Assembly: GCF_041381155.1 (NCBI RefSeq)
Contig: NC_091134.1
Span: forward strand, 28,215,540-28,279,539
Direction: 5' to 3'
Source: Argopecten irradians
Lineage: Eukaryota; Mollusca; Bivalvia; Pectinida; Pectinidae
DNA: 64,000 nucleotides
Of this stretch, positions 1-64,000 are shown one piece after another. A program made the position numbers and the translations under genes. Within the stretch, counting starts at the first letter, position 1, and the number at the start of each line of letters is the position of its first letter. The notes under the pieces are model-generated. The model did no database searches and was not told the origin of the DNA. It saw nothing but the letters and a program-made list of their open reading frames with translations.

Positions 1-1112
1 ATTAATATATATAACCGTGGGTTGAAAAATCGTTTAAAAGCTGTGTGTGTGCTTTGTGGATTAGCATTCGTACCAAGTCCATGTGGTACATACCGTACTA
101 TACTATATTACAATGATTTTTTCAAGATTTCATTTTTTGCGAATCACGAAAAATACCAGTTACGTAATTTAAAAGCCATAAACGTCACAGTACAGATACA
201 AAATACCCATTTGGAAACCAGCTTTACTTGTTAGTTTGCCCTGTCCATATATATACATAAATATTTACATCCCTCGACACACTTAAATAAAGGCACAACG
301 ATTTTTTGTTACGGTCTTAATGGCCAGATTCAACCTTTGGGCTAAAAATCCTCCCGCGGGACGCGGTTTTAGCTCCAAACTCGGGATATATCTGCATCTA
401 TTTTTTGTAGTAAAAACGTAGTAAAAAAAATCACGTGCTTATACCTCATTCATGCCATTGGCCGGAATATACAATTGCATTATGGGTAACTAGTGATCAC
501 GTGATTGTGTGTTTACTTCCAAATATGGTGATAGTTTGCTTGCCATTTCTTCGGAGAAATTGATTTATTTGAAAATATTTAGACTCCAAAATGTTATTAA
601 TATTGCATGCATATCATTTTGACTTGCACATATGTAATATTTTACTATAAATAATGAACTGAACTGAGTTGTAAAACTGTCATTTCCACGTTTTGTAAAT
701 AAATGATATAATACGAATTGACCATTTCAATAGGTCTAACCGTCTAATCTAAGATCAGCGAAGATCGGCTACTCCCGGCTAAATCCGAGAATTCGAAATT
801 TATATTTATATATATCATTACCTGCTTTAGGGTTCAGAACATATACATATAACACAGAGAAAGTAAGATCTTCTTCAAAAGGCCTAATTTTGTATAAATA
901 CCAGGTCAGAGAAATCACTCTATTTGGAAGTAAAACACACACTCATGTGATCACTAGTTACCCATAATACAATTCCATATTTATTTCGGCCAATGGCATG
1001 AATGAGGTAAAATCACGTGACTTGTTTTACTACGTTTGACTACATAGAACGCGTGTTTTGTACCATTATTGGGAAAATCCCCCACGGATCGTGATTTCAT
1101 TTCCACCATTTG
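1..1112 (+). repeat. Left arm of foldback element
   Basis: Reverse-complementary to 3428-4581. It contains a module at about 405-535 and its own inverted copy at about 908-1045. Each carries a TGATCACGTGA-like E-box palindrome and the motif CATTCATGCCATTGGCCG, so the arm is itself partly palindromic. Confidence 0.85.
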
Positions 1113-3427
1113 AAACAGAAGGCTTAGAGTAGACGTTGATTGTGAAACATTGATAAATTGAAGATTACATGTTGTGCCATGGCAGATGTCAAAGTTCATG
1201 TATACATACTCGACAATTACTTGAAACATCATCTAATTAATTTGTGTTGAAATTATAATTGATGTTGACCAGGAAATGCACCAGGCTAAATTTGGTTGAA
1301 TAATGCATGGGAGGTGAATTAATCTTAACTTTTCCACTTTGTGGAAAATCCTTCAAAACGGATTTATCTCCCTTGATTAAAATGACAACCCATGTACCTT
1401 TGCTATGATATAAAAAAAAATCCTTTTTAAATATTAATCAAATATGTGTATTAATTTAATTTGAAACATGTTTGTTTTGCTGGAAATTTGCAAAAAAATA
1501 ATATCAATACAAAATATTCATGATCGTTATTTGATTGTTGTTGTTTTTGTACTTGCTGTAAAATGAGAAAAACCGTGTTGTGGAGAAGAAGTTTGTTAAA
1601 ATTTGAATTGTTTACAAATGGATGAGATTTGAGAATGAGCAGAAGGCAATAAGGATATATACATTTATGTCTAACAGTCACCTGAATTCCGATATGCACA
1701 GTTATAAATAATGTTTTGCTTTTAAATATTTAAATATAAATATGTCTCAGCCCTGTGACTTGGCACATAGGTCAAGATCATTGATTTGAACAAACTCTGT
1801 ATCCCTTCATCCCAGCATGCTATGGCCAAATAACATGTCCATGTATGAGGTTCTTGGTTATTAAGAAGATTGTAAATTGTTTACAACAGACACTGGATGA
1901 TGCCAGCCAAAAGACAATTGCAATAGGTCACACAGGAGGAGATTAATTCAACACACAATCATATATACTTTATATACTTTTTCTCATAAATCATTACATA
2001 TAATCCTTGTACACATCCACATCAATGGCGACGCTAACAGGAAATTAATGAATATGCAAAATGGCGTGCGAGCGTTGAAGGGTCGAGATTTTGGTGTTTT
2101 GGGGGTCCGGGGATCTCCCCCGGAAAAAAAATATGATTTTGATGATGTTGCGAGCGCCGAATGCGCGAGACTTTGGTGTTCTGGGGGTCCGGGGGTCTCC
2201 CCCGCGAAAAATATTACGATTTGGAATGGCCAAGATGAGTTTTACGGTGTATTTTGAGGATTTTAATGCGTTCTTAACGTGGTAATTTTTCGATTTACAT
2301 TTACCTGCATTTAGAAATTATAATTGTGAATGTCGTCATACCATTATGCAACCCTGCTCGATCTGAACATACGTCTTCACACCATCAGCACATTGTTGTT
2401 TAACTAAAAAAATAATGAATTGATTTAATTGTGTTGCTTAGACATATAAACAATTTAATATTTTAAGAAGCATTTTGAAATAGTAGAATCCCTTGATGGA
2501 CATTTTTAGTTTAGTTCATGTGTATTGAATTTTTATTATTAAAGGTTTTGACATTACGTGCTTGAACTTTTAGGAAATGCGCCGCAAAGCGGCAAAATTT
2601 TCTAAAATGAAGTACGAAAAATGTGCAGGAGGACCCTTTTCTTCCTACGCCCCTGCAGTTGCACATTTAAAAAGTTTGATGAACTTGGTACCCACTACTG
2701 ACTGATGTAAATCATGCCAATAAAAGATGGATCTTTTCTCTATTTCTGTATTTTTGTTTACCTTTTTCTTTCCTCTTGGAAATGTTTTATAACATGGGAA
2801 AACTAAAAATGAAGTCTATATAGCAGGAATTACAAAACACATAGCCACCTGTCAACCATGCATGGTTTTTTCTGATTGGTCACCCGAGTTCGGATACAGA
2901 ATGAAACAAATACATACACTGTATATAAGCACCATATATTGGCCTATCAGGCCCATGAAATCAGCCAGTGACGATATCCATTTAACCTTTTAATATATGA
3001 AGAGTATTTGATTCCATTACATATGTTTCCTTTGAAAATTGAGCAAATAATGCTCATAAATGTGTTTCCCTATTTAAACTATGGTAAAGACCCTATCTCC
3101 TGGGGAAAATTCCCGAGACCCCAGGGCCATGAAATTCACAATATTGGTAGAGGGCCTTGAGACCTTTCAATCTATGGAGAAACAAAATGATACATTTTCG
3201 TACGGAACCTACCGAAGCATAATGAGTTAGGTCCTAGGTCCCAATTTACCAGGCGGGAAGCAGCCATGTAAGCACATAAGCCCGTGTTTCTTAGTATATG
3301 TGTACATACATGTACATGTATGTATTAGATTCCCAAAAAGCTAAGTGGGCTATGCGGAAACTTATAACTATTTGTTTGGAAATAATATGGAAAATAAACT
3401 ATGATATGATAGTATTGCTAACAATTT
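1113..3427. other. Loop of the foldback: unique sequence plus repeat remnants
   Basis: No supported gene. About 1745-1865 is a remnant of the repeat family found whole at 32907-33197 (shared 'cttcatcccagcatgct' and 'aacaaactctgt'). About 2880-3250 is a remnant of the GGTCACC family at 31857-32400 (shared 'gagttcggatacagaatga'). The rest is AT-rich and unremarkable. Confidence 0.5.
2072..2215 (+). repeat. Two diverged direct copies of a GC-rich palindromic motif
   Basis: The motif 'gggggtccggggatctcccc' occurs at about 2101-2121 and again, as 'gggggtccgggggtctcccc', at about 2182-2202. Both are preceded by 'tttggtgtt(t/c)tg'. Each is a near-perfect GGGGG...CCCCC hairpin. Short open frames on both strands here are by-products of the GC content. 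Confidence 0.6.
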
Positions 3428-4581
3428 CAAATGGTGGAAATGAAACCACGATCCGCGGAGGATTTCCCCTATAATGGTACAAAGCACGCGTTCTTTGTAG
3501 TAAAACGTAGTAAAACAAGTCACGTGATTATACCTCATTCATGCCATTGGCCGAAATAAATATGGAATTGTATTAGTGGGTAACTAGTGATCACATGAGT
3601 GTGTGTTTACTTCCAAATAGAGTGATTTCTCTGACCTGGTATTTACACATAATTTGGCCTTATTTTCTCTGTGATATATATGTATATGTTCTGAACCCTA
3701 AAGCAGGTAATAATATATATAAATATAAATTTAGAATTCTACGAATTTAGCCGGGAGTAGCCGATCTTCGCTGATTTTAGATTAGACGGTTAGACCTATT
3801 GAATTGGTCAATTCGTATTATATCATTTATTTACAAAACGTGAAAATGGCAGTTTTACAACTCATTCAGTTCATTATTTATAGTAAAACAGTGCATATGT
3901 GCAAGTCAAAATGATATGCATGCAATATTAATAACATTTTGGAGTCTAAATATTTTCAAATAAATCAATTTCTCCGAAGAAATGGCAAGCAAACTATCAC
4001 CATATTCGGAAGTAAACACAAAATCACGTGATCACTAGTTACCCATAACACAATTGTATATTCCGGCCAATGGCATGAATGAGGTATAAGCACGTGACTT
4101 TTTTTTTTACTACGTTTGACTACAAAGAACGCATGTTTTTACTACGAAAAATAGATGCAGATGTATCGCGAGTTGGGAGTTTAAAACCGCCTTCCTGGAG
4201 GATTTTTAGCCCAAAGGTTGAATCTGACCATTAAGACCGTAACAAAAATTCCTTTATATAAGTGTATCGAGGGATGTAAATATTTATGTATATATATATG
4301 GACAGGCCAAGCTAACAAGTAAAGCTGGTTTCCCAATGTGTATTGTGTACCTATACTGTGACCTTTATGGCTTTTAAATTAGGTAACTGGTATTTTTCGG
4401 GATTCACAAGAAAATACAACATAAAAAAAATCTTTTTATTTTTTATTTTTTTTTTCATTCATTCTTTTAATATAGTATAGTACGGTATGTACTACATGGA
4501 CTTGGTACGAATTCCAATCAACAAAACACACACACACAGCTTTGAAACGAATTTTCAACCCAAGGTTATATATATTAATAA
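3428..4581 (-). repeat. Right arm of foldback element
   Basis: Reverse complement of 1-1112. It repeats the nested module pair at about 3490-3620 and 4005-4140, so the element holds four copies of the ~130-bp module in alternating orientation. Confidence 0.85.
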
Positions 4582-4785
4582 TTCGTTGTACACTTCCTTA
4601 GCTCGGGCTAACAGCTACGTACACGCAGGCTACAGTTTCATGGCCGGGATGTGCAGGATCACAATTTTTTTTTTATTTTGAAATCAAATAAATAAAAACT
4701 TTAATTAACAAAATCAACGTCGATCTCTGTTGTATGGCTTTTGCTGCATATACACAGTGCTCTATGAAAGGGTGGCCTTTGATTT

Positions 4786-5040
4786 CCACTTTCAAGACCA
4801 GATGTCGACATCTTTTAGTTTAGATGTCGACATCAATAACTGACAAGTCGGTGTCACACCCGAGCATAAACACATAAATCGCCGAGTTACCGACTGTCTA
4901 CATAAATATCTTGGAATCATTATGTGGGCATGTACATGTGGTAAGTCGACATATTCTTCTGTTTATGTCGACATCTTCCGATATGATGTCGACTTAATGC
5001 CTTAACGATGTCGACATTATTAAGTCGTAAGTCGGCAAAT
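4786..5040. repeat. GATGTCGACATC palindrome cluster
   Basis: The self-complementary 'gatgtcgacatc' and close variants recur at about 4801-4812, 4822-4835, 4968-4977, 4985-4993 and 5008-5016. Spacing is irregular, so this is a cluster of palindromes and not a satellite. No gene is seen. Confidence 0.55.
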
Positions 5041-5135
5041 CGATGGCAGACATATGCCACCATACACAAGCATTGACTTCAGTTTTCTATATTCAAAGAT
5101 AGTGGCTATTTCATATGATTTGCGCATGTGTAACA

Positions 5136-5460
5136 GGAAGGCGACAAGTCGACAACTCGACAACACGACAAGTCGACAACACGACAAGGCGACAACACGA
5201 CAAGTCGACAACTCGACAACACGACAAGTCGACATTTTACCGCGACAACACGAGATTCTGTACGCGCTAATTAGCGTGTTTGAAATGTCGACTTGTCGTG
5301 GTGTGTCGACTTGTCGTGTTGTCGTGTTGTCGACTTGTCGCGGTTCAAAAACGCGACAAGTCGACATTTTAACTGTTAAATCTCGGGTTGTCGCAGTTTG
5401 AGACCGCGACAACTCGACAAGGCGACAACACGACAAGGCGACAACACAACAACACGAGAT
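5136..5460. repeat. Degenerate 8-bp array (NCGACAAN) with inverted blocks
   Basis: From about 5141 to 5235 the sequence parses into consecutive 8-mers of the form N-CGACAA-N, where the first base is g, t or a and the last is g or c. At about 5285-5345 the same words appear reverse-complemented, and direct orientation returns at 5352-5370 and 5405-5450. The turning point is the palindrome 'cgcgctaattagcgtg'. Long low-complexity open frames on both strands follow from the repeat and are not genes. Confidence 0.75.
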
Positions 5461-6074
5461 GGCCGTAATCAGCCACCATACTATATTTTAATTTTTTTTG
5501 GCATAACCTTATAACATCAAATAAATTATCAAGTAACATTTATAAATTAATGTATACTTTACATGAAACTGGATCTATGTCTTTTAAATGGTTGTCATAT
5601 ATATATGCAGCGTTCGAAATTAACGCCTGTCCTGCCCGTGACCGACAACTTTATAGGAGGGCAGACATTCAATGCCATGCAACTGGTCCTTTGACCGGAA
5701 ACTTTTTGGTCCAGTTCTGATAGAGTACTAAAGATATACAAAACAAAAATAGCAGTAGCATTGTAGAAAGGTTAAAGACCAAATTGTCCAAAACAGATTT
5801 TCGCAATATTCTGGTTTTCAGTCAACATTGTTGAGAGCGCACGATACTAAAATATATGTGTGGATATTTTTGTTAGTAAAATTATCACTTTGCTAGTATA
5901 TAAACTACAAGGATAAATTGTAACTTTGTAAGGACCAGTAACTTTTAGGGTCAGTCGGTCCTTAGGACATATGTATCAATCAACTTGCTAAAACTTGTTA
6001 AAAGTAGATTAATTGATCAACTTATTCAGAAATGGTATAGCGATATTGATTAGTCGTCTAGAGGACAGAGAAAT

Positions 6075-6500
6075 TCTACATTTAAAACACAGTTTGGCAT
6101 AGAAAAGTATTTATTAGGAGATTATGTCACAAAAGAATACATTATTTACATGTCATATCATTGGTCAGTATTGGATAATTTCAGGTCGATATTTAGCTTT
6201 AAAACACACAATATTACACAACACTCATTTTATAGTACAGACTATATTTTAATGTAACATTAATAAATAGTTTATGTCATAAAAGAATGGTTGATAAGTT
6301 ATTTACATGTAGTGTTGGGTAGTATTGGGTATAAAGTCTTTTTGTTGGCCAGTATTGGGCGATATTTGGCCTCAAAACTAACATCTTACACAAAACTCAT
6401 TTTATCAGACAAACTTTATTTTGATTTAACATAAATAAACAGATTATGTCATAAAAGCTTGGTTGATAAGTTTTTTACATGTAGTATTGGGTAGTATAAG
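6075..6500 (+). repeat. ~180-bp tandem repeat, about 2.5 units
   Basis: The words 'tttacatgta(gt)', 'ttatgtcataaaag', 'gggcgatatttgg' and 'acacaaaactcatttta' recur with a period of about 180 bp. A further unit lies at 6995-7160, so the array appears to have been split by the insert between. Confidence 0.7.
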
Positions 6501-6674
6501 GTATTTCTTCTTCATATAGACACAATTCCATCGATGCCGATGATTATATCGTGATTGTGAAAAAAAGAGTGTTCAAAGTTATTTACAGTGATTGTGAAGG
6601 TGCATGTTATTATTTTTTTAGTGTATAGTTATATGATAAAAATATGATAGAATTTTTGGGAGTGGGGTTTAGGC

Positions 6675-6960
6675 AAGGATTTATAAGTGAGAAGGATTCG
6701 TGTCTGTCTCTTTACACTACTTTAACACCACGCGAGGACGCTTATGAACCGGGAATAAAAAAACCGTTTTTCTCAACAAATAATTGTCTTATCGAGTCAA
6801 AACGAAAACACCAATGTAAAGTAAATGAAATTACACAACGTTTATAACTTGCTTTAAAGACGGAAGATTTAGAAGAAATGTCTTAAAACTTTCGTTAAAA
6901 AAACACGACCGCTCATGAAATGGCAGCACGCGTCAGAAAGTAAGGCGGTAACCCTCGCAC
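6675..6960 (+). mobile_element. Truncated copy of a TIR MITE (family of 25084-25403)
   Basis: Begins with the terminal 'aaggatttataagtgagaag' and follows the same internal order as 25084-25403 (the 'gtctgtctctttacactact' segment, then the 'cttatcgagtcaaaa' segment, then the 'ggaagatttagaagaaatgt' segment). The right inverted terminus is not found. It interrupts the ~180-bp tandem repeat. Confidence 0.6.
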
Positions 6961-6994
6961 CCACATGCTACATCAAAGTGCTTTAGTAGTTTTC

Positions 6995-7160
6995 GTTGAC
7001 CTGTTGGGCGATATTTGGCTTTAAAAACACACATATTTACACAAAACTCTCTTTTAAGGCAAAATATAGTTAAATTGAATAGTATTTATTATATGAAGTC
7101 ACAAAACAGTGGTTTATTAGCTATTTACATGTAGTATTGGGTAGTATTTGGGTATTTAGC
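6995..7160 (+). repeat. Downstream unit of the ~180-bp tandem repeat
   Basis: Same words as 6075-6500 ('gggcgatatttgg', 'tttacacaaaactc', 'tttacatgtagtattgggta'). It ends about 100 bp before the BCAS2 start codon, so this repeat abuts the promoter. Confidence 0.65.
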
Positions 7161-7261
7161 CGTGCCCCACTCGGACTCCTCGGATTTTTTCATAGTTCCG
7201 GAGGCAGAATACGAAACTAAAGGGTAAAGGTCAAAACAAATGTGTTCTTATTGAAGAAGAC
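7161..7261 (+). promoter_or_regulatory. BCAS2 5' UTR / core promoter region
   Basis: About 100 bp between the last tandem-repeat unit and the ATG. It contains 'gttccggaggc', a possible ETS-type core, and no TATA box close to a plausible start. The transcription start is not determined. The start codon context (GAC ATG G) has a purine at -3 and G at +4. Confidence 0.4.
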
Positions 7262-7336
7262 ATGGCTGGAGAGGTTGTTGTTGACGCGTTACCGTATTAC
7301 GACCAAGGTTATGATGAATCAGGCGTCAGAGAAGCG
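7262..7336 (+). CDS. BCAS2: BCAS2 coding exon 1
   Basis: 25 codons, [20 protein letters not shown] and on to GVREA. The donor is GTAAGT and the exon ends in phase 0. Confidence 0.96.
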
Positions 7337-10300
7337 GTAAGTAATCACGAAAGTAATTGTCTGAAGATGAACTTTGCAAATATACCATCATTAATGAATT
7401 TAAGGAATCTAAATTAATTAGCCGAGTGGGAAAAAATGGAAAATGAAATTCCATCCTAAAAAATGTTTTGTATTAACATTAGGCCTACTGGTTCATTAGG
7501 GTAGAGAGATGACCACGTCTGACCACGTAATATCGATATAGAATTTCTATAGCCCTTTTGGAAAGCCCTTTTGGAATGCATATCCCTTGCTTGGTTTAGT
7601 AAGTCATGGGTTCTAAACTGCTACTAGCATTGACGATCTTTCCCTGGAAACTTAGAAATAACTAAATATACTTTCAATGAAGATGTTAATATGTTAAAAC
7701 ATATAAATATAACAGCTCAATTTCAAGCAATTGTATGAAACCAATCAATATGTGTACGTTTCCTTATTAAAATTGACCCAATTACTTTCGTTTTTCAGTC
7801 CATGCAATGTCTGCAACTAATTCGCCAGGCTCATTTAAATTTGTTATTATGTTATACAAACTATATTTATTGATTTCCCGAAGATAAGTACATGTAAGGT
7901 GGAAACATTTTAAATGTAATCGGACGGATCGCCAGGAAATATAGCCACATCTATCTCGTGCCCGCAAATGCACGTGTATCTATTCAATGTCGGAGGAAAC
8001 GTAATGTTGTAGCATATACAATACAAAATGTAAAAAGTCATATGCAGTTTGCTTGACAGCTGGCGATATGTTATTACCGAAAGTACTAGTACTATGAACA
8101 ACAACTTTTTTATTTTATAATCAATGACTAATTTTTTTGATTCAGAATTGTAGAAAATGTTAACTTAATCTGATTATTAGATGTAATATCAAAGCAATCT
8201 AGACTGTCCGACTCAAAGTTAAATGCGTCCGACTCTCAGGTTAGCTAGGTTCTTTATTTGCTCTGTATTGTATCATAAGTTAAAAAACGAGAGTATCTAA
8301 ATGGAAATATGATGCAGAAAGTGTGCTCTCTCGGATGGTACCCATTAAATTATAGTGGTCTTCATATCTAGACGTACTACTGTCCTAAACACAGAGGGTG
8401 TCCGACTTACGATCACTTTACCCTATCAATCTCAAAATGTAAAACTCTAGGCAGCTATTACCTACACATGGCCACTGCCTTCAACATACTGACAAAGCCA
8501 AATACCTGGGCATTACTATCCACCAAGATCTGAAATGGGACTCCCATATTTTATAACAAATATATATATATATATATATTATATGCATGTAATAAAGCAA
8601 ATGCATCATCAAAGTTGTATGGTCTATAACTTTTGCTCTTTTTGTCAATACTGTTGAAGTGTTATACATATTTTTCTCCGTCTGTCTGAGTTTTAAACTT
8701 TCTAATTTTACCACTTTTTATAAAGTTGCAGCACTTGAAGTATTTTTGATTATAAGTAAAAAATGTTTTTAACATGTACACGTGAAAAATAGGCTTGAAA
8801 GATGCCGAATCATTCCGAACTCTTCCGAACATCGTCGCGATAATCTCGAAGTAAAACGAGAGTTGTGAAACCAAGAGAAAATGTCAACAATTTTTCATAA
8901 ACAAAAATGTGGTCGACCTTAACAGACTATATCTACAATGAAAATAATGCTAGCACATTACAATATTTGACACACACAATATTTTACGGTAATGTGTAAA
9001 TTTGTTGTTTCAAATACTCAATCTGTGGACATATACCAGCATAATTTGCTCATATTAGCCAGAAGGAAAACGTAAACAAACACATGTCGTGTTGAACGTC
9101 ACTCAGTCACGTGATACGATTCGGAATCTGACAAAACTTGAAGTCACTGAAAATGCCATGGCGATGATTGAAGGCGCTTTATTCAAAACCAGGAATATAT
9201 GATACCAATGATCCAATTGCCATGCCTGGTTGGCATTTTGCGTTTGTACCCTGGTTAGTGTACCTATGATCTCGGCCAGCCCTGTGAAGGCCGCCATTTT
9301 TTGGGTGCGTTTGATTGCAAAGTCCGTTTCGATTGCACTGTACATGTAGTAATCTCGCAATCATTCAGGATACACAAGACTTTGTCAATAAACATGAACA
9401 AAAACTGTGGGACTTCGTCACTGAAACTGGGATGTGTCCACGGATGCAAACTATAATAAAATGATGGGTCCATGACTATTAGAGGAATGACAAGTGACTG
9501 TAACAATAAAGTATTATCTCTGTTAGATAAGTCTACAATAAAACTTACCACGTTTATAATCCACTCCAGAATCTATGTCAGGCTTCAACAATTGCCTGTA
9601 TTAGAAAATTTTTATTTCCAGGCTATGGCTTTGGTGGAAGAAGAGACAAGAAGATACAGACCTACAAAGAATTACTTAGAGTATTTACCAACAACAAATA
9701 TGTCTAATTTTGAGGTAAATATATTCTCATGGCTTATTATATTACAGTGGAACTTCCCAAAATGAAAATGGTTGGTGCATAGAATTTTGTCTGGTTTTAG
9801 AGAGGGTTCAGTTTGCAGAAATGAACCGAATATTGATCATTATGATCAGGATTTAATCGATCGGAAGAAGTTTTCTACACTATATATATACTGTAACCTA
9901 TACATGTGCCTGTATGCCTAGTATTCGTTATAACCGACTGATATTATTGTTAATGTGAATTATGTTATCACAAAAGAGAGAATCAAATCATGTGTTTACT
10001 GTCGTGACTGCCTAACCTTTGACGAATAATGTGTAGTAGTTATCGCACGGTTGCAGTACTTGTTCGGTGTGTACTGGGGCTATATTTCGAATTTCTACAG
10101 TGATTAGTAAAGTAGGCGTGGCTTGTTATGCACTGTACATGTAGTAATCTTACAATCATTCAGGATACACGAGACTTTGTCAATAAACATGTACAAACTC
10201 GGTCGTATGTTTCCGAATAGTGTATCCACCAAAGATAGCATTCAGGATACGATACTGCATTATCATTACCAAGGACTTTCATATAAAGAACAAATAACCA

Positions 10301-13300
10301 TACCCTGCCTCCACTTCTTTCCCGGCAGGGTATGAATTCCACCCCATTGCAATAGTGTTGCAAGCCTAGGTGTGATCCACATCAGGCACTTTGAGACAGA
10401 TAAAAATATTTTTTCCGGGTAATATCCTTATGTAACTGTATTGTTCTGACAACTATGATCAATATTCAATTCATAAACCTTTCCATTATATTGTTTCATC
10501 AACTATTAGTGATAAAATCTAAGGCAAACATAATGCATGTATAATTCTGTTCAAATACGCGCCATATTTGATTAACGGGAAACCATGACGAAAATGAAAC
10601 ACTCAATCACCAGGTAAAATATATTTAAGCTTAAAAGTTTTAAAAAGCCAAAAAACTGTAGAATAAAACATGGTAAAACTGAACAAATGATAGTATTATT
10701 TAGAATTTAGCGAAAAAGAATTTTTTTAAAGTTCATGTTAAAAACTTATTGACATTGTATTTCTTTCGTAGTGAAAATTTGTAGGTCTACCATATATGGT
10801 ACTAGTTGCCATATTTGGAGCACGAGACTTTTTAACGATAAGCATCATGGCGGCCAAGTGAGCCGTGTCGATGTGAGCCATTCAAAAGTGCTTCAAAATA
10901 AAATTTTGACATGTAGGTGGGTAATTATAAATAAATAATCATTTTATGTTTAAAAAGTTTGATATTTTTGAATTTAATTACAAAATTACATGACACATGT
11001 GAAATGTAACATTTTCACCGCTGGATGTTTTGCAACACTACGGTCAATGGGATGGAATCGTAGCTCTGACGACGACCATCTGTCAGAAATTTTTCTAAAT
11101 ATAGTCGGAGTACACACCGAACAACTACTGTAGCCGTAGATGACTACTACACAATATTCGTCAACGGTTAGGCAGTCACGACAGTAAAAGGAATGGATTA
11201 CAACAATCTTGACTTTGTTACCACTTACAAACGTATAGTTAGTTGTGTGAATGTTCTTGAGGATGTTTTCGTTTGCACTAACCTATATATAGCTACATAC
11301 GGCTGATCACTTCCGGTTACGTAAAGAATCAAATGAAATATGGTCTAATTACACAATGATCAGTCGATGCTGGTCATTATATGACATGGTCATTTCTAAA
11401 ATAATACATGTCTTCTGCTTCTTCATACAGAGAATTTATGTTATCCAACAACTACATAACCCGAGTGAGCTCTCAAAATTGAATTTCGAAACTTTCCGTG
11501 GGTAAACTTTTCCTTTAAATCGCTACTAGTCAAAGAGTTTTGAATGGATTTTAACCAAATTTGGCCAGAAACATCTTTAGTGGAAGGGGAACAGATTTGT
11601 ATAAATGGTGACTCTGACCCCCTTGGAGCCTGAGGGGCGGGGCCCAATAAGAAAAATAGAGGAAAATTCCTTCAAAACGCTACTGATTATAAGGTTCGTA
11701 TTGGATTTTGACCAAATTTGGCCAGAAACATTCGTAAGGAAATGGGAATAGATTTAGTATAAATTGTGACTCTGACCCCACTGGGGCATGAGGGGCGGGG
11801 GCTAATAGAGGAAATAAAGGAAAATTCCTTCAAAATGCTACTTGTGATAAAGTTTTGATTGGATTTTGACCAAATTTAGCCAGAAACATTCTTAGGGGAA
11901 GGGAAACAGAGTTTGTATAAATTGTGACTCTGACCCCCCTGGGGCAGGATGGACGAGGCTCAATAGGGGACATTTTGATAATTCTTTAAAACGCTACTTG
12001 TCATGAAGTTTCAAAAGAATTTCAACAGAATTTGTTCTAAAATATCTTAATGGGAAGGGGAACAGATTTTGTACGATTGGTGACTCTGTGACCCCCCTGG
12101 GGCCTGAGGGGCGGTAACCCAATAGGGGAAATAAAGGAAAATTCCTTCAAAAAGCTACTTATCATAAAGTTCTCATTGGATTTGACCAAATTAGGCAAGA
12201 AACATTCTTAGGGGAAGGGGAACAGATTTTGTATAAATGGTGACTCTGACTCCCCTGGCCCCTTTCATTTTGTAACAGTTTTAATGTAAATGTTTTCTAT
12301 CTGTATTTACTTTCAGACTGAGATAATGAAAAATGAATTTGAAAGGCTTCAATCACGACTTCCTATGGATATGTTAAATATGAAAAGGTAAGAACCATAA
12401 AGACTTCTCTGTTCTGTTTTTAGGTCATCTGATCTGAAGGGTCCATCGTTGTCTGCTGTTTGCTGTGTGAAAACTATTCATATTTTGTACTCTTTCAGTT
12501 CTACCAGAACAATTTAGCTGCAACTTGCCCGAAATCATTCTGACATTGTCCCGCATAAGCTTATGCCATGGCGCAGCATCCTAGGTCCGTCCGTCTGTCA
12601 AAACTTCCTTTCAATTACTACTAGACATATATATATATATAGAGAGAGGAGCAGAAGGAGCAGGGGCCAATAGGGAAAATAGAGGTAAATCCTTTTTATC
12701 CTGCAACTGCCCCACATACCGACGGATAACTACTGCCGGATAAACTTGTGCTTTATCCGTCAATACAAAATGCTTTATCCCTCAATATAGTCACGTGAAT
12801 TTGTTCCATATCTGACGGAATTTTTTCTTAACTTGACCCTGAACTTTAACCCTCTGGATATGAAACTTCATTCAGACCCGCTAAAAAGTGACGTCACATT
12901 CATCGGAATGACGTCTTTTTTACAATATCTTTTTATCGCTACAATGTCCAAGAGTTCAGGAGCCATAGAATGTAAACAATTAATAGCATCACACATACAA
13001 TTGGTGTATGGAAGGCTCCGAACACCGAAACTGAGATTTACATCATTGGATTATGACCCCACGGGGGAGCAGAGAGGGGCGGGGGACCATTAGTGGGAAT
13101 TATGAGGTAAAGTTCTTTAAAACTCGATACTTGTCCTTGAGTTTCTTGCCTGGATTTTAACAACAAATCAGCCACTCAACTTATCTGGGAGGAGAGGGAA
13201 AATAACTTAGTCAGAAATTTTGGATCTGACCCACCTGGGCAGGAGGGGGTGGTCGGAGGCCCAATATGGGAAATAGAGGGAAAAGTTCATTAATTCGATA

Positions 13301-16300
13301 ACTTGTCCTATGAGTTCTTGCTATACAGATTAGAATAACTTAATTGAGCTCACTATATACCTCCTTGGTGTGTAGGGGTCACTGAACTTGCGTTTAAATC
13401 TTTTGGCTCTGATTCAACGCAGGGGGCACTCGACGGGGCCGGGGCACCTCAAACGGGGAAAAAGAGGTTAAAATCCCTTAAGAGTCGCTACTAGATATTA
13501 GAGTTCCTGAATGGTATGTTAACAAATTTGGCCACCAATAATTACTGGAGGGAAGGGGATCTGAAAACTTGTAATAACATAATTTGGATATGGTCCAGCG
13601 GGGCAAGATGGGTCGAGAGGTGAACAATTGGGGAAAATAGAGGTTAATACCTCAACATTCGCGACTTGCGTGTTAATCACCTTTATTTCGATAATTTTCT
13701 TAGAGTTTCTGCTCGAAATGTTAAATAACATTTTGCGCACACATTCACCCTGGGTGGAATGGGGAACAGTACTTGCTGTTATATTTTAGGGCCTCTGACA
13801 CCCTGGGGAGGGCATGAGAGGTGGGCCCATTAAGCATTTGAACTAGAAGGTACCAACATCCTTTGAATCGCTACTAGTCATAGATTTCTGCATGGAATGT
13901 AACCAAATTTGGCCACAAAACACTCCTTGGGGGAAGGGGAACAGAACTTGTATAAATTTTTGGCTCTGGGCCCCCTGGGGGCAGGACGGGTGTGGCCCAA
14001 TAGGGAAAATTAGAGGTAAATTCTATTAATCGCTACTTGTCCTAGAGTTCCTGCATGGATTGTAACTAAATTTGGCCACAAACATCCTTTGGGGAAGGGG
14101 AACAGAACTTGTAATCAAATTTTGGCTCTCTGACCACCCCGGGGGCAGGAGAGGGGGGGGGCCACAATAGGGGAAATAGAGTGGTAAATCCATTAAATCG
14201 CTACTTGTCATAGAGTTCTGTATTGGATTGTAACTAAATTTGGCCACCAAACATCCTGGTGTGGATGGGTACACCCGACCATTGTAGTATAAATTTAGCC
14301 TCAGACACTCATGGGGGCAGGAGACGGTGGGCCACCCAATAGCTAGGTAATAGAGGTATACATTCCTTTTGTAACGCTACTAGTCAATAGATCTTCAGCC
14401 TGGAATATAACCAAATTTGTGTGCCATCAAACCCAAGATCCTTGGCGGGGATGGGTAACACGTTCTTGTATAAAATTTTCGGCTTCTAGCCCCCCCCCCG
14501 GGGCATGGACGGGTTGTGTGTGACCATTAGGGGTAATTAAAAGGTACTATCCTCCTAAAATCGTCTACTTGTTCTCCTAAAGTTATGCTATGCATGAATT
14601 GTGTCCAAAAATCTGTGGCCATAAAAATCCTCATTGGTGGGAAGGATAACCGATAACTTTGGCATCATGACCACACCTGGGGCGCAGGGTGGGTGGTCCC
14701 ACAATTGGTGGACTTAAAGGTTTTTATATTACACATTCCTTACAGAACAGAAACAATGACACCATGCTATTCCGAACATTACTTGAGCATTACAAACCAG
14801 GTGAGGTCGTCTCTAATATATATCCCTCTGGGTCTCTTGTTTTATACCAATTCACAAATCTCGTTTTGGAGGACGCAGCCGTCTTTTTACTTGTGCCGCC
14901 TTTAACTAAAGTAAAATTCACTGTATTGAGTTATTTCTTGATGGGGGGACATTAACGTTTGTATAGTAGTAATTATTTCCCTATTGTTTTAGTCATCTTA
15001 CACACCGAATACGATATACTGATACTGAAAACAGTGCACGAACTTGCCGCATTTAATTTTTCACTACGGGTAAGTAAAAACTGAGTACACTCTTAATTCG
15101 GTTTTTCATTTACGTGAAATCAACACCTCTTACATCTCAAAGAAGACCTCTCCACTTTGAGGCCAAACACAAAGTAAAGATAACTGGCATTTTAGCTTTC
15201 TTGTTTATGAATGTATGAGATGGTTGCTTGCTGGACATTAAACATATTACATGGTAAGGTTTATTACTAAACAAAGATGTTTATTTAGCGTGTGCTCGCC
15301 ACAGGAATGCCGTGATATGATCTTGGCGACAGCCTTGTCAACTAGGCATTTTCCCAAAGTCACCACCTCAAAATACACCCTGTTGTCTTGTATAGATAAT
15401 CCCACCATGTATTCTCATATAAATCTCCAAGTCATAGAGTTTATTTCTCATGATCATTTGTAATCCAAATTTAAAGAAAAGTAAACAAGCCTCTTTTGAA
15501 CGGATAATCAGAATATTGCCTCGATTTTGGCTTCAACATACCCCCCACCTCAACCAACCCACCTGCGCAGAGAGAGATGAGTGGGATCCACCTATATGGG
15601 AAAATTGTGGTTAGACCATTTTTAGGTCGACTAAGTGTACCTATATGTTCTGAATCAGTTTATAAAGAAAGGTGTAAAATAATGGATGCAGATCAGCTTA
15701 TTAGCAGTTCATGACATCTAATTCCAAATGAGTAGCACTAATCATGTTACTTGTAATGAGATAGGGCTTATTGATATGAGATGGTTTTTATATAAATAAA
15801 AAAGAATTTTCATCTCTGTTACCACACACAAAATTAAGTTTCCATCATTTAGTCCACCATTTTACGACACTGGGGCAGCGAGGCCATTAAGATCTATCTT
15901 CCCTAGCTTCAATTGAAGTGCTGTGTCGCTTATTAACTCTTAAAATACAAGGACAATAACCGCTGTACCTAAACACATCATTTTTCAAACTATCAATTAT
16001 TGTTTGGTTATTTTCTTAGTTTTCAGCAAAAATTTTAAACGATTACAGATTTTAATTGCTCGTTCACATAGAACAAACTGACGGATAACTCGTGATTCTA
16101 CTTTTTGAATTTTTCATCAGTTGTCTGAGCTGAACTTCACAAACACAATATTTAACAAAAACTACAAAAGATATTTTGTCTATAATGTTTAATCAATCAG
16201 GACTTAAACAATGCAAATATGAATTTTTACCCTTGTGAAAACCCCTCCTTTGGCCAGAAAAAAAGTTGTTTTTGGTGATTTACACATTTTTGAACGATGG

Positions 16301-19300
16301 AAAAAATTGAAACCAAATATAGCATTAAAACATCAAGTCATGTTTTTTTAGCATAAAATATGAACCTTAATTTAGTTAATGAACATATAATTTTATGTTC
16401 TTGATTAGTTCATGAATTAAAAAAAAGTTCATGACAATCTTCTCATGGTCATAAACAGTTCATGGAAAAATATATTTAGAGATTATGTAACTTCATGGAC
16501 ATTGGTTCATGAAACTTTGTAACGAAAAATTTAACAAACAATTCATGAACATGAAGAGGCCTCTGAGAGTACAGGAGAACAAATTTTGTATAAAGGAGCT
16601 CTGACCCCCTGGAGCAGAAAGAGTGGGGGCCCAATAGGGAATTTAGAGGTAAATCTTAAATTCCTTCAGAAAATTAAAGAAACAATGATCCTGTATTCAG
16701 AACATTACTTGGCATTTACAAACCACTGGTCAGCGACATAGGCTCTCTGGCCCTCTTGTTAATTTTTGGGTTGATCTGAAATCTAAGATGGTCGCCACAG
16801 CCTTCAACATTAAAACACATCTTGAAAATGGTCTCGATTAAGTTCTACCAAGCTCAAGTTCTGAGAATTTGATAACAATGGCACTTTCGTTCATATCTTC
16901 TACTTCTAAAATGATATTTAAAACATGGCTTGTGAGATGTCATCTATTGTTATAGCTTGAGGTATAGTACGGGTGCAAAAGTACTACTATTATCACTACT
17001 TTTTTTTTTACTGTGGATTAGTTAACCCTTTTCCTGTGAAACTATTCCTTCAGGGATTAGGTAACTCTTACAAAGTTGAAGGTAAATGTTAGAGACTTTT
17101 TGAACATGGGACATAGAATGTAGTCAGAAATACATCCTCATTTTATTAAATCCACAGAGAAAATGAATCTCCGCAAATTATGATTCGATATGACTTATGT
17201 TTGATAGAGTATCATACTATATGTTTAAATTTATTCTGTTCCGCGAAAGTTATTTCCACGAACTTTCGCAAAATTAAAAGTTTGTTTACAGTAAACTCAG
17301 ATACTTCAACTTGTCAATGTTATCGTGATGTATTTTCATAATACTTCCATCACTTCATTCCATATTTTTCAATGTCAGATCTTGGTTTTCGGGGGCAAGT
17401 TGCAGCTAAATAGTTCTGGTAGAAACTGAAAGAGTCAAAATATGAATAGTTTAACACATAGCAAACAGCAGACAACGATGGAACCCTTCAGATCAGATTA
17501 CCTAACCAAGAGATCCCAGAGGGATCATCTTGCTGCCCATCTAAGAACGATCTTTGTATATTTCATCATTTCTTCACAGCACTGTATCCATAACCAGAAA
17601 AGAATTCACTTTAACAAATCCAGAAGAGAGACGATTAAGATTAAAATTCATGAGGACAGTTGCTGAATTTCTCTGCCCACAATGAAATAACAGATACTTG
17701 ACATGATTTTTCCATATTTCGTATATCCAAATCACTTCACATTCTATAAAAGTGGCATCTATCAAACTTTACATCCCAACAACTTTCATGAAAGATAATA
17801 ATTCAGAAGGAATACTTTCAAAAAACACGCTCTTCTGCCACATGATTTCACTTTTTGTGTGTACATGGACCGGTAGTATCATGATCCAAAATATTGGGGA
17901 ATATTTTGTGGATTTTTTTTTTTTCTCACTAAATTTTGATTAGCTCCCTAGGGCCTGTGTTGCATGTGAAAAGATTTTTGCCCAAACACTTCAAATTTAT
18001 ATCCAAAAATCATCACTACTGTGTTAAATCTGGATACAGAGCTACATATTTATGATCCTCCATGTTGAACCGTGAAAACTAAGCTGAGTAAATTGTTTCA
18101 GTGTGAGTACCATATTGTACCTGTGCATGAGATCCGTCTTTCAATAAAAAACATGCAAATCATGAAAATGAACCATGAATAGGTAACAAGTTTAAATATG
18201 TAGGTAGTGTTTACCTGGAGCTTTGGAATAGTTAAATCGAATACCCAGTGTAATAGTGGAAAGTAACCAGAGACATGAGAGTGCCATGTTTTAAGTATGA
18301 GAAAACACCTCATGGGCCTCAAATTGTAATTCATTATCTTGACCGATCCACAGCGTTCGATGTATCTCCTATGCGTATAAAGTAATACACAATTTTGTGA
18401 CAATTGAATGGAGTAAAACCAGGATATGATGGTCCTGTGGGCTTCTTTTGTTATGATAAAATCAATTCATGCTTTGTTCATGTTGTATGTGAAATAAAAA
18501 CTTTTTTTTTCCTTTCTAAGGTATGAATTACCACAGCCTACAGCTGGTAAGATGACAGATGTGTCAGCTTGGACAGAATGTGTAGAGAACTCTCAGGCGC
18601 AGCTCGAGCATCAAAGTCTTAGGTTGGTTATTTCTGTACTAAATAAGACTAGATCATTTACTAACATGACTTGTAATAAACATGTTAGTAAGATATATAT
18701 TATTTTGATAAGTGTTTAGATGAACTATCTAATCCTACATATTATCTTACAGTTAATCAAGGTGTGGATGTTCTCTTTTACAAATATAGTTCTTTTTGTG
18801 TATCAGAATTTAGAAATGTGATTTTAACTCTTCAAAATTATTGATTGCAAAAGATATGTGCATATTCTGTCCAGATTAATAGGATCCACTTGAATATTTC
18901 CCTTTGATCTCACCGGGAGTTTTGACTGCAATCTCACCAGAAAAAAGACCAGGATCCCAGCGAGAAATGACCAGGAAATCTTGGTTGATTTGGCGTAAAA
19001 ATGGTCATTTCTCGAGGGATATTTGACAAAATTCAAGTGGTTCCTTTCAATCGCTTGACAGGAGACTGAACATATCTTTTATACTATTGATCAATTTACA
19101 ATATTAATCATATAATAATTTTGCTTCTCAACAAACAAATGAAGTTTGATATTTGTATTTAGTAATATTTTAAACAAAGAATTCTACATTATTATCACAT
19201 CAATCCTACAATAGACAATTAATAAAATGATTTTTTAGCTCACCTGGCCCGGAGAGCAGGTGAGCTTATGTTCATGGTGCATCGTCCGTCGTCCTTCCGT

Positions 19301-22300
19301 CAACAATTTCCTTTAAATCCGCTACTTGTCTACTTGTAATAGAGTTCTGCATGGGTTGTAAAGAAATTTGGCCAGGAACATCCTTTTGGGAAGGGGAACA
19401 GAGTTTGTATAAATTTTGGCTCTGACCCCCCAGGGTTGGGAGGGGAGGGGTCCAATAGGGGAAATAGTGGTAAATTCTTTAAATCGCTACTAGTCATAGA
19501 GTTCTGCATGGATTGCAACCAAAGGACTAGGTATAGTAAGGGTCTTTTTTGGCCTCCTATTTTTGAAATTCTGTTATTTTAAGATGTTAATCTTGCATTT
19601 CAAATGTTAACTATATACCTGACATATTTGATAGTGCTATTATGTAATATAGCAGTTCTAGTTGCCATGGCAACCATTTTTATTATACATAAATTATGCA
19701 AAATGTGAAAATTTCATCAAAATTGGCCTTTTTATGCAGATCATCTAGTTAACATAGAGCACATTCTAGAACAATCTTCATATTTCTCAAAATGATGTAT
19801 TCTTCGTTTCTGGTAATTCCCTTAAAATATAAAGTCTGTTCTAGGTTGTGCTCTATTGCTTTTAAAAGAAAAACTATCAAAAAATATGCCAAAATTGACC
19901 TAATTATCAAATTTGCATAATTTATGCAAAGTTACCATGGTTATATAGCAAAAACATACTTTCTGTAAACAAAAATATCAATAAGTTTTTATCAGGGGCG
20001 TATTCAATTTTTCAAACACAGCAACTTAATTTCTAAATACTTAATTTGAAATTTGGTAGATTTAGGGGCCAAAAAGAGCCATCACCATATGTAGTCCTTT
20101 GACCAAAAATATCCTTTGGGGAAGGGTAACCGAGTTTGTATAAATTAAGGCTCTGAACCCCCAGGGGCAGGAAAGGCGGGGCCCAATAGGGGAAATAAAG
20201 GTAAATTCTTTAAATCGTTACTTGTCATAGAGTTCTGCATGGATTGTAACCAAATTTGGCCAGTATCATCCTTGGGCAAAGGGGAACAGAGTTTGTATAA
20301 ATTTTGGCTCTGACCCCCTGATGCAGAAAGAGTGGGGCCCAATAGGGAAATTAGAATTGAATGTTTAAATTTCTTCAGAAAATAAGCAATGATCCTGTAT
20401 TCAGAACATTACTTGGCATTACAAACCAGATGAGCGATACAGGCCCTCTGGGCCCCTTGTTAGGTATTTTAATCAAAGAGTCAGGATGACCTATAATCAT
20501 CATGCTCCATCTTGTGATCCTGTCTGTCACGCGCCATGTGTAAAACCTGATATACTAGGATGAATGGCTACAAAGTTTAAATGTATTCAAGTAACTTTTA
20601 CCTACTTTTAAAGTCAAAATCATCAAATATTTTGGAAACTTACTTTGGAAGCTTCAATTAAGGAATTTGTTGTATCATATAACTATGCTAGCCACTACTG
20701 TATACTGTAACTGTTCTTTTGTGTGAATAGTCAGATGAACAATAAAGCCCTTCGACCACTTGTTCTTTTGATAGGATTATGAACTTGGAGCTAATATCAG
20801 AATTTGGATCCCATACTTGGAAGAACTACAACAATGTCCTTGTTCAGATGTTGGACTCTGCTCAAAAACATTTACAGGAACTAAGGTAACACCTTTAAAC
20901 AGTCAGCCTAAACGATGTAACGTTCTCCATTTGGCCACTGTTTTAGAGACACAAGGAAAAGTGTTGGTATAGGAGAACAATGGTAAACCAATCATAGTCA
21001 GTTCCATAATAATTTTACCTGTGCTTACCTGTGTTCGTTTACCTGAGCTACCCAGGGTTCACCCAGTGGTCGCCAATGACATATTTTGCGAAAAAAATAT
21101 TTCATTGGCGATAAAATTATGATTTTGGCCATTTTTTTGGCGACAGAAAAATCGGCCATTCAAAACTTGAAGCCATGTGTTCATCCATAATATCATAAGT
21201 TGTACAGGTAGAAATTGATCTTATCCAGGTAAATCAGAGTCCAGGTTGTTTGTTAATTAGTGTCATGACTTGGAAAGCTAGCATGAAAGCTAGCTGTCAA
21301 ATACCAGATGCAGTGACCCATATCGGTGTGTTTACACAACACTGCTACTCTACCGGTGATGGTCTAGCCGTTCACTTGGAAGCTTGTTACAGCTTGGTAA
21401 ACTCAGTTGATAAATAAATCATCACAAAGAACAAAACAAGATGTGAAAATCATTGTCACATATGTCAATCAAAACCATTTTACTTACATGCCTTTCAATG
21501 CAAAGCAAACAAGACCGACTGAGCATATGGCTCATCAGCCGCCATTTTACGTCCGTCCATAGTCGTCCGTCCGTCAACATTTCCTTCAAATCGCTACTAG
21601 TCCTAAAGTTCTGCATGGATTCTAACCAAATTTGGCCAGAAACACCCTTGGGGGAAGGGGAACAGAGTGTGTATTAATTTTGGCTCTGACCTCCCCCCCC
21701 CCCCCCCCCCCCCCCACGGGCAGGAGGGGCGGGGCAAAATAGGGGAAATAGAGGTAAAGCCTTTAAATTGCTACTAGTCATAGAGTTCTGCATGGAATGT
21801 AACCAAATTTGGCCAGAAATATTGATCCTTGGGGGAAGGGGAACAGAGTTTGTGTAAATTTTGGCTCTGACCCCCCAGGGGAGGAGTGTCGGGGCCCAAT
21901 TTGAGAAATAGAGGTAAATACTTTAAATCGCTACTTGTTATATAGTTCCTCATGGAATGTAAACAAATTTGTCCAGAAACACCCTTTGGGGAAGGGGAAC
22001 AGAGTTTGTTTTAATTTTGGCTTTGACCCCCCTGGGGGCAGGAGGGGCGGGGCCCAATATGGGAAATAGAGCTAAATCCTTTAAATTGCTACTAGTGAGA
22101 GTTCTGCATGGAATGTAACCAAATTTGGCCAGAAACATCCTTGGGGGAAGGGGAATAGAGTTTGTATAAATTTTAGCTCTGATCCCACGGAACCAAAAGG
22201 GGTCAATTTGGCTATTTCCATAAAAACAACTTCTTCTCTGAAACTAAGCATGGGATAGCACACATAATGCAATGATAACATCCTTATAGGGTAGAAATTC

Positions 22301-25300
22301 AAAATTGTACAAATGATTGGGCTGATCCCCCGGGGGCTCGAGGGCGGGGTCAAAAGGGGCCAATTTGTCTATTTCCATATAAACGACTTCTTCTCTGAAA
22401 CTAAGCATGGGATAGCACTCATAATGCAATATTAGCATCCTTATAGGGTGGGGATTCAAAATTGTACAAATGATTGGGCTGATCCCCCGGGGCCTAATTA
22501 TAAGGGGCATGGTCAAAAGGGGCCAATTTAGCTATTTCCATATAAATTACTTTTTCTCTGAAACTAAGCATGGCAAAGCACCCATAATGCAATGGTAGCA
22601 TCCTTATAGTGTTGGGATTCAAAATTGTACAAATGATTGGGCTGACCCCCCGTGGCCAGAGGGGTGGGGTCAAAAGGGGTCAATTTGGCTGTTACCATAT
22701 CAACAACTTTTCTGCAACTAAGCATGGGATAGCCCTCATAATGCAATGGTAGCATCCTTATATGGTGGGGATTCAAAATTGTAAAAGTGATAGGGCTGAG
22801 GCCTTAGGCGCGGGGCCAAAAAGGTTAATTAGGTTACTTGTTATTTCATATAAATTACTTCCTCTCTGAAAAAATGCATTGGGTAGCATATTTATATTTG
22901 TATGGTATTATCAATAGCATCATTATATGGTTGGGATTCAAAATTAAACCTCCCCCCCCCCCCCCATAAAATTTACATGGGCAACATTATCATTATACCC
23001 TCATAACCTCAACAAAATAAAAATAAATGTATAGTTAAAGGTAGAAAAGCAGAGAAAAGTTCCCTCTTTCCTTTGTCAGACGTAGATCATTTGTTGGGCG
23101 CCAATATCACAGAAAACATCCCTCTGGGATCTCTTCTCATACCTTGAACACAAACTTTGTCTGAGAATAATTTGTGGCGAACTTTTACTCAAAGTTGAAT
23201 AATTTCTCAATTTTGAAAAAAGTCCTAGACTTGAGTAAACAATTCTATCTGACCCTGATATTGGGCGGGTGACATGCTGGGATGAAGGGCTACCAAATTT
23301 GTTCAAATGAATGACCTTGACCTTCATTCAAGGTTACAGAGGTATGACAAGAAGACTAGAGACCTCATATTGGGCCTGTAGAATGCTGGGATGAAGGGCT
23401 AATAAATCCTTTGTTCAAATGAATTACTTTGACCGCCATATGTGATAGTAAATTATTTAAAATCCTCCTTCTTTTAGGGATGTATATTTAATTTGGTCTG
23501 AAGCTTCTTAGAGTGACGGGAACCAATTTTGAATAAACGGCTGTTCTTGTCCCCCAGGGGCCTAGATGGCTGGACCAAATCCTTCTGTTGGAATGAATAG
23601 ATTAAGTTTAAATCTAAAATCTTCAAGAAACTTGTGTTCTTGGCCTAGAACAGATGAGTGATACAGGCCCAATGGTCATCTTGTTCTCAATAAGAAGTAT
23701 AAATTGTAGATTATAAAATTATATTCCTTTTAATGTGTATGAGCAATATCATATTAATTCATCACATTTAAAACTTTATTTTCTGTAGAAAAAAAATCCA
23801 GGAGATCAATTGGCAAAGGAAAACTGAGCAGACTCATGCTGGGAAAGATCTGAAAGAACTTGAAGCAAGGTATATTTCACATTTGTCTATAGTTAAAAAA
23901 GAATTGATCAGATCAAACCTTGTGTAATTTTACATGTCAGTCGGATATATGTGGTACTTAATTTGCTTGTGTTATCGGGTCGATGATATGATATGTGGTG
24001 TAACTTAACATATCCAGCATTTTACCATATATTTATAAGTCGTAAAGGTCTCTGACTTCCCAGGGGCAGGAGGGGCGGGGCCCAATATGGGAAATAGAGC
24101 TAAATCCTTTAAATTGCTACTAGTCATATAGTTCTGCATGGATTCTAACCAAATGTAACCAGAAAATTCTTGTAACCAGAAAATTCTTGGGGGAAGGGGA
24201 ACAGCTTTTGTATACATTTTGGCTCCAACCCAACCCAAACCCCATTGACATTACAAACAAGGTGAGCGATACAGGCCCTCTTGGCCTCTTGTTACTCAAG
24301 ATATTAACACATCATTGTGAGTGCATCTTATTTGTTATTTATTTACAGTACAAGTTTACAGACAGTTTTAGTTATTCTAATTGATCGATAATCATTACCG
24401 TACTTCAGAGATCGATCGTATGTACACAGAGGGTTAAGTGGGTACATGGGCCTAACTTTCAGGTGCGACTTATGTGTGTACAAAAACTGAAACAATCGTA
24501 AAAAAGGCCTTTGCGACTTATACATAGGTGCGACTTATTGTACGGAAAATACTGTATATATAATCTATTAACGGTATTAACCTAACAGTACTTTAAGTAT
24601 ATGATTTCTATATCTTGTTAATTCGTAGGTTGTAGATATATGGTAGTGTGTATATGTAGAAGTGTAGATGTAGAACTCAAACGCAGACTGATAGCTGGTA
24701 GTTTATTAGAGTGTTAGGAGTCAACTGGCCTTACATGGTAACAACCGTACTTTATGTAGACTTAAATATTGGTTGTAAAATTCATTTTGAATGATACATA
24801 TGTATGTTGTTATTTACAATGTTATTAAAGTCTTTATAATATGGTTTATAAATATATTTTGATTTTGGAAATTCATTTGATTTCATTCTATTTTTCTGTC
24901 TATGCTGCGTTGTATTTGCAGTAATTAGATAGAAAGTATTCATGGCTGTTAACATGCCAATGAGATAGAGATTCTGCAACTGAGTAAACTCAAATTTGAC
25001 TGGTAACATTTGTATGCTATGTGATGGGACAGATGACAATTGTGAGAGTTTTTTTGTTACTTAATTAACCATTTGAGCGAAATGAAGGATTTATAAGTGA
25101 GAAGGAATTGTCACTGTCTCTATACACTACTAAACACCACACGAGACTTCTATGAAGTGGGAATAATAAAAAAATTTCTCAACGAGTACTTGTCTTATTG
25201 AGTCAAAAGAAATAAATTTCACAAAGTTAAGTCCTTGTTTTAAGGATGGAAGATTTAGAAGAAATGTGTTAAATTTCATTTAAAAAATAAGCGGGAAATC

Positions 25301-26194
25301 AGTCTTCGCCCAATGTCATGGTCAGTGCACAAACACAAAAGCACTCACAACGTATTCGTCTAAAACCCTGAGTGACAAATCCTTCTCACTTATAAATCCT
25401 TAGCAACATGATAAAGGCCCTTTGGGCCTCTTGTGTATAGAATAAAATGTATCTAAGGATCTAAATATCACTGAATTTTTGTCCACAGCTGGGTAGGGCT
25501 TGTCAGCAAAAACTATGAAATAGAAAGAGCTTGTGTGGAACTGGAGAAAGAGATTAATGACATGGAAAAAAGAAACAAAAGCAAAAAGGTAAACTTATTT
25601 TATGATTATTCCTCATAAAACAAAAAATGTAAACTTATTCTACATACCATATTTGACCAAATAAGCGCTTTGGACGCTTAAAATTGAAGGAAATAAGGGG
25701 GCGCTTAATGGAAACAAATTTGGACTAGCCTTTCATAAAATTATTCTACAAAGTAAGCCATAAATCAGTTGGCAAAAGACATCAGTAAGGAAACCAACAC
25801 AGTTTTAATATTTTCAATCTGCATTTGATTCAAAGTAAAGGAAATTGAAGCTTAAATAATTGGGAGGGCCTCTTATAGGGATGGGAGCACTTATTGGGTC
25901 GAATACAATACAATAAAATAACCTTATTTTATGATTATTTTACATCAAAAAAGAAAAAAAAGGCCCTTGTTAAATGAGACAGCTTCATGTTGACTGAATC
26001 CATAACTGCAATACAGGTTCTAAGTAAGATAAGTGTTTAAATGAAACCAGTTTTGAAATTAATTAGAATTTCGAAGTAATGGATATTTGGCTATACTCTA
26101 CAATTACTATAGATTTATTGGATCCATCATTCAGTTGACTGATATAGAACATATTTAATACAATTCATGTTGTTTTTCCCAGTCAAAGAGATGA
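7262..26194 (+). CDS. BCAS2: BCAS2 / SPF27, pre-mRNA-splicing factor (Prp19-CDC5L complex)
   Basis: Eight coding exons, all with GT-AG introns: 7262-7336, 9622-9714, 12317-12387, 18521-18622, 20775-20885, 23789-23869, 25489-25588 and 26183-26194. They total 645 nt, giving 214 aa plus TGA; phases agree at every junction. From memory the human protein has 225 aa. Landmarks are [17 protein letters not shown] near the N-terminus, [17 protein letters not shown] in exon 2, SMKRYELP-like MKRYELPQP at the exon 3/4 joint, and [14 protein letters not shown] in exon 7; the C-terminal third is heptad-like and probably coiled coil. In this family the protein is a small core subunit of the nuclear Prp19/CDC5L (NTC) complex, needed for spliceosome activation. 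The gene spans 19 kb because introns 2, 3, 4 and 5 are filled with repeats. The C-terminus is divergent, ending NKSKKSKR. Confidence 0.97.
8440..8625 (+). mobile_element. LINE reverse-transcriptase fragment (C-terminal part)
   Basis: One frame reads [20 protein letters not shown] followed by QDLKWDSHI. This is the 'AKYLG(V/I)xIxxDLKWxxHI' stretch typical of Jockey/CR1-like LINE ORF2 just after the RT core. An (AT)n microsatellite (8562-8580) interrupts it, and 'NKANASSKL' on the far side fits the continuation. It lies in BCAS2 intron 1 and is clearly truncated. Confidence 0.75.
9333..9412 (+). repeat. Direct repeat copy 1 of ~78 bp
   Basis: The segment from 'gcactgtacatgtagtaatc' to 'caataaacatg' recurs almost unchanged at about 10129-10195, inside the 9995-11187 inverted-repeat element. 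Confidence 0.7.
9622..9714 (+). CDS. BCAS2: BCAS2 coding exon 2
   Basis: 31 codons from [20 protein letters not shown] to SNFE. The acceptor is TTTCCAG and the donor GTAAAT. Confidence 0.96.
9995..11187. mobile_element. Non-autonomous TIR element, ~1.2 kb, in BCAS2 intron 2
   Basis: The left terminus 'tttactgtcgtgactgccta' (9995) is mirrored by 'taggcagtcacgacagtaaa' (to 11187). The similarity continues inward for about 100 bp (left 'gacgaataatgtgtagtag', right 'ctactacacaatattcgtc', plus 'gtgtgtac'/'gtacacac'). No transposase frame is seen inside. The interior carries the second copy of the ~78-bp repeat at 10129. Confidence 0.7.
11485..12262 (-). repeat. ~160-bp core repeat array, family A (about 5 units)
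   Basis: Family A consensus words read here in reverse: 'gaccaaatttggccagaaac', 'ggggaacagattttgtata' and 'gactctgacccccctgggg', then 'ggggcgggg(c)ccaatagggg'. They recur every ~160 bp. The block abuts BCAS2 exon 3 within 60 bp of the acceptor. Confidence 0.8.
12317..12387 (+). CDS. BCAS2: BCAS2 coding exon 3
   Basis: 71 nt, from [20 protein letters not shown] to NMK plus two bases of an Arg codon. The acceptor is TTTCAG and the donor GTAAGA. Confidence 0.95.
12415..12640 (-). mobile_element. 3' end of a Helentron-like repeat (GGTCATCTGA type)
   Basis: Read in reverse it ends 'tcagatgacctaaaaa'. Inward lie a diverged hairpin partner, then 'caaactgaaagagt'-like sequence and a CCGT microsatellite at about 12585-12600. 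The inner part matches, in opposite orientation, 17395-17490 ('tagttctggtagaa', 'gcaaacagcagacaacgatg'). Confidence 0.6.
12697..12922 (+). repeat. Dispersed repeat copy 1 (TTTATCCGTCAATA type)
   Basis: About 226 bp colinear with 30570-30796, from 'tatcctgcaactg' to 'ggaatgacgtc'. Internal 'tttatccgtcaata' words and the palindrome 'gtgacgtcac' are notable. No coding potential is seen. Confidence 0.75.
13058..14755 (-). repeat. Degenerate family A core array (about 10 units)
   Basis: The words '(c)caatagggga(a)at', 'cgctact(a/t)gtc', 'gttctgcatgga', 'aaatttggccac' and 'ggggaagggg' recur at about 165-190 bp. The array decays towards its 3' side. It ends with the family A 5' region near 14750-14830 ('gaacattacttgagcattac', 'aaaccaggtgag'). 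Confidence 0.75.
14830..16560 (+). other. BCAS2 intron 3, unique sequence without recognised features
   Basis: No gene or structured repeat stands out. At 16375-16550 the word 'gttcatga' recurs irregularly, which is probably low-complexity drift. Confidence 0.4.
16565..16765 (-). mobile_element. Family A repeat, 5' portion
   Basis: One core unit ('gctctgaccccctgg', 'gggggcccaataggga') followed by the reversed 5' end ('gaacattacttggcatttac' and 'ggctctctggccctcttgtt'). The (ACGG) run and 3' hairpin are not present. Confidence 0.65.
17395..17545 (+). mobile_element. Helentron-like fragment (partner of 12415-12640) and a 5' end
   Basis: 17395-17490 is the reverse complement of the interior of 12415-12640. 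It is followed at 17507 by 'aaccaagagatcccagaggg', the 5' signature of the AGATCC family (compare 56336 and 43171), so one repeat is inserted in or beside another. Confidence 0.5.
17546..18500 (+). other. BCAS2 intron 3, no recognised features
   Basis: AT-rich intron sequence. A T-rich polypyrimidine stretch (18500-18518) precedes the exon 4 acceptor. Confidence 0.4.
18521..18622 (+). CDS. BCAS2: BCAS2 coding exon 4
   Basis: 102 nt completing [20 protein letters not shown], then [16 protein letters not shown]. The acceptor is TTCTAAG and the donor GTTGGT. Trp and the LEHQ motif match the family. Confidence 0.95.
19238..20462 (-). mobile_element. Family A Helentron-like element with both ends and a nested insertion
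   Basis: In reverse orientation it runs from 'aacaaggggcccagagggcc' (20462) to the 3' hairpin 'gctcacctgctctccgggcc' and 'aggtgagctaaaaaa' (19238). A CCGT-type run lies at about 19283-19302, next to the hairpin. About three core units lie between. A foreign 0.58-kb insert (19525-20100) splits one unit. Confidence 0.75.
19525..20100. mobile_element. TIR insertion inside a family A element
   Basis: Its ends are inverted copies: 'caaaggactaggtatagtaa' then 'gggtcttttttggcc' on the left, against 'ggccaaaaagagccatcacc' then 'atatgtagtcctttg' on the right. The interior is AT-rich with no frame of note, so it is a MITE. It interrupts the family A words 'gattgcaacca' and 'atatcctttgggg'. Confidence 0.7.
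20775..20885 (+). CDS. BCAS2: BCAS2 coding exon 5
   Basis: 111 nt encoding [20 protein letters not shown] followed by [16 protein letters not shown]. The acceptor is TTGATAG and the donor GTAACA. Confidence 0.95.
21545..22185 (-). repeat. Family A core array (4 units) with a long C tract
   Basis: Four units at ~160-170 bp. In the first, the usual 'tgacccccc' has expanded into a run of about 26 C broken only at its end (21690-21716). A CCGT run at 21549-21574 marks the side of the 3' terminus. Confidence 0.8.
22186..22965 (-). repeat. ~160-bp core repeat array, family B (about 5 units)
   Basis: The words 'ctctgaaactaagcatggga', 'cataatgcaatg(g)tagcatcc', 'ggggattcaaaattgta' and 'gattgggctgatcccccggg' recur at ~153-163 bp. 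The array adjoins family A directly, so the two core types may belong to one composite element. Family B recurs in opposite orientation at 45590-46215. Confidence 0.8.
23285..23480 (-). repeat. Family C repeat remnant (two units)
   Basis: 'atgctgggatgaagggct' followed by 'gttcaaatgaatgacc' occurs twice, about 110 bp apart. It is the reverse of the family C core seen at 32907-33197. Confidence 0.6.
23481..23692 (-). mobile_element. Helentron-like 5' end in reverse orientation
   Basis: Ends 'cagatgagtgatacaggccc' then 'aatggtcatcttgttct', a decayed form of the 5' signature. A diverged core fragment with 'gtcccccaggggcctaga' precedes it. Confidence 0.45.
23789..23869 (+). CDS. BCAS2: BCAS2 coding exon 6
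   Basis: 81 nt encoding [20 protein letters not shown] then LKELEA. INWQRK matches the family's NWQRK. The acceptor is TCTGTAG and the donor GTATAT. Confidence 0.95.
24045..24296 (-). mobile_element. Family A fragment with 5' end
   Basis: One core unit ('ggggcggggcccaatatggg', 'gttctgcatggattctaacc') ends in the reversed 5' signature 'ggccctcttggcctcttgtt'. Confidence 0.65.
24385..24560. mobile_element. Remnant of a TAC(C/G)RTATTTTCC-type TIR element
   Basis: It ends 'aggtgcgacttattgtacgg' then 'aaaatactgta', with 'aggtgcgactta' also at 24462. This terminus class is widespread in animals. The opposite end is only weakly visible ('attaccgtactt'). Confidence 0.4.
25084..25403. mobile_element. 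TIR MITE, ~320 bp, complete
   Basis: The termini 'aaggatttataagtgagaag' and 'cttctcacttataaatcctt' are perfect inverted repeats and extend by 'ga(a)ttgtc'. No open frame of significance. A truncated relative lies at 6675. It sits in BCAS2 intron 6. Confidence 0.8.
25404..25440 (-). repeat. Isolated Helentron-like 5' end (reverse)
   Basis: 'ggccctttgggcctcttgtg' directly follows the MITE at 25403. Only the tip is present. Confidence 0.5.
25489..25588 (+). CDS. BCAS2: BCAS2 coding exon 7
   Basis: 100 nt encoding [20 protein letters not shown] then [22 protein letters not shown] is near-invariant in the family. The donor is GTAAAC and the exon ends in phase 0. Confidence 0.96.
25645..25915. 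mobile_element. TIR element with TACCATATTTGACC-like ends
   Basis: Left 'taccatatttgaccaaataa' then 'gcgctt'; right, reversed, 'tattgtattcgacccaataa' then 'gtgctc'. It is about 270 bp with no frame, in the last BCAS2 intron. It belongs with the 38120-38910 and 24385-24560 terminus class. Confidence 0.5.
26183..26194 (+). CDS. BCAS2: BCAS2 coding exon 8 and stop
   Basis: Acceptor TTTTTCCCAG, then TCA AAG AGA TGA (S K R stop). This exon is short, but the phase fits and no other acceptor close by extends the protein. Confidence 0.8.
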   Translation, partial: SKR

Positions 26195-26905
26195 AAGAAG
26201 TCTTCAAATACATCTGGATTACCAACCAACAGTGTAATTTCCTAGAAGATATCGAAGACAAGACTTGAATCAGTTGTCACAGGATAGCCATGCTGAAAAA
26301 CATGTTAAATGTGCTCTTGATATATACTACTGGTCAAACCAACCATTGATGTACCTTTACATATCGATGAAAAATACAACCATTAATTATGGCCCCTTTT
26401 AATCCCCATGAAATGACCATATGTAATATCAATGGCCTTTTATTTGAGGGTGTTGAAAATGATAGATTAGTTTGATGGCAATTAAATAATTGAAAAGTGA
26501 TAGCCATTACTTTTAAGTTCTCTAATTGAATGGCAATGAACTATATCAATGGTCATTACTAAAACTAATTTTAATGGTAATTACTTCACCAGAAGATAAC
26601 CACAGTTCTCCAATTGAATGGCAATGAACTATATCAATGGTCATTAATAAAACTTATTTTAATGGTAATTACTTTACCAGAAGATAACCACAAATGGCCA
26701 TTAATTAGTTTTAAAGCATGGCCATTACATATACACAACATTAATTACGGTCCCTTTCAATGGTCATTGTTTTCTGAAGGAAATACTCATGGGCATTTAA
26801 CCTAAAATACCAACTTCTGATTATGGCCATTACAATTTGATGTTGTATATATACATTTATTGTAGATTTATGAGAGGAAAATCAATAAAAATGATATCAG
26901 ATGCT
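26195..26905 (+). other. Probable BCAS2 3' UTR
   Basis: AATAAA occurs at 26646-26651 and 26884-26889, giving two candidate polyadenylation signals. The transcript end was not determined. An 88-bp tandem duplication lies inside. Confidence 0.5.
26517..26692 (+). repeat. 88-bp direct tandem repeat, two units
   Basis: 'gttctctaattgaatggcaa' at 26517 recurs as 'gttctccaattgaatggcaa' at 26605, and the copies agree to the 'gaagataaccaca' at each end. Flanking 26300-26830 is rich in the related words ATGGYCATTA and CCATTAAT. Confidence 0.85.
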
Positions 26906-26989
26906 GCAGCAGTGTTACGTTTATCAATTTGTTACAAGACAGGGTCATGTAAGGATGTGTAGTCCACAAAGTTTCATTAAGCTCGGTTT

Positions 26990-28200
26990 ATATGTATTTA
27001 CTCAAGATATCATGTTCACAAGGTTCAATTATTATTATTAGAGCAAAGGGCAATAACTCCTTAAATAACTGTTGAATCAAGCTCATTATCAAACTTGTCT
27101 GAGATATTTCCAGTGTTAGTCTACATACAAAGTGTCATTAAGCTTGGTTTATATTTATTCAAGTTATCGCTTTTACAAGATCCAATAATAATTATTAGAG
27201 CAAAGGGAAATAACTCCTCAAATTACTTTCGAATCAAGCTGATTTTCGAACTTGTCGGAGATCTTTTCATTTTTAGTCTACATACAAAGTTTCATTAAGA
27301 TCGGTTTATATTTACTTCCAATGATAATTAATAGTGCAAAGGGCAAAAACTCCTGAAATAACTTGAATCAAGCTTATTTTTCGAACTTCGAGATAATTTC
27401 CAATGCTAATCTACATACAAAGTTTCATTAAACTCGCGATCGGTTCATATTTACTCAGGTTAACGTGTTAACAAGGTCCAATAATAATTATGAGTGCAAA
27501 GGGCAGTTGAATGTTGAACTCGTCCGAGATCTTAGTCTACATACGAAGTTTCATTAAGCTCGGTTTATATTTACTCAAGTTATTGTGTTCATGATGTCTA
27601 ATATTAATAATTATTAGAGCAAAGGGCAATTACTCCTAAAATTACTATCAAATCACGTTTTTGAACGCCTTTAAGATCTTTCCAAATTATTCCAAAGTTT
27701 CATTGAGCTCGGTTAATATTTTCTAAAGTTATCTTGTTCACAAGGTCCAATAATAATTACTAACTGGAATGGACAATTACTCTGTAAATTACAGTCGAAT
27801 CAAGCTTATTTTTGAACTCGTCTGAGATCATTTCAATATAAATCTATATACAAAGAGTCATAAACTCGGTTCGTATTTACTGAAGTTATCGCGTTCACAA
27901 AGTCCAATAATAATTATTAGAGCAAAGGTCAATAATTCCTTGAATTACTGTTGAATCAAGCTGATTTTTGAAGTTGTGCGAGGTATTTCTAATGTTAGTC
28001 TACATACGAAGTTTCATTAAGATTGGTTTATATTTACTCAAGTTATCGCATTCATAAAGTCCAATGATAAGTATTAGAGCAAAGGTCAATAATTCCTTGA
28101 ACTACTGTTGAATCAAGCTGATTTTTGAAGTTGTTCGGGGTATTTCTAATGTTAGTCTACATACAAAGTTTCATTAAGCTCAGTTTATATTTCTTCAGTA
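26990..28200 (+). repeat. ~158-bp core repeat array, family D (about 8 units)
   Basis: The word 'gagcaaaggg(c)aataactcc' recurs at about 27041, 27198, 27332, 27491, 27617, 27761, 27919 and 28076. The companion words are 'gaatcaagctgatttttgaa', 'gtctacatacaaagtttcat' and 'gctcggtttatatttactca'. Full units are 157-159 bp; shorter spacings reflect deletions. No clear 5' or 3' terminus is seen. Confidence 0.85.
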
Positions 28201-28400
28201 CTTTCTGAAAAAAAAGCGGTAACAAACTAAGATGTTGACTGGTTTGCCAACTTGTTTACAGATCGGTTCTTTAATGCAATATGCACAACTAGGGTCGTAG
28301 GGAAACCTTTATATGGAATTTTAGAAAGATCATTTTAGAACTGTTACAGAAATAGCAGTAACAAGAATTGTGAATGGATGGATAAAAAGACACAGAAGAT
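28201..28400 (+). repeat. Family E core fragment
   Basis: Contains 'ctttctgaaaaaaaagcggt', 'atatgcacaactagggtc' and 'gaaacctttatatggaattt', as in the family E arrays at 33200, 40970 and 56336. Confidence 0.6.
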
Positions 28401-28759
28401 GGAAGATTGAATTATGAAAGACAGGCGATTTGAAAAGTCCACAATCTGATGACGGCGGGCTAAAATACAGACACAATACAAGTAAACAATATAAGTGTAA
28501 CTTTAATTAAGATAAGTAAAAGCTCAACATACAAACAATATTGTGTAGGCATGTAAAAAGAAAATTGTCAAATTTGTCTCTAGTTAATCAGTCTTTAAAA
28601 CGATGCAAACACTTCTGACAACACAGTGAAAAAAGTAGACACATACATGCTTGACCAATCAGCGAGTTTGCCGGCTCCGAGTAATATTGGTCCAATCAGT
28701 GATATGGTAGCAGTAAGAACAGATAATTTATATCTCTATTTTGACTAGAACCGCATTAC

Positions 28760-29864
28760 AGCTGACAATGCAAGTTAAAAAATATACATTATGAAAAGAT
28801 TAAAAAAGAATAATGACAGGGTTTTTTTTTTCAAAATTTGTTTCTGAGATAGCCCCTTACCTTTCTAAGGACGGGCAGACGCCATTTTGTTTGAACTCTG
28901 CTTGGATACAACACCGGGTACTGATCCCTATATAAAGTGTGTGAATCGACACTTGTGCTCAGTCATGTACATATGCACCTAGCAGTGTATCACCTACTAA
29001 TACATAAACAAACACCTTACCAGTAAATATGTGAAGGGCTTGTTTTACCAAGCAAACATGTCAACCCCTCTCAGCTATCATTTAGATGTTTCACAAATTG
29101 AACCTTCCACACAAATGAATAGAAATCCTAATAATAATCAGTCCACATATATCGTACCCGATGTACTCGACTGGCCAGGTGCACGTGACCACTTGTCCTG
29201 AACAAGTAACACTTCCATATATAAGCTATCGAAGGCACACATGGGTACATGTGCATGTAATATTTTATGTTTATTGAAGTGTTTTATTAGTTCATATTTG
29301 ACATATTTTGGGATCTAGCTGACAATATTACTTCAATGAAACCTTGTCAGGTGTGTGCTGTGTTTACTTTTAGTTTGACAATGTTATCTGCTATTAGAAT
29401 TTAGAGTTGGTTTACGTTATAATCAAAATGGATCTCGCACATGGAAAGAATGCATGAATTCATTCATTACACAATAACTTTTTATTCAACTGTATAGATC
29501 TATCTATGGTTCTTAGAAGCTTTTTTTGAGAAAACATTGAACGTACTAACCATTTTATTCTTATGACACAGCTTTAGGTTACATTTAAATACATCTTTGG
29601 TATATAGTACTGTAGATCTGGAGCCGGTCAGGTGTTAGTTGTTGCACCTTGAACAGCGAGTGTTCGACTGATTGCACGTGTGTGTGGTTCACGCACTTTA
29701 TATAGGGGTCGGTACGCGGTGTTGTATCCAAGTAAAGATAAAACAAAATGGTGACTGCCCATCCTTAGAAACGAATTTTGAAAAAAAAAAATTGAAAAAA
29801 AAATCTTTATTTTTTATTTTTTTTTTAATCTCAAACATATATTTTTTGACTTGCATTGTCAGCT
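28760..29864. mobile_element. Foldback element, 1.1 kb, with ~240-bp inverted arms
   Basis: The outer tips 'agctgacaatgcaagt' (28760) and 'acttgcattgtcagct' (29864) are inverted. The arms continue with 'cctttctaaggacgggcaga' against 'ctgcccatccttagaaac', 'cttggatacaacacc' against 'ggtgttgtatccaag', and 'ccctatataaagtg' against 'cactttatatagggg'. The loop (about 29000-29625) has no supported gene. No transposase is visible. Confidence 0.75.
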
Positions 29865-30064
29865 TTAAGTTACTGTCAGTTGATAGATCCATATGTTAAC
29901 GATGTCCCAACAGGTATGTTTGGTGCTGAGGTAGGCGTCATCGGTTCATCCCTGAAATAACAAAGAAGAGATACCAGATGGAGCTAAATAATAATTCATA
30001 TAATTGTTTTTGTCTGTATGAATTGTTGCTGTTGGGGAAAAAAACAAGTTTAAAAATGAGGCCA

Positions 30065-30530
30065 GAGTACCTGTATTGCTCACCTGGTTTGTAATGCCAA
30101 GTGATGTTCTGAATACAGGTTCATGTTTATTTTATTTTATTTATTTATTTTTTTTTGGGGGGGGGGGGAGGGAGGGGGGTGTTTAGAGCCAAAATTTATA
30201 CATATTATACATATTCTGTTTCTGTTCCACTTCTATAAAGGATGATCCTGATCAAATTTTGTTACAATCTCTGCAGGACTCTATGACTTGTAGTTATTTA
30301 AAGGATTTATCTCTATTTCCCCTATTGGGCCCCGTCCCTCCTGCCCCCAGGGGTCACAGTCAAAATTTATACAAAATCTATTCCCCATCCTCAAGGATGT
30401 TTCTGGCCAAATTTACAATCCATCAGAACTCTATGACTAGATGCGATTTAAAAGAAGTGTTGACGGAAGACAGACGCCATGACATAAAACCTAGACAAGA
30501 GGCCCATGGGCCTCATCAGTCACTTGAATT
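30065..30530 (+). mobile_element. Family A element fragment, then an adjoining 5' end
   Basis: Begins 'cctgtattgctcacctggtt' and runs through two core units to about 30470. A T-then-G tract (30137-30178) sits at the polymorphic C/G position of the core. At 30494 the 5' signature 'acaagaggcccatgggcctc' of another copy follows, with the tag 'cagtcacttgaa'. Confidence 0.7.
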
Positions 30531-30569
30531 TGTTTAGAATAAAACAAAGACATATATATGAACATTATT

Positions 30570-30796
30570 TATCCTGCAACTGTCCCACATACTGACCGAT
30601 AACTACTGCCGGATAAACTTATGCTTTATCCGTCAATACAAAATGCTTTATCCGTCAATATGATCATGTGAATTTGTTCCATATCTAACAGAACTTTTTC
30701 TAACTTGACCCAGAACTTAAACCTTCCGGTGAATGAAACGTCATTCAGTCCCGCGAAAACGTGATGTCACATTCGCTGGAATGACGTCCTATTTAC
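30570..30796 (+). repeat. Dispersed repeat copy 2 (TTTATCCGTCAATA type)
   Basis: Colinear with 12697-12922. Flanks differ, so this is an independent insertion or a shared fragment of a larger repeat. Confidence 0.75.
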
Positions 30797-31133
30797 GATA
30801 TATAAAAATCTTGTATGGTGGTGTCATCTTTTTCTTGGCTCATGGCAAAGGCACGTATGTATTGTAAAGTAATTCTTTAATGGGTATCTATTGTTTTTTG
30901 AGTGTTTTCATTTTGTTTCAGTGATATATCGTGCTGAATAGAATTACGGGTACTATTTGTGAATGCACTTATTTATTTTCTGCAGCAGTTAAAAGGAGTA
31001 CACTCTCATTTGGTTTAGTGAATGAATCTTTACCTCCGCATCAAACAAGGGTCTCACTTCGAGCGAAACCAAGAAAATAACTCTCAATTTGCTTTCGTTT
31101 TGAATGCCACAATGGTTACAGGATAAACAGAAT

Positions 31134-31273
31134 ACATGGTTAGTATCTTACAATACAATTTTTATTTTGGTGCTCGATATGGAAAGCCGAGATGACTCTG
31201 CAGAGCCTCGTCATCTCGGCTTTCCTAAGTCTCACACCAAGATAAACCTCGTATTGTAAGATACTAACCATGT
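31134..31273. mobile_element. 140-bp near-perfect hairpin (palindromic MITE)
   Basis: 'acatggttagtatcttacaa' is mirrored by 'ttgtaagatactaaccatgt', and the centre 'ggaaagccgagatgac' by 'gtcatctcggctttcc', with the dyad at about 31198-31203 (ctctgcagag). Inverted halves are almost complete, so transcripts would fold into a long hairpin. Confidence 0.85.
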
Positions 31274-31855
31274 TCTCTATATACTGGCCCTTGAAGTTGG
31301 TCAATGATTTTTAATAAAAATTATAAATTTGACTTTTTAATCTATGAAGATTATCAAATTGCTTCTGTCAAACCTGTGAACTCAAACGATTTAAGATTTA
31401 AAGTCATTTTGACCCTATTTGGCCCTACCCCTCTGGTCCCCCAGGGGGTCAGTGAGGACTGATATGGATGTTAAAATACTATATCTCAGACTAATAATTC
31501 TAATCAAGTTTGAATCATTTCCTATGAAAATTGAGCAAATAATGTTCATAAATGTATTTTTCATAGATAAACCAAAGTAAATTTGACCCCCTCCCCAGGG
31601 GGGAACGCGAGACCCCAGGGTCATATAATTCACAGTTTTCATGAAACATCTTTCCAGCTCGAAAGAGTATTTGATTCTACCATCTCCGTAGAAGATTTTT
31701 GAAGTTTTAGCATATTTGCCCCTTTTGGCCCCGCCTCTCTGCCCCCAGGGGGTCGGCCAGGACCAATATGGAAATTATATTAAAATGCTATCTCAGGCTA
31801 ATAATTCTAAACAAGTTTGACGCATTTCCTATGAAAATTGAGCAAAAAATACTCA
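31274..31855 (+). repeat. Family F core repeats (long-unit type)
   Basis: Family F words occur twice: 'tggcccttgaagt(t/c)', 'gcta(a)taattctaa(t/a)caagtttga' and 'tttcctatgaaaattgagca', with 'cccccaggggg(t)cag'. The unit is roughly 300-400 bp, longer than in the other families. Confidence 0.65.
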
Positions 31856-31856
31856 A

Positions 31857-32400
31857 CAAGAGGCCCTTGGGCCTTAACGGTCACCTGAGTTCGGATACAG
31901 AATGAAACAAAGACATATAAATATACACTATATATTGGCCCATCAGGCCCTTGAAGTCAGTCAGTGATTTTATAAATTTGACTTTTTAATCTATGGTTCC
32001 ATCGAATCTGTGAATTCAGAAGAAAGATTTTTGAAATTTGTGTCATTTTGACCCGCCCCTCTGGCCCCCTATAGGGGTCAGCTTAAGGACCAATATTGAT
32101 CAGATGTTAAAATGCTATCTCAGGCTAATAATTCTAATCCAGTTTGACTCATTTCCTTTGAAAACTAAGCAAATAATGTTCATAAATGTGTTTTTCCTAT
32201 ATAAACTTCGTAAATTTGTACCCCTCTATAGAGGGAAACGTGAGACCCCAGGGTCATATAATTCACAATTTTTGTAAAGGACTTTAAGACCTTTCCATCT
32301 ATGAAGAGTATTTGATTCTACCATATTTGGAATTACAGAAGAAGATTTTTGAAGTTTTAGCCTATTTGACCCCTTTTGGCCCCACCCCTCCCCCTGTCAA
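31857..32400 (+). mobile_element. Family F Helentron-like repeat, 5' end plus core
   Basis: 5' signature 'aacaagaggcccttgggcct' then 'taacggtcacctgagttcgg', continuing into the family F core. A (CATACA)-rich 18-bp array replaces its 3' end at 32409. Confidence 0.7.
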
Positions 32401-32408
32401 TTGGTGAC

Positions 32409-32480
32409 CATGGTTATACACACATACATGGTTATACACACATACATGGTTATACACACATACATGGTTATACGCACATA
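32409..32480 (+). repeat. 18-bp minisatellite, four units
   Basis: 'catggttatacacacata' is repeated exactly three times, with a fourth copy differing at one base (acg for aca). Confidence 0.9.
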
Positions 32481-32906
32481 CAGCCGCAGACTAACTACAT
32501 GTATGCTTGGTGTACTAAGCTAGCGAGCGAATGTAAGTAATATGAAGTGTTTTAGATTATATGATATGTATAAACAGTCCATCGCACTTCAATTTGTTTT
32601 TGTTTTTTTAACTAAACATGCCGTGGCAAACTGTCACTGCCATCTGACTTTTTGTTGCACGCTTCCGTTTGTTTCTGCAACCTAGTTTTGGAAAAATAAA
32701 TCATGTTCTATGAAAAGCTTGACTTTGCTCTATTTTTAGAGGAGTATTTTCCTGGTCAAGCTAGGCAACTGACCACCCATATTCTTTGCTGTATGCATTG
32801 AAAATGATCTGAAGATTATATCTATGTACAGGATAAGTTTCAATTTCGTAGTCTTTATATTTCATTGGGCGAAACCTACCTTTAAGGCATGTAAGGCATA
32901 AATACA
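32481..32906. other. Intergenic, no recognised feature
   Basis: Mixed AT-rich sequence with no open frame, repeat word or RNA gene that I can support. Confidence 0.3.
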
Positions 32907-33197
32907 GGAGGCCCATGGGCCTGTACGCTCATCTGACTATTAGTACAATACAACATAGTCATTTAAAGATTTTAGCCTGTTTGTTCCTTGTGACCTTTAT
33001 TGAAGATCAAGTTCATTCATTTGAACAAACTTTGTAGCCCTTCATCCCAGCATTCTACAGGCCAAATATCAGTACCCTGGTCCTTACGGTTATAATGAGA
33101 AGAAGTCATTTGAATGAAAATTTATGCATGGCGGACGACAACGGACGGTGCATGATGACAAAGGGTCATCCTGACCCTTCAGGTCAGATGACCTAAA
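32907..33197 (+). mobile_element. Family C Helentron-like element, complete and short
   Basis: 5' signature 'ggaggcccatgggcctgtac' then the tag 'gctcatctgac'. One core unit contains 'aacaaactttgtagcccttc'. A run 'ggcggacgacaacggacgg' follows, then the 3' hairpin 'gggtcatcctgacccttcag' and 'gtcagatgacctaaaa'. The 3' arm repeats the 5' tag in inverted form. Confidence 0.75.
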
Positions 33198-33199
33198 AT

Positions 33200-33860
33200 T
33201 TCAAGATGGCTGTCTGTCAGCCATGTTGTTGACCAAACTGCAATTTGCCCAACTAGGGCCCTAGGGAAACCTATACATGTATATTGAATTTGCGACAGAT
33301 CCCTAAGTTATTTCTGAGAAACAGCGGTAATAATTTTCAAGTATCTAAGATAGTGGCTTGTCAGCCATCTTGTAAACTAATAGGTCTCCAAAAAATAAAA
33401 AAAAAATAGGGCCCTTGGGGAACCTACATATGAAAATTGAGAATGATCCCATCAGTACATTTCAAGAAATAGAGGTACTAATATTTGACTATCAAATCTA
33501 AGATGGTGGAAATTGCACTAATAATCTTTAACTATCCAAATCCAAGATAGTGGCTTGTTGGCCTGATCTTGTTTATCGATCGGTCCCAAACTGCACTATA
33601 CACAAAAAGGGCCATAGGGGATCCTACAAATAAAATTTGAGAGAGATCCCTTCAGTACATTCTGAGAAACATAAGTAATAATATTTAACTGCAAAATCCA
33701 AGATGCCGGCCATCTTGTTGACCAATTGGTCCCAAAAAACAATATGGGGAACCTACATATGAAATTCGAAACAGATGATTTCAGTACTTTCCAGACGGAC
33801 GAACAGACAGATGGACAACCTGATTACTATAGGGCACCCGCATCTTAATGCAGAGCCCTA
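33200..33860 (+). repeat. Family E core repeat array (about 4 units)
   Basis: The words 'atccaagatggc(g)gc', 'ggccatcttgttgacc', 'ggtcccaaaatgca', 'agggccctaggggaacctac' and 'tttctgagaaatagcggtaa' recur at ~150-170 bp. The array ends near 'cagacggacgaacagacaga' (33792), an ACGG-like run. Confidence 0.75.
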
Positions 33861-33882
33861 ATGATCGAATATGTGTTTATAT

Positions 33883-33975
33883 AAGAGGCCCAAAGGACCT
33901 GTTTCGCTCACCTGGTTTGTAATGTCAACAAGAGGCCCATGGGCCTTAACGGTCATCTGACTCATGGCGCAAAAC
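33883..33975 (+). repeat. Two Helentron-like 5' ends in direct contact
   Basis: A family A 5' end ('aagaggcccaaaggacctgt' then 'ttcgctcacctggtttgtaa') is cut after about 43 bp by a second 5' end ('aacaagaggcccatgggcct' then 'taacggtcatctgac'). This shows one copy inserted just inside the terminus of another. Confidence 0.65.
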
Positions 33976-34069
33976 AGTCACAGCTAGTATGAAGTAGTCG
34001 TTAACAATTAATATAAGCAATTCAAAGAACATCTTAGTTTAACATGTAAGTTTCTGAAATAGGTAAAGT

Positions 34070-35340
34070 TCATTTGTTGAGCCCCGCCACTTTGTCCCTA
34101 AGAGTCAAATCTGGTTCATTTATATAAAATATGATTCTCTTCCCCCATTGATATTTCACACCAATTATGGTTGTTATTCACTCAAGTGTTAAGGAGAAGT
34201 ATGATTTTAAAGCCAAATTTCAGTCAAATTACCCCTTCTGAGCCCCTCCCCTCTTTCCCCATTCGTCGAACCTAACTTGTTTATATAAAATATGATTACC
34301 CTTTCCCCAATGATGTTTTACACCAAATATGGATGTAATCCTCTCAAGGGTTAGAAGAAGGAGTAGGATTTTAAAACCAAATTTTATCAAAATTCCCCCT
34401 TCTGAGCCCTGCCCCTCAACTCATTTATATGAAATATGATTGCATGTCCTTCCCAATGATGTTTTACACCAAATATGGATATAGGAGATAATCCACTAGG
34501 GTTAAGGAGGAATAGGATTTTAAAGTCAAATTTTATCAAAGTTCCCCCTTCTGAGCCCTGCCCCTCTGTCCCCAGGGGTCGAATCTAACTTGTTTATATA
34601 AAATATAATTGTCCTTCCCAAAAATGTTTCACAACAAATATGGATAAAATCCACTCAAGGATTAAGGAGGAGTAAGATTTTAAAGCAAAATTAAGAAAAT
34701 TTCCCCTTTTGGGGCCCCACTCCTAAGCCCCTAGGTGTCGGACCAGGCTCATTTATATAAAATATGATTGTCCTTTGCCAATGTTGTTTCACACCAAATA
34801 TGGATAAAATCCACCATAGAGTTAAGGAGCTAGGAGTAGGATTTTAAATATAAAATTAAGAAATTTTCTCTTTTTGGGGCCCCACTCCTCAGCTTCATGA
34901 GGTTGGACCAGGCTCATTTGTACAAAAAATGATTGTCCTTCCCAAATGATGTTTCACACCAAATATGGATGAAATCCATCCAAGGGTGAAGGCCGACCCC
35001 AAGAAGAGTAGGATTTTAAAGCTAAAATTAAAAAAATTTCCCCTTTTGGGGTCCCATCCCTCAGCCCTTAGGGGTTGGCGCAGGCTCATTGATATAACAT
35101 ATGATTGCCCTTTCCAAACAATGTTTCAAACCAAATTTGGTTGCCATCCATGCAAGGATGAAGGAGGAGTAGGATTTTAAATCTTAAATTAATAAAATTT
35201 CCCCTTTTGGGGCCCCGCCCCTCTGCCCCTAGGGGTCGGACCTTACTCATTGACATAAAATAGGATTGTCCTTCCCCAATGATGTTTCACACTAAATATG
35301 GATGTATAATCAACTCAAGGGTTAAGGAAAAGTAGACTTT
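34070..35340 (+). repeat. ~160-bp core repeat array, family G (about 8 units)
   Basis: The words 'catttatataaaatatgatt', 'gatgtttcacaccaaatatg', 'caagggttaaggaggagtag' and 'ccccttttggggccccgccc' recur from 34070 with a period of about 155-165 bp. Confidence 0.85.
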
Positions 35341-35680
35341 TGTAAAAATAGTCTTAGGCACAACCTCTAATTTCCCAATTGGGCCCCACTCAATCTGCTC
35401 AAGGGGGTCTAAAAGCCAAAATTTATACAAATTTGGTTGCAATCCATGCAGAACTCTATAACTGTAGCTGTGATTTAAAGGATTTCTCTCTATAACCGAT
35501 ATTGGGCCCTGCCCCTCCTGCCCCCAGGGGTTCAAAGCCACAATTCATACAAACTCTGTTTCCCTTCCCCCAAGGATGTTTCTGGCCAAATTTGATTACA
35601 ATCCATGTAGAGCTCTATGACTATTTAAGCGATTTAAAGGAAATGTTGATGGACCGACGGACGACAGACTAATTAAACTT
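35341..35680 (+). repeat. Family A core units and 3' portion
   Basis: Two family A units follow family G without a gap and end in 'gatggaccgacggacgacag'. This suggests composite elements carrying different cores. Confidence 0.65.
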
Positions 35681-36535
35681 GACCCCCTCTAAGGGCTAAA
35701 CGATTATATGACCCCAGGGTCACATAATTCACATTTTTTGTAAAAGACCTTTCTATTTATGAAGAGTATTTGATTCTATCATTTCCAGAATTTCGTAAGA
35801 AGATTTTTGAAGTTTAGGCCTATTAGAACCCTTTTGGCCATGCCCTGGAGGGCTGGGATTATATAATTCACAATTTTGCTTGGCCTAATTTGGCGATCAA
35901 AGGATTCTGCAAAATTTCAACAAATGTGGTTCAGAGGTTTTGGAGAAGAAGTCCGAAATGAAAATTGTTTATCATTGCACACCGCAGGATGATGGACAAA
36001 ATAAGATTAGAATGGTTGACCAAAACGCAATTTGCACATCTAGGGCCACAGGGAAACCAACATATGGAATTTGAGACAGATCCCTTCAGTAATTTCTGAG
36101 AAATAGCGGTAATAATCTTTAACTATCCAAATCCAAGATGGCGGCTTATCATCGATCGGTCCCAAAATGCAATAAACCCAACTAGGGCCCTAAGGGAACC
36201 TACATATGACAATTGAGAAAGATCCCATCAGTGCTTTCCAAGAAATAGCAGTACTAATATTTGACTATCAAATCCAAGATGGCGGAAATAGAGGTAATAT
36301 TATATATACAGTTTAACTATCAAAAGCATCCTGGGGGCTGCGACCATTTAATTCACAATTTTGGTTGGCCTTTGGCCAGCGAAGGTTCCTGCAAAATTTC
36401 AACAAATTTGGTTCAGTGGTTTTGGAGAAAAAGTCGAAAAATATAAATTGTTTATCATTGCATGGCACACGACACACACTGCATGATGACGGGCAAAAGA
36501 CAATTAGAATAGTCTCAAGTGACCTTATTAAATGG
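35681..36535 (+). repeat. Family F and family E segments, composite
   Basis: Family F core (35681-35985) is followed by family E core (about 35990-36310) and then a family F 3' portion (36311-36523). The last has 'gtcgaaaaatataaattg' and ends '(t)ctcaagtgacctta'. It is the empty-site counterpart of the DIRS insertion site at 49881. Confidence 0.65.
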
Positions 36536-36555
36536 AACTCTAGATGTAACTACAC

Positions 36556-36802
36556 TCACAAAGATTTCTTCACGTCTCTCTGCAAACATTTTGCCTTAGT
36601 CCTAGTGTTACTCAGTTTAGATGGAGGAAGGGAGGTTGACCTTGACCTTCGACCTGTAGACGTAGTCGATGTATGAACAGGTGTGTCAAAACTTTGACCC
36701 CCAGGACTGCCATTCGTAGGAGAGGAGGGGAGGGACTGTCTTTCTCCAGGGATGCTTCTTTGTTCCTTTGCTGTACCATATATACTAGCTCTCACCTTCT
36801 CT
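36556..36802 (-). CDS. BORCS8: BORCS8 last coding exon (C-terminal extension)
   Basis: Acceptor CCACTTAG, then 247 nt encoding (R)EKVRASIYGTAKEQRSIPGE and a Ser/Pro/Thr/Arg-rich tail to TGA at 36558-36556. The frame is fixed by joining CG from the previous exon. The stop overlaps TTTGTGAGTG, a good donor consensus, so an alternative longer C-terminus is possible. No homologue of this tail is known to me. Confidence 0.7.
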
Positions 36803-39800
36803 CTAAGTGGCAGCATATCATAAAACATGTTACATGACAGATGAACTTTAACCTTAATTGTGGTTTTAGATGTATTCACTATAGGCAGCATCATTGCTAA
36901 GATAAATTACAGCCTTAATCATACAAGCCATTTAAAATGGAGGAAGTGTTTACTTCAATAGCTTCAGAAACCGTACTGAAAAAACTAATTAACACTCAAT
37001 CTATATTTAAATGAGTGATTTCCAACCCTGTTCAATATGTTGCTAATAATAATCTGAAAACAAAATTTATTGAGCTTGAAAAAAATATTTACTCAAGTTG
37101 TTGTTCACTCCCCAAAACATCTTGATAATAAACCTGTTTCACCAAGCAAGTTCGTGGAATTTCCATCACCCGCTTTCAGGACATATTGTAGGTAAACTTT
37201 TAGTAAATGAAGGGGGCATAATTTGTGTTAAATAATGTCTGCTGAAAGTGACTATTAAACTTAGCTGAGCTTTTAAGGCATTTAACTTTGACACAAACTT
37301 TTAAGAAATTCGGTTTACATTTGTTACAATTATTGCACTAGGAATGGCAGAAATTGAAGTTTTTAGTACATCAAAGGGCCATAACTCCACTACATAATGT
37401 CGGCCAAAAGTGGCAATTGAACTTGGCCAAGACCTTAAGGCATTTGACCTTGTTACTAAGTTTGAAGAAAATCGGTTCATATTTATTAGAGTTATTGAAA
37501 GAAAATGGCAGAAAATGACCTTTTTTCAATTAAATCAAAGGGCCATAGCTCTGCTAATTAAGATCTTCCAAAAGTGGCGATCGAACTTGGCTAAGCCCTT
37601 GTTACCAAGTGTTAACAATATAAGTATTAACATTTGTTAGTTATTACACAGAAACTGCAGAAAAATGACATTTGTAGTAAATTAAAGGGTCATAACTCTG
37701 ATAAATAACATCCGCTGAAAGAGTTGATCGAAGCTGGCCAGGCACTTAAGGCATTCAACTTTGTTACCAAGTTTGAAGAAAATCGGTTAATATTTATTAC
37801 AGTCATTGTACGGAGGTGGCAGAAAATGACTATTTTTATTAAATCAAAGGGCCATAACTCTGCTAATTAAGATATGCCAAAAGTGTCGTTTGAACTTGGC
37901 TAAGCCCTTAAGGCATTTAACTTTGTAACATAGTTTGAAGAAAATCGGTTTACATTTGTTACACTTATTACACGGAAATGGCAGAAAATGACGATTTTAG
38001 TAATTCAAAGGGCCATAACTCCGCTAAATAAGGTTCATAGACAGTGGCGATCGAACTTGGCATAGCCCTAAATTATAAGGCATTTAACCTTGTCACCAAG
38101 TTTGAAGAAAATTGATTTACCATATTTTCCCTATTAAGAGCGCCTCCTCTAATAAGGGCGCCCCCACGTTTTTTGATGAAAAAAAATCAACTAATTTCAT
38201 ACAATTTATGTGCCAGATTGTGATGATTTGTCTTTGCAGACGCTAAAAAATATTGTTTCACATCAATATGATGCTTAACAGATATCCGATCAGCTTGTAT
38301 ACAAGCACTTAATTTATTGCATTGGACAACTTAGGAATCTTTGCCAAGTGTTTACACATAGAAACTGCGAGAACGTCATGTTTAAAATAAAACGTGTCAC
38401 TTGAATGCCCCATACACGTGTATGGATGAAGACTAACTGGCAACAACATTTTAGCGATGTCTATACAAGTTTTATGAATACCTACTGTATATCTATGATA
38501 AAGGTTCCTGAATATCACGAATGTTATCATTTCTAAGCATTTTATTGTGTGCTCTTGTCAGTAATTCCCATCTGCCACAAAACGAAAGTAGCGATCGAAA
38601 GCACCGTCCGCCACTTTGTGTACGCATGGTAAACAAACAGGCTAGCATGAAATGCCAAAATTCTGTGAAACAGAAATATTTAACCAATGTTTAATACTTC
38701 TGGTGCATACATTTCTTCATAATTATGTAATTTCAATACTTACTTGACTTCAAAACGTACGTTGGTTATAGTAAGTTTCAGAAAAATACGAAACTAAAAG
38801 CAAGAAGACTATAGTCTGTTTCAAAAAAAAATATCTAAAAATGGTCTCAAATAACGGCGCCCCCCTTGGCCATTTACCTGCGCCCGGCGCCCTCATTAGG
38901 GAAAATATGGTATAACTCCGCTAAATAAGGTTCATAGACAGTCGCCATCGAACTTGGCCGAGCCCTAAATTATAAGGCATTTAACCTTGTCACCAAGTTT
39001 GAAGAAAACTGGTTTACATATGTTACAGTTATTGCACGGAAACAAAGTGTTACAGACAGAGGGACAGACAGACAGACAGGCAGACAAACCAAATTAATAT
39101 CCTCCATTTCGGAGAAAGCGGGGCATAAAAATAGGTTGCTCTTGAAAGTATTATAAGCCTTGCATTCGATTTCTTAGTCAACTGTATCTTGAAAGTAAGC
39201 AGGTTTTGGAAATTAAATAAAACATCTAAAATCTTATTTTATTATATGCATAAATATACATATATATAAATAAATGCATATTTAATCAGATGACCTAAAA
39301 AGCATACAATATTCAGCTGACCCTAATGTATCTTCATGCAAAATATTTTGCTTATGACCGAGTGGCTGTAAAACGGCCCAAAGTGATACCCCTCCCTTAT
39401 TTCTTCAAAGATTTACTTTTAATTTCATGTTAGGCCCCACAGCTCCTGCCTCAGGGTGGGGTTGGGGGTCAGAGTTAGATTTATATAAATTTTGATCCAA
39501 TTTCCCCCCAAGAAGGTTCTGCATGGTCAAATGTGGTTACATTCAATGTAGATCTCTATGACTATTAGCATCTGAAAGGATTTACCACTGTGTTTCTGGC
39601 CAAATTTGGTCAAAATCCAGACAGAACTCTATGGCTAGTAGCAGACAACAAACAATTGCTGCTGCGCAATGACATAAGCTGGGGCCAGGTGAGCTAAGAA
39701 CGATCCCCCAAATCTACAGGCATTTCTTTCATTAGTTTAGCATTGTTTCATTTAATCCTATTATTTCATGTTTTGTCATCTTTACATTAAAACTTGAATA

Positions 39801-42800
39801 TTTTGAGAATCAATATTACAAAAGACCCACAGATCTTAACCATCAGCTGCGTTCTAAAGCATTACCCAGCAGACACATGATGGCAATTACATTTTATTTC
39901 AAAAATCATACTTATATAGTTCATATTGACCACAGAAGGTCTTTATGTCAGAAAATATACATTTGAATAGTGAATTAAACAATGATTATCTCCCTCCAGT
40001 CTTACATTTAGTACTGCAAGGGATGTTAATGGGTCAGGACCATCTAACCAACTAACGACGGATGATGCATGATGACAAAACAAAACACTCACTGATGAGT
40101 ATAACAATAAACACTTAAAAGTCAGTAGATCTATATATATTATAAAAATCATTAATACTATAGGCTAATTAATTTTAATCAACCATCACCTGTACTCTAC
40201 AATATGGCAAACAGATGCAATTATGTAAACTAACCGTCGATCAAGCTCATAGTTGATCTGCTGTTTCATAAACATTGCATTCTTCAGGAGATCCTGGATG
40301 TTCTGGAAGTGTGTGTTACTCTTGTGGAGACCCTTGACAGCACTGAAGAAAAGAACAACACACATAAACCATGAACTAGGATTAATATTTCATCTTGTTT
40401 TACTTGATGTTGAACATCACAGAATTTGTAATCAACAAAAAATAGGCACATAGGACTAACAGTCATCTGACTATTATATACTATATAGTTTGTGGTAGCT
40501 AACAATTAAGACAATATACAAGGAACTCCTTACTCGAAGATGTAAGTTTCTGATATATTTGATGATTTTGACCATAAGATTTGGTCAAGGTCATTCATTA
40601 AAAATTTTTTTTAGTAGTCCTTCATCCAGCATCCTACAGGACCAATATCAGGTCTCCAGGACTCTTAGTTATTCAGAAGAAGTTGTATAAAAGACTTTGA
40701 CCTTGAATGAAGGTTGACATCATTCATTTGAACAAACTTGAAAGTCCTTCAACACAGCACTCTACAGACTATTGACAAGAAGTTATGTAAAGATTTAAGC
40801 CTATTTGACTGCTATGACCATTAATGAATGTCAAAGTCATTTATTTGAACAAACATGGTAGCACTTCATCCTAGCATGCTACAGGCCAAACATCAGTATA
40901 CCCTGAGCCTTTTGGTTACTGAGACGAAGTGATCTGAATGAAAGTTAAAGCACAATGATGGACGGTGTCCATATATATATGGTATTTAAGATCCGTTCAG
41001 CACTTTCTGAGAAATAGCGGTAACAAACTTTAACTATCAAAATCCAAGAATACTCCCTGTCAGCCATCTTGTAGACCGATCGGTCCCAAAATGCAACATG
41101 CACAAAAAGGCCCTAGGGGAACCTACATGTGAAATTTGAGAGAGATCCGTTGAGTACTTTCTGAGAAATAGCGGTAACAAACTTTAACTATCAAAATCCA
41201 AGATGGCAGCCTGGCGGCCCTCTTGTTGACCGTTTGGTTTCAAAATGCAATATGCACAACTAGGGCCCTAGGAGAACCTACATGTAAAATCTGAGAGAGA
41301 TACCTTCTGTACTCTCTGAGATATAGTGGTAACAAACTTTAAATATCAAAATCCATGATGAAAGCCTGGCGGCCATCTTGTAGACTGATCGGTCCCAAAA
41401 TGCAATATGCACAACTAGGGCCCTTAAGGGGAACCTACATGTGAAATTTGAGATAGATCCGTTGACAGTACTTCCTTTGACTAAGTGTTTCCATGGTAAC
41501 GAAAAATATTCCAACAAGGACATAGTCATTCAGATCCCCCGCCAATGGAGATATCAAAGCTGAAGTAAGTTTGATTGTAGAGACTTATGTGTATGAAAAA
41601 AAACAGGAAAAAGGAAGTTGAGCTAAAGAAAGATGGAGTATAATTCAAGTAGAGCGGGGCTGCAATTGTTGAATCAGGTATACAGCCTTGACATTTATAT
41701 TAGACTGCATACACAAAGATGGGTGGAGTTTTGCAAAGTAACATTTACCATTTACCATGATATTTTCAGCAATGTTTCCATGGTAACGGAAAAAGTGAAA
41801 AAAATGAAAACCTAAAAATAGCAAAAGGTACTACTAGACCATAAAAAGAAAAGAATGTGTCTATGAAGTTTCGTGGAAATATCGCTGCTGGTTTTAGAGT
41901 TATGCTCCGGAAATGAACCTGCTACAAAAATATGATATTTTCAGCAATGTTTCTATGGTTACAGAAAAAAGCACAAAAAGTGAAAACCTCAAAATAGCAA
42001 AAGGCACTACTAGACCATAAGAACAATGTGTCTATGAAGTTTCATGGAAATATCTCTGCCGGTTTCAGAGTTGTGCTCCGGAAACGATTCTTACACAAAA
42101 ATCTGCCATTTTCAGCAATGTTTCCATGGTTACAGAAAAAAGTACAAAAAGTGAAAACATTAAAATAGCAAAAGGCACTACTAGACCATAAGACCAATGT
42201 GTCTATGAAGTTTCGTGGAAACATCTCTTCTGGTTTTAGAGTTATGCTCCGGAAACGAACCTGGTACAAAAATATGATATTTTCAGCAATGTTTCCATGG
42301 TTACGAAAAAAATGCAAAAAATGAAAACCTAAAAATAGCAAAAGGCACTACTAGACCATAAGACCAATGTGTGTATGAAGTTTCGTGGAAATATCCCTAC
42401 TGGTTTTAGAGTTATGCTTCGGAAACCATTCGTACGGACGGACGGACGGACGGAACCCATTTGTATATCCCCCGCCAACTTTGTTGGGCGGGGGATAAAA
42501 ATGGAACTTGTCCCCAATAGCAAAAGGCACAACTAGGGCATTTGTCTGATGTATACAGAAAAATTCAAGGAGTTAATAGTAGGGAAACAAAAGCAAACAG
42601 TTATTTGGTATTTTTGACTTAATTTCCATGGTAATGTTAAAAATAACCAAAATGGAAGGTCTGAAATAGCAAAAGGCACAACTAGGGAACTTGTCTGATA
42701 TATTCAGAAAGTTTCATGGAGCTGTGTTGAACAGTTGAAAATTCCTTTTTAACAAAACAATACGTAGTATTCTAAGTTTTAGAGGGGTGCATGAAATGGG

Positions 42801-45800
42801 ATAACTACATAATTACGAAAAATATGCTACAGCCACTCAAAGGATATGCAACACCTCATTTGGTTATAATCGTGCCAATCTCTATGACAAGTAGAAAAAA
42901 GAAATATTGATAACCGACACACAGACAACATAAGCTGTGCCATGACATAAGCACATAAGCCCCAGGAGCCATGTCAGAACTACTTACTTGGTGGCATATT
43001 CTGTATCAAAACTGGCACCTTGGACTTTTTGTTGAAGATCTTGTACCTCATTCTGAAAAAGTTACAAAATTCAAGACAAGAAATAATTGATGTTGAGCAT
43101 AGAGTACATATGTATAACAATTCAAATTACTATAACAAAGAAACAATTAAGAATTGGTGGATGAAAATCCAAGAGATCCCTGAGGTATCTTGGCACCCAC
43201 CAAGGAATGATCTATATCTGACAATGGGAGGGATCTTTTCTCTGCTTTTCAAACTTCAACTATCAAAATCCAAGATGGCTTCTTATCAGCCATCTTGTTA
43301 ATGGATCAGTCCCAATATGCAATGAATTAATATGCACAACCTATGTGGAGCCTTACACTTGAAATTTGAGAAAGATAATTTCAGTACTTTCTGAGAAATA
43401 GGGGTAACAAGAATTAACTATAAAATCCAAAATGGCTACCTGTCGGCCATCTTGTTAACCAATTGGTCTCGAAATGCAATATTCACAACAAGGCTCCTAG
43501 GGGAACCTTTATATGAAATTTGAGAAAGATCTCTTGAGTTCTTCGGAGAAATAGTGGAAACAAGAATTTACTATCAAATCTGAGATGGCTCCAGGCTATT
43601 AGCCATCTTGTAAAAGGATCAACAAGCAAATTGGTGGAATTTCCGTACCCAGCTTTCATGACATATTGTAGATAAACATTATTGAGGTTAGGTTTTGAAT
43701 CTTGGATGAAACATGAAAAAAAACAACTGAAGTCTTATTCGGAAGTAAGATGTGTAAAATAATGTCCGCTGAAAGTGACTATTAAACTTGGCTGAGCTCT
43801 TAAGGCATTTAACTTTGATACTAACTTTTAAGAAAACCGGTTTACATTTGTTAAAATTATTGCACAGGGAATAGCAGTAAATGATGTTTTTAGTGCATGA
43901 AAGGGCCATAACTCCACTAAATAATGTCGGCCAAAAGTGGTGATTATTAAATCAAAGGGCCATAGCTCTGCTAATTAAGATCTGCAAAAAATGGCGATCG
44001 AAACTTGGCTAAGCTCTTAAGGCATTTAACTTTGTTAAGTTTTAACAATATTAGTTTTAACATTTGTTAGTTATTCACACAGAAACTGCAGAAAAATGAC
44101 ATTTGTATTAAATTAAAGGGCCATAACTCTAATAAATATCATCCACTGAAAGAGATGATCGAACCTGACCAGGCACTCAAGGCATTCAACCTTGTTACTA
44201 AGTTTGAAGAAAATTGGTTAACATCTATTACATTTATTGTATGGAAGTGGTAGAAACTGACTTTTTCTATTTAAGTAAAGGGCCATAACTCCACTGAATA
44301 AGGTCCGTTGAAAGTCACGATCGAACTTTGTCGATTCCTTAAGGCATTTAACCTTGTCACCAAGTTAGAAGAAAATCGGTTTTCATTTGTTACACTTATT
44401 GCATGGAAATGGCAGAAAATGATGTTTTTAGTAATTCAAAGGGCCAAAAAACGCTAAATAAGGTCCATCGACAGTCGCGATCCAAGATGGCCAAGCCCTT
44501 AAGGCACTTAACCTTGTCACCAAGTTTGAAGACAAGAATTCCTCGGAAGTGGATGTGTCCCCTGCACAGCATCACAAAAAATAGTTAATTAAAGTTGAAA
44601 TATTGTTAATAATTAGATGAAGTTATCAAGTCCCGCAACTCTTGCAAATATTGATGGATTTGGACCAGTATCAAACCCATCTAAAACCTCATTGATATAA
44701 AGCAATACACCAAATTTGGTTGAAATTGGACAATAAATAATTAAGTTATCGCACAGAAATCATGTTTTCAGACGCCGACACCAATGACGCCGGCACCGAC
44801 AACGCCGACACCGACGCCGACATAGTGATACCTTGTGTTGCAGACGTCACAAAAATCGGTTTACATTTGTTACAGTTATTGCACAGAAACGAAGTGTTAC
44901 AGACAGACGGACAGACAGACAGACAAACCTAAATTCAGAGAAAGCAGGGGATAATAACAAATTACAATATGCAATACTAGGGTCCTAGGGGAATATACAA
45001 AAGAAATATGAAAAAGATTGCATTAGCATATTCTAAGAAATAGCGATACCAAAAATTCCATGGAAAGGTGAGCTAAAAGTGAGAGTCTCAAATCATAATG
45101 AAAGTTTGTTGTTTGTTACATCAAGCACTTCATATAATATTGAAATATAATTCATAGTCAATATATGCATTATATGTTTACATTTTCAATTATCTTTATA
45201 ACTAAAAGTGAGACAATTCAGACAGGTTTAGATACACTAGGTAGCATGTACGAGAGTAAAGGACTATAAACATTAATGGTACATGTAAAATAAGAGTCAT
45301 TTTTAAACAAATATATGCACAACCCATGTGACCTTGCATTAAGGTCAAGGTCATTGATTTAAACAAACTTGAAAACCCTTCATCCCAGCATGTCACAAGC
45401 TCAATATCAGGTCTCTAGGCCTCTTTGTTAATGACAAGATGCTTAAAGATGCTACTCTGCTGACGAATGGTATTTTTTCTCAATCAAAAATAGGAGCAGA
45501 CGAATTTGTAGTTTTCTTCAGTTACAAAAGTTAGTTACTTACTTAACATCAAAGAGTTTGAGCTTCTCATTTTACTTCAGAAAATATCAACAAGAGGCCC
45601 AGAGGGCCTGTATCATTCACCTGGCTTTTTTTGTAATTATCACAAAGACACTTACAATTAGAAAAATTAGCAAAATTGACTCCAAAATTTGTTTAATTTT
45701 GAATCACAACCATAAAATGATGCTATAGATACCATACAAATATGCTATCCAATACAAAGGTTCAGAGAGGAAGTAATTTATATGAAAATAGTAGCCTAAT

Positions 45801-48800
45801 TGACCTTTTTGGCCAAGCGTCTAAGGCTCCGGGGGTTCAGCCCTATCATTTGTACAATGTCAAATCCCCACCCTATAAGGGTGCTACCATTGCATTATGA
45901 GTCCACTTCCATGCTTAGTTGCAGAGAAGAAGTCGTTTATATGATAACAGCCAAATTGCTCCCTTTTGACCTAGCCTCTCAACCCCCGGGGGTCAGTCCC
46001 ATCAATTTTAAATCTCCACCATATAAGGATGCTACCATTGCATTATGAGTGTAATCCCATGTTTAGTTGCAGAGCAGAAGTCATTTATACAGAAATAGTC
46101 AAATTGACCACTTTTGACCCCACCCCTCAGGCCCCCGGGGGGTCAACCCTATCATTTGCACAATTTTGAATGCCAGCCTATAAGGATGCTACCATTGCAT
46201 TATGGGTGCTGTCCCGGTGTGAAATTCTAGTTCATCGTCTTGTTTTTGTGAACACCAAATGGTGAAAAGATCTATGTTTTCGTTAGGTTTCTCATTATTA
46301 TTACAAGCTAACCGATATTTACATAATATATATCATTGGCTTCTTAGGTCAAATCTGTGAAATATATACATATGCACATATCACATACAGTAAAACCCCG
46401 TTATATCACCACCCGTTTTACCGCCAAACCCACTTACCAACAGGAATTTATTCAGAACGGATTTCCCTCCATACAAATACACCCTTTATACTGCCAAACC
46501 CGCCCACCGTCATCCGCCATCACATTCGCGGAACACTAATGATTAAAACACAGTGAAATCAATTATTATTATGGGTACACCTTTGTTATTGTTTTACAGG
46601 TAGGTGTCGCAAGTTGTGGTGAATAAAACTCACTTCTGTACATGTGAATTACATACTATTAACGTTACTTGTTTATTGACAAAAAGGCACCCAGAAGTCT
46701 GTTTCTCGACATCGCCGTTCGTTTATATTTGACCATAAAATGCAGCAAGCAATTTCAAGTGTGATATAAATAGCACGTACAAATTACGAAGTGGCCGTAC
46801 AGTACAAAGGCTGACTAGAAAATCTGTGTCATATTACGGCACCGGAGGACTTCCTATATTTAGGCCTAAATTAAGATTTCAAAAACAAATCCGATATACC
46901 CCCAAATCGATATATCGCCAAAATCTAGGAAAACAGAAGGTGGCGATATAACAAGGTTTTACTGCATATAACAATAATAATAATAAAAATTTTAATAACA
47001 TATACTGAGAACAAAACTACTGAGAACAAAAAGAAAGGTATCATTGTATAGAGCCATCAATAGTTATTTGGATTTCATCAAGATGTCATCAAATGTGAAT
47101 TTACTTTATTTGCTAATGTATCTTTGTAGTGATCTATTGGAGTAAATATCAGTACACAACAGATCTGCAGATTTACTGTCACTAATGTGACAGGGGGGTC
47201 AAATTCAAAAGTCACACACATCAATATACTGGGTGTGACTAACCTGGGCGTTCAAAACAGCAACACAAAGATACCTGGATGAGAGCTTTGCCCAATTCCT
47301 GTAATGTTTAGGGCTGGTTTTGGCGGGAACACACGCGCTTGCCAAGATTTCCTGTACTCTTTAGCAGCATATCGTTTACAGCGCATTAGCCAAAATCGAA
47401 AGCCCCTATCAGCTTGTCCAAGTCAGATTTGTGATTCATCAGTGAACAGTGTCCTTGACCAATCATGTAGCGTCCAGTGGCGATGAACACAAGCTTAATT
47501 TACGCGTTTTCTGCCATGATGCGTGGTTAGAATTGACCCTCTGTACGGTCTTCCGACTTTGAGATTTGAGGCTCAGACAGAAGTTCCTGCACTCATTCGA
47601 TGCCGGATGACAGTACAACTGTTACAAATCTATTGATCTGGTAAATCAGTCTGATAGATCGATTTTCCTGTGGAGTCACTGCGGGAGGTCACCTGGAGCG
47701 TGGTCGGTTGTCCAAGTTTGATTGAATCGACTCTAAAGAAGGCATATTGTCTTTTGTGAAGCATCAACTCGACCTGAAACAACTCTTTGGGACAAACCAG
47801 AATTCATGCCCATTCCCGAAGTTCTTTAGACAACCATCCCATTCTTCATGCATTGAAATAGCACATGATTAGATGGTTTTCCACACCCTGGACATCTGAA
47901 AAACACTTTAGGAGTGACACGTATACCTTCCACACAGTAGAATGAAAGTGAGTCTACGAAAACCCTGTGCACAATGTGGGACGAGAGTTCTGTCAGGACC
48001 AATGCACATGCTTCGAACCACCCAAGACTTGCAAAATACAATTTTCTTTGAAAAAAGTTACTTTAAAAAGTGATATCTTTCTTTTTGTTCTCAGTATACA
48101 TATAATTCTTGTGTACATATTGTAAAACCTATAGTAGATAGAGAATTATATTTTGTGTAGTAATAGTTTCATGTACATGTAGCCCTCAGTAGATTTGCGG
48201 ATTAAAAGAAACGAAAAATAAATGCAGAACTGCCACATGACAGGCCACCATGACTAAAGCTCACTTGCCCTTCGACCAGGTAAGCTAAAAGCAGGAGTCA
48301 CATTGGGGCTGTAGAGAATGCATTTTATTACAACTGATTTGTAGCAGCTTGCCTTTGTTCTTAATTAAAAAGCAGAAACGAAACATAATCCTACTGATTT
48401 ACCTTTTGCTCCACTAATTGAGGTAGTGACTTCCTTATATGTTCCTGGATTCTGAAGAAAGCTAATGATGGCTCATTAGCTATAATATTCATTCCTTCAG
48501 AGATTTTCTCAGCCACTATAAAGTAAAACATAATCAAAAGTATCTGTTCAAAACATGAAAAGTGAAACTGTATTTCGTCCCAGTGAATAATGCTACATGT
48601 TGTATAAGGAATGTTTAAAAAGAGATTACAATAACAAGGAGTTGCAAAGTGTGGCATTATACCTCGTGACCTGCAGTTGGAAGTAAACCCACATACATCA
48701 AGGTCAAAGTAACAATTATTCAAGTATAACTTTAAATGTATTGTAAAATTATTGTAAAACTGAAAAAAACCCAGTAGGTAACAAAAAGAAACTAATTTGG

Positions 48801-49318
48801 TATTTTTGACCAAGTTTCCATGGTAACAGAAAAAAATTCAAGGTCTGCAACAGCAAAAAGTACAACTAGGGTAGTTGTCTGATACATGTATACAGAAAGT
48901 TTCATGGAGCTGGGGTAAATGGTTTTGGAGTTATAGTCCAGAAACAAAAGACAACAGTAATTTGGAATTTTTGACTAAGTTTCCAAGGTAGCGAAAAAAA
49001 TGCTGAAAATGGAAGGTCAGCAATAGCAAAAGGCACAACTAGGGCACTTGTATGATGTATATAGAAAGTTTTAAGGAGTTGCGTTGAACAGTTTTTGAAT
49101 AATAGCTGGGAAAAGAATCTCGGACTGACGGAGGGAGCCCAAAACAATATCCCCCGCAAACACATTTTGTGGGGAATAATAATACTTCATGTATGAGAAT
49201 ATTAATTTATCTAAGCAACAACAGATATTACCTTTCTTTGTTTTATGTTCAAATTCTGCATCCTGGGCCTCCTTAAACATGTGAGCTGATGACAATCTGC
49301 TGTACAAACCATCTCCAC
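36556..49318 (-). CDS. BORCS8: BORCS8 (BLOC-one-related complex subunit 8)
   Basis: Minus-strand gene with coding exons 49280-49232, 48515-48403, 43052-42988, 40342-40235 and 36802-36556; 582 nt, 193 aa plus TGA, all GT-AG with agreeing phases. The core matches animal BORCS8: VAEKISEGMNIIANEPSLAF, FRIQEHIRKSLPQLVEQK, VQGASFDTEYATNAVKGL and NIQDLLKNAMFMKQQINYEL. Known role: subunit of BORC, which sits on the cytosolic face of lysosomes and recruits Arl8 and kinesin for outward transport. From memory the human protein is 119 aa; here about 80 extra residues follow, rich in Ser, Pro, Thr and Arg. The first exon is open beyond ATG 49280 up to an acceptor at 49318, so either 38 nt are 5' UTR or an upstream exon adds residues. 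The start ATG is the best guess, as it aligns with the family's N-terminus. Introns are full of repeats. Confidence 0.9.
37120..38117 (+). repeat. ~162-bp core repeat array, family H (about 6 units)
   Basis: 'aaagggccataactcc(g/a)ct' recurs at about 37373, 37537, 37684, 37846 and 38007. The companion words are 'gaacttgg(c)caagcccttaag', 'gtcaccaagtttgaagaaaa' and 'ggtttacatttgttacactt'. It lies in the last BORCS8 intron. Confidence 0.85.
38120..38910. mobile_element. TIR element, ~0.79 kb, TA-flanked, inside family H array
   Basis: The ends 'ccatattttccctattaaga' and 'ctcattagggaaaatatgg' are inverted, and TA dinucleotides flank both (38118-38119 and 38911-38912). Subterminal 'gcgcc(c)' words are also mirrored. 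No transposase frame is seen. TA duplication fits a Tc1/mariner-like or other TA-targeting transposase in trans. Confidence 0.7.
38913..39130 (+). repeat. Family H core and 3' terminal region
   Basis: The family H core resumes after the TIR element and ends in an ACAG-type run ('gacagacagacagacaggca', 39066-39085). Then follows 'ctccatttcggagaaagcgg' and 'ggcataaaaata', a short hairpin-like terminus. Confidence 0.7.
39131..39370. other. BORCS8 intron, no recognised feature
   Basis: AT-rich sequence including a short 'tatatataaataaatgcata' stretch. No gene is seen. Confidence 0.3.
39380..39704 (+). mobile_element. Family A fragment with 3' hairpin end
   Basis: A degenerate core ('gccaaatttggtcaaaatcc', 'gaactctatggctagtagc') ends at 'catgacataagc'-like sequence and 'gggccaggtgagctaagaac'. 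The CCAGGTGAGCTAA terminus is the family A 3' signature. Confidence 0.65.
40235..40342 (-). CDS. BORCS8: BORCS8 coding exon 4
   Basis: 108 nt encoding (N)AVKGLHKSNTHFQNIQDL then LKNAMFMKQQINYELDR. This aligns with the human SAVKNLVDSSVYF / LLKQAISIRD region. The acceptor is TTCTTCAG and the donor GTTAGT. Confidence 0.92.
40455..40965 (+). repeat. Family C core repeats (about 3 units)
   Basis: 'cttcatccagcatcctacag', 'ccttgaatgaaggttgacat' and 'cttcatcctagcatgctaca' mark three diverged units. The block ends near 'gatggacggtgtccat'. Confidence 0.65.
40970..41485 (+). repeat. Family E core array (3 units)
   Basis: 'tttctgagaaatagcggtaa', 'aaatccaagatggc(a)gcctgg', 'gaccgatcggtcccaaaatg' and 'gggaacctacatgtgaaatt' recur at ~165-175 bp. 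The block stops abruptly at 'gttgacagtactt'. Confidence 0.75.
41500..42500 (+). mobile_element. Family I Helentron-like element: ~172-bp core x4, ACGG run, 3' hairpin
   Basis: 'ttttcagcaatgtttccatg' recurs at about 41764, 41938, 42109 and 42282, a period of 171-174 bp. A GGAC run (42433-42452) follows, then the perfect hairpin 'tatcccccgcc'...'ggcgggggata' (42465-42496) and AAAAT. This is the clearest 'core, ACGG microsatellite, hairpin' terminus in the window. It lies in BORCS8 intron 3. Confidence 0.8.
42501..42790 (+). repeat. Family I-related repeat fragment
   Basis: 'aatagcaaaaggcacaacta' followed by 'gggca(t)ttgtctgatgtat' occurs twice, about 150 bp apart. The closest relative is 48800-49190. 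Confidence 0.65.
42988..43052 (-). CDS. BORCS8: BORCS8 coding exon 3
   Basis: 65 nt encoding NEVQDLQQKVQGASFDTEYA then T plus two bases of Asn. QGA...EYA matches the human family motif. The acceptor is TTTTTCAG and the donor GTAAGT. Confidence 0.92.
43170..43620 (+). mobile_element. Family E element with 5' end
   Basis: 5' signature 'caagagatccctgaggtatc' and 'ttggcacccaccaaggaatg', followed by about three family E core units. The AGATCC...GGATCT palindrome plays the part that AGGCCC...GGGCCT plays in other families. Confidence 0.7.
43621..44560 (+). repeat. Family H core array (about 6 units)
   Basis: The same words as 37120-38117, in the same order of unit variants. The two arrays even share the first, oddly shaped units ('ctttca(t/g)gacatattgtag'), so they look like two copies of one long parent element. 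Confidence 0.8.
44640..44960 (+). repeat. Repeat end with GCCGACACC microsatellite
   Basis: 44772-44824 is a degenerate run of 'gccgacacc(g)ac' words. It is followed by a family H unit, an ACAG run (44909-44930) and 'ttcagagaaagcaggggata'. Confidence 0.65.
44961..45590. other. BORCS8 intron 2, mostly unstructured
   Basis: A possible 3' end 'ccatggaaaggtgagctaaa' lies at 45058-45077. A family C remnant at about 45318-45420 has 'cttcatcccagcatgtcaca'. No gene is seen. Confidence 0.4.
45592..46215 (+). mobile_element. Family B element with 5' end and ~160-bp core x3
   Basis: 5' signature 'aacaagaggcccagagggcc' then 'tgtatcattcacctggc', followed by three family B units ('gctaccattgcattatgagt', 'cccggggggtcaaccctatc'). 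It is in the opposite orientation to 22186-22965. Confidence 0.75.
46388..46964. mobile_element. pogo/Tigger-like MITE, 577 bp
   Basis: The ends 'cagtaaaaccccgttatatc' and 'gatataacaaggttttactg' are inverted, ~24 bp, of the CAGT...CTCGTTATA kind typical of pogo/Tigger elements. TA is present on the left flank but reads CA on the right. A short frame inside is not a transposase. Confidence 0.75.
47285..47800 (-). pseudogene. Degenerate Tc1/mariner-like transposase
   Basis: Read 5' to 3' on the minus strand, pieces appear in Tc1 order. VTPQENRSIRLIYQINRFVT is the second HTH region (about 47660-47600). GRPYRG followed by SILT lies near 47555-47525. RHWTLHDWSRTLFTDESQ (47482-47429) includes the second catalytic Asp of the DDE domain. 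ADRGFRFW is near 47400. Stops and frame changes separate these pieces, so the gene is dead. Inverted termini were not identified. It sits in a BORCS8 intron. Confidence 0.75.
47801..48240. other. BORCS8 intron, possible upstream part of the Tc1 copy
   Basis: A 71-codon minus-strand frame (48041-47826) contains CPGCGKPSNHVLFQC but matches no family I know and may be chance. Confidence 0.25.
48241..48300 (+). repeat. Isolated family A 3' hairpin end
   Basis: 'gctcacttgcccttcgacca' then 'ggtaagctaaaa'. It has the family A 3' signature with two changes. No core repeats are attached. Confidence 0.6.
48403..48515 (-). CDS. BORCS8: BORCS8 coding exon 2
   Basis: 113 nt encoding (V)AEKISEGMNIIANEPSLAF then FRIQEHIRKSLPQLVEQK. 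This is the most conserved block of the protein. The acceptor is TTTATAG and the donor GTAAAT. Confidence 0.95.
48795..49190 (+). mobile_element. Family I-like element with decayed 3' hairpin
   Basis: Two core units ('gtttccatggtaacagaaa', 'aaaggcacaactagggcact') end at 'gactgacggagggagcccaa' and 'atcccccgcaaacacatttt' plus 'gtggggaata'. This is a weaker version of the 42425-42500 terminus. Confidence 0.7.
49232..49280 (-). CDS. BORCS8: BORCS8 first recognised coding exon
   Basis: ATG at 49280, MFKEAQDAEFEHKTKK plus one base of Val, donor GTAATA. The same frame stays open upstream (GGDGLYSRLSSAH) to an acceptor TTTTTTTAG ending at 49319, so the true start could lie in an undetected upstream exon. 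Confidence 0.75.
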
Positions 49319-49324
49319 CTAAAA

Positions 49325-49883
49325 AAACAAAGAGGCCAATGGGTCTTAATATGGTCACCTGAGTTCGGATACAGAATGAAACAAGACATATAAACACAAC
49401 ATAAACATTATATATATATTGGTCAGTCAGACTCTTGAAGTCTGTCAATTGCAATGATTATATCAATTTGACCTTTTAATCTATGAAGAGTATTTGATTC
49501 CATAACATCTGTTTTACATTTCCTATGAAAATTGAGCAAATAATACTCATAATTATGTGTTTTTCCTATATCAACTATAGCAAATTTGACCTATTTCCCT
49601 GAGGAAAATCTGAAACCCAGGGCTAAGAAATTCACAGATTTTGTAGAGGGCCTCGAAACCTTTCAATCTATGAGCTTGAAGACAATTTGATTCTACCATA
49701 CCTGCGAGAGTTGAAACTTTAGTCAATTTTACCCCTTTTGGCTCCTACCACAGCCCCCTGGGGGATGGGTCCATATAATTCAAAATTTATATTGGCCTTA
49801 TGTCTTACAAGGTTTGTGCAAAATTTCACTTTCAAAATTTTACTTCAGCAGTTTTAGAGAAGAAGTTGAAAATGTAAATTGAG
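49325..49883 (+). mobile_element. Family F Helentron-like element, 5' part (split by DIRS)
   Basis: The 5' signature is decayed ('aacaaagaggccaatgggtc'), followed by 'ggtcacctgagttcggatac' and the family F core. It is cut at 'aaatgtaaattg' (49881). Its 3' end resumes at about 55030 on the far side of the DIRS element. Confidence 0.75.
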
Positions 49884-49910
49884 GGTTTTTTAGGTAAAAC
49901 CCGTTTACGA

Positions 49911-50047
49911 GGTCACCATACCTACCTGTATGAGTCAAACATTAGGCAATTCCTGTGGTTTACCAACACTATACGCACGAAAACAAATTGAATGCAACCG
50001 ACGGGAAGCACATCCGGTACTTGCGCATACGCACCAGTATTCTTTCC
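49911..50047 (+). repeat. DIRS inverted terminal repeat (downstream end)
   Basis: 'ccatacctacctgtatgagt' through 'gcaccagtattctttcc'. It is the inverted counterpart of 54887-55018, about 130 bp with scattered substitutions. Confidence 0.88.
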
Positions 50048-50093
50048 AAGCCACATGCTCAGAAACTGGCTCAGAGGGGAAGGAGGGTGGGTT

Positions 50094-50196
50094 CATGCAG
50101 GTAGGTATGGTGACCTTGTAAACAGGGACTTTACCTAAAAAAAAAACTCAGTTTACTTCAGTCCCCATACCTACCTGCATGAGTCAAACATTAGGC
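50094..50196. repeat. DIRS internal complementary region (circle-junction template)
   Basis: 50094-50137 is the reverse complement of the element's outer left end (49891-49935). 50151-50196 is the reverse complement of the outer right end (54988-55030). The two halves meet at an A-rich junction near 50138-50150. In DIRS-1 biology this region lets the ends be restored through a circular intermediate. Confidence 0.85.
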
Positions 50197-50284
50197 AAAA
50201 ACAGAATTTGTAGGCCAACAAAGGTGGTGGGTAGAGCCAGACTCACTAGCTAACCCAGCAAACAAGAATAAACATAATTACCAG

Positions 50285-51420
50285 TTATGAACCAGCTGAT
50301 CTTCTGCTCTCCACCGACTTCAAGATCTCAGCCCTGACAAAACATCCTTCCCCCTTCCAAACATCCTTAATGCAGAACGACGTAAAGATTTTCTCCTGTG
50401 CCCAGTGTGCTGCCCTCACAATCTCAGAAATGGGAACTTTAGCAAAGAGTGCCCAAGAGGTGGCTAATTGAAGAGTATCGTGTGCTCTAGCCAGCTGTAT
50501 GTGCCTCTCTTCTGTGGACTCGTAACAAAATTTCATAACTGAAACGATCCAACGAGCAATAGAATCCTTTGATGCCTCCCTGTGGTTACCAAATTGGTAT
50601 GTAAGGAAAAGGCGTGTCTTATCGCCTCTATTAGACTTTAACCTATTGACATAAAGTCTCAATGCCTGATATGGACACAACTTCAAATCTGCCTCCTCTG
50701 TCGCATAAGCCGTAAACTTTGGAAGGAAAAATGCCTCCCATGGTTTCCCAAGACGTTGATTCTTAGCCAAAAACTATATGTAAGGCAGCAAACGAACGCC
50801 TACTTGCTCCCAGCAGATATGATCTCTTTCCACTGATAATGCATGTAACTCACTAGATCTAGCTGCAGAAGCCACTGCCAACAGAAAAACTGCTTTCAAA
50901 GTAAGCCATTTCAACGGGGCTTCTTCTAGAGGTTCAAATGGAGATTCTGTAAGCTTCAGCAAAACAAGTGGCAAACTCCAGTTTGGAACCAATGATCGAA
51001 ACTCTGGTCTGCTATTAAAAAGACCCTTCACACGTCGAGATAAATCTATTAGTCCCAATAGCTTCACCCTGCGTATGAATAACTCCAATCGCTCATGACC
51101 TATAACAAGCTAATGTAGAAACCTTATATCCTTTCATCTGATGAAGGTGTAACAGAAAATCTGCTATATTACTTAAAGTTGCTGTACATGGATCAATCTG
51201 CCGTTCCTCACACCAGCTGTTGTAGCATATGATTCTGGCATTATAGACTGCCTGTGTAGAAGGCCGTCGAGATGCGGAGATTGCTTGAACAACCTCCTGT
51301 GAAAATCCCTTTGTAGCGTAAGCCTGCTTGACACTTTCCATAGAGTCAGTCGAAACATCCTCGAATCTGGATGTATTAGTCTGCCCCTTTGTTGTGTCAG
51401 CAACAACTCATGAACAGGTA
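50285..51420 (-). pseudogene. DIRS tyrosine recombinase region (fossil)
   Basis: The N-terminal SAM-like part includes PSTQAVYNARIICYNSW. The catalytic part includes AARSSELHAL and, near the end, HDTLQLATSWA, the expected Arg and His-rich boxes of DIRS-type recombinases. Broken copy. Confidence 0.8.
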
Positions 51421-51499
51421 AACTCCCCTGGGTAATCCATTAAAAGTTCGAGAAGCTGTACATATGGATACCATGATTGGCGTGGCCATCTTGGAGCTA

Positions 51500-53110
51500 C
51501 TAGAAGGACCACGCAATCCTCTTGCGTTTAACTCTCCGCAGAACCTGAGGAATCAAAACTTTTTGAGGTAATGCGTAAGCAAACATTCCTCCCCATGGAA
51601 CCGATAGTGCATCCACCGTCCATGCTGCCTCCTCTGGAAACGGGCAACAGATAACTGGTGGCTTCTTGTTCTTCTTTGTCGCTAAGAGATCGATCTGAGG
51701 TTGTCCCAAAACATGAAACATATAGATTGCACACTTCCTGACATAGGGACCATTCCGTGGCCTGAACCATCCGGCCCCTGGAAAGCGAATCTGCCAAAAC
51801 ATTCCTTCTCCCCGGAATATGAGCTGATTTTAACTGAATCTGATTTTCCTAGCACCATAGCAGCTTCTCCCATGTCAAGTAACAAAGATCTGCAGAATGA
51901 GTTCCCCCCTGTTTGCTGATATAACTGACTACTGTTGAGTTGTCGCATCTCAGTCTGACAGACCGTCCCATCACCTTGGAATGAAACCCTTTTAACGCTA
52001 GTAGGAGGGCTTTCATTTCTAACCAATTGATGTGATGTTTGGCTTCCCAACTGTTCCATAGACCAGACCTCACTCCTTCCTCTAGATGGGCTCCCCAGCC
52101 CTGGTTCGAAGCATCCATGACTAGTGTGGTCTCCATCAGTGTGGTCTGTAGGCTCATGCCCTTCAGAAGATTTACCCGAGACTTCCACCATCTTAAAGCT
52201 TCAAACAGTGGCTCCCTCACTGGAATCAAAGTCTGAACCGATTGAGATGATGGTTCTCCACAGGGCTAACAAGTATAGCTGAATTCAACTTATGCAGAGG
52301 CGTCCCATAGAAACCAGAAGTATACATGCTGCCATCTACCCCAGCAAGCGCAGCACTTCTTGTGCTGATACCAACCTTGACTGCTCTATCTGTCTGACGA
52401 GACTCTGAATAGTCTCCACTTTTTTATAGTTGGCCTGACCACACCTTCCTTCAGGCAAATGTCTGCCCTTAGATGAGTTATTGTCTGGGTGGGATATAAA
52501 ACTGACTTCTCCAGATTGATCAGAAGTCCTGGCCTTTTGGCCAATGTCACTGTAGCCTGCAGTGATCTTTTCACAACCTCTGGACTTCGTCCCTTCACCA
52601 AGCAGTCGTCTAGATATTGAAACAAATGATGCTGATCCTGGTGAAGCCATGCCGCAATAACTCCCATCAACTTGGTGAATACCCATGGAGCTGAGCTGAG
52701 GCCGAACGGCATTGCAATAAACTGTAGGTGTCTGCCGTCCACACAAAACCAAAGAAATCGTTGGAAGGCTGAGTGCACTTGAACATGCAGATGTGCGTCC
52801 TGAAGATCTATACTTGAAATGAACTTTCTCCAAAAACTGATTTAGGATGCGCAGGTTTAAAATAGGCTGAACTTTGCACAAAAAACGTACTGTAAAACCC
52901 GGAACCCACCTCGTCCTCGGGAACATATTCTATAGCACCTTTTTCTAAAAGGCTTTCTACTTGTTGTAGAATCACTTGTTGTAAGACTGCCTTGCCTTGG
53001 ACCCTTGTCTGCTTGATCCCTGTATCTGCAGGAATCTTGATGAATTGGAGTTTTAATCCTACCTGAATAGTGTTCCTCACCCACTCTTCGTCAGTAATCT
53101 GCACCCATTC
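51500..53110 (-). pseudogene. DIRS reverse transcriptase / RNase H region (fossil)
   Basis: The RT contains AMPFGLSSAPWVFTKLM and LFQYLDDCLVKG. The RNase H part contains VMDASNQGWGAHL, LEMKALLLAL and RCDNSTVVSYI, followed by an ADSLSRG motif typical of DIRS and related pol genes. Broken copy. Confidence 0.85.
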
Positions 53111-53249
53111 TCAACAAAACTGCTGGATTCTGGCGCCTACTGGCTGGTACAAAATCCTGAAAGTTATGGACGAGACTGAAAGGGGAGTGGACCCTGTCCT
53201 TTTCTCTGCCTCTGAAAGGATCATCTGCCCTTTCCCTGGAAAGATTTCT

Positions 53250-54904
53250 ACTGAGTGTCTTTGGGTCTCTCCTCCCATTGCCTATTGAATCCCTGTTGAT
53301 GCTGTGAACGAGTACTCTGACTCAACTGACGCTGCCTAGGCTCCGACTGTTTACTAATTTTTGTAGGTGGTGCTCCACCCTTAGACTTCTGATCCTCTCT
53401 TTGATGCTTGCCATACTTCAGAGCACTCTGTGTCTCCTTAGTGTCGCATATGTTCTCTGCGGCCGAGATGCGGCGAATCAAAATACTTCCCAGCAAATAA
53501 CTCTGCGTTTGTGGTAGGAAGAGACAAAATACAGCTTTCCGTCTCCCTGTTGACAAAATTTCCCTCATTCAGATCAAGTTCATAATGCGAGATGTAACAT
53601 CAGCCATGGACATAAAGACACTGGCTAGTGCCTGACGGCCGGGTTGCTGTACTGCGACATGATCTGAAGATTTGTTCATGTATGATACAATCATGGTGGC
53701 GTATGAAATGGCCCACAGCAGTACTTTGGCTCCAGAATTATTATGTGTTAAGTCTTTATTTACTTCTCTCAAGAGCTTGGACTTGAGGCACATCTGACCC
53801 TGGTGACCAACCAATCCTTCTTCAATATTAGAATCCAAGAAAGGGGTCTTCCCAAACTTCTCAAAAAATCTGTATCTGTAATCAGAAAAGCTTTGTCATC
53901 ACGATTTCTGAAAGCACTGACCTTACCATACTTATTACCCTGACGATCAATGTCCTGCACAATGTCACTAATTTTCCCCTCTAATGGTAACTTTGTGACC
54001 TTCTGTTTTTCTGATCCTCCATTCAAGTGTGAGGGTATTAATAGGATGTCCCCTTAGGATGTACCCTAAGGAGTGTCCCCCTCCCTATCCTGAGTTTGGA
54101 TGTTCAGCTCACAACTAACATTTTGTAAAGGCTCATCCCCCTTAATTGGATCCAAATTCCCTGGAGTTCCTGAAACACCTGACCTGTATCTATAGAGGAG
54201 GCTCCACCTAAAGACACGTGAGATATGCTATCATTGTCTCTTACAGGTCTGTCCTGGACAGACTCTGTCATTAAATCCTGACCCGGCTGCCATGGACACA
54301 GATTCCATATTATCGTCCTCACTCTCCTGACGTTCACATACAAATCTATCAAATCGACCTTCTCTGCTCCGTGACTTATGACTATTATCTACATTCTCCG
54401 ACTGCTGAACAGGTGGGGAAGGTCTATGATCTTTGAAAAAAATCATTTGAGGAGAAATGTATCGGTCTATCGCCCCACGTGTTGTCTCATCCAGCGAGAC
54501 ACTAACCATTGATAAAGGTGATTCCTGCTCTGTAAGACTGGTACTGGGGGGGCCTCACACCCTCCAAAACCTTATTAGTAGGCTCTAGACCCTTGTTTGG
54601 GGGGCTCATCCCACCCTGGGTCCTCGTAACTCCTTTTGGTGGCCGACTGCCACCGGGCGATTTCTCTTATCATCTTGTCAAAGATGACCCATTTTTCGCT
54701 TGTCAATCGTTCGCAAACGATGCATGGGAAAGCTTTATTACATATATTACGGTATCTAAAACACTCCTCATGATCGTCCAAGACATTCATACACTTCGAA
54801 CATTTCTTACATTCTTTAAATCTGTCCATCTTATGTTCTCTAAATAGCTTAGCAAAAATTTCGTGCTGGTTGTAAATGGCGCCCAAAAGAATACTGGCGT
54901 GCAT
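53250..54904 (-). pseudogene. DIRS gag-like region (fossil)
   Basis: First coding region of the element. It starts with a Cys-rich segment (CKKCSKCMNV...CIVCERL) followed by a polar, low-similarity stretch, as in bivalve and fish DIRS gag. Broken copy; assignment rests mainly on position. Confidence 0.6.
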
Positions 54905-55018
54905 GCGCGAGTACTGGATGTGCTTCCAGTCGGGTGCATTTGATTTGTATTCGGGCGTATAGTGTTGGTAAACCGGAGGAATTGCCTAATGTCTGACTCA
55001 TGCAGGTAGGTATGGGGA
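54887..55018 (-). repeat. DIRS inverted terminal repeat (upstream end)
   Basis: Read on the minus strand it is 'ccatacctacctgcatgagt' to 'cgccagtattctttt', matching 49911-50047. Confidence 0.88.
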
Positions 55019-55030
55019 CTGAAGTAAATT

Positions 55031-55105
55031 GTTTACGAACACATAATGCACATGATGCACTTCCGGCGACAGACAAAATGTCACTTCGTCTTAAGTGACC
55101 TAACA
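55031..55105 (+). mobile_element. Family F element, 3' part after the DIRS
   Basis: 'gcacatgatgcacttccggc' then the hairpin 'tgtcacttcgtcttaagtga' + 'cctaa'. It continues the family F element of 49325-49883 and corresponds to 36445-36523. Confidence 0.7.
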
Positions 55106-55620
55106 ATACAGTTGCATTAATCATAGCTAGGGCCCAATGGGCCCAAATCAATCACCTGAAGCTGTTATCTGGTAATAATGGTGCATACTAAGACATAAGA
55201 GAGCCAACAAAAGACCCAAGAGCCTTAACGGTCATGCGACTTTCTTGGAAAAAGTCATATAAGAAATTATTTCGATATGGTATGATGGTAGCCATTTTCG
55301 ATTTAACAACACTTTGTCAAGATCATATTGGAATCATTTCAGGCAAGTTTCAGCTAAATTGCACTGGTAGAACTTGAAAAGAAGTTCAAAAAAAGTGTGG
55401 TGGCCATCTTGGATTCCGGATCAACCAAAAACAACAACACTTGTTCGGTTCCATGTCAGGATCATTTCATGTCAGTTTCAGCTAAATCACACAGCTGGTA
55501 GAACTTGAGAAGAAGTTTAAAATGTGTTTTCAAAATGGCGGCTGTTGTGGCCATTTTGTAGCCCATTTGAAGCATAATACAATTTCCCCCACATGACTTT
55601 TTTATAATAATTATCTTTCA
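55106..55620 (+). mobile_element. Helentron-like repeat, family J
   Basis: 5' signature 'aacaaaagacccaagagcct' and 'taacggtcatgcgacttt' at 55207. Then come two units of about 150 bp with 'agtttcagctaaat(t/c)', 'ctggtagaacttga(a/g)aagaag' and 'aaaatggcggctgttgtggc'. No 3' end is seen. Confidence 0.65.
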
Positions 55621-55820
55621 TTAATGTTTTTAGACTTTTGTTTGCAAATTTTTTCATATTTATCATACAGCTACTGCATATTTTATAATCAATTCAAATT
55701 TTTTCATAATTGAGCTTAAATCTTGATTTACTAAATATAAATAATAAATAATACAATTTTTGACCAAAATTTGAAGAATCAAATTCCCCTATATTTCATC
55801 AAACTTTTCCCCTATTCTGA
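55621..55820. other. AT-rich spacer
   Basis: No recognised feature. Confidence 0.3.
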
Positions 55821-55821
55821 A

Positions 55822-56312
55822 CAAGAGGCCCAGAGGGTCTGTATCGCTCAAATGGTTTGTAATGCCAAGTAATGTTCTGAATACAGGTTCAGTTTTTTCT
55901 TTTCTGAAGGAATTTGAATAATTACCTCTAATTTCCCTATTGGGCCCCACCCCTCCTGCCCCAAGGGGGTCAGAGCCAAAACTTATTCAAGTACTGTTCC
56001 CCTTCCCCAAAGGATGTTTGTGGCCAAATTTAGTCACAATCCATGCAGAACTCTAAGACAAATAGCGATTTAAAGGATTTACCTTAATTTCCCATATTGG
56101 GCCCCGCCCCTCCTGCCCCCGGGGGGTCAGAGCCAAAATCTATATAAGTTCTGTTCCCCTTCCCCAAAGGATGTTTGTGGCCAAATTTGGTTACAATCCA
56201 TGCAGAACTCTATGACTAGTGGCAATTTAAAGGAAATGATGATGGACGGACGGATGACGAATGCCATGCCATGACATAAGCTCACCGGCCCTTCGAGCCA
56301 GGTGAGCTAAAA
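55822..56312 (+). mobile_element. Family A Helentron-like element, compact complete copy (~490 bp)
   Basis: The best reference copy. 5' 'aacaagaggcccagagggtc' and 'tgtatcgctcaaatgg'; two core units (~160 bp); 'gatggacggacggatgacga'; then the hairpin 'gctcaccggcccttcgagcc' + 'aggtgagctaaaaa'. The 5' tag and hairpin arm are near inverted copies. Confidence 0.85.
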
Positions 56313-56335
56313 ACGAATATTTGCAATAATGAGAG

Positions 56336-56840
56336 AAACAAGAGATCCGAGAGGGATCTTGGAGCCCACCAAAGAATGATCTATATCTGACAATGGAAAG
56401 ATGGATCTTTTCTCTACTTTTTAAACTTTTTCAAACATACTACTCATAAAATTTGAGACAGATTGCTTAAGTACCTTTTGAGAAATAGCAGTAACAAACT
56501 TCAACTATCAAAATTCAAGATGGCTCATTGGCGGCCATCTTGTTGATCAATCGGTCCCAAAATCACAATATGCACAACAAGGGCCCTTTGGGAACCTACA
56601 TGTGAAATTTGAGAAAGATCCATTCAATACTTTCTGAGAAATAACGATAAGAAACTTTGAATATCAAAATCCAAGATGGCAGCCTGGCGGCCATCTTGTT
56701 CACCGATTGGTCCAAAAATGCAATATGCACAACCAGGGCCCTTGGGGAACCTACATGTGAAATTTGGAAAAGATCCCTTAAGCACTTTTTGAGAAATAGT
56801 GATATCAAACCTTAACTATCATCATCAATGGTGGGCTAAA
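56336..56840 (+). mobile_element. Family E element with 5' end
   Basis: 5' 'aacaagagatccgagaggga' then 'tcttggagcccaccaaagaa', and three core units. It starts only ~25 bp after the family A terminus, so the two abut. Confidence 0.75.
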
Positions 56841-57076
56841 AAAAGAGAAAATTTTGGGTTGATATTTGACAAAATATTGTAAAATTGGATCCCAAATCTA
56901 ACCGTACCAAAATTATTATTGCAGCTTGTTTATATTGTGGCGAAATCTCTAATAAACATAATTCCTGGTACGGGGATCGGGTATGGTCAATCACGAAATC
57001 ACCTCCACTATATTTCAACTCGGACTTCATCGAAAGCACCCCAACTAGTGATCCTGACAACATCATAACTATATAT
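56841..57076. other. Unassigned stretch, open on both strands
   Basis: Frames of 71 codons (+) and 90 codons (-) overlap here. The + frame is entered after a possible acceptor 'ttattattgcag'. Neither resembles a family I know. It could be a decayed exon or chance. Confidence 0.25.
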
Positions 57077-57077
57077 A

Positions 57078-57888
57078 CTGGGTCGCGACCATTACCGTGA
57101 TGTACCAATTACCGTGATTTCATTGCACGCTCTATCTCCCGCACAATCTTTTGAATTTTTTTAACAACTTAATCATGGTAGCCATGTAAGTGTTCATTTA
57201 ACTGTTAACAAAAATAATGGTCATTTGCAACCGATATTGCAAACAAATCTACGTTTTCCTTTTGAAATCAAAGTTTGCAATGCTCAATCATAGCGGGGAT
57301 AGGTTGAAATCATGACTTACTTGCATATTAATCATGAAATTTCATTAAATAATCGTTAATTATGTTTGTCAGTCGCTTAAAAAATCGTCTGCATCACAGT
57401 AAGTCAAAGTATGCAAAACCATGGGTAAGCTTATACGGCAAGTTATCGATCGGGCAATTCAAGGATGGACAGGATTGTAAAACAGAAAGTAGTTTTTGGC
57501 TGGTGAATACGTCTTGTGTTTACTTTTTTATCAAACAAAATAAACTTATGTCTATTAATTGAATTTCTGAACGTTTTAGGTCGTCTACATATTTGATTGT
57601 CTAAATTTACTCCTGCCCAGAGCTGAATCCTATTTTTAGTGACACCTATCGAACGCACCTTTAGACAGTCCTTTTTTCCGTGATACTTTCGATCAGTCAC
57701 TGGATCCCAAAATAACAATGCATTACGATTAAATTATTCCACTAAAAGATATCAAATAGATGTTGATCGCTTTAATGAAACACAAAGTAAGTTTTGGTGC
57801 AATAAGCATGTTTTTATAAGTGCATTTCCTTTAACTGGTCCTGTACACAAAATCATCGAAAAAATCACGGTAACTAGTCGCGACCCAG
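57078..57888. mobile_element. TA-flanked TIR MITE, 811 bp
   Basis: The ends 'ctgggtcgcgaccattaccg' and 'cggtaactagtcgcgaccca(g)' are inverted, and TA flanks each side (57076-57077 and 57889-57890). A subterminal 'taccgtgat' is also mirrored. No transposase is seen. This is consistent with a Tc1/mariner-dependent MITE. Confidence 0.8.
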
Positions 57889-58019
57889 TATCCTACCGGA
57901 CCTGTTCACATACAATTTTAAGATCTTCCTATTGCACAAATGCATCTCCATTGTACCTTGCATTCTCCTCCTCTCTGTAGTATAGTTGTAATTTATTGCA
58001 TGGTCCATGCATTGGCGTC

Positions 58020-58200
58020 CTAGCCCGGAATTTCAGATCACACGATCGTCATCACAACGAAAAAATAACCGGAAGTCGGCCACCGGAAGTTGCTCGGCTC
58101 GGCCCGTGTCGCTGAGAATCGTAAGTAGGTGGTGGTAAAATCTTGTATCCCGTGCCGCGCCCGCGCCGGGGACCCGCGCCGAGCTTTGGTTATTTTTACT
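58020..58200. promoter_or_regulatory. CpG- and ETS-rich promoter-like patch
   Basis: The only CpG-rich stretch of its kind here. It has two 'ccggaagt' ETS cores (58069 and 58082) followed by 'gctgagaatcgtaagtagg', a strong + strand splice donor. This looks like a housekeeping-gene start with a non-coding first exon, or a bidirectional promoter also serving BORCS8. No coding exon for a + strand gene is seen before the window ends. Confidence 0.35.
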
Positions 58201-58530
58201 TTTCTCCTTAAAGACAGCATACATTAAAATAATATTTTGCACAATTAGTCTTTGTATTAATCTTTATCTTTCCGTGTAAGTTATGTTATTTGAGATGATT
58301 CGGAACTTTGTAAAATCGCCGATTTCAGATTGTCAAGTGTCATTTGTTTAAGTAGTTGTACCCCGCGCTCTTGAAAGCATTGAGTTTCAAGGTTTTATGC
58401 AGATTATTTCAAAAGTGACCTTTTGTTGTATTAATTGTTATAATTCCAACAACAAATAAACCTAGTTGATTACAAATATATATACTTCAACATAAATTAC
58501 AAATCATTTCATAACAAATTCTGCCTTTTT

Positions 58531-58720
58531 AGGTTACCTGAGACGAAGTCTCAAGTGACCTATTCTAATCGCATTTTGTCCGTCGTCGTCGTCCGTCGTA
58601 TGGCGATAAACAATAGGAAAAACACATTTTTGAGCATTATTTGGTCATTTGTTATAGGAAATATATGGCAAGCCAATTTAACATTTATTGAAGGAGCAAG
58701 GTACATGTGTATCCCGTATT
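58531..58720 (-). mobile_element. Helentron-like 3' end (GGTYACYTGAG type), reverse
   Basis: 'ttaggttacctgagacgaag' with 'tctcaagtgacct' is a hairpin. It is followed inward by a CCGTCGT-type run (58578-58598) and 'ggcgataaacaataggaaa'. It is the family F terminus in reverse orientation. Confidence 0.65.
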
Positions 58721-58842
58721 TAATCGAAATAAATACGATATTTATAAGATATCTTATATAATTATACAAGATATCATATATGAGATATCTATAATAAATA
58801 AATGTTGAATATCCTTGTGGTGGAATTTAAATAGAAAAAACA

Positions 58843-58950
58843 AAATTAAACAAATCTGCGATCGATCTCCAACGTTTTCCCTGCTGGATTTTGGCAGCTG
58901 GGAAAACATTAAAGATCGATTGCAGATTTGTTTTAGTTTTGTTTTTTCTA
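58843..58950. repeat. ~100-bp hairpin
   Basis: 'caaatctgcgatcgatct' and 'agatcgattgcagatttg' are inverted, with further pairing of 'acgttttcccagctg'-like arms around 58875-58908. Confidence 0.65.
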
Positions 58951-59109
58951 TGAGATATCTTATTATTATATAATTATATAAGATATCCTTAGAGTATATA
59001 AGATATCTCATAAAGAAATTAATATAAGATATATTAAATATGTATATAAGATATATCATATAGTATATAAGATGTCTTATTTAATTTTCTATATAAGATA
59101 TCTCATATC

Positions 59110-59426
59110 CATCCTCGATATTCCAGGGGTTCCGATCACTTACGATCTGTACACCCCTGAACTATCTCATAGTGAAATTGAAGGCAGCTCAGCTGAAAAC
59201 ATTTGACCAATCACAGGCCAGCAAAGATTTCCTTTGAAGACTACAGAGAGAGCGACGCCTAACATCAAAGCCACACAGTCAACCACAGTGTACCGTTATA
59301 CGGTTCTTTTGATGTACATCAGATGACTAAATTACCTGTTCTATTCTGTTGCCTCCAGTTTTACTATGAGATAGTCCAGGGGTGTAGAGATCGTAAGTGA
59401 TCGGAACCCCTGGAATATCGAGGATG
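59110..59426. mobile_element. Foldback MITE, 317 bp, possible 9-bp target duplication
   Basis: The ends 'catcctcgatattccagggg' and 'cccctggaatatcgaggatg' are inverted, and the arms run ~70 bp to 'gactatctcatagt'-like sequence. 'tctcatatc' lies immediately on both sides (59101-59109 and 59427-59435). The flank is repetitive, so the duplication may be coincidence. Confidence 0.75.
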
Positions 59427-59480
59427 TCTCATATCGTATATAAGATATCTTAATTAATATATTAGATATCTTATATAATT

Positions 59481-60330
59481 GAAATCTCGTTGTCCAGTAA
59501 CGGATCAATGGTAGAATTTGACATCCCTTTGTCTTTAGTGAAGAGTTCAGGAACTTGTAATAATGGCGGACTTGGCTCCTTAGATTACCTCCTTGTCATC
59601 AGAATGTTGGTAGAGCATGTACCCTATACCGTGTAAGAAAATAATGTGAAAATTTATGACTTTTATAAGCATAGTTAGTTTGTTAGCATGGTTTGTGTTA
59701 AGGAACTTTACGACACGAATCTCAAATCGAATCTTTAGGTAATGATGTACTTATTTTCTAAATATTATTGAATACTTTACAATGTTAATTAAAACTTCTT
59801 CACAAATAAAAAGTTAATTTTTATCTTCTCAATACATGTCTTAGCTGTTAGTATCCCCGTCTGTCACGCGGGAGACAGGGGTTCAGTTTTCCGTCTTGGA
59901 GATTTATTTGGTTTTATCACTAATATTTTGGTAATGCTATCTGCTATGTTTTTATTTTAAAACTGAAATATATCAAATTAAAATATTGGAATTGAACGAA
60001 TGAATGGGTTAAACGTGTATAGTTTTAATGTAGTATGTAGTCTGGTATGCTTTTTATTACAAAAATCACTTATATTTTAGTAATCTGCTATGTTTTTATT
60101 TTAAAACTGATATATCAAATTTAGATAATTAAATGAACAGATGAATGTGTACAGTTTTAGTACACAGATGGTTTCTGTGACAGCGAGGTTCATACGCACA
60201 TCCATACCCTACCACATCGCACATGTATGTTCTAATGTAAAAGTTTGATATATATTGTAGCCTTCCTGTATACAAATGTATTATGAGTTTTAATGCATAA
60301 AGTACAATAATAAAATAAAACGCGATAAAA
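59481..60330. other. Intergenic, no recognised gene
   Basis: AT-rich. A short direct repeat ('tctgctatgtttttatttta', then 'aaactga') occurs at about 59940 and 60090. Nothing else is supported. Confidence 0.35.
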
Positions 60331-61271
60331 ACAGCCAGCTATATAAACACTAGATCCCAATTCGATACAACGTCAATAGACATGTTCACTTTATTGTGAA
60401 TCGATAGTTACCTATCAAGGACTATTCGAAATTCAAAAGAGGTATAATGCATGGTGTCCCATGGTGTAATCCGAATTTGTATCAAACTATCTTGGTAAGG
60501 ATTTCAAATGTTTTAAAGATGCCCGTATCCAGGTACCAAAACATGGAGCTTATTCTAGTCCTTGTCATTGATAGGGGGTTTAGTGTGAAATAATTTCCTG
60601 CTCCAGAACATTCAACAGTACACGATTAAACTATTTACTAGCTAGTATACCTTTAGATATGCTCAACACTGCATTTTAACACTTTACTAGCGTGCATGTT
60701 GTCAATTTTTACCATCTTTGCTACAAAAGCACATAGGTATGTCCGGCATTGTTGTATACAGATTACATGCTGGCTAAGGATCAATGTTGGTATATTTAAT
60801 TCTATAATAATTCAAATTGTGCGTTTATGTGATAACTGTGGGCTTAACATTTTCTATGATAGACGTATTTATATTTTTTTACATACTTATGTTTTGTTTA
60901 CTGTAGATAATGGATAATAAATTTAATTTCTTTATTTTTTTCCATCCATCATATGATGACAATTAACTTTTTGTATATTATTTCTGTGATACGTTATAAT
61001 GACTAACCAATTCTACTAACAGAAAGGTAGGCTTTGCTAAAGATGTTCTCATTCCTAATCGATAAAGTTTAATGTTACTCCATATATAACTTATTTACCA
61101 ATACTTGATAACATTTCCCATTAGCTGATTTATGCATGATGTGCACATTGAATTGGAAACCTTTTTTTAGTAAACATGCATTAATGACATAAACATATTT
61201 GCAACTCATTCGTAATAATAAAATTTTGAAATAGAGAATCAACTATTAAATATATACCTTTAGAAATGTAA

Positions 61272-61276
61272 CAAAA
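61272..61276 (-). terminator. Pol III terminator of tRNA-Leu copy 1
   Basis: Five T on the minus strand, about 7 nt after the tRNA 3' end. Confidence 0.6.
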
Positions 61277-61282
61277 ATATAA

Positions 61283-61398
61283 TGTCAGAAGTGGGATTCG
61301 AACCCACGCCCACATACGTGGACCAGAACACTCGTCTCATTCAGTGAGAAGGCTATATACCTTGAGTCTGGCGCCTTAGACCGCTCGGCCATCCTGAC
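61283..61398 (-). tRNA. tRNA-Leu (anticodon CAA), intron-containing
   Basis: Minus strand. The acceptor stem GTCAGGA pairs with TTCTGAC, with discriminator A. The D-arm is GGCCGAGCGGTCTAAGGC. Anticodon CAA lies at 61364-61362, the B box is GGTTCGAATCC, and the variable arm is TCCACGTATGTGGG-like. A 32-nt intron follows the base 3' to the anticodon, as in animal tRNA-Leu(CAA). The exons total 84 nt, and the anticodon stem CCAGA/TCTGG pairs fully once the intron is removed. It reads UUG codons. Confidence 0.93.
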
Positions 61399-61541
61399 TA
61401 CTTAACCATATCTTCGATGTATTATCACGATGTACTCCACTAATTGTGTCACCTTCATATGACTTAGGATTATTCATACTACATTGTCTAAATCTCTCAA
61501 AAGAAAATAGCAATTAGTTTACCTCCTATTATGTACCATAA

Positions 61542-61745
61542 TTGACTGATATTACAACAATTACTTATACCTTCTTCATACTTAAATTATTTAGTATTAC
61601 AGGTATGACGATAAGCCTCAAACGGTATAATGTATGGGTGGCAGATAACCGCCAAGTTCGTTATGATTATCTCTCTTATAGGAAACAACTATCTGATTTA
61701 CTAGGTGCTTTGGATCATAAAGCAGAAAGAGAGGTTATTAGTTAA
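61542..61745 (+). CDS. Hypothetical 67-codon frame (unit A)
   Basis: MTDITTITYTFFILKLFSIT and onward to KAEREVIS. The same frame in unit B (63741-63944) differs at three residues. The two copies are so close overall that conservation says little about selection. No family is recognised and no promoter or splice context supports it. Probably non-coding. Confidence 0.2.
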   Translation: MTDITTITYTFFILKLFSITGMTISLKRYNVWVADNRQVRYDYLSYRKQLSDLLGALDHKAEREVIS

Positions 61746-61953
61746 CATTACACGATTTCCCTCCCTGTATACCGTAGTTCACCGTTTTCTGTTTACAATA
61801 TTTTAACGTTTAACGTGGTTTGTACAAGTAATAAAATCACTTTCTATAAAAATGTGATATTTATTTCTATTTAGTAATAACCAAATTAAGAGGAAGTCTA
61901 CCTTATGAGAGAGTTTATTATTAACGAAAACAAAAGTATTGAACAAATATCAT

Positions 61954-62069
61954 TGTCAGAAGTGGGATTCGAACCCACGCCCACTTACGTGGACCAGAAC
62001 ACTCGACTCACAGAGTGAGAAGGCTATGCACCTTGAGTTTTGCGCCTTGAACTGCTCGGCCATCCTGAC
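61954..62069 (-). tRNA. tRNA-Leu (CAA)-like copy 2, probably a pseudogene
   Basis: Same length and layout, with an intact acceptor stem, T-arm and anticodon CAA (62035-62033). The 5' anticodon stem reads CAAAA instead of CCAGA, so two of five pairs with TCTGG are lost. The D-loop is also changed (GAGCAGTTCAAGGC). Likely a decaying copy. Confidence 0.75.
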
Positions 62070-62312
62070 TTGCTACTTTCATCACGACATCACGATACCA
62101 AATCTTATATATTTTAATGGCTATTATTACCGTGAAATTTGATTACAAATTTACTGTGGACTTAAATCGTCTTCAGTATGCTCTGGTAACTGTGTCACGT
62201 TCAGGATCAATTATAATATGATCTGATATCAGTACAATATTTGTGCTTCGACAATATAGTGAGTAAATCAAAAACTCGATTCGATGCCTAATAGTTAAAT
62301 CAAAACAAAAAC

Positions 62313-62516
62313 TTGCTTGAAATGCTTGACAAATCTACCATATATTTTGAAAATAAAATTAGGTACATAACTGTGTATCAACATCTATGTGTAAAAATCG
62401 ACGAGCATTTATCCTGGTCAGATAAAATCTCATCCATTGTGTCTAAACTTAATCACAGTTTAGGGTTAATAAGAACCATCCATGTTTTTTCCATATCTAT
62501 CATTTTCCACAATTAA
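62313..62516 (+). mobile_element. LINE reverse-transcriptase C-terminal fragment
   Basis: The frame contains HLCVKIDEHLSWSDKISSIV then SKLNHSLGLIRTI. This matches the 'YLGVxIDexLxWxxHIxxIxxKxxkxxGxLrr' stretch after the RT core of non-LTR elements. It is truncated on both sides. Confidence 0.75.
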
Positions 62517-63481
62517 CTTTTAGTAGCATAGTCAAGGAATGGTTGTACCTTTTACAATAACCGTCATAGGCCCAAAACAGCCAGCTATATAAACACTAGA
62601 TCCCAATTCGATACACCGTCAATAGACATGTTCACTTTATTGTGAATCGATAGTTACCTATCAAGGACTATTTGAAATTCAAAAGAGGTATAATGCATGC
62701 TGTCCAATGGTGTAACCGAATTTGTATCAAACTATCTTGGTAACGATTTCAAATGTTTTAAAGATGCCCGTATCCAGGTACCAAAACATGGAGCTTATTC
62801 TAATCCTTGTTATTGATAGGGGTTTAGTGTGAAATAATTTCCTGCTCCAGAACATTCAACAGTGCACGATTAAACTATTTACTAGCTAGTATACCTTTAG
62901 ATATGCTCAACACTGCATTTTAACACTTTACTAGCGTGCATGTTGTCAATTTTTACCATCTTTGCTACAAAAGCACATAGGTATGTCAGGCATTGTTGTA
63001 TACAGATTACCTGCTGGCTAAGCATTGATGTTGGTAGATTTAATTCTATAATAATTCAAATTGTGCTTTTATGTGATAACTGTGGGCTTAACATTTTCTA
63101 TGATATATGTATTTATATTTTTTTACATACTTATGTTTTGTTTACTGTAGATAATGGATAATAAATTTAATTTCTTTATTTTTTCCATCCATCATGATGA
63201 CAATTAACTTTTTGTATATTATTATCTGTGATACGTTTAAAGATGTTCTCATTCCTAATCGATAAAGTTTAATGTTACTCCATATATAACTTATTTACCT
63301 ATACTTGATAACATTTCCCATTAGCTGATTTATGCATGATGTGCACATTGAATTGGAAACCTTTTTTTAGTAAACATGCATTAATGACATTAACCTATTT
63401 GCAACTCATTCGTAATAATAAAATTTGAAATAGAGAATCAACTATTAAATATATACCTTTAGAAATGTAACAAAAATATAG

Positions 63482-63597
63482 TGTCAGAAGTGGGATTCGA
63501 ACCCACGCCCACATACGTGGACCAGAACACTCGACTCATTCAGTGAGAAGGCTATATACCTTGAGTCTGGCGCCTTAGACCGCTCGGCCATCCTGAC
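63482..63597 (-). tRNA. tRNA-Leu (anticodon CAA), intron-containing, copy 3
   Basis: The exons are identical by eye to 61283-61398. The intron differs by a single base (GTCGAGTG for GACGAGTG context, 63530s). Anticodon at 63563-63561. A T5 terminator on the minus strand follows at about 63471-63475. Confidence 0.93.
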
Positions 63598-63740
63598 TAC
63601 TTAACCATACCTTCGATGTATTATCACGATGTACTCCACTAATTGTGTCACCTTCATATGACTTAGGATTATTCTTACTACATTGTCTATATCTCTCAAA
63701 AGAAAATAGCTATTAGTTTATATACTATTACGTACCATAA

Positions 63741-63944
63741 TTGACTGATATTACAACAATTACTTATACCTTCTCCATACTTAAAATATTTAGTATTACA
63801 GGTATGACGATAAGCCTCAAACGGTACAATGTATGGGTGGCAGATAACCGCCAAGTTCGTTATGATTATCTCTCTTATAGGAAACAACTATCTGATTTAC
63901 TAGGTGCTTTGGATCATAAAGCAGAAAAAGAGGTTATTAGTTAA
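63741..63944 (+). CDS. Hypothetical 67-codon frame (unit B)
   Basis: Counterpart of 61542-61745 with S, I and K in place of F, L and R. The same caution applies. Confidence 0.2.
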   Translation: MTDITTITYTFSILKIFSITGMTISLKRYNVWVADNRQVRYDYLSYRKQLSDLLGALDHKAEKEVIS

Positions 63945-64000
63945 CATTACCCACATTTCCCTCCCTGTATACCGATAGTTCACCGTTTTCTGTTTACAAT

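Follow-up and report, generated by a model that had tools for sequence, protein, structure and literature searches.

The closest described systems are the DINE-1 elements of Drosophila, the Helentrons and the HINEs of oyster. In the accessible parts of the 2008 account of DINE-1 (PMC2374699), subterminal inverted repeats (subTIRs) vary by species while the structure is kept, the stem shows compensatory changes, and an interrupted inverted repeat (IR) is on record. Helentron families have been defined by their subTIRs since 2014 (PMC4067079, in the sections available), and the available text on oyster Cg_HINE (PMC7492417) describes subTIRs, IRs and stems with changes specific to individual elements. 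Given these precedents in DINE-1, Helentrons and Cg_HINE, co-variation of element ends is not new. The window analyzed here, a 64,000-nucleotide stretch of the Argopecten irradians genome, contains repeats of at least five families that are, with a probability of about 90%, HINEs, that is, non-autonomous rolling-circle (Helentron) elements of DINE-1/Pearl type, because their anatomy agrees part by part with DINE-1/HINE. The matched end sequences are the subTIRs, the features that already serve to define such families. New here are the records of the individual families and the observation that none of the 48 tested A/C/F-type hairpins has a perfect stem, in contrast to family G.

The initial annotation had noted a resemblance to Pearl and Helentron elements, which the part-by-part anatomy bears out, and had read each repeat from a 5' signature and tag to a 3' hairpin. 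Reading the opposite strand puts the parts in the published DINE-1/HINE order, and the earlier polarity is therefore reversed: the 'tag' is the 3' subTIR and the 'signature' is the terminal palindrome. The striking pattern in the raw sequence is thus the known Helentron end anatomy read backwards. Elements of families A, C and F run in the order host TTWT, TA, the 5' subTIR, a short loop, an interrupted inverted repeat, a GTCC-type microsatellite, a tandem core, the 3' subTIR, a spacer of 5–6 nt, the terminal palindrome and TCTTGT, followed by host sequence that usually begins with T. The palindrome in these three families (GGCCC..GGGCC) lies 6 nt from the element end and 5–6 nt from the subTIR; it is weak in the family H copy. 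Tandem core units measure 156–171 bp in the A, G and H copies of the window, and ACGG units were seen in 50 of 58 records (an uncontrolled count over the 110 bases preceding the hairpin end). Five features used to recognize Helentrons and HINEs were found, namely subTIRs, an adjacent inverted repeat, a 3' palindrome, T-rich insertion without duplication, and a microsatellite with tandem repeats. Canonical Helitrons (5' TC, 3' CTRR, no inverted repeats, insertion between A and T) were considered and rejected; the ends here are TAG..TTGT, with subTIRs and insertion into a T tract.

Five families (A, C, F, G and H) were distinguished in the window, where four had been claimed and three listed. 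The plus-strand family A element spans 55821–56310, with the terminal palindrome (the former 5' signature, 3' in Helentron polarity) at 55821–55839 (signature scan, one mismatch), a decayed tag, or 3' subTIR, GCTCAAATGG at 55846–55855, a tandem core with a 157-bp unit at 55922–56234, and a hairpin at 56280–56307 (folding scan, −9.4 kcal/mol), the right arm of which is the 5' subTIR and the left arm the interrupted inverted repeat. The minus-strand copy (20460–19235) has its palindrome at 20442–20460 (signature scan), a tag decayed to GCTCATCTGG, and a hairpin at 19238–19265 that was detected both by the hairpin scan without bulges and by the folding scan. The bulge-free scan of the window found family A and missed C and F, and folding was used instead. 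The family C element (plus strand, 32904–33196) comprises a palindrome at 32904–32922 (signature scan), the tag GCTCATCTGAC at 32927–32937, one base away from the common GGTCATCTGAC, and a hairpin at 33164–33193 (folding scan). Both A copies and the C element thus lie where the initial annotation had placed them, with decayed tags. At 33881–33946 (plus strand), a 47-bp family A end fragment directly adjoins the start of a C-type element (33928). Chimeric or abutting elements were also observed at L085, L009, L012 and L024.

For family F, a palindrome and tag are present on the plus strand at 31856–31889, and a second, decayed copy of both at 49327–49363 (plus strand). The own hairpin end of the first was not found: no F-type arm (at most one substitution) occurs in the 1.34 kb up to 33196, and the arm at 33196 is a C arm that belongs to the C element. 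The F hairpin at 58532–58560 (folding scan) lies on the minus strand and had been misread as plus; the 3' sequence quoted for it, CTCAAGTGACCTA, is not the right arm but complements GGTCACTTGAG, the imperfect left arm; the right arm is CTCAGGTGACC in other copies and CTCAGGTAACC in this one. Families G and H are additions to the original list. The G element (56338–56839, plus strand, signature at 56338) contains the tag GCCCACCA at 56364, a 156-bp core at 56449–56821 and the right arm ATGGTGGGCTAA at 56828–56839, and its left arm is not recognizable. The H element (41514–42497, plus strand) contains the tag ATCCCCCGCC at 41534, a 171-bp core at 41757–42426 and a hairpin at 42468–42495. Both ends are known in two copies for family G (L004 and the window) and in one for family H. 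The A, C, G and H elements of the window hold no open frame of at least 150 aa (table 11), and the three window ORFs of at least 150 aa (table 11) gave no Pfam match at E 0.001. The cores, described earlier as completely different between families, mostly are so; the exceptions with long core matches are a few records, L024 (C ends with an A core), L030, L091 and one mis-joined record.

The opening proposed as common to all families, ACAAGAGGCCCANNGGGCC, is that of family A, but C and F open with the shorter ACAAGAGGCCCWWGGGCC, G with ACAAGAGATCC..GGATCT and H with ACAAGGACATAG. One end signature has 10,529 matches in the genome (at most one mismatch) compared with 30 for the reversed control, and the shorter spelling ACAAGAGGCCCWWGGGCC has 5,370 compared with 0. 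With up to three mismatches allowed, the end signature occurs 14 times in the window, against 0.07 expected by chance. Exact patterns give genome totals of 7,126 hairpin arms and 8,880 tagged ends, such that a single genome provides a very large sample for testing the role of the subTIRs.

Five paralogous empty sites with exact joins (L034, L047, L058, L081 and L082; those of L034 and L047 being copies inside the same locus) show insertion without duplication into an A/T tract, and at all five the signature coincides with the element end. The junction is ambiguous in two further comparisons (L026 and L118). The flanks of 59 records have A at +1 in all 59, A/T at +2 in 58, A at +3 in 58 and A at +4 in 54, with background composition beyond, and A at −1 in 51; on the other strand this pattern is TTWT^T. 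These records were collapsed from 84 nearest-arm joins and still include a few mis-joined ones; false cases of such joining included the link between the window start at 31856 and the C arm at 33196, as well as L098, which was counted repeatedly because of the 48-bp array that forms its start. The short, non-coding nature of the elements, their inverted repeats and high copy number would also suit TIR-type MITEs, the class to which Pearl was first assigned. That classification was rejected on the lack of a target-site duplication at the five empty sites; one of the inverted repeats is, moreover, clearly internal, with the terminal palindrome after it, and a TIR-type origin is hardly credible.

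The match between tag and hairpin arm was assessed with hairpins from a scan that ignored the tags and filtered on length, energy and a preceding ATA or TAA, a filter picked after inspection of the hairpin list and a first pairing. A signature lies upstream of 42 of the 60 hairpins, and the other 18 have none in the sampled DNA. Among the 42 pairs, a set that keeps every miss, 32 have at least 8 of 10 bases in agreement between tag and right arm, and 24 of these have all 10; the remaining 10 pairs match at fewer than 8, and by eye some of these are false hairpins or wrong starts and others are decayed. Compared with the reverse complement of the right arm (best of 16 offsets), the tags score a mean of 8.40 of 10 over the 42 sampled pairs, versus a mean of 7.43 and a maximum of 8.12 in 10,000 permutations of tags and arms among all pairs, and 5.17 for a letter-shuffled baseline. 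Pairing by coordinates (124 tags and 100 arms from the portion of contig C1 that was sampled, with most tags unpaired) joined members of the same family in 45 of 47 cases, versus 29 in the best of 10,000 shuffles, and in 51 of 54 with a 4-kb limit (shuffle maximum 33), so tags and hairpins do not combine freely in this sample, in which all copies come from one contig and family labels were assigned by arm. In the five-family matrix, 48 of 50 bases match within the family, and the true pairing is the only one among 120 to reach 48.

Within families, shuffled pairs equal or beat the true pairs in 3,025 of 10,000 trials. There is no sign of end coupling in individual copies, and the match of tag and arm is a property of the family. 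The coupling claimed in the initial annotation accordingly stands at the level of families but not of copies, and the accompanying suggestion that joint changes at the two ends give rise to new families restates the Helentron family definition. Helentron families are expected to share at least 11 identical subTIR bases; the identity extends over 11 bp in intact C and F copies and over only 10 in A and in tag subtype D (GGTCATCTGAG), which mismatches its own arm at position 11. The E-type tag GGTCACCTGACA, found at 38 of 93 places in one rare-end set, predicts an arm GTCAGGTGACC that is absent from the 100 arms listed, where fewer than one would be expected on these numbers. If each family simply descended from a founder copy with matched ends, and nothing maintained the match, within-family shuffles would show no residual coupling and the concordance of coordinate pairing would equal family identity, both as seen. 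Unconstrained ends of diverged families should, however, drift apart independently, whereas the five families differ jointly at several tag/arm positions and are still matched at 48 of 50; descent alone is therefore an unlikely explanation.

Published work on Helentrons suggests that a Rep/helicase protein made elsewhere would act on both ends, with the subTIRs as its putative family-specific recognition sites and the terminal palindrome as a probable termination signal. Across families, the two subTIRs would stay matched since each has to fit the same protein (or the other subTIR); within a family, single copies would decay after insertion. Helitron-like Rep domains (PF14214) have 104 matches in this genome and 0 in 14 control genomes. 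Six Rep loci (~3 kb each) contain no end signature, and their five subTIR-like matches represent one coding stretch. The Rep-domain proteins, compared with the sampled loci, matched only at the Rep loci themselves. For two sets of rarer end types, proximity to the 89 Rep places did not clearly exceed chance: 0 of 74 and 2 of 93 places lay at a distance of up to 20 kb, where 0.31 and 0.39 would be expected. With the polarity established above, Rep falls outside the element for one of the two near ends, and the other implies an element length of ~17 kb. These Rep loci and proximity counts revealed no autonomous copy linked to the ends.

The hairpin stems were compared in 48 hairpins, obtained from the 60 by removing 8 not of A/C/F type (among them two of the family G type, one being L004, and H with a bulge) and 4 with an identical right flank. 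None has a perfect outer 11-nt stem. Of 68 lesions, 56 fall at positions 6–9, where they comprise deletion of T, insertion of T, C or A, and changes from C to T or to A; the copies of a family have their lesion in common by descent, and the 48 hairpins are not 48 independent events. In contrast, all 10 bp pair perfectly in the L004 hairpin of family G, and the family H tag agrees with the left arm over 12 bases, further than with the right arm (10).

These stems bear on a doubtful alternative based on nucleic-acid pairing, by which the 3' subTIR would pair with the hairpin right arm in a single-stranded intermediate, uniting the ends and displacing the imperfect left arm. The full 10-base agreement in 24 of the 42 blind pairs and the recurrent lesions are consistent with it, whereas families G and H, the inheritance of lesions and the lack of copy-level compensation, with within-family shuffles as good as true pairs, argue against it; in the available description of DINE-1 (PMC2374699), an interrupted inverted repeat is already present, and it may represent two protein half-sites. 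A bolder version, which we consider very unlikely, is that the lesion at positions 6–9 is selected in A, C and F and that the imperfect 5' hairpin and the exactly matching 3' subTIR form a strand-exchange switch. In competition with the left arm, the 3' end would then capture the right arm, which would signal complete unwinding of the element, and the differing lesions at one place in A, A2, C and F would reflect a weak point re-created repeatedly. Families G and H depart from this scheme and would need to manage without the switch; the weak point that recurs in three families lends itself to testing. The ends might also be kept alike by template switching or gene conversion between copies in inverted orientation, rather than by selection, in that one short element holds three near-copies of the same 10–11 bases and chimeric or abutting elements exist. 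Repair of the left arm would then be expected as well, yet that arm is imperfect in every one of the 48 A/C/F-type hairpins, and this explanation is accordingly improbable.

The elements compare with known systems as follows. The available account of Drosophila DINE-1 (PMC2374699) likewise describes species-variable subTIRs near both ends, a partial or interrupted inverted repeat by the 5' subTIR, a GTCY microsatellite, unrelated central repeats, T^T insertion, and a stem-loop, varying by compensatory change, a few nucleotides beyond the 3' subTIR. Unlike DINE-1, the sequences here are different ones, several families occur side by side in a single genome, and the terminal palindrome ACAAGAGGCCC..GGGCC is common to three of the five window families. 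The HINE-Mo elements and Helentrons of Metaseiulus, in the sections available (PMC4067079), share subTIRs with a 3' palindrome, a T-rich and unmodified target site and families defined by subTIRs; the mite subTIRs, however, are themselves palindromic, without a separate IR. Cg_HINE of Crassostrea gigas, compared by published description (PMC7492417, in part) and not by sequence identity, has a 5' subTIR of 11–12 bp, a complementary IR, a microsatellite (GTCY, GTCC or GTCK in several), a satellite-like tandem core, and a 3' subTIR followed by a palindrome. In one Cg_HINE group, the subTIR, IR and stem carry changes particular to each element, and another has common flanks with different cores. 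The bivalve elements Pearl, MgE and DTC84, compared by their descriptions as cited in the available parts of PMC7492417 and PMC5139131, are similarly modular, with core repeats of ~160 bp in Pearl.

The window occupies 28,215,540–28,279,539 of contig C1 (NC_091134.1) in an 846-Mb genome. Signature, tag and hairpin (left arm, loop and right arm) are named here in the strand of the initial annotation. Allowing up to 3 mismatches, the window contains 14 matches to the end signature ACAAGAGGCCCANNGGGCC, versus 0.07 expected; genome-wide there are 10,529 with up to 1 mismatch, versus 30 for a backwards control. A shorter spelling of the signature (ACAAGAGGCCCWWGGGCC) has 5,370 genome matches and right arms with the pattern CTTYGKSYCAGRTGASCTAA number 7,126, versus none in the control in either case. 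The tag GGTCACCTGACA, whose sequence combines the C and F spellings, was carried by 38 of the 93 ends listed genome-wide; no hairpin partner for it was found among the 100 arms listed, where fewer than one was expected.

Hairpins were identified independently of the tags in the window and in 118 loci that surround end signatures within the initial ~9.2 Mb of C1. All 16,524 TAA sites (both strands) were folded as DNA, each with the preceding 36 bases, which yielded 1,482 single hairpins ending at the site. A filter set after viewing the hairpin list (length 22–33, energy ≤ −4.5 kcal/mol, ATA or TAA before) retained 60 hairpins, 42 with an upstream end signature within the sampled DNA and 18 with none there. 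Each tag was scored against the reverse complement of the right arm over 10 bases, taking the best of 16 offsets. The 42 pairs had a mean match of 8.40/10, with 32 pairs at 8 or more and 24 at 10/10, compared to a mean of 7.43 (maximum 8.12) in 10,000 shuffles of the arms across all pairs and a letters-shuffled baseline of 5.17/10. When arms were shuffled inside families only, the mean was 8.37 and 3,025 of 10,000 shuffles equaled or exceeded the true pairs. Therefore, the match between tag and arm belongs to the family, not to the individual copy.

A second comparison used 100 arms and 124 tags below C1:8.65 Mb, taken from exact-match pattern lists. Each tag was joined to the closest downstream arm on the same strand, within 2.6 kb and with no intervening listed tag. 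The resulting pairs were of the same family in 45 of 47 cases (A-A 21, C-C 14, F-F 7, D-C 2, Cx-C 1, where D and Cx are further tag spellings and D tags were scored as C, although position 11 differs between the D tag and the C arm). Concordance in 10,000 shuffles averaged 17.8 and did not exceed 29; with the limit widened to 4 kb, it was 51/54 (shuffle maximum 33). The two discordant pairs were both A-F and, since the lists contain exact matches only, may represent two adjacent elements. The family spellings over 10 bases are GCTCACCTGG for A, GGTCATCTGA for C, GGTCACCTGA for F, GCCCACCA.. for G (two copies in which both ends are present, window 56338–56839 and locus L004) and ATCCCCCGCC for H (one copy, window 41514–42497). 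Across these five families, each tag with its own arm gives 48/50 matching bases, and this is the only one of the 120 pairings to reach that score.

The cores were compared using 58 trimmed cores plus those of G and H. Matches were frequent inside families (A 291/378, C 124/253 and F 15/21 pairs) and fewer across them (A-C 41/644, C-F 29/161, A-F 67/196), where they were short except in a few records; the G and H cores had no match among the compared cores. Locus L024 contains an A-type core between a C-type tag and arm, with the left arm lost. Thus, in this one clear case, the core has separated from the ends while both ends are still matched.

The hairpin stem is imperfect in families A, C and F. 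Among the 60 hairpins, 52 are of A, C or F type, or 48 after collapsing four with repeated flanks, and none of the 48 has a perfect outer 11-nt stem. The lesions take several forms and 56 of 68 fall at positions 6–9. In contrast, the tag is identical to the right arm over 10 bases in 24 of the 42 pairs. Two cases count against a general rule of imperfect stems: the family G hairpin of L004 is perfect over 10 bp, and agreement with the family H tag extends further along the left arm than along the right. An interrupted inverted repeat is already known from DINE-1 (PMC2374699). Because copies of a family inherit a lesion by descent, the independent events are few. A functional weak point in the stem is possible but not likely.

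For 84 element records, the flanks were joined and searched against the sampled DNA, and seven junction-spanning matches were inspected. Five are uninterrupted versions with an exact join, whereas the junctions of L026 and L118 were not clear. The empty sites of L034 and L047 are further copies within their own locus; that of L058 is in the window at 43753 (88.8% over 160 bp), that of L081 in L078 (90.7%) and that of L082 in L004 (91.9% over 160 bp). None of the five shows a target-site duplication. The bases after the CTA end are A (59/59), A or T (58/59), A (58/59) and A (54/59), then background, in 59 collapsed records that include a few mis-joined ones; the base preceding ACAAG is A in 51 of the 59. 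Read on the opposite strand, these flanks give insertion into TTWT^T.

Several copies abut or are compounded. Elements in L009, L012, L085 and at window 20460 (minus strand) begin exactly at the CTA end of an element of a different family, head to tail with zero spacer. Paired end signatures 119–130 bp apart occur in L031, L032, L081 and L090, and by coordinates in L073; in the first four, the second signature lacks the usual tag. This looks like a composite end common to several copies. In L098 (C1:9156993–9158993), positions 101–1250 form an array of 48-bp units, each consisting of terminal palindrome, spacer and tag (GTCACCTGA), with 8 identical units among the 9 listed; the array heads towards a C-type hairpin at 1791 and is the terminal 48 bp of the element, repeated. 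At C1:5414617–5431409 (including L036–L038), six C-type signatures recur every 3,354–3,357 bp, and an element is carried within this larger tandem array.

By analogy with the cited work, a Helentron Rep/helicase protein would move these elements. In Helraiser, a related Helitron, termination is signaled by the terminal hairpin, and the opposite end is essential (PMC4778049). The subTIRs of the present elements (subterminal inverted repeats, described below) may be recognized by a protein or may pair with one another. The Helitron-like Rep domain PF14214 has 104 matches in the genome. No end signatures were found in six sampled Rep loci, and rarer end types near Rep places were not above chance. 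One Rep domain (C13:22429010) lies 3.9 kb from an end signature (C13:22432884), on the outer side of the element given the polarity found here; this proximity could be due to chance (0.39 expected for the set). Three clustered open frames of 161–196 aa (table 11) at window 50285–52926 (minus strand) have no Pfam match.

The initial annotation had proposed a family-specific 5' tag matched to a 3' hairpin in Pearl/Helentron-like elements. The matched ends are real, strong and coupled at the family level; the polarity was assigned to the wrong side, and such coupling is the defining anatomy of an already known kind of element. As described in PMC2374699, DINE-1 carries subterminal inverted repeats (subTIRs) of 13 bp, the 5' one adjoined by an inverted repeat that is partial or interrupted. 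It also has a GTCY microsatellite, central repeats that are unrelated, T-T insertion, and a stem-loop a few nucleotides beyond the 3' subTIR whose stem differs between species through compensatory change. This published order is recovered on the reversed strand, and thus the tag corresponds to the 3' subTIR. The "3' hairpin" comprises the 5' subTIR and its inverted repeat, and what was called the "5' signature" is the 3' terminal palindrome. The ACGG run of the initial annotation is the same kind of microsatellite as GTCY on the opposite strand; 50 of 58 records have at least one ACGG within the 110 bases preceding the hairpin end (a count without a control set). Helentrons and their non-autonomous derivatives (HINEs) insert into T-rich targets without target-site modification, and a family is defined by an identical subTIR of at least 11 bp (PMC4067079). 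Oyster Cg_HINEs, as described in PMC7492417, have an 11–12 bp subTIR, a complementary inverted repeat and a microsatellite on the left and a subTIR and palindrome on the right; one group has changes in subTIR, inverted repeat and stem specific to each element, and another has common flanks with differing cores. The separation of ends and core reported for these oyster elements is likewise seen here in L024.
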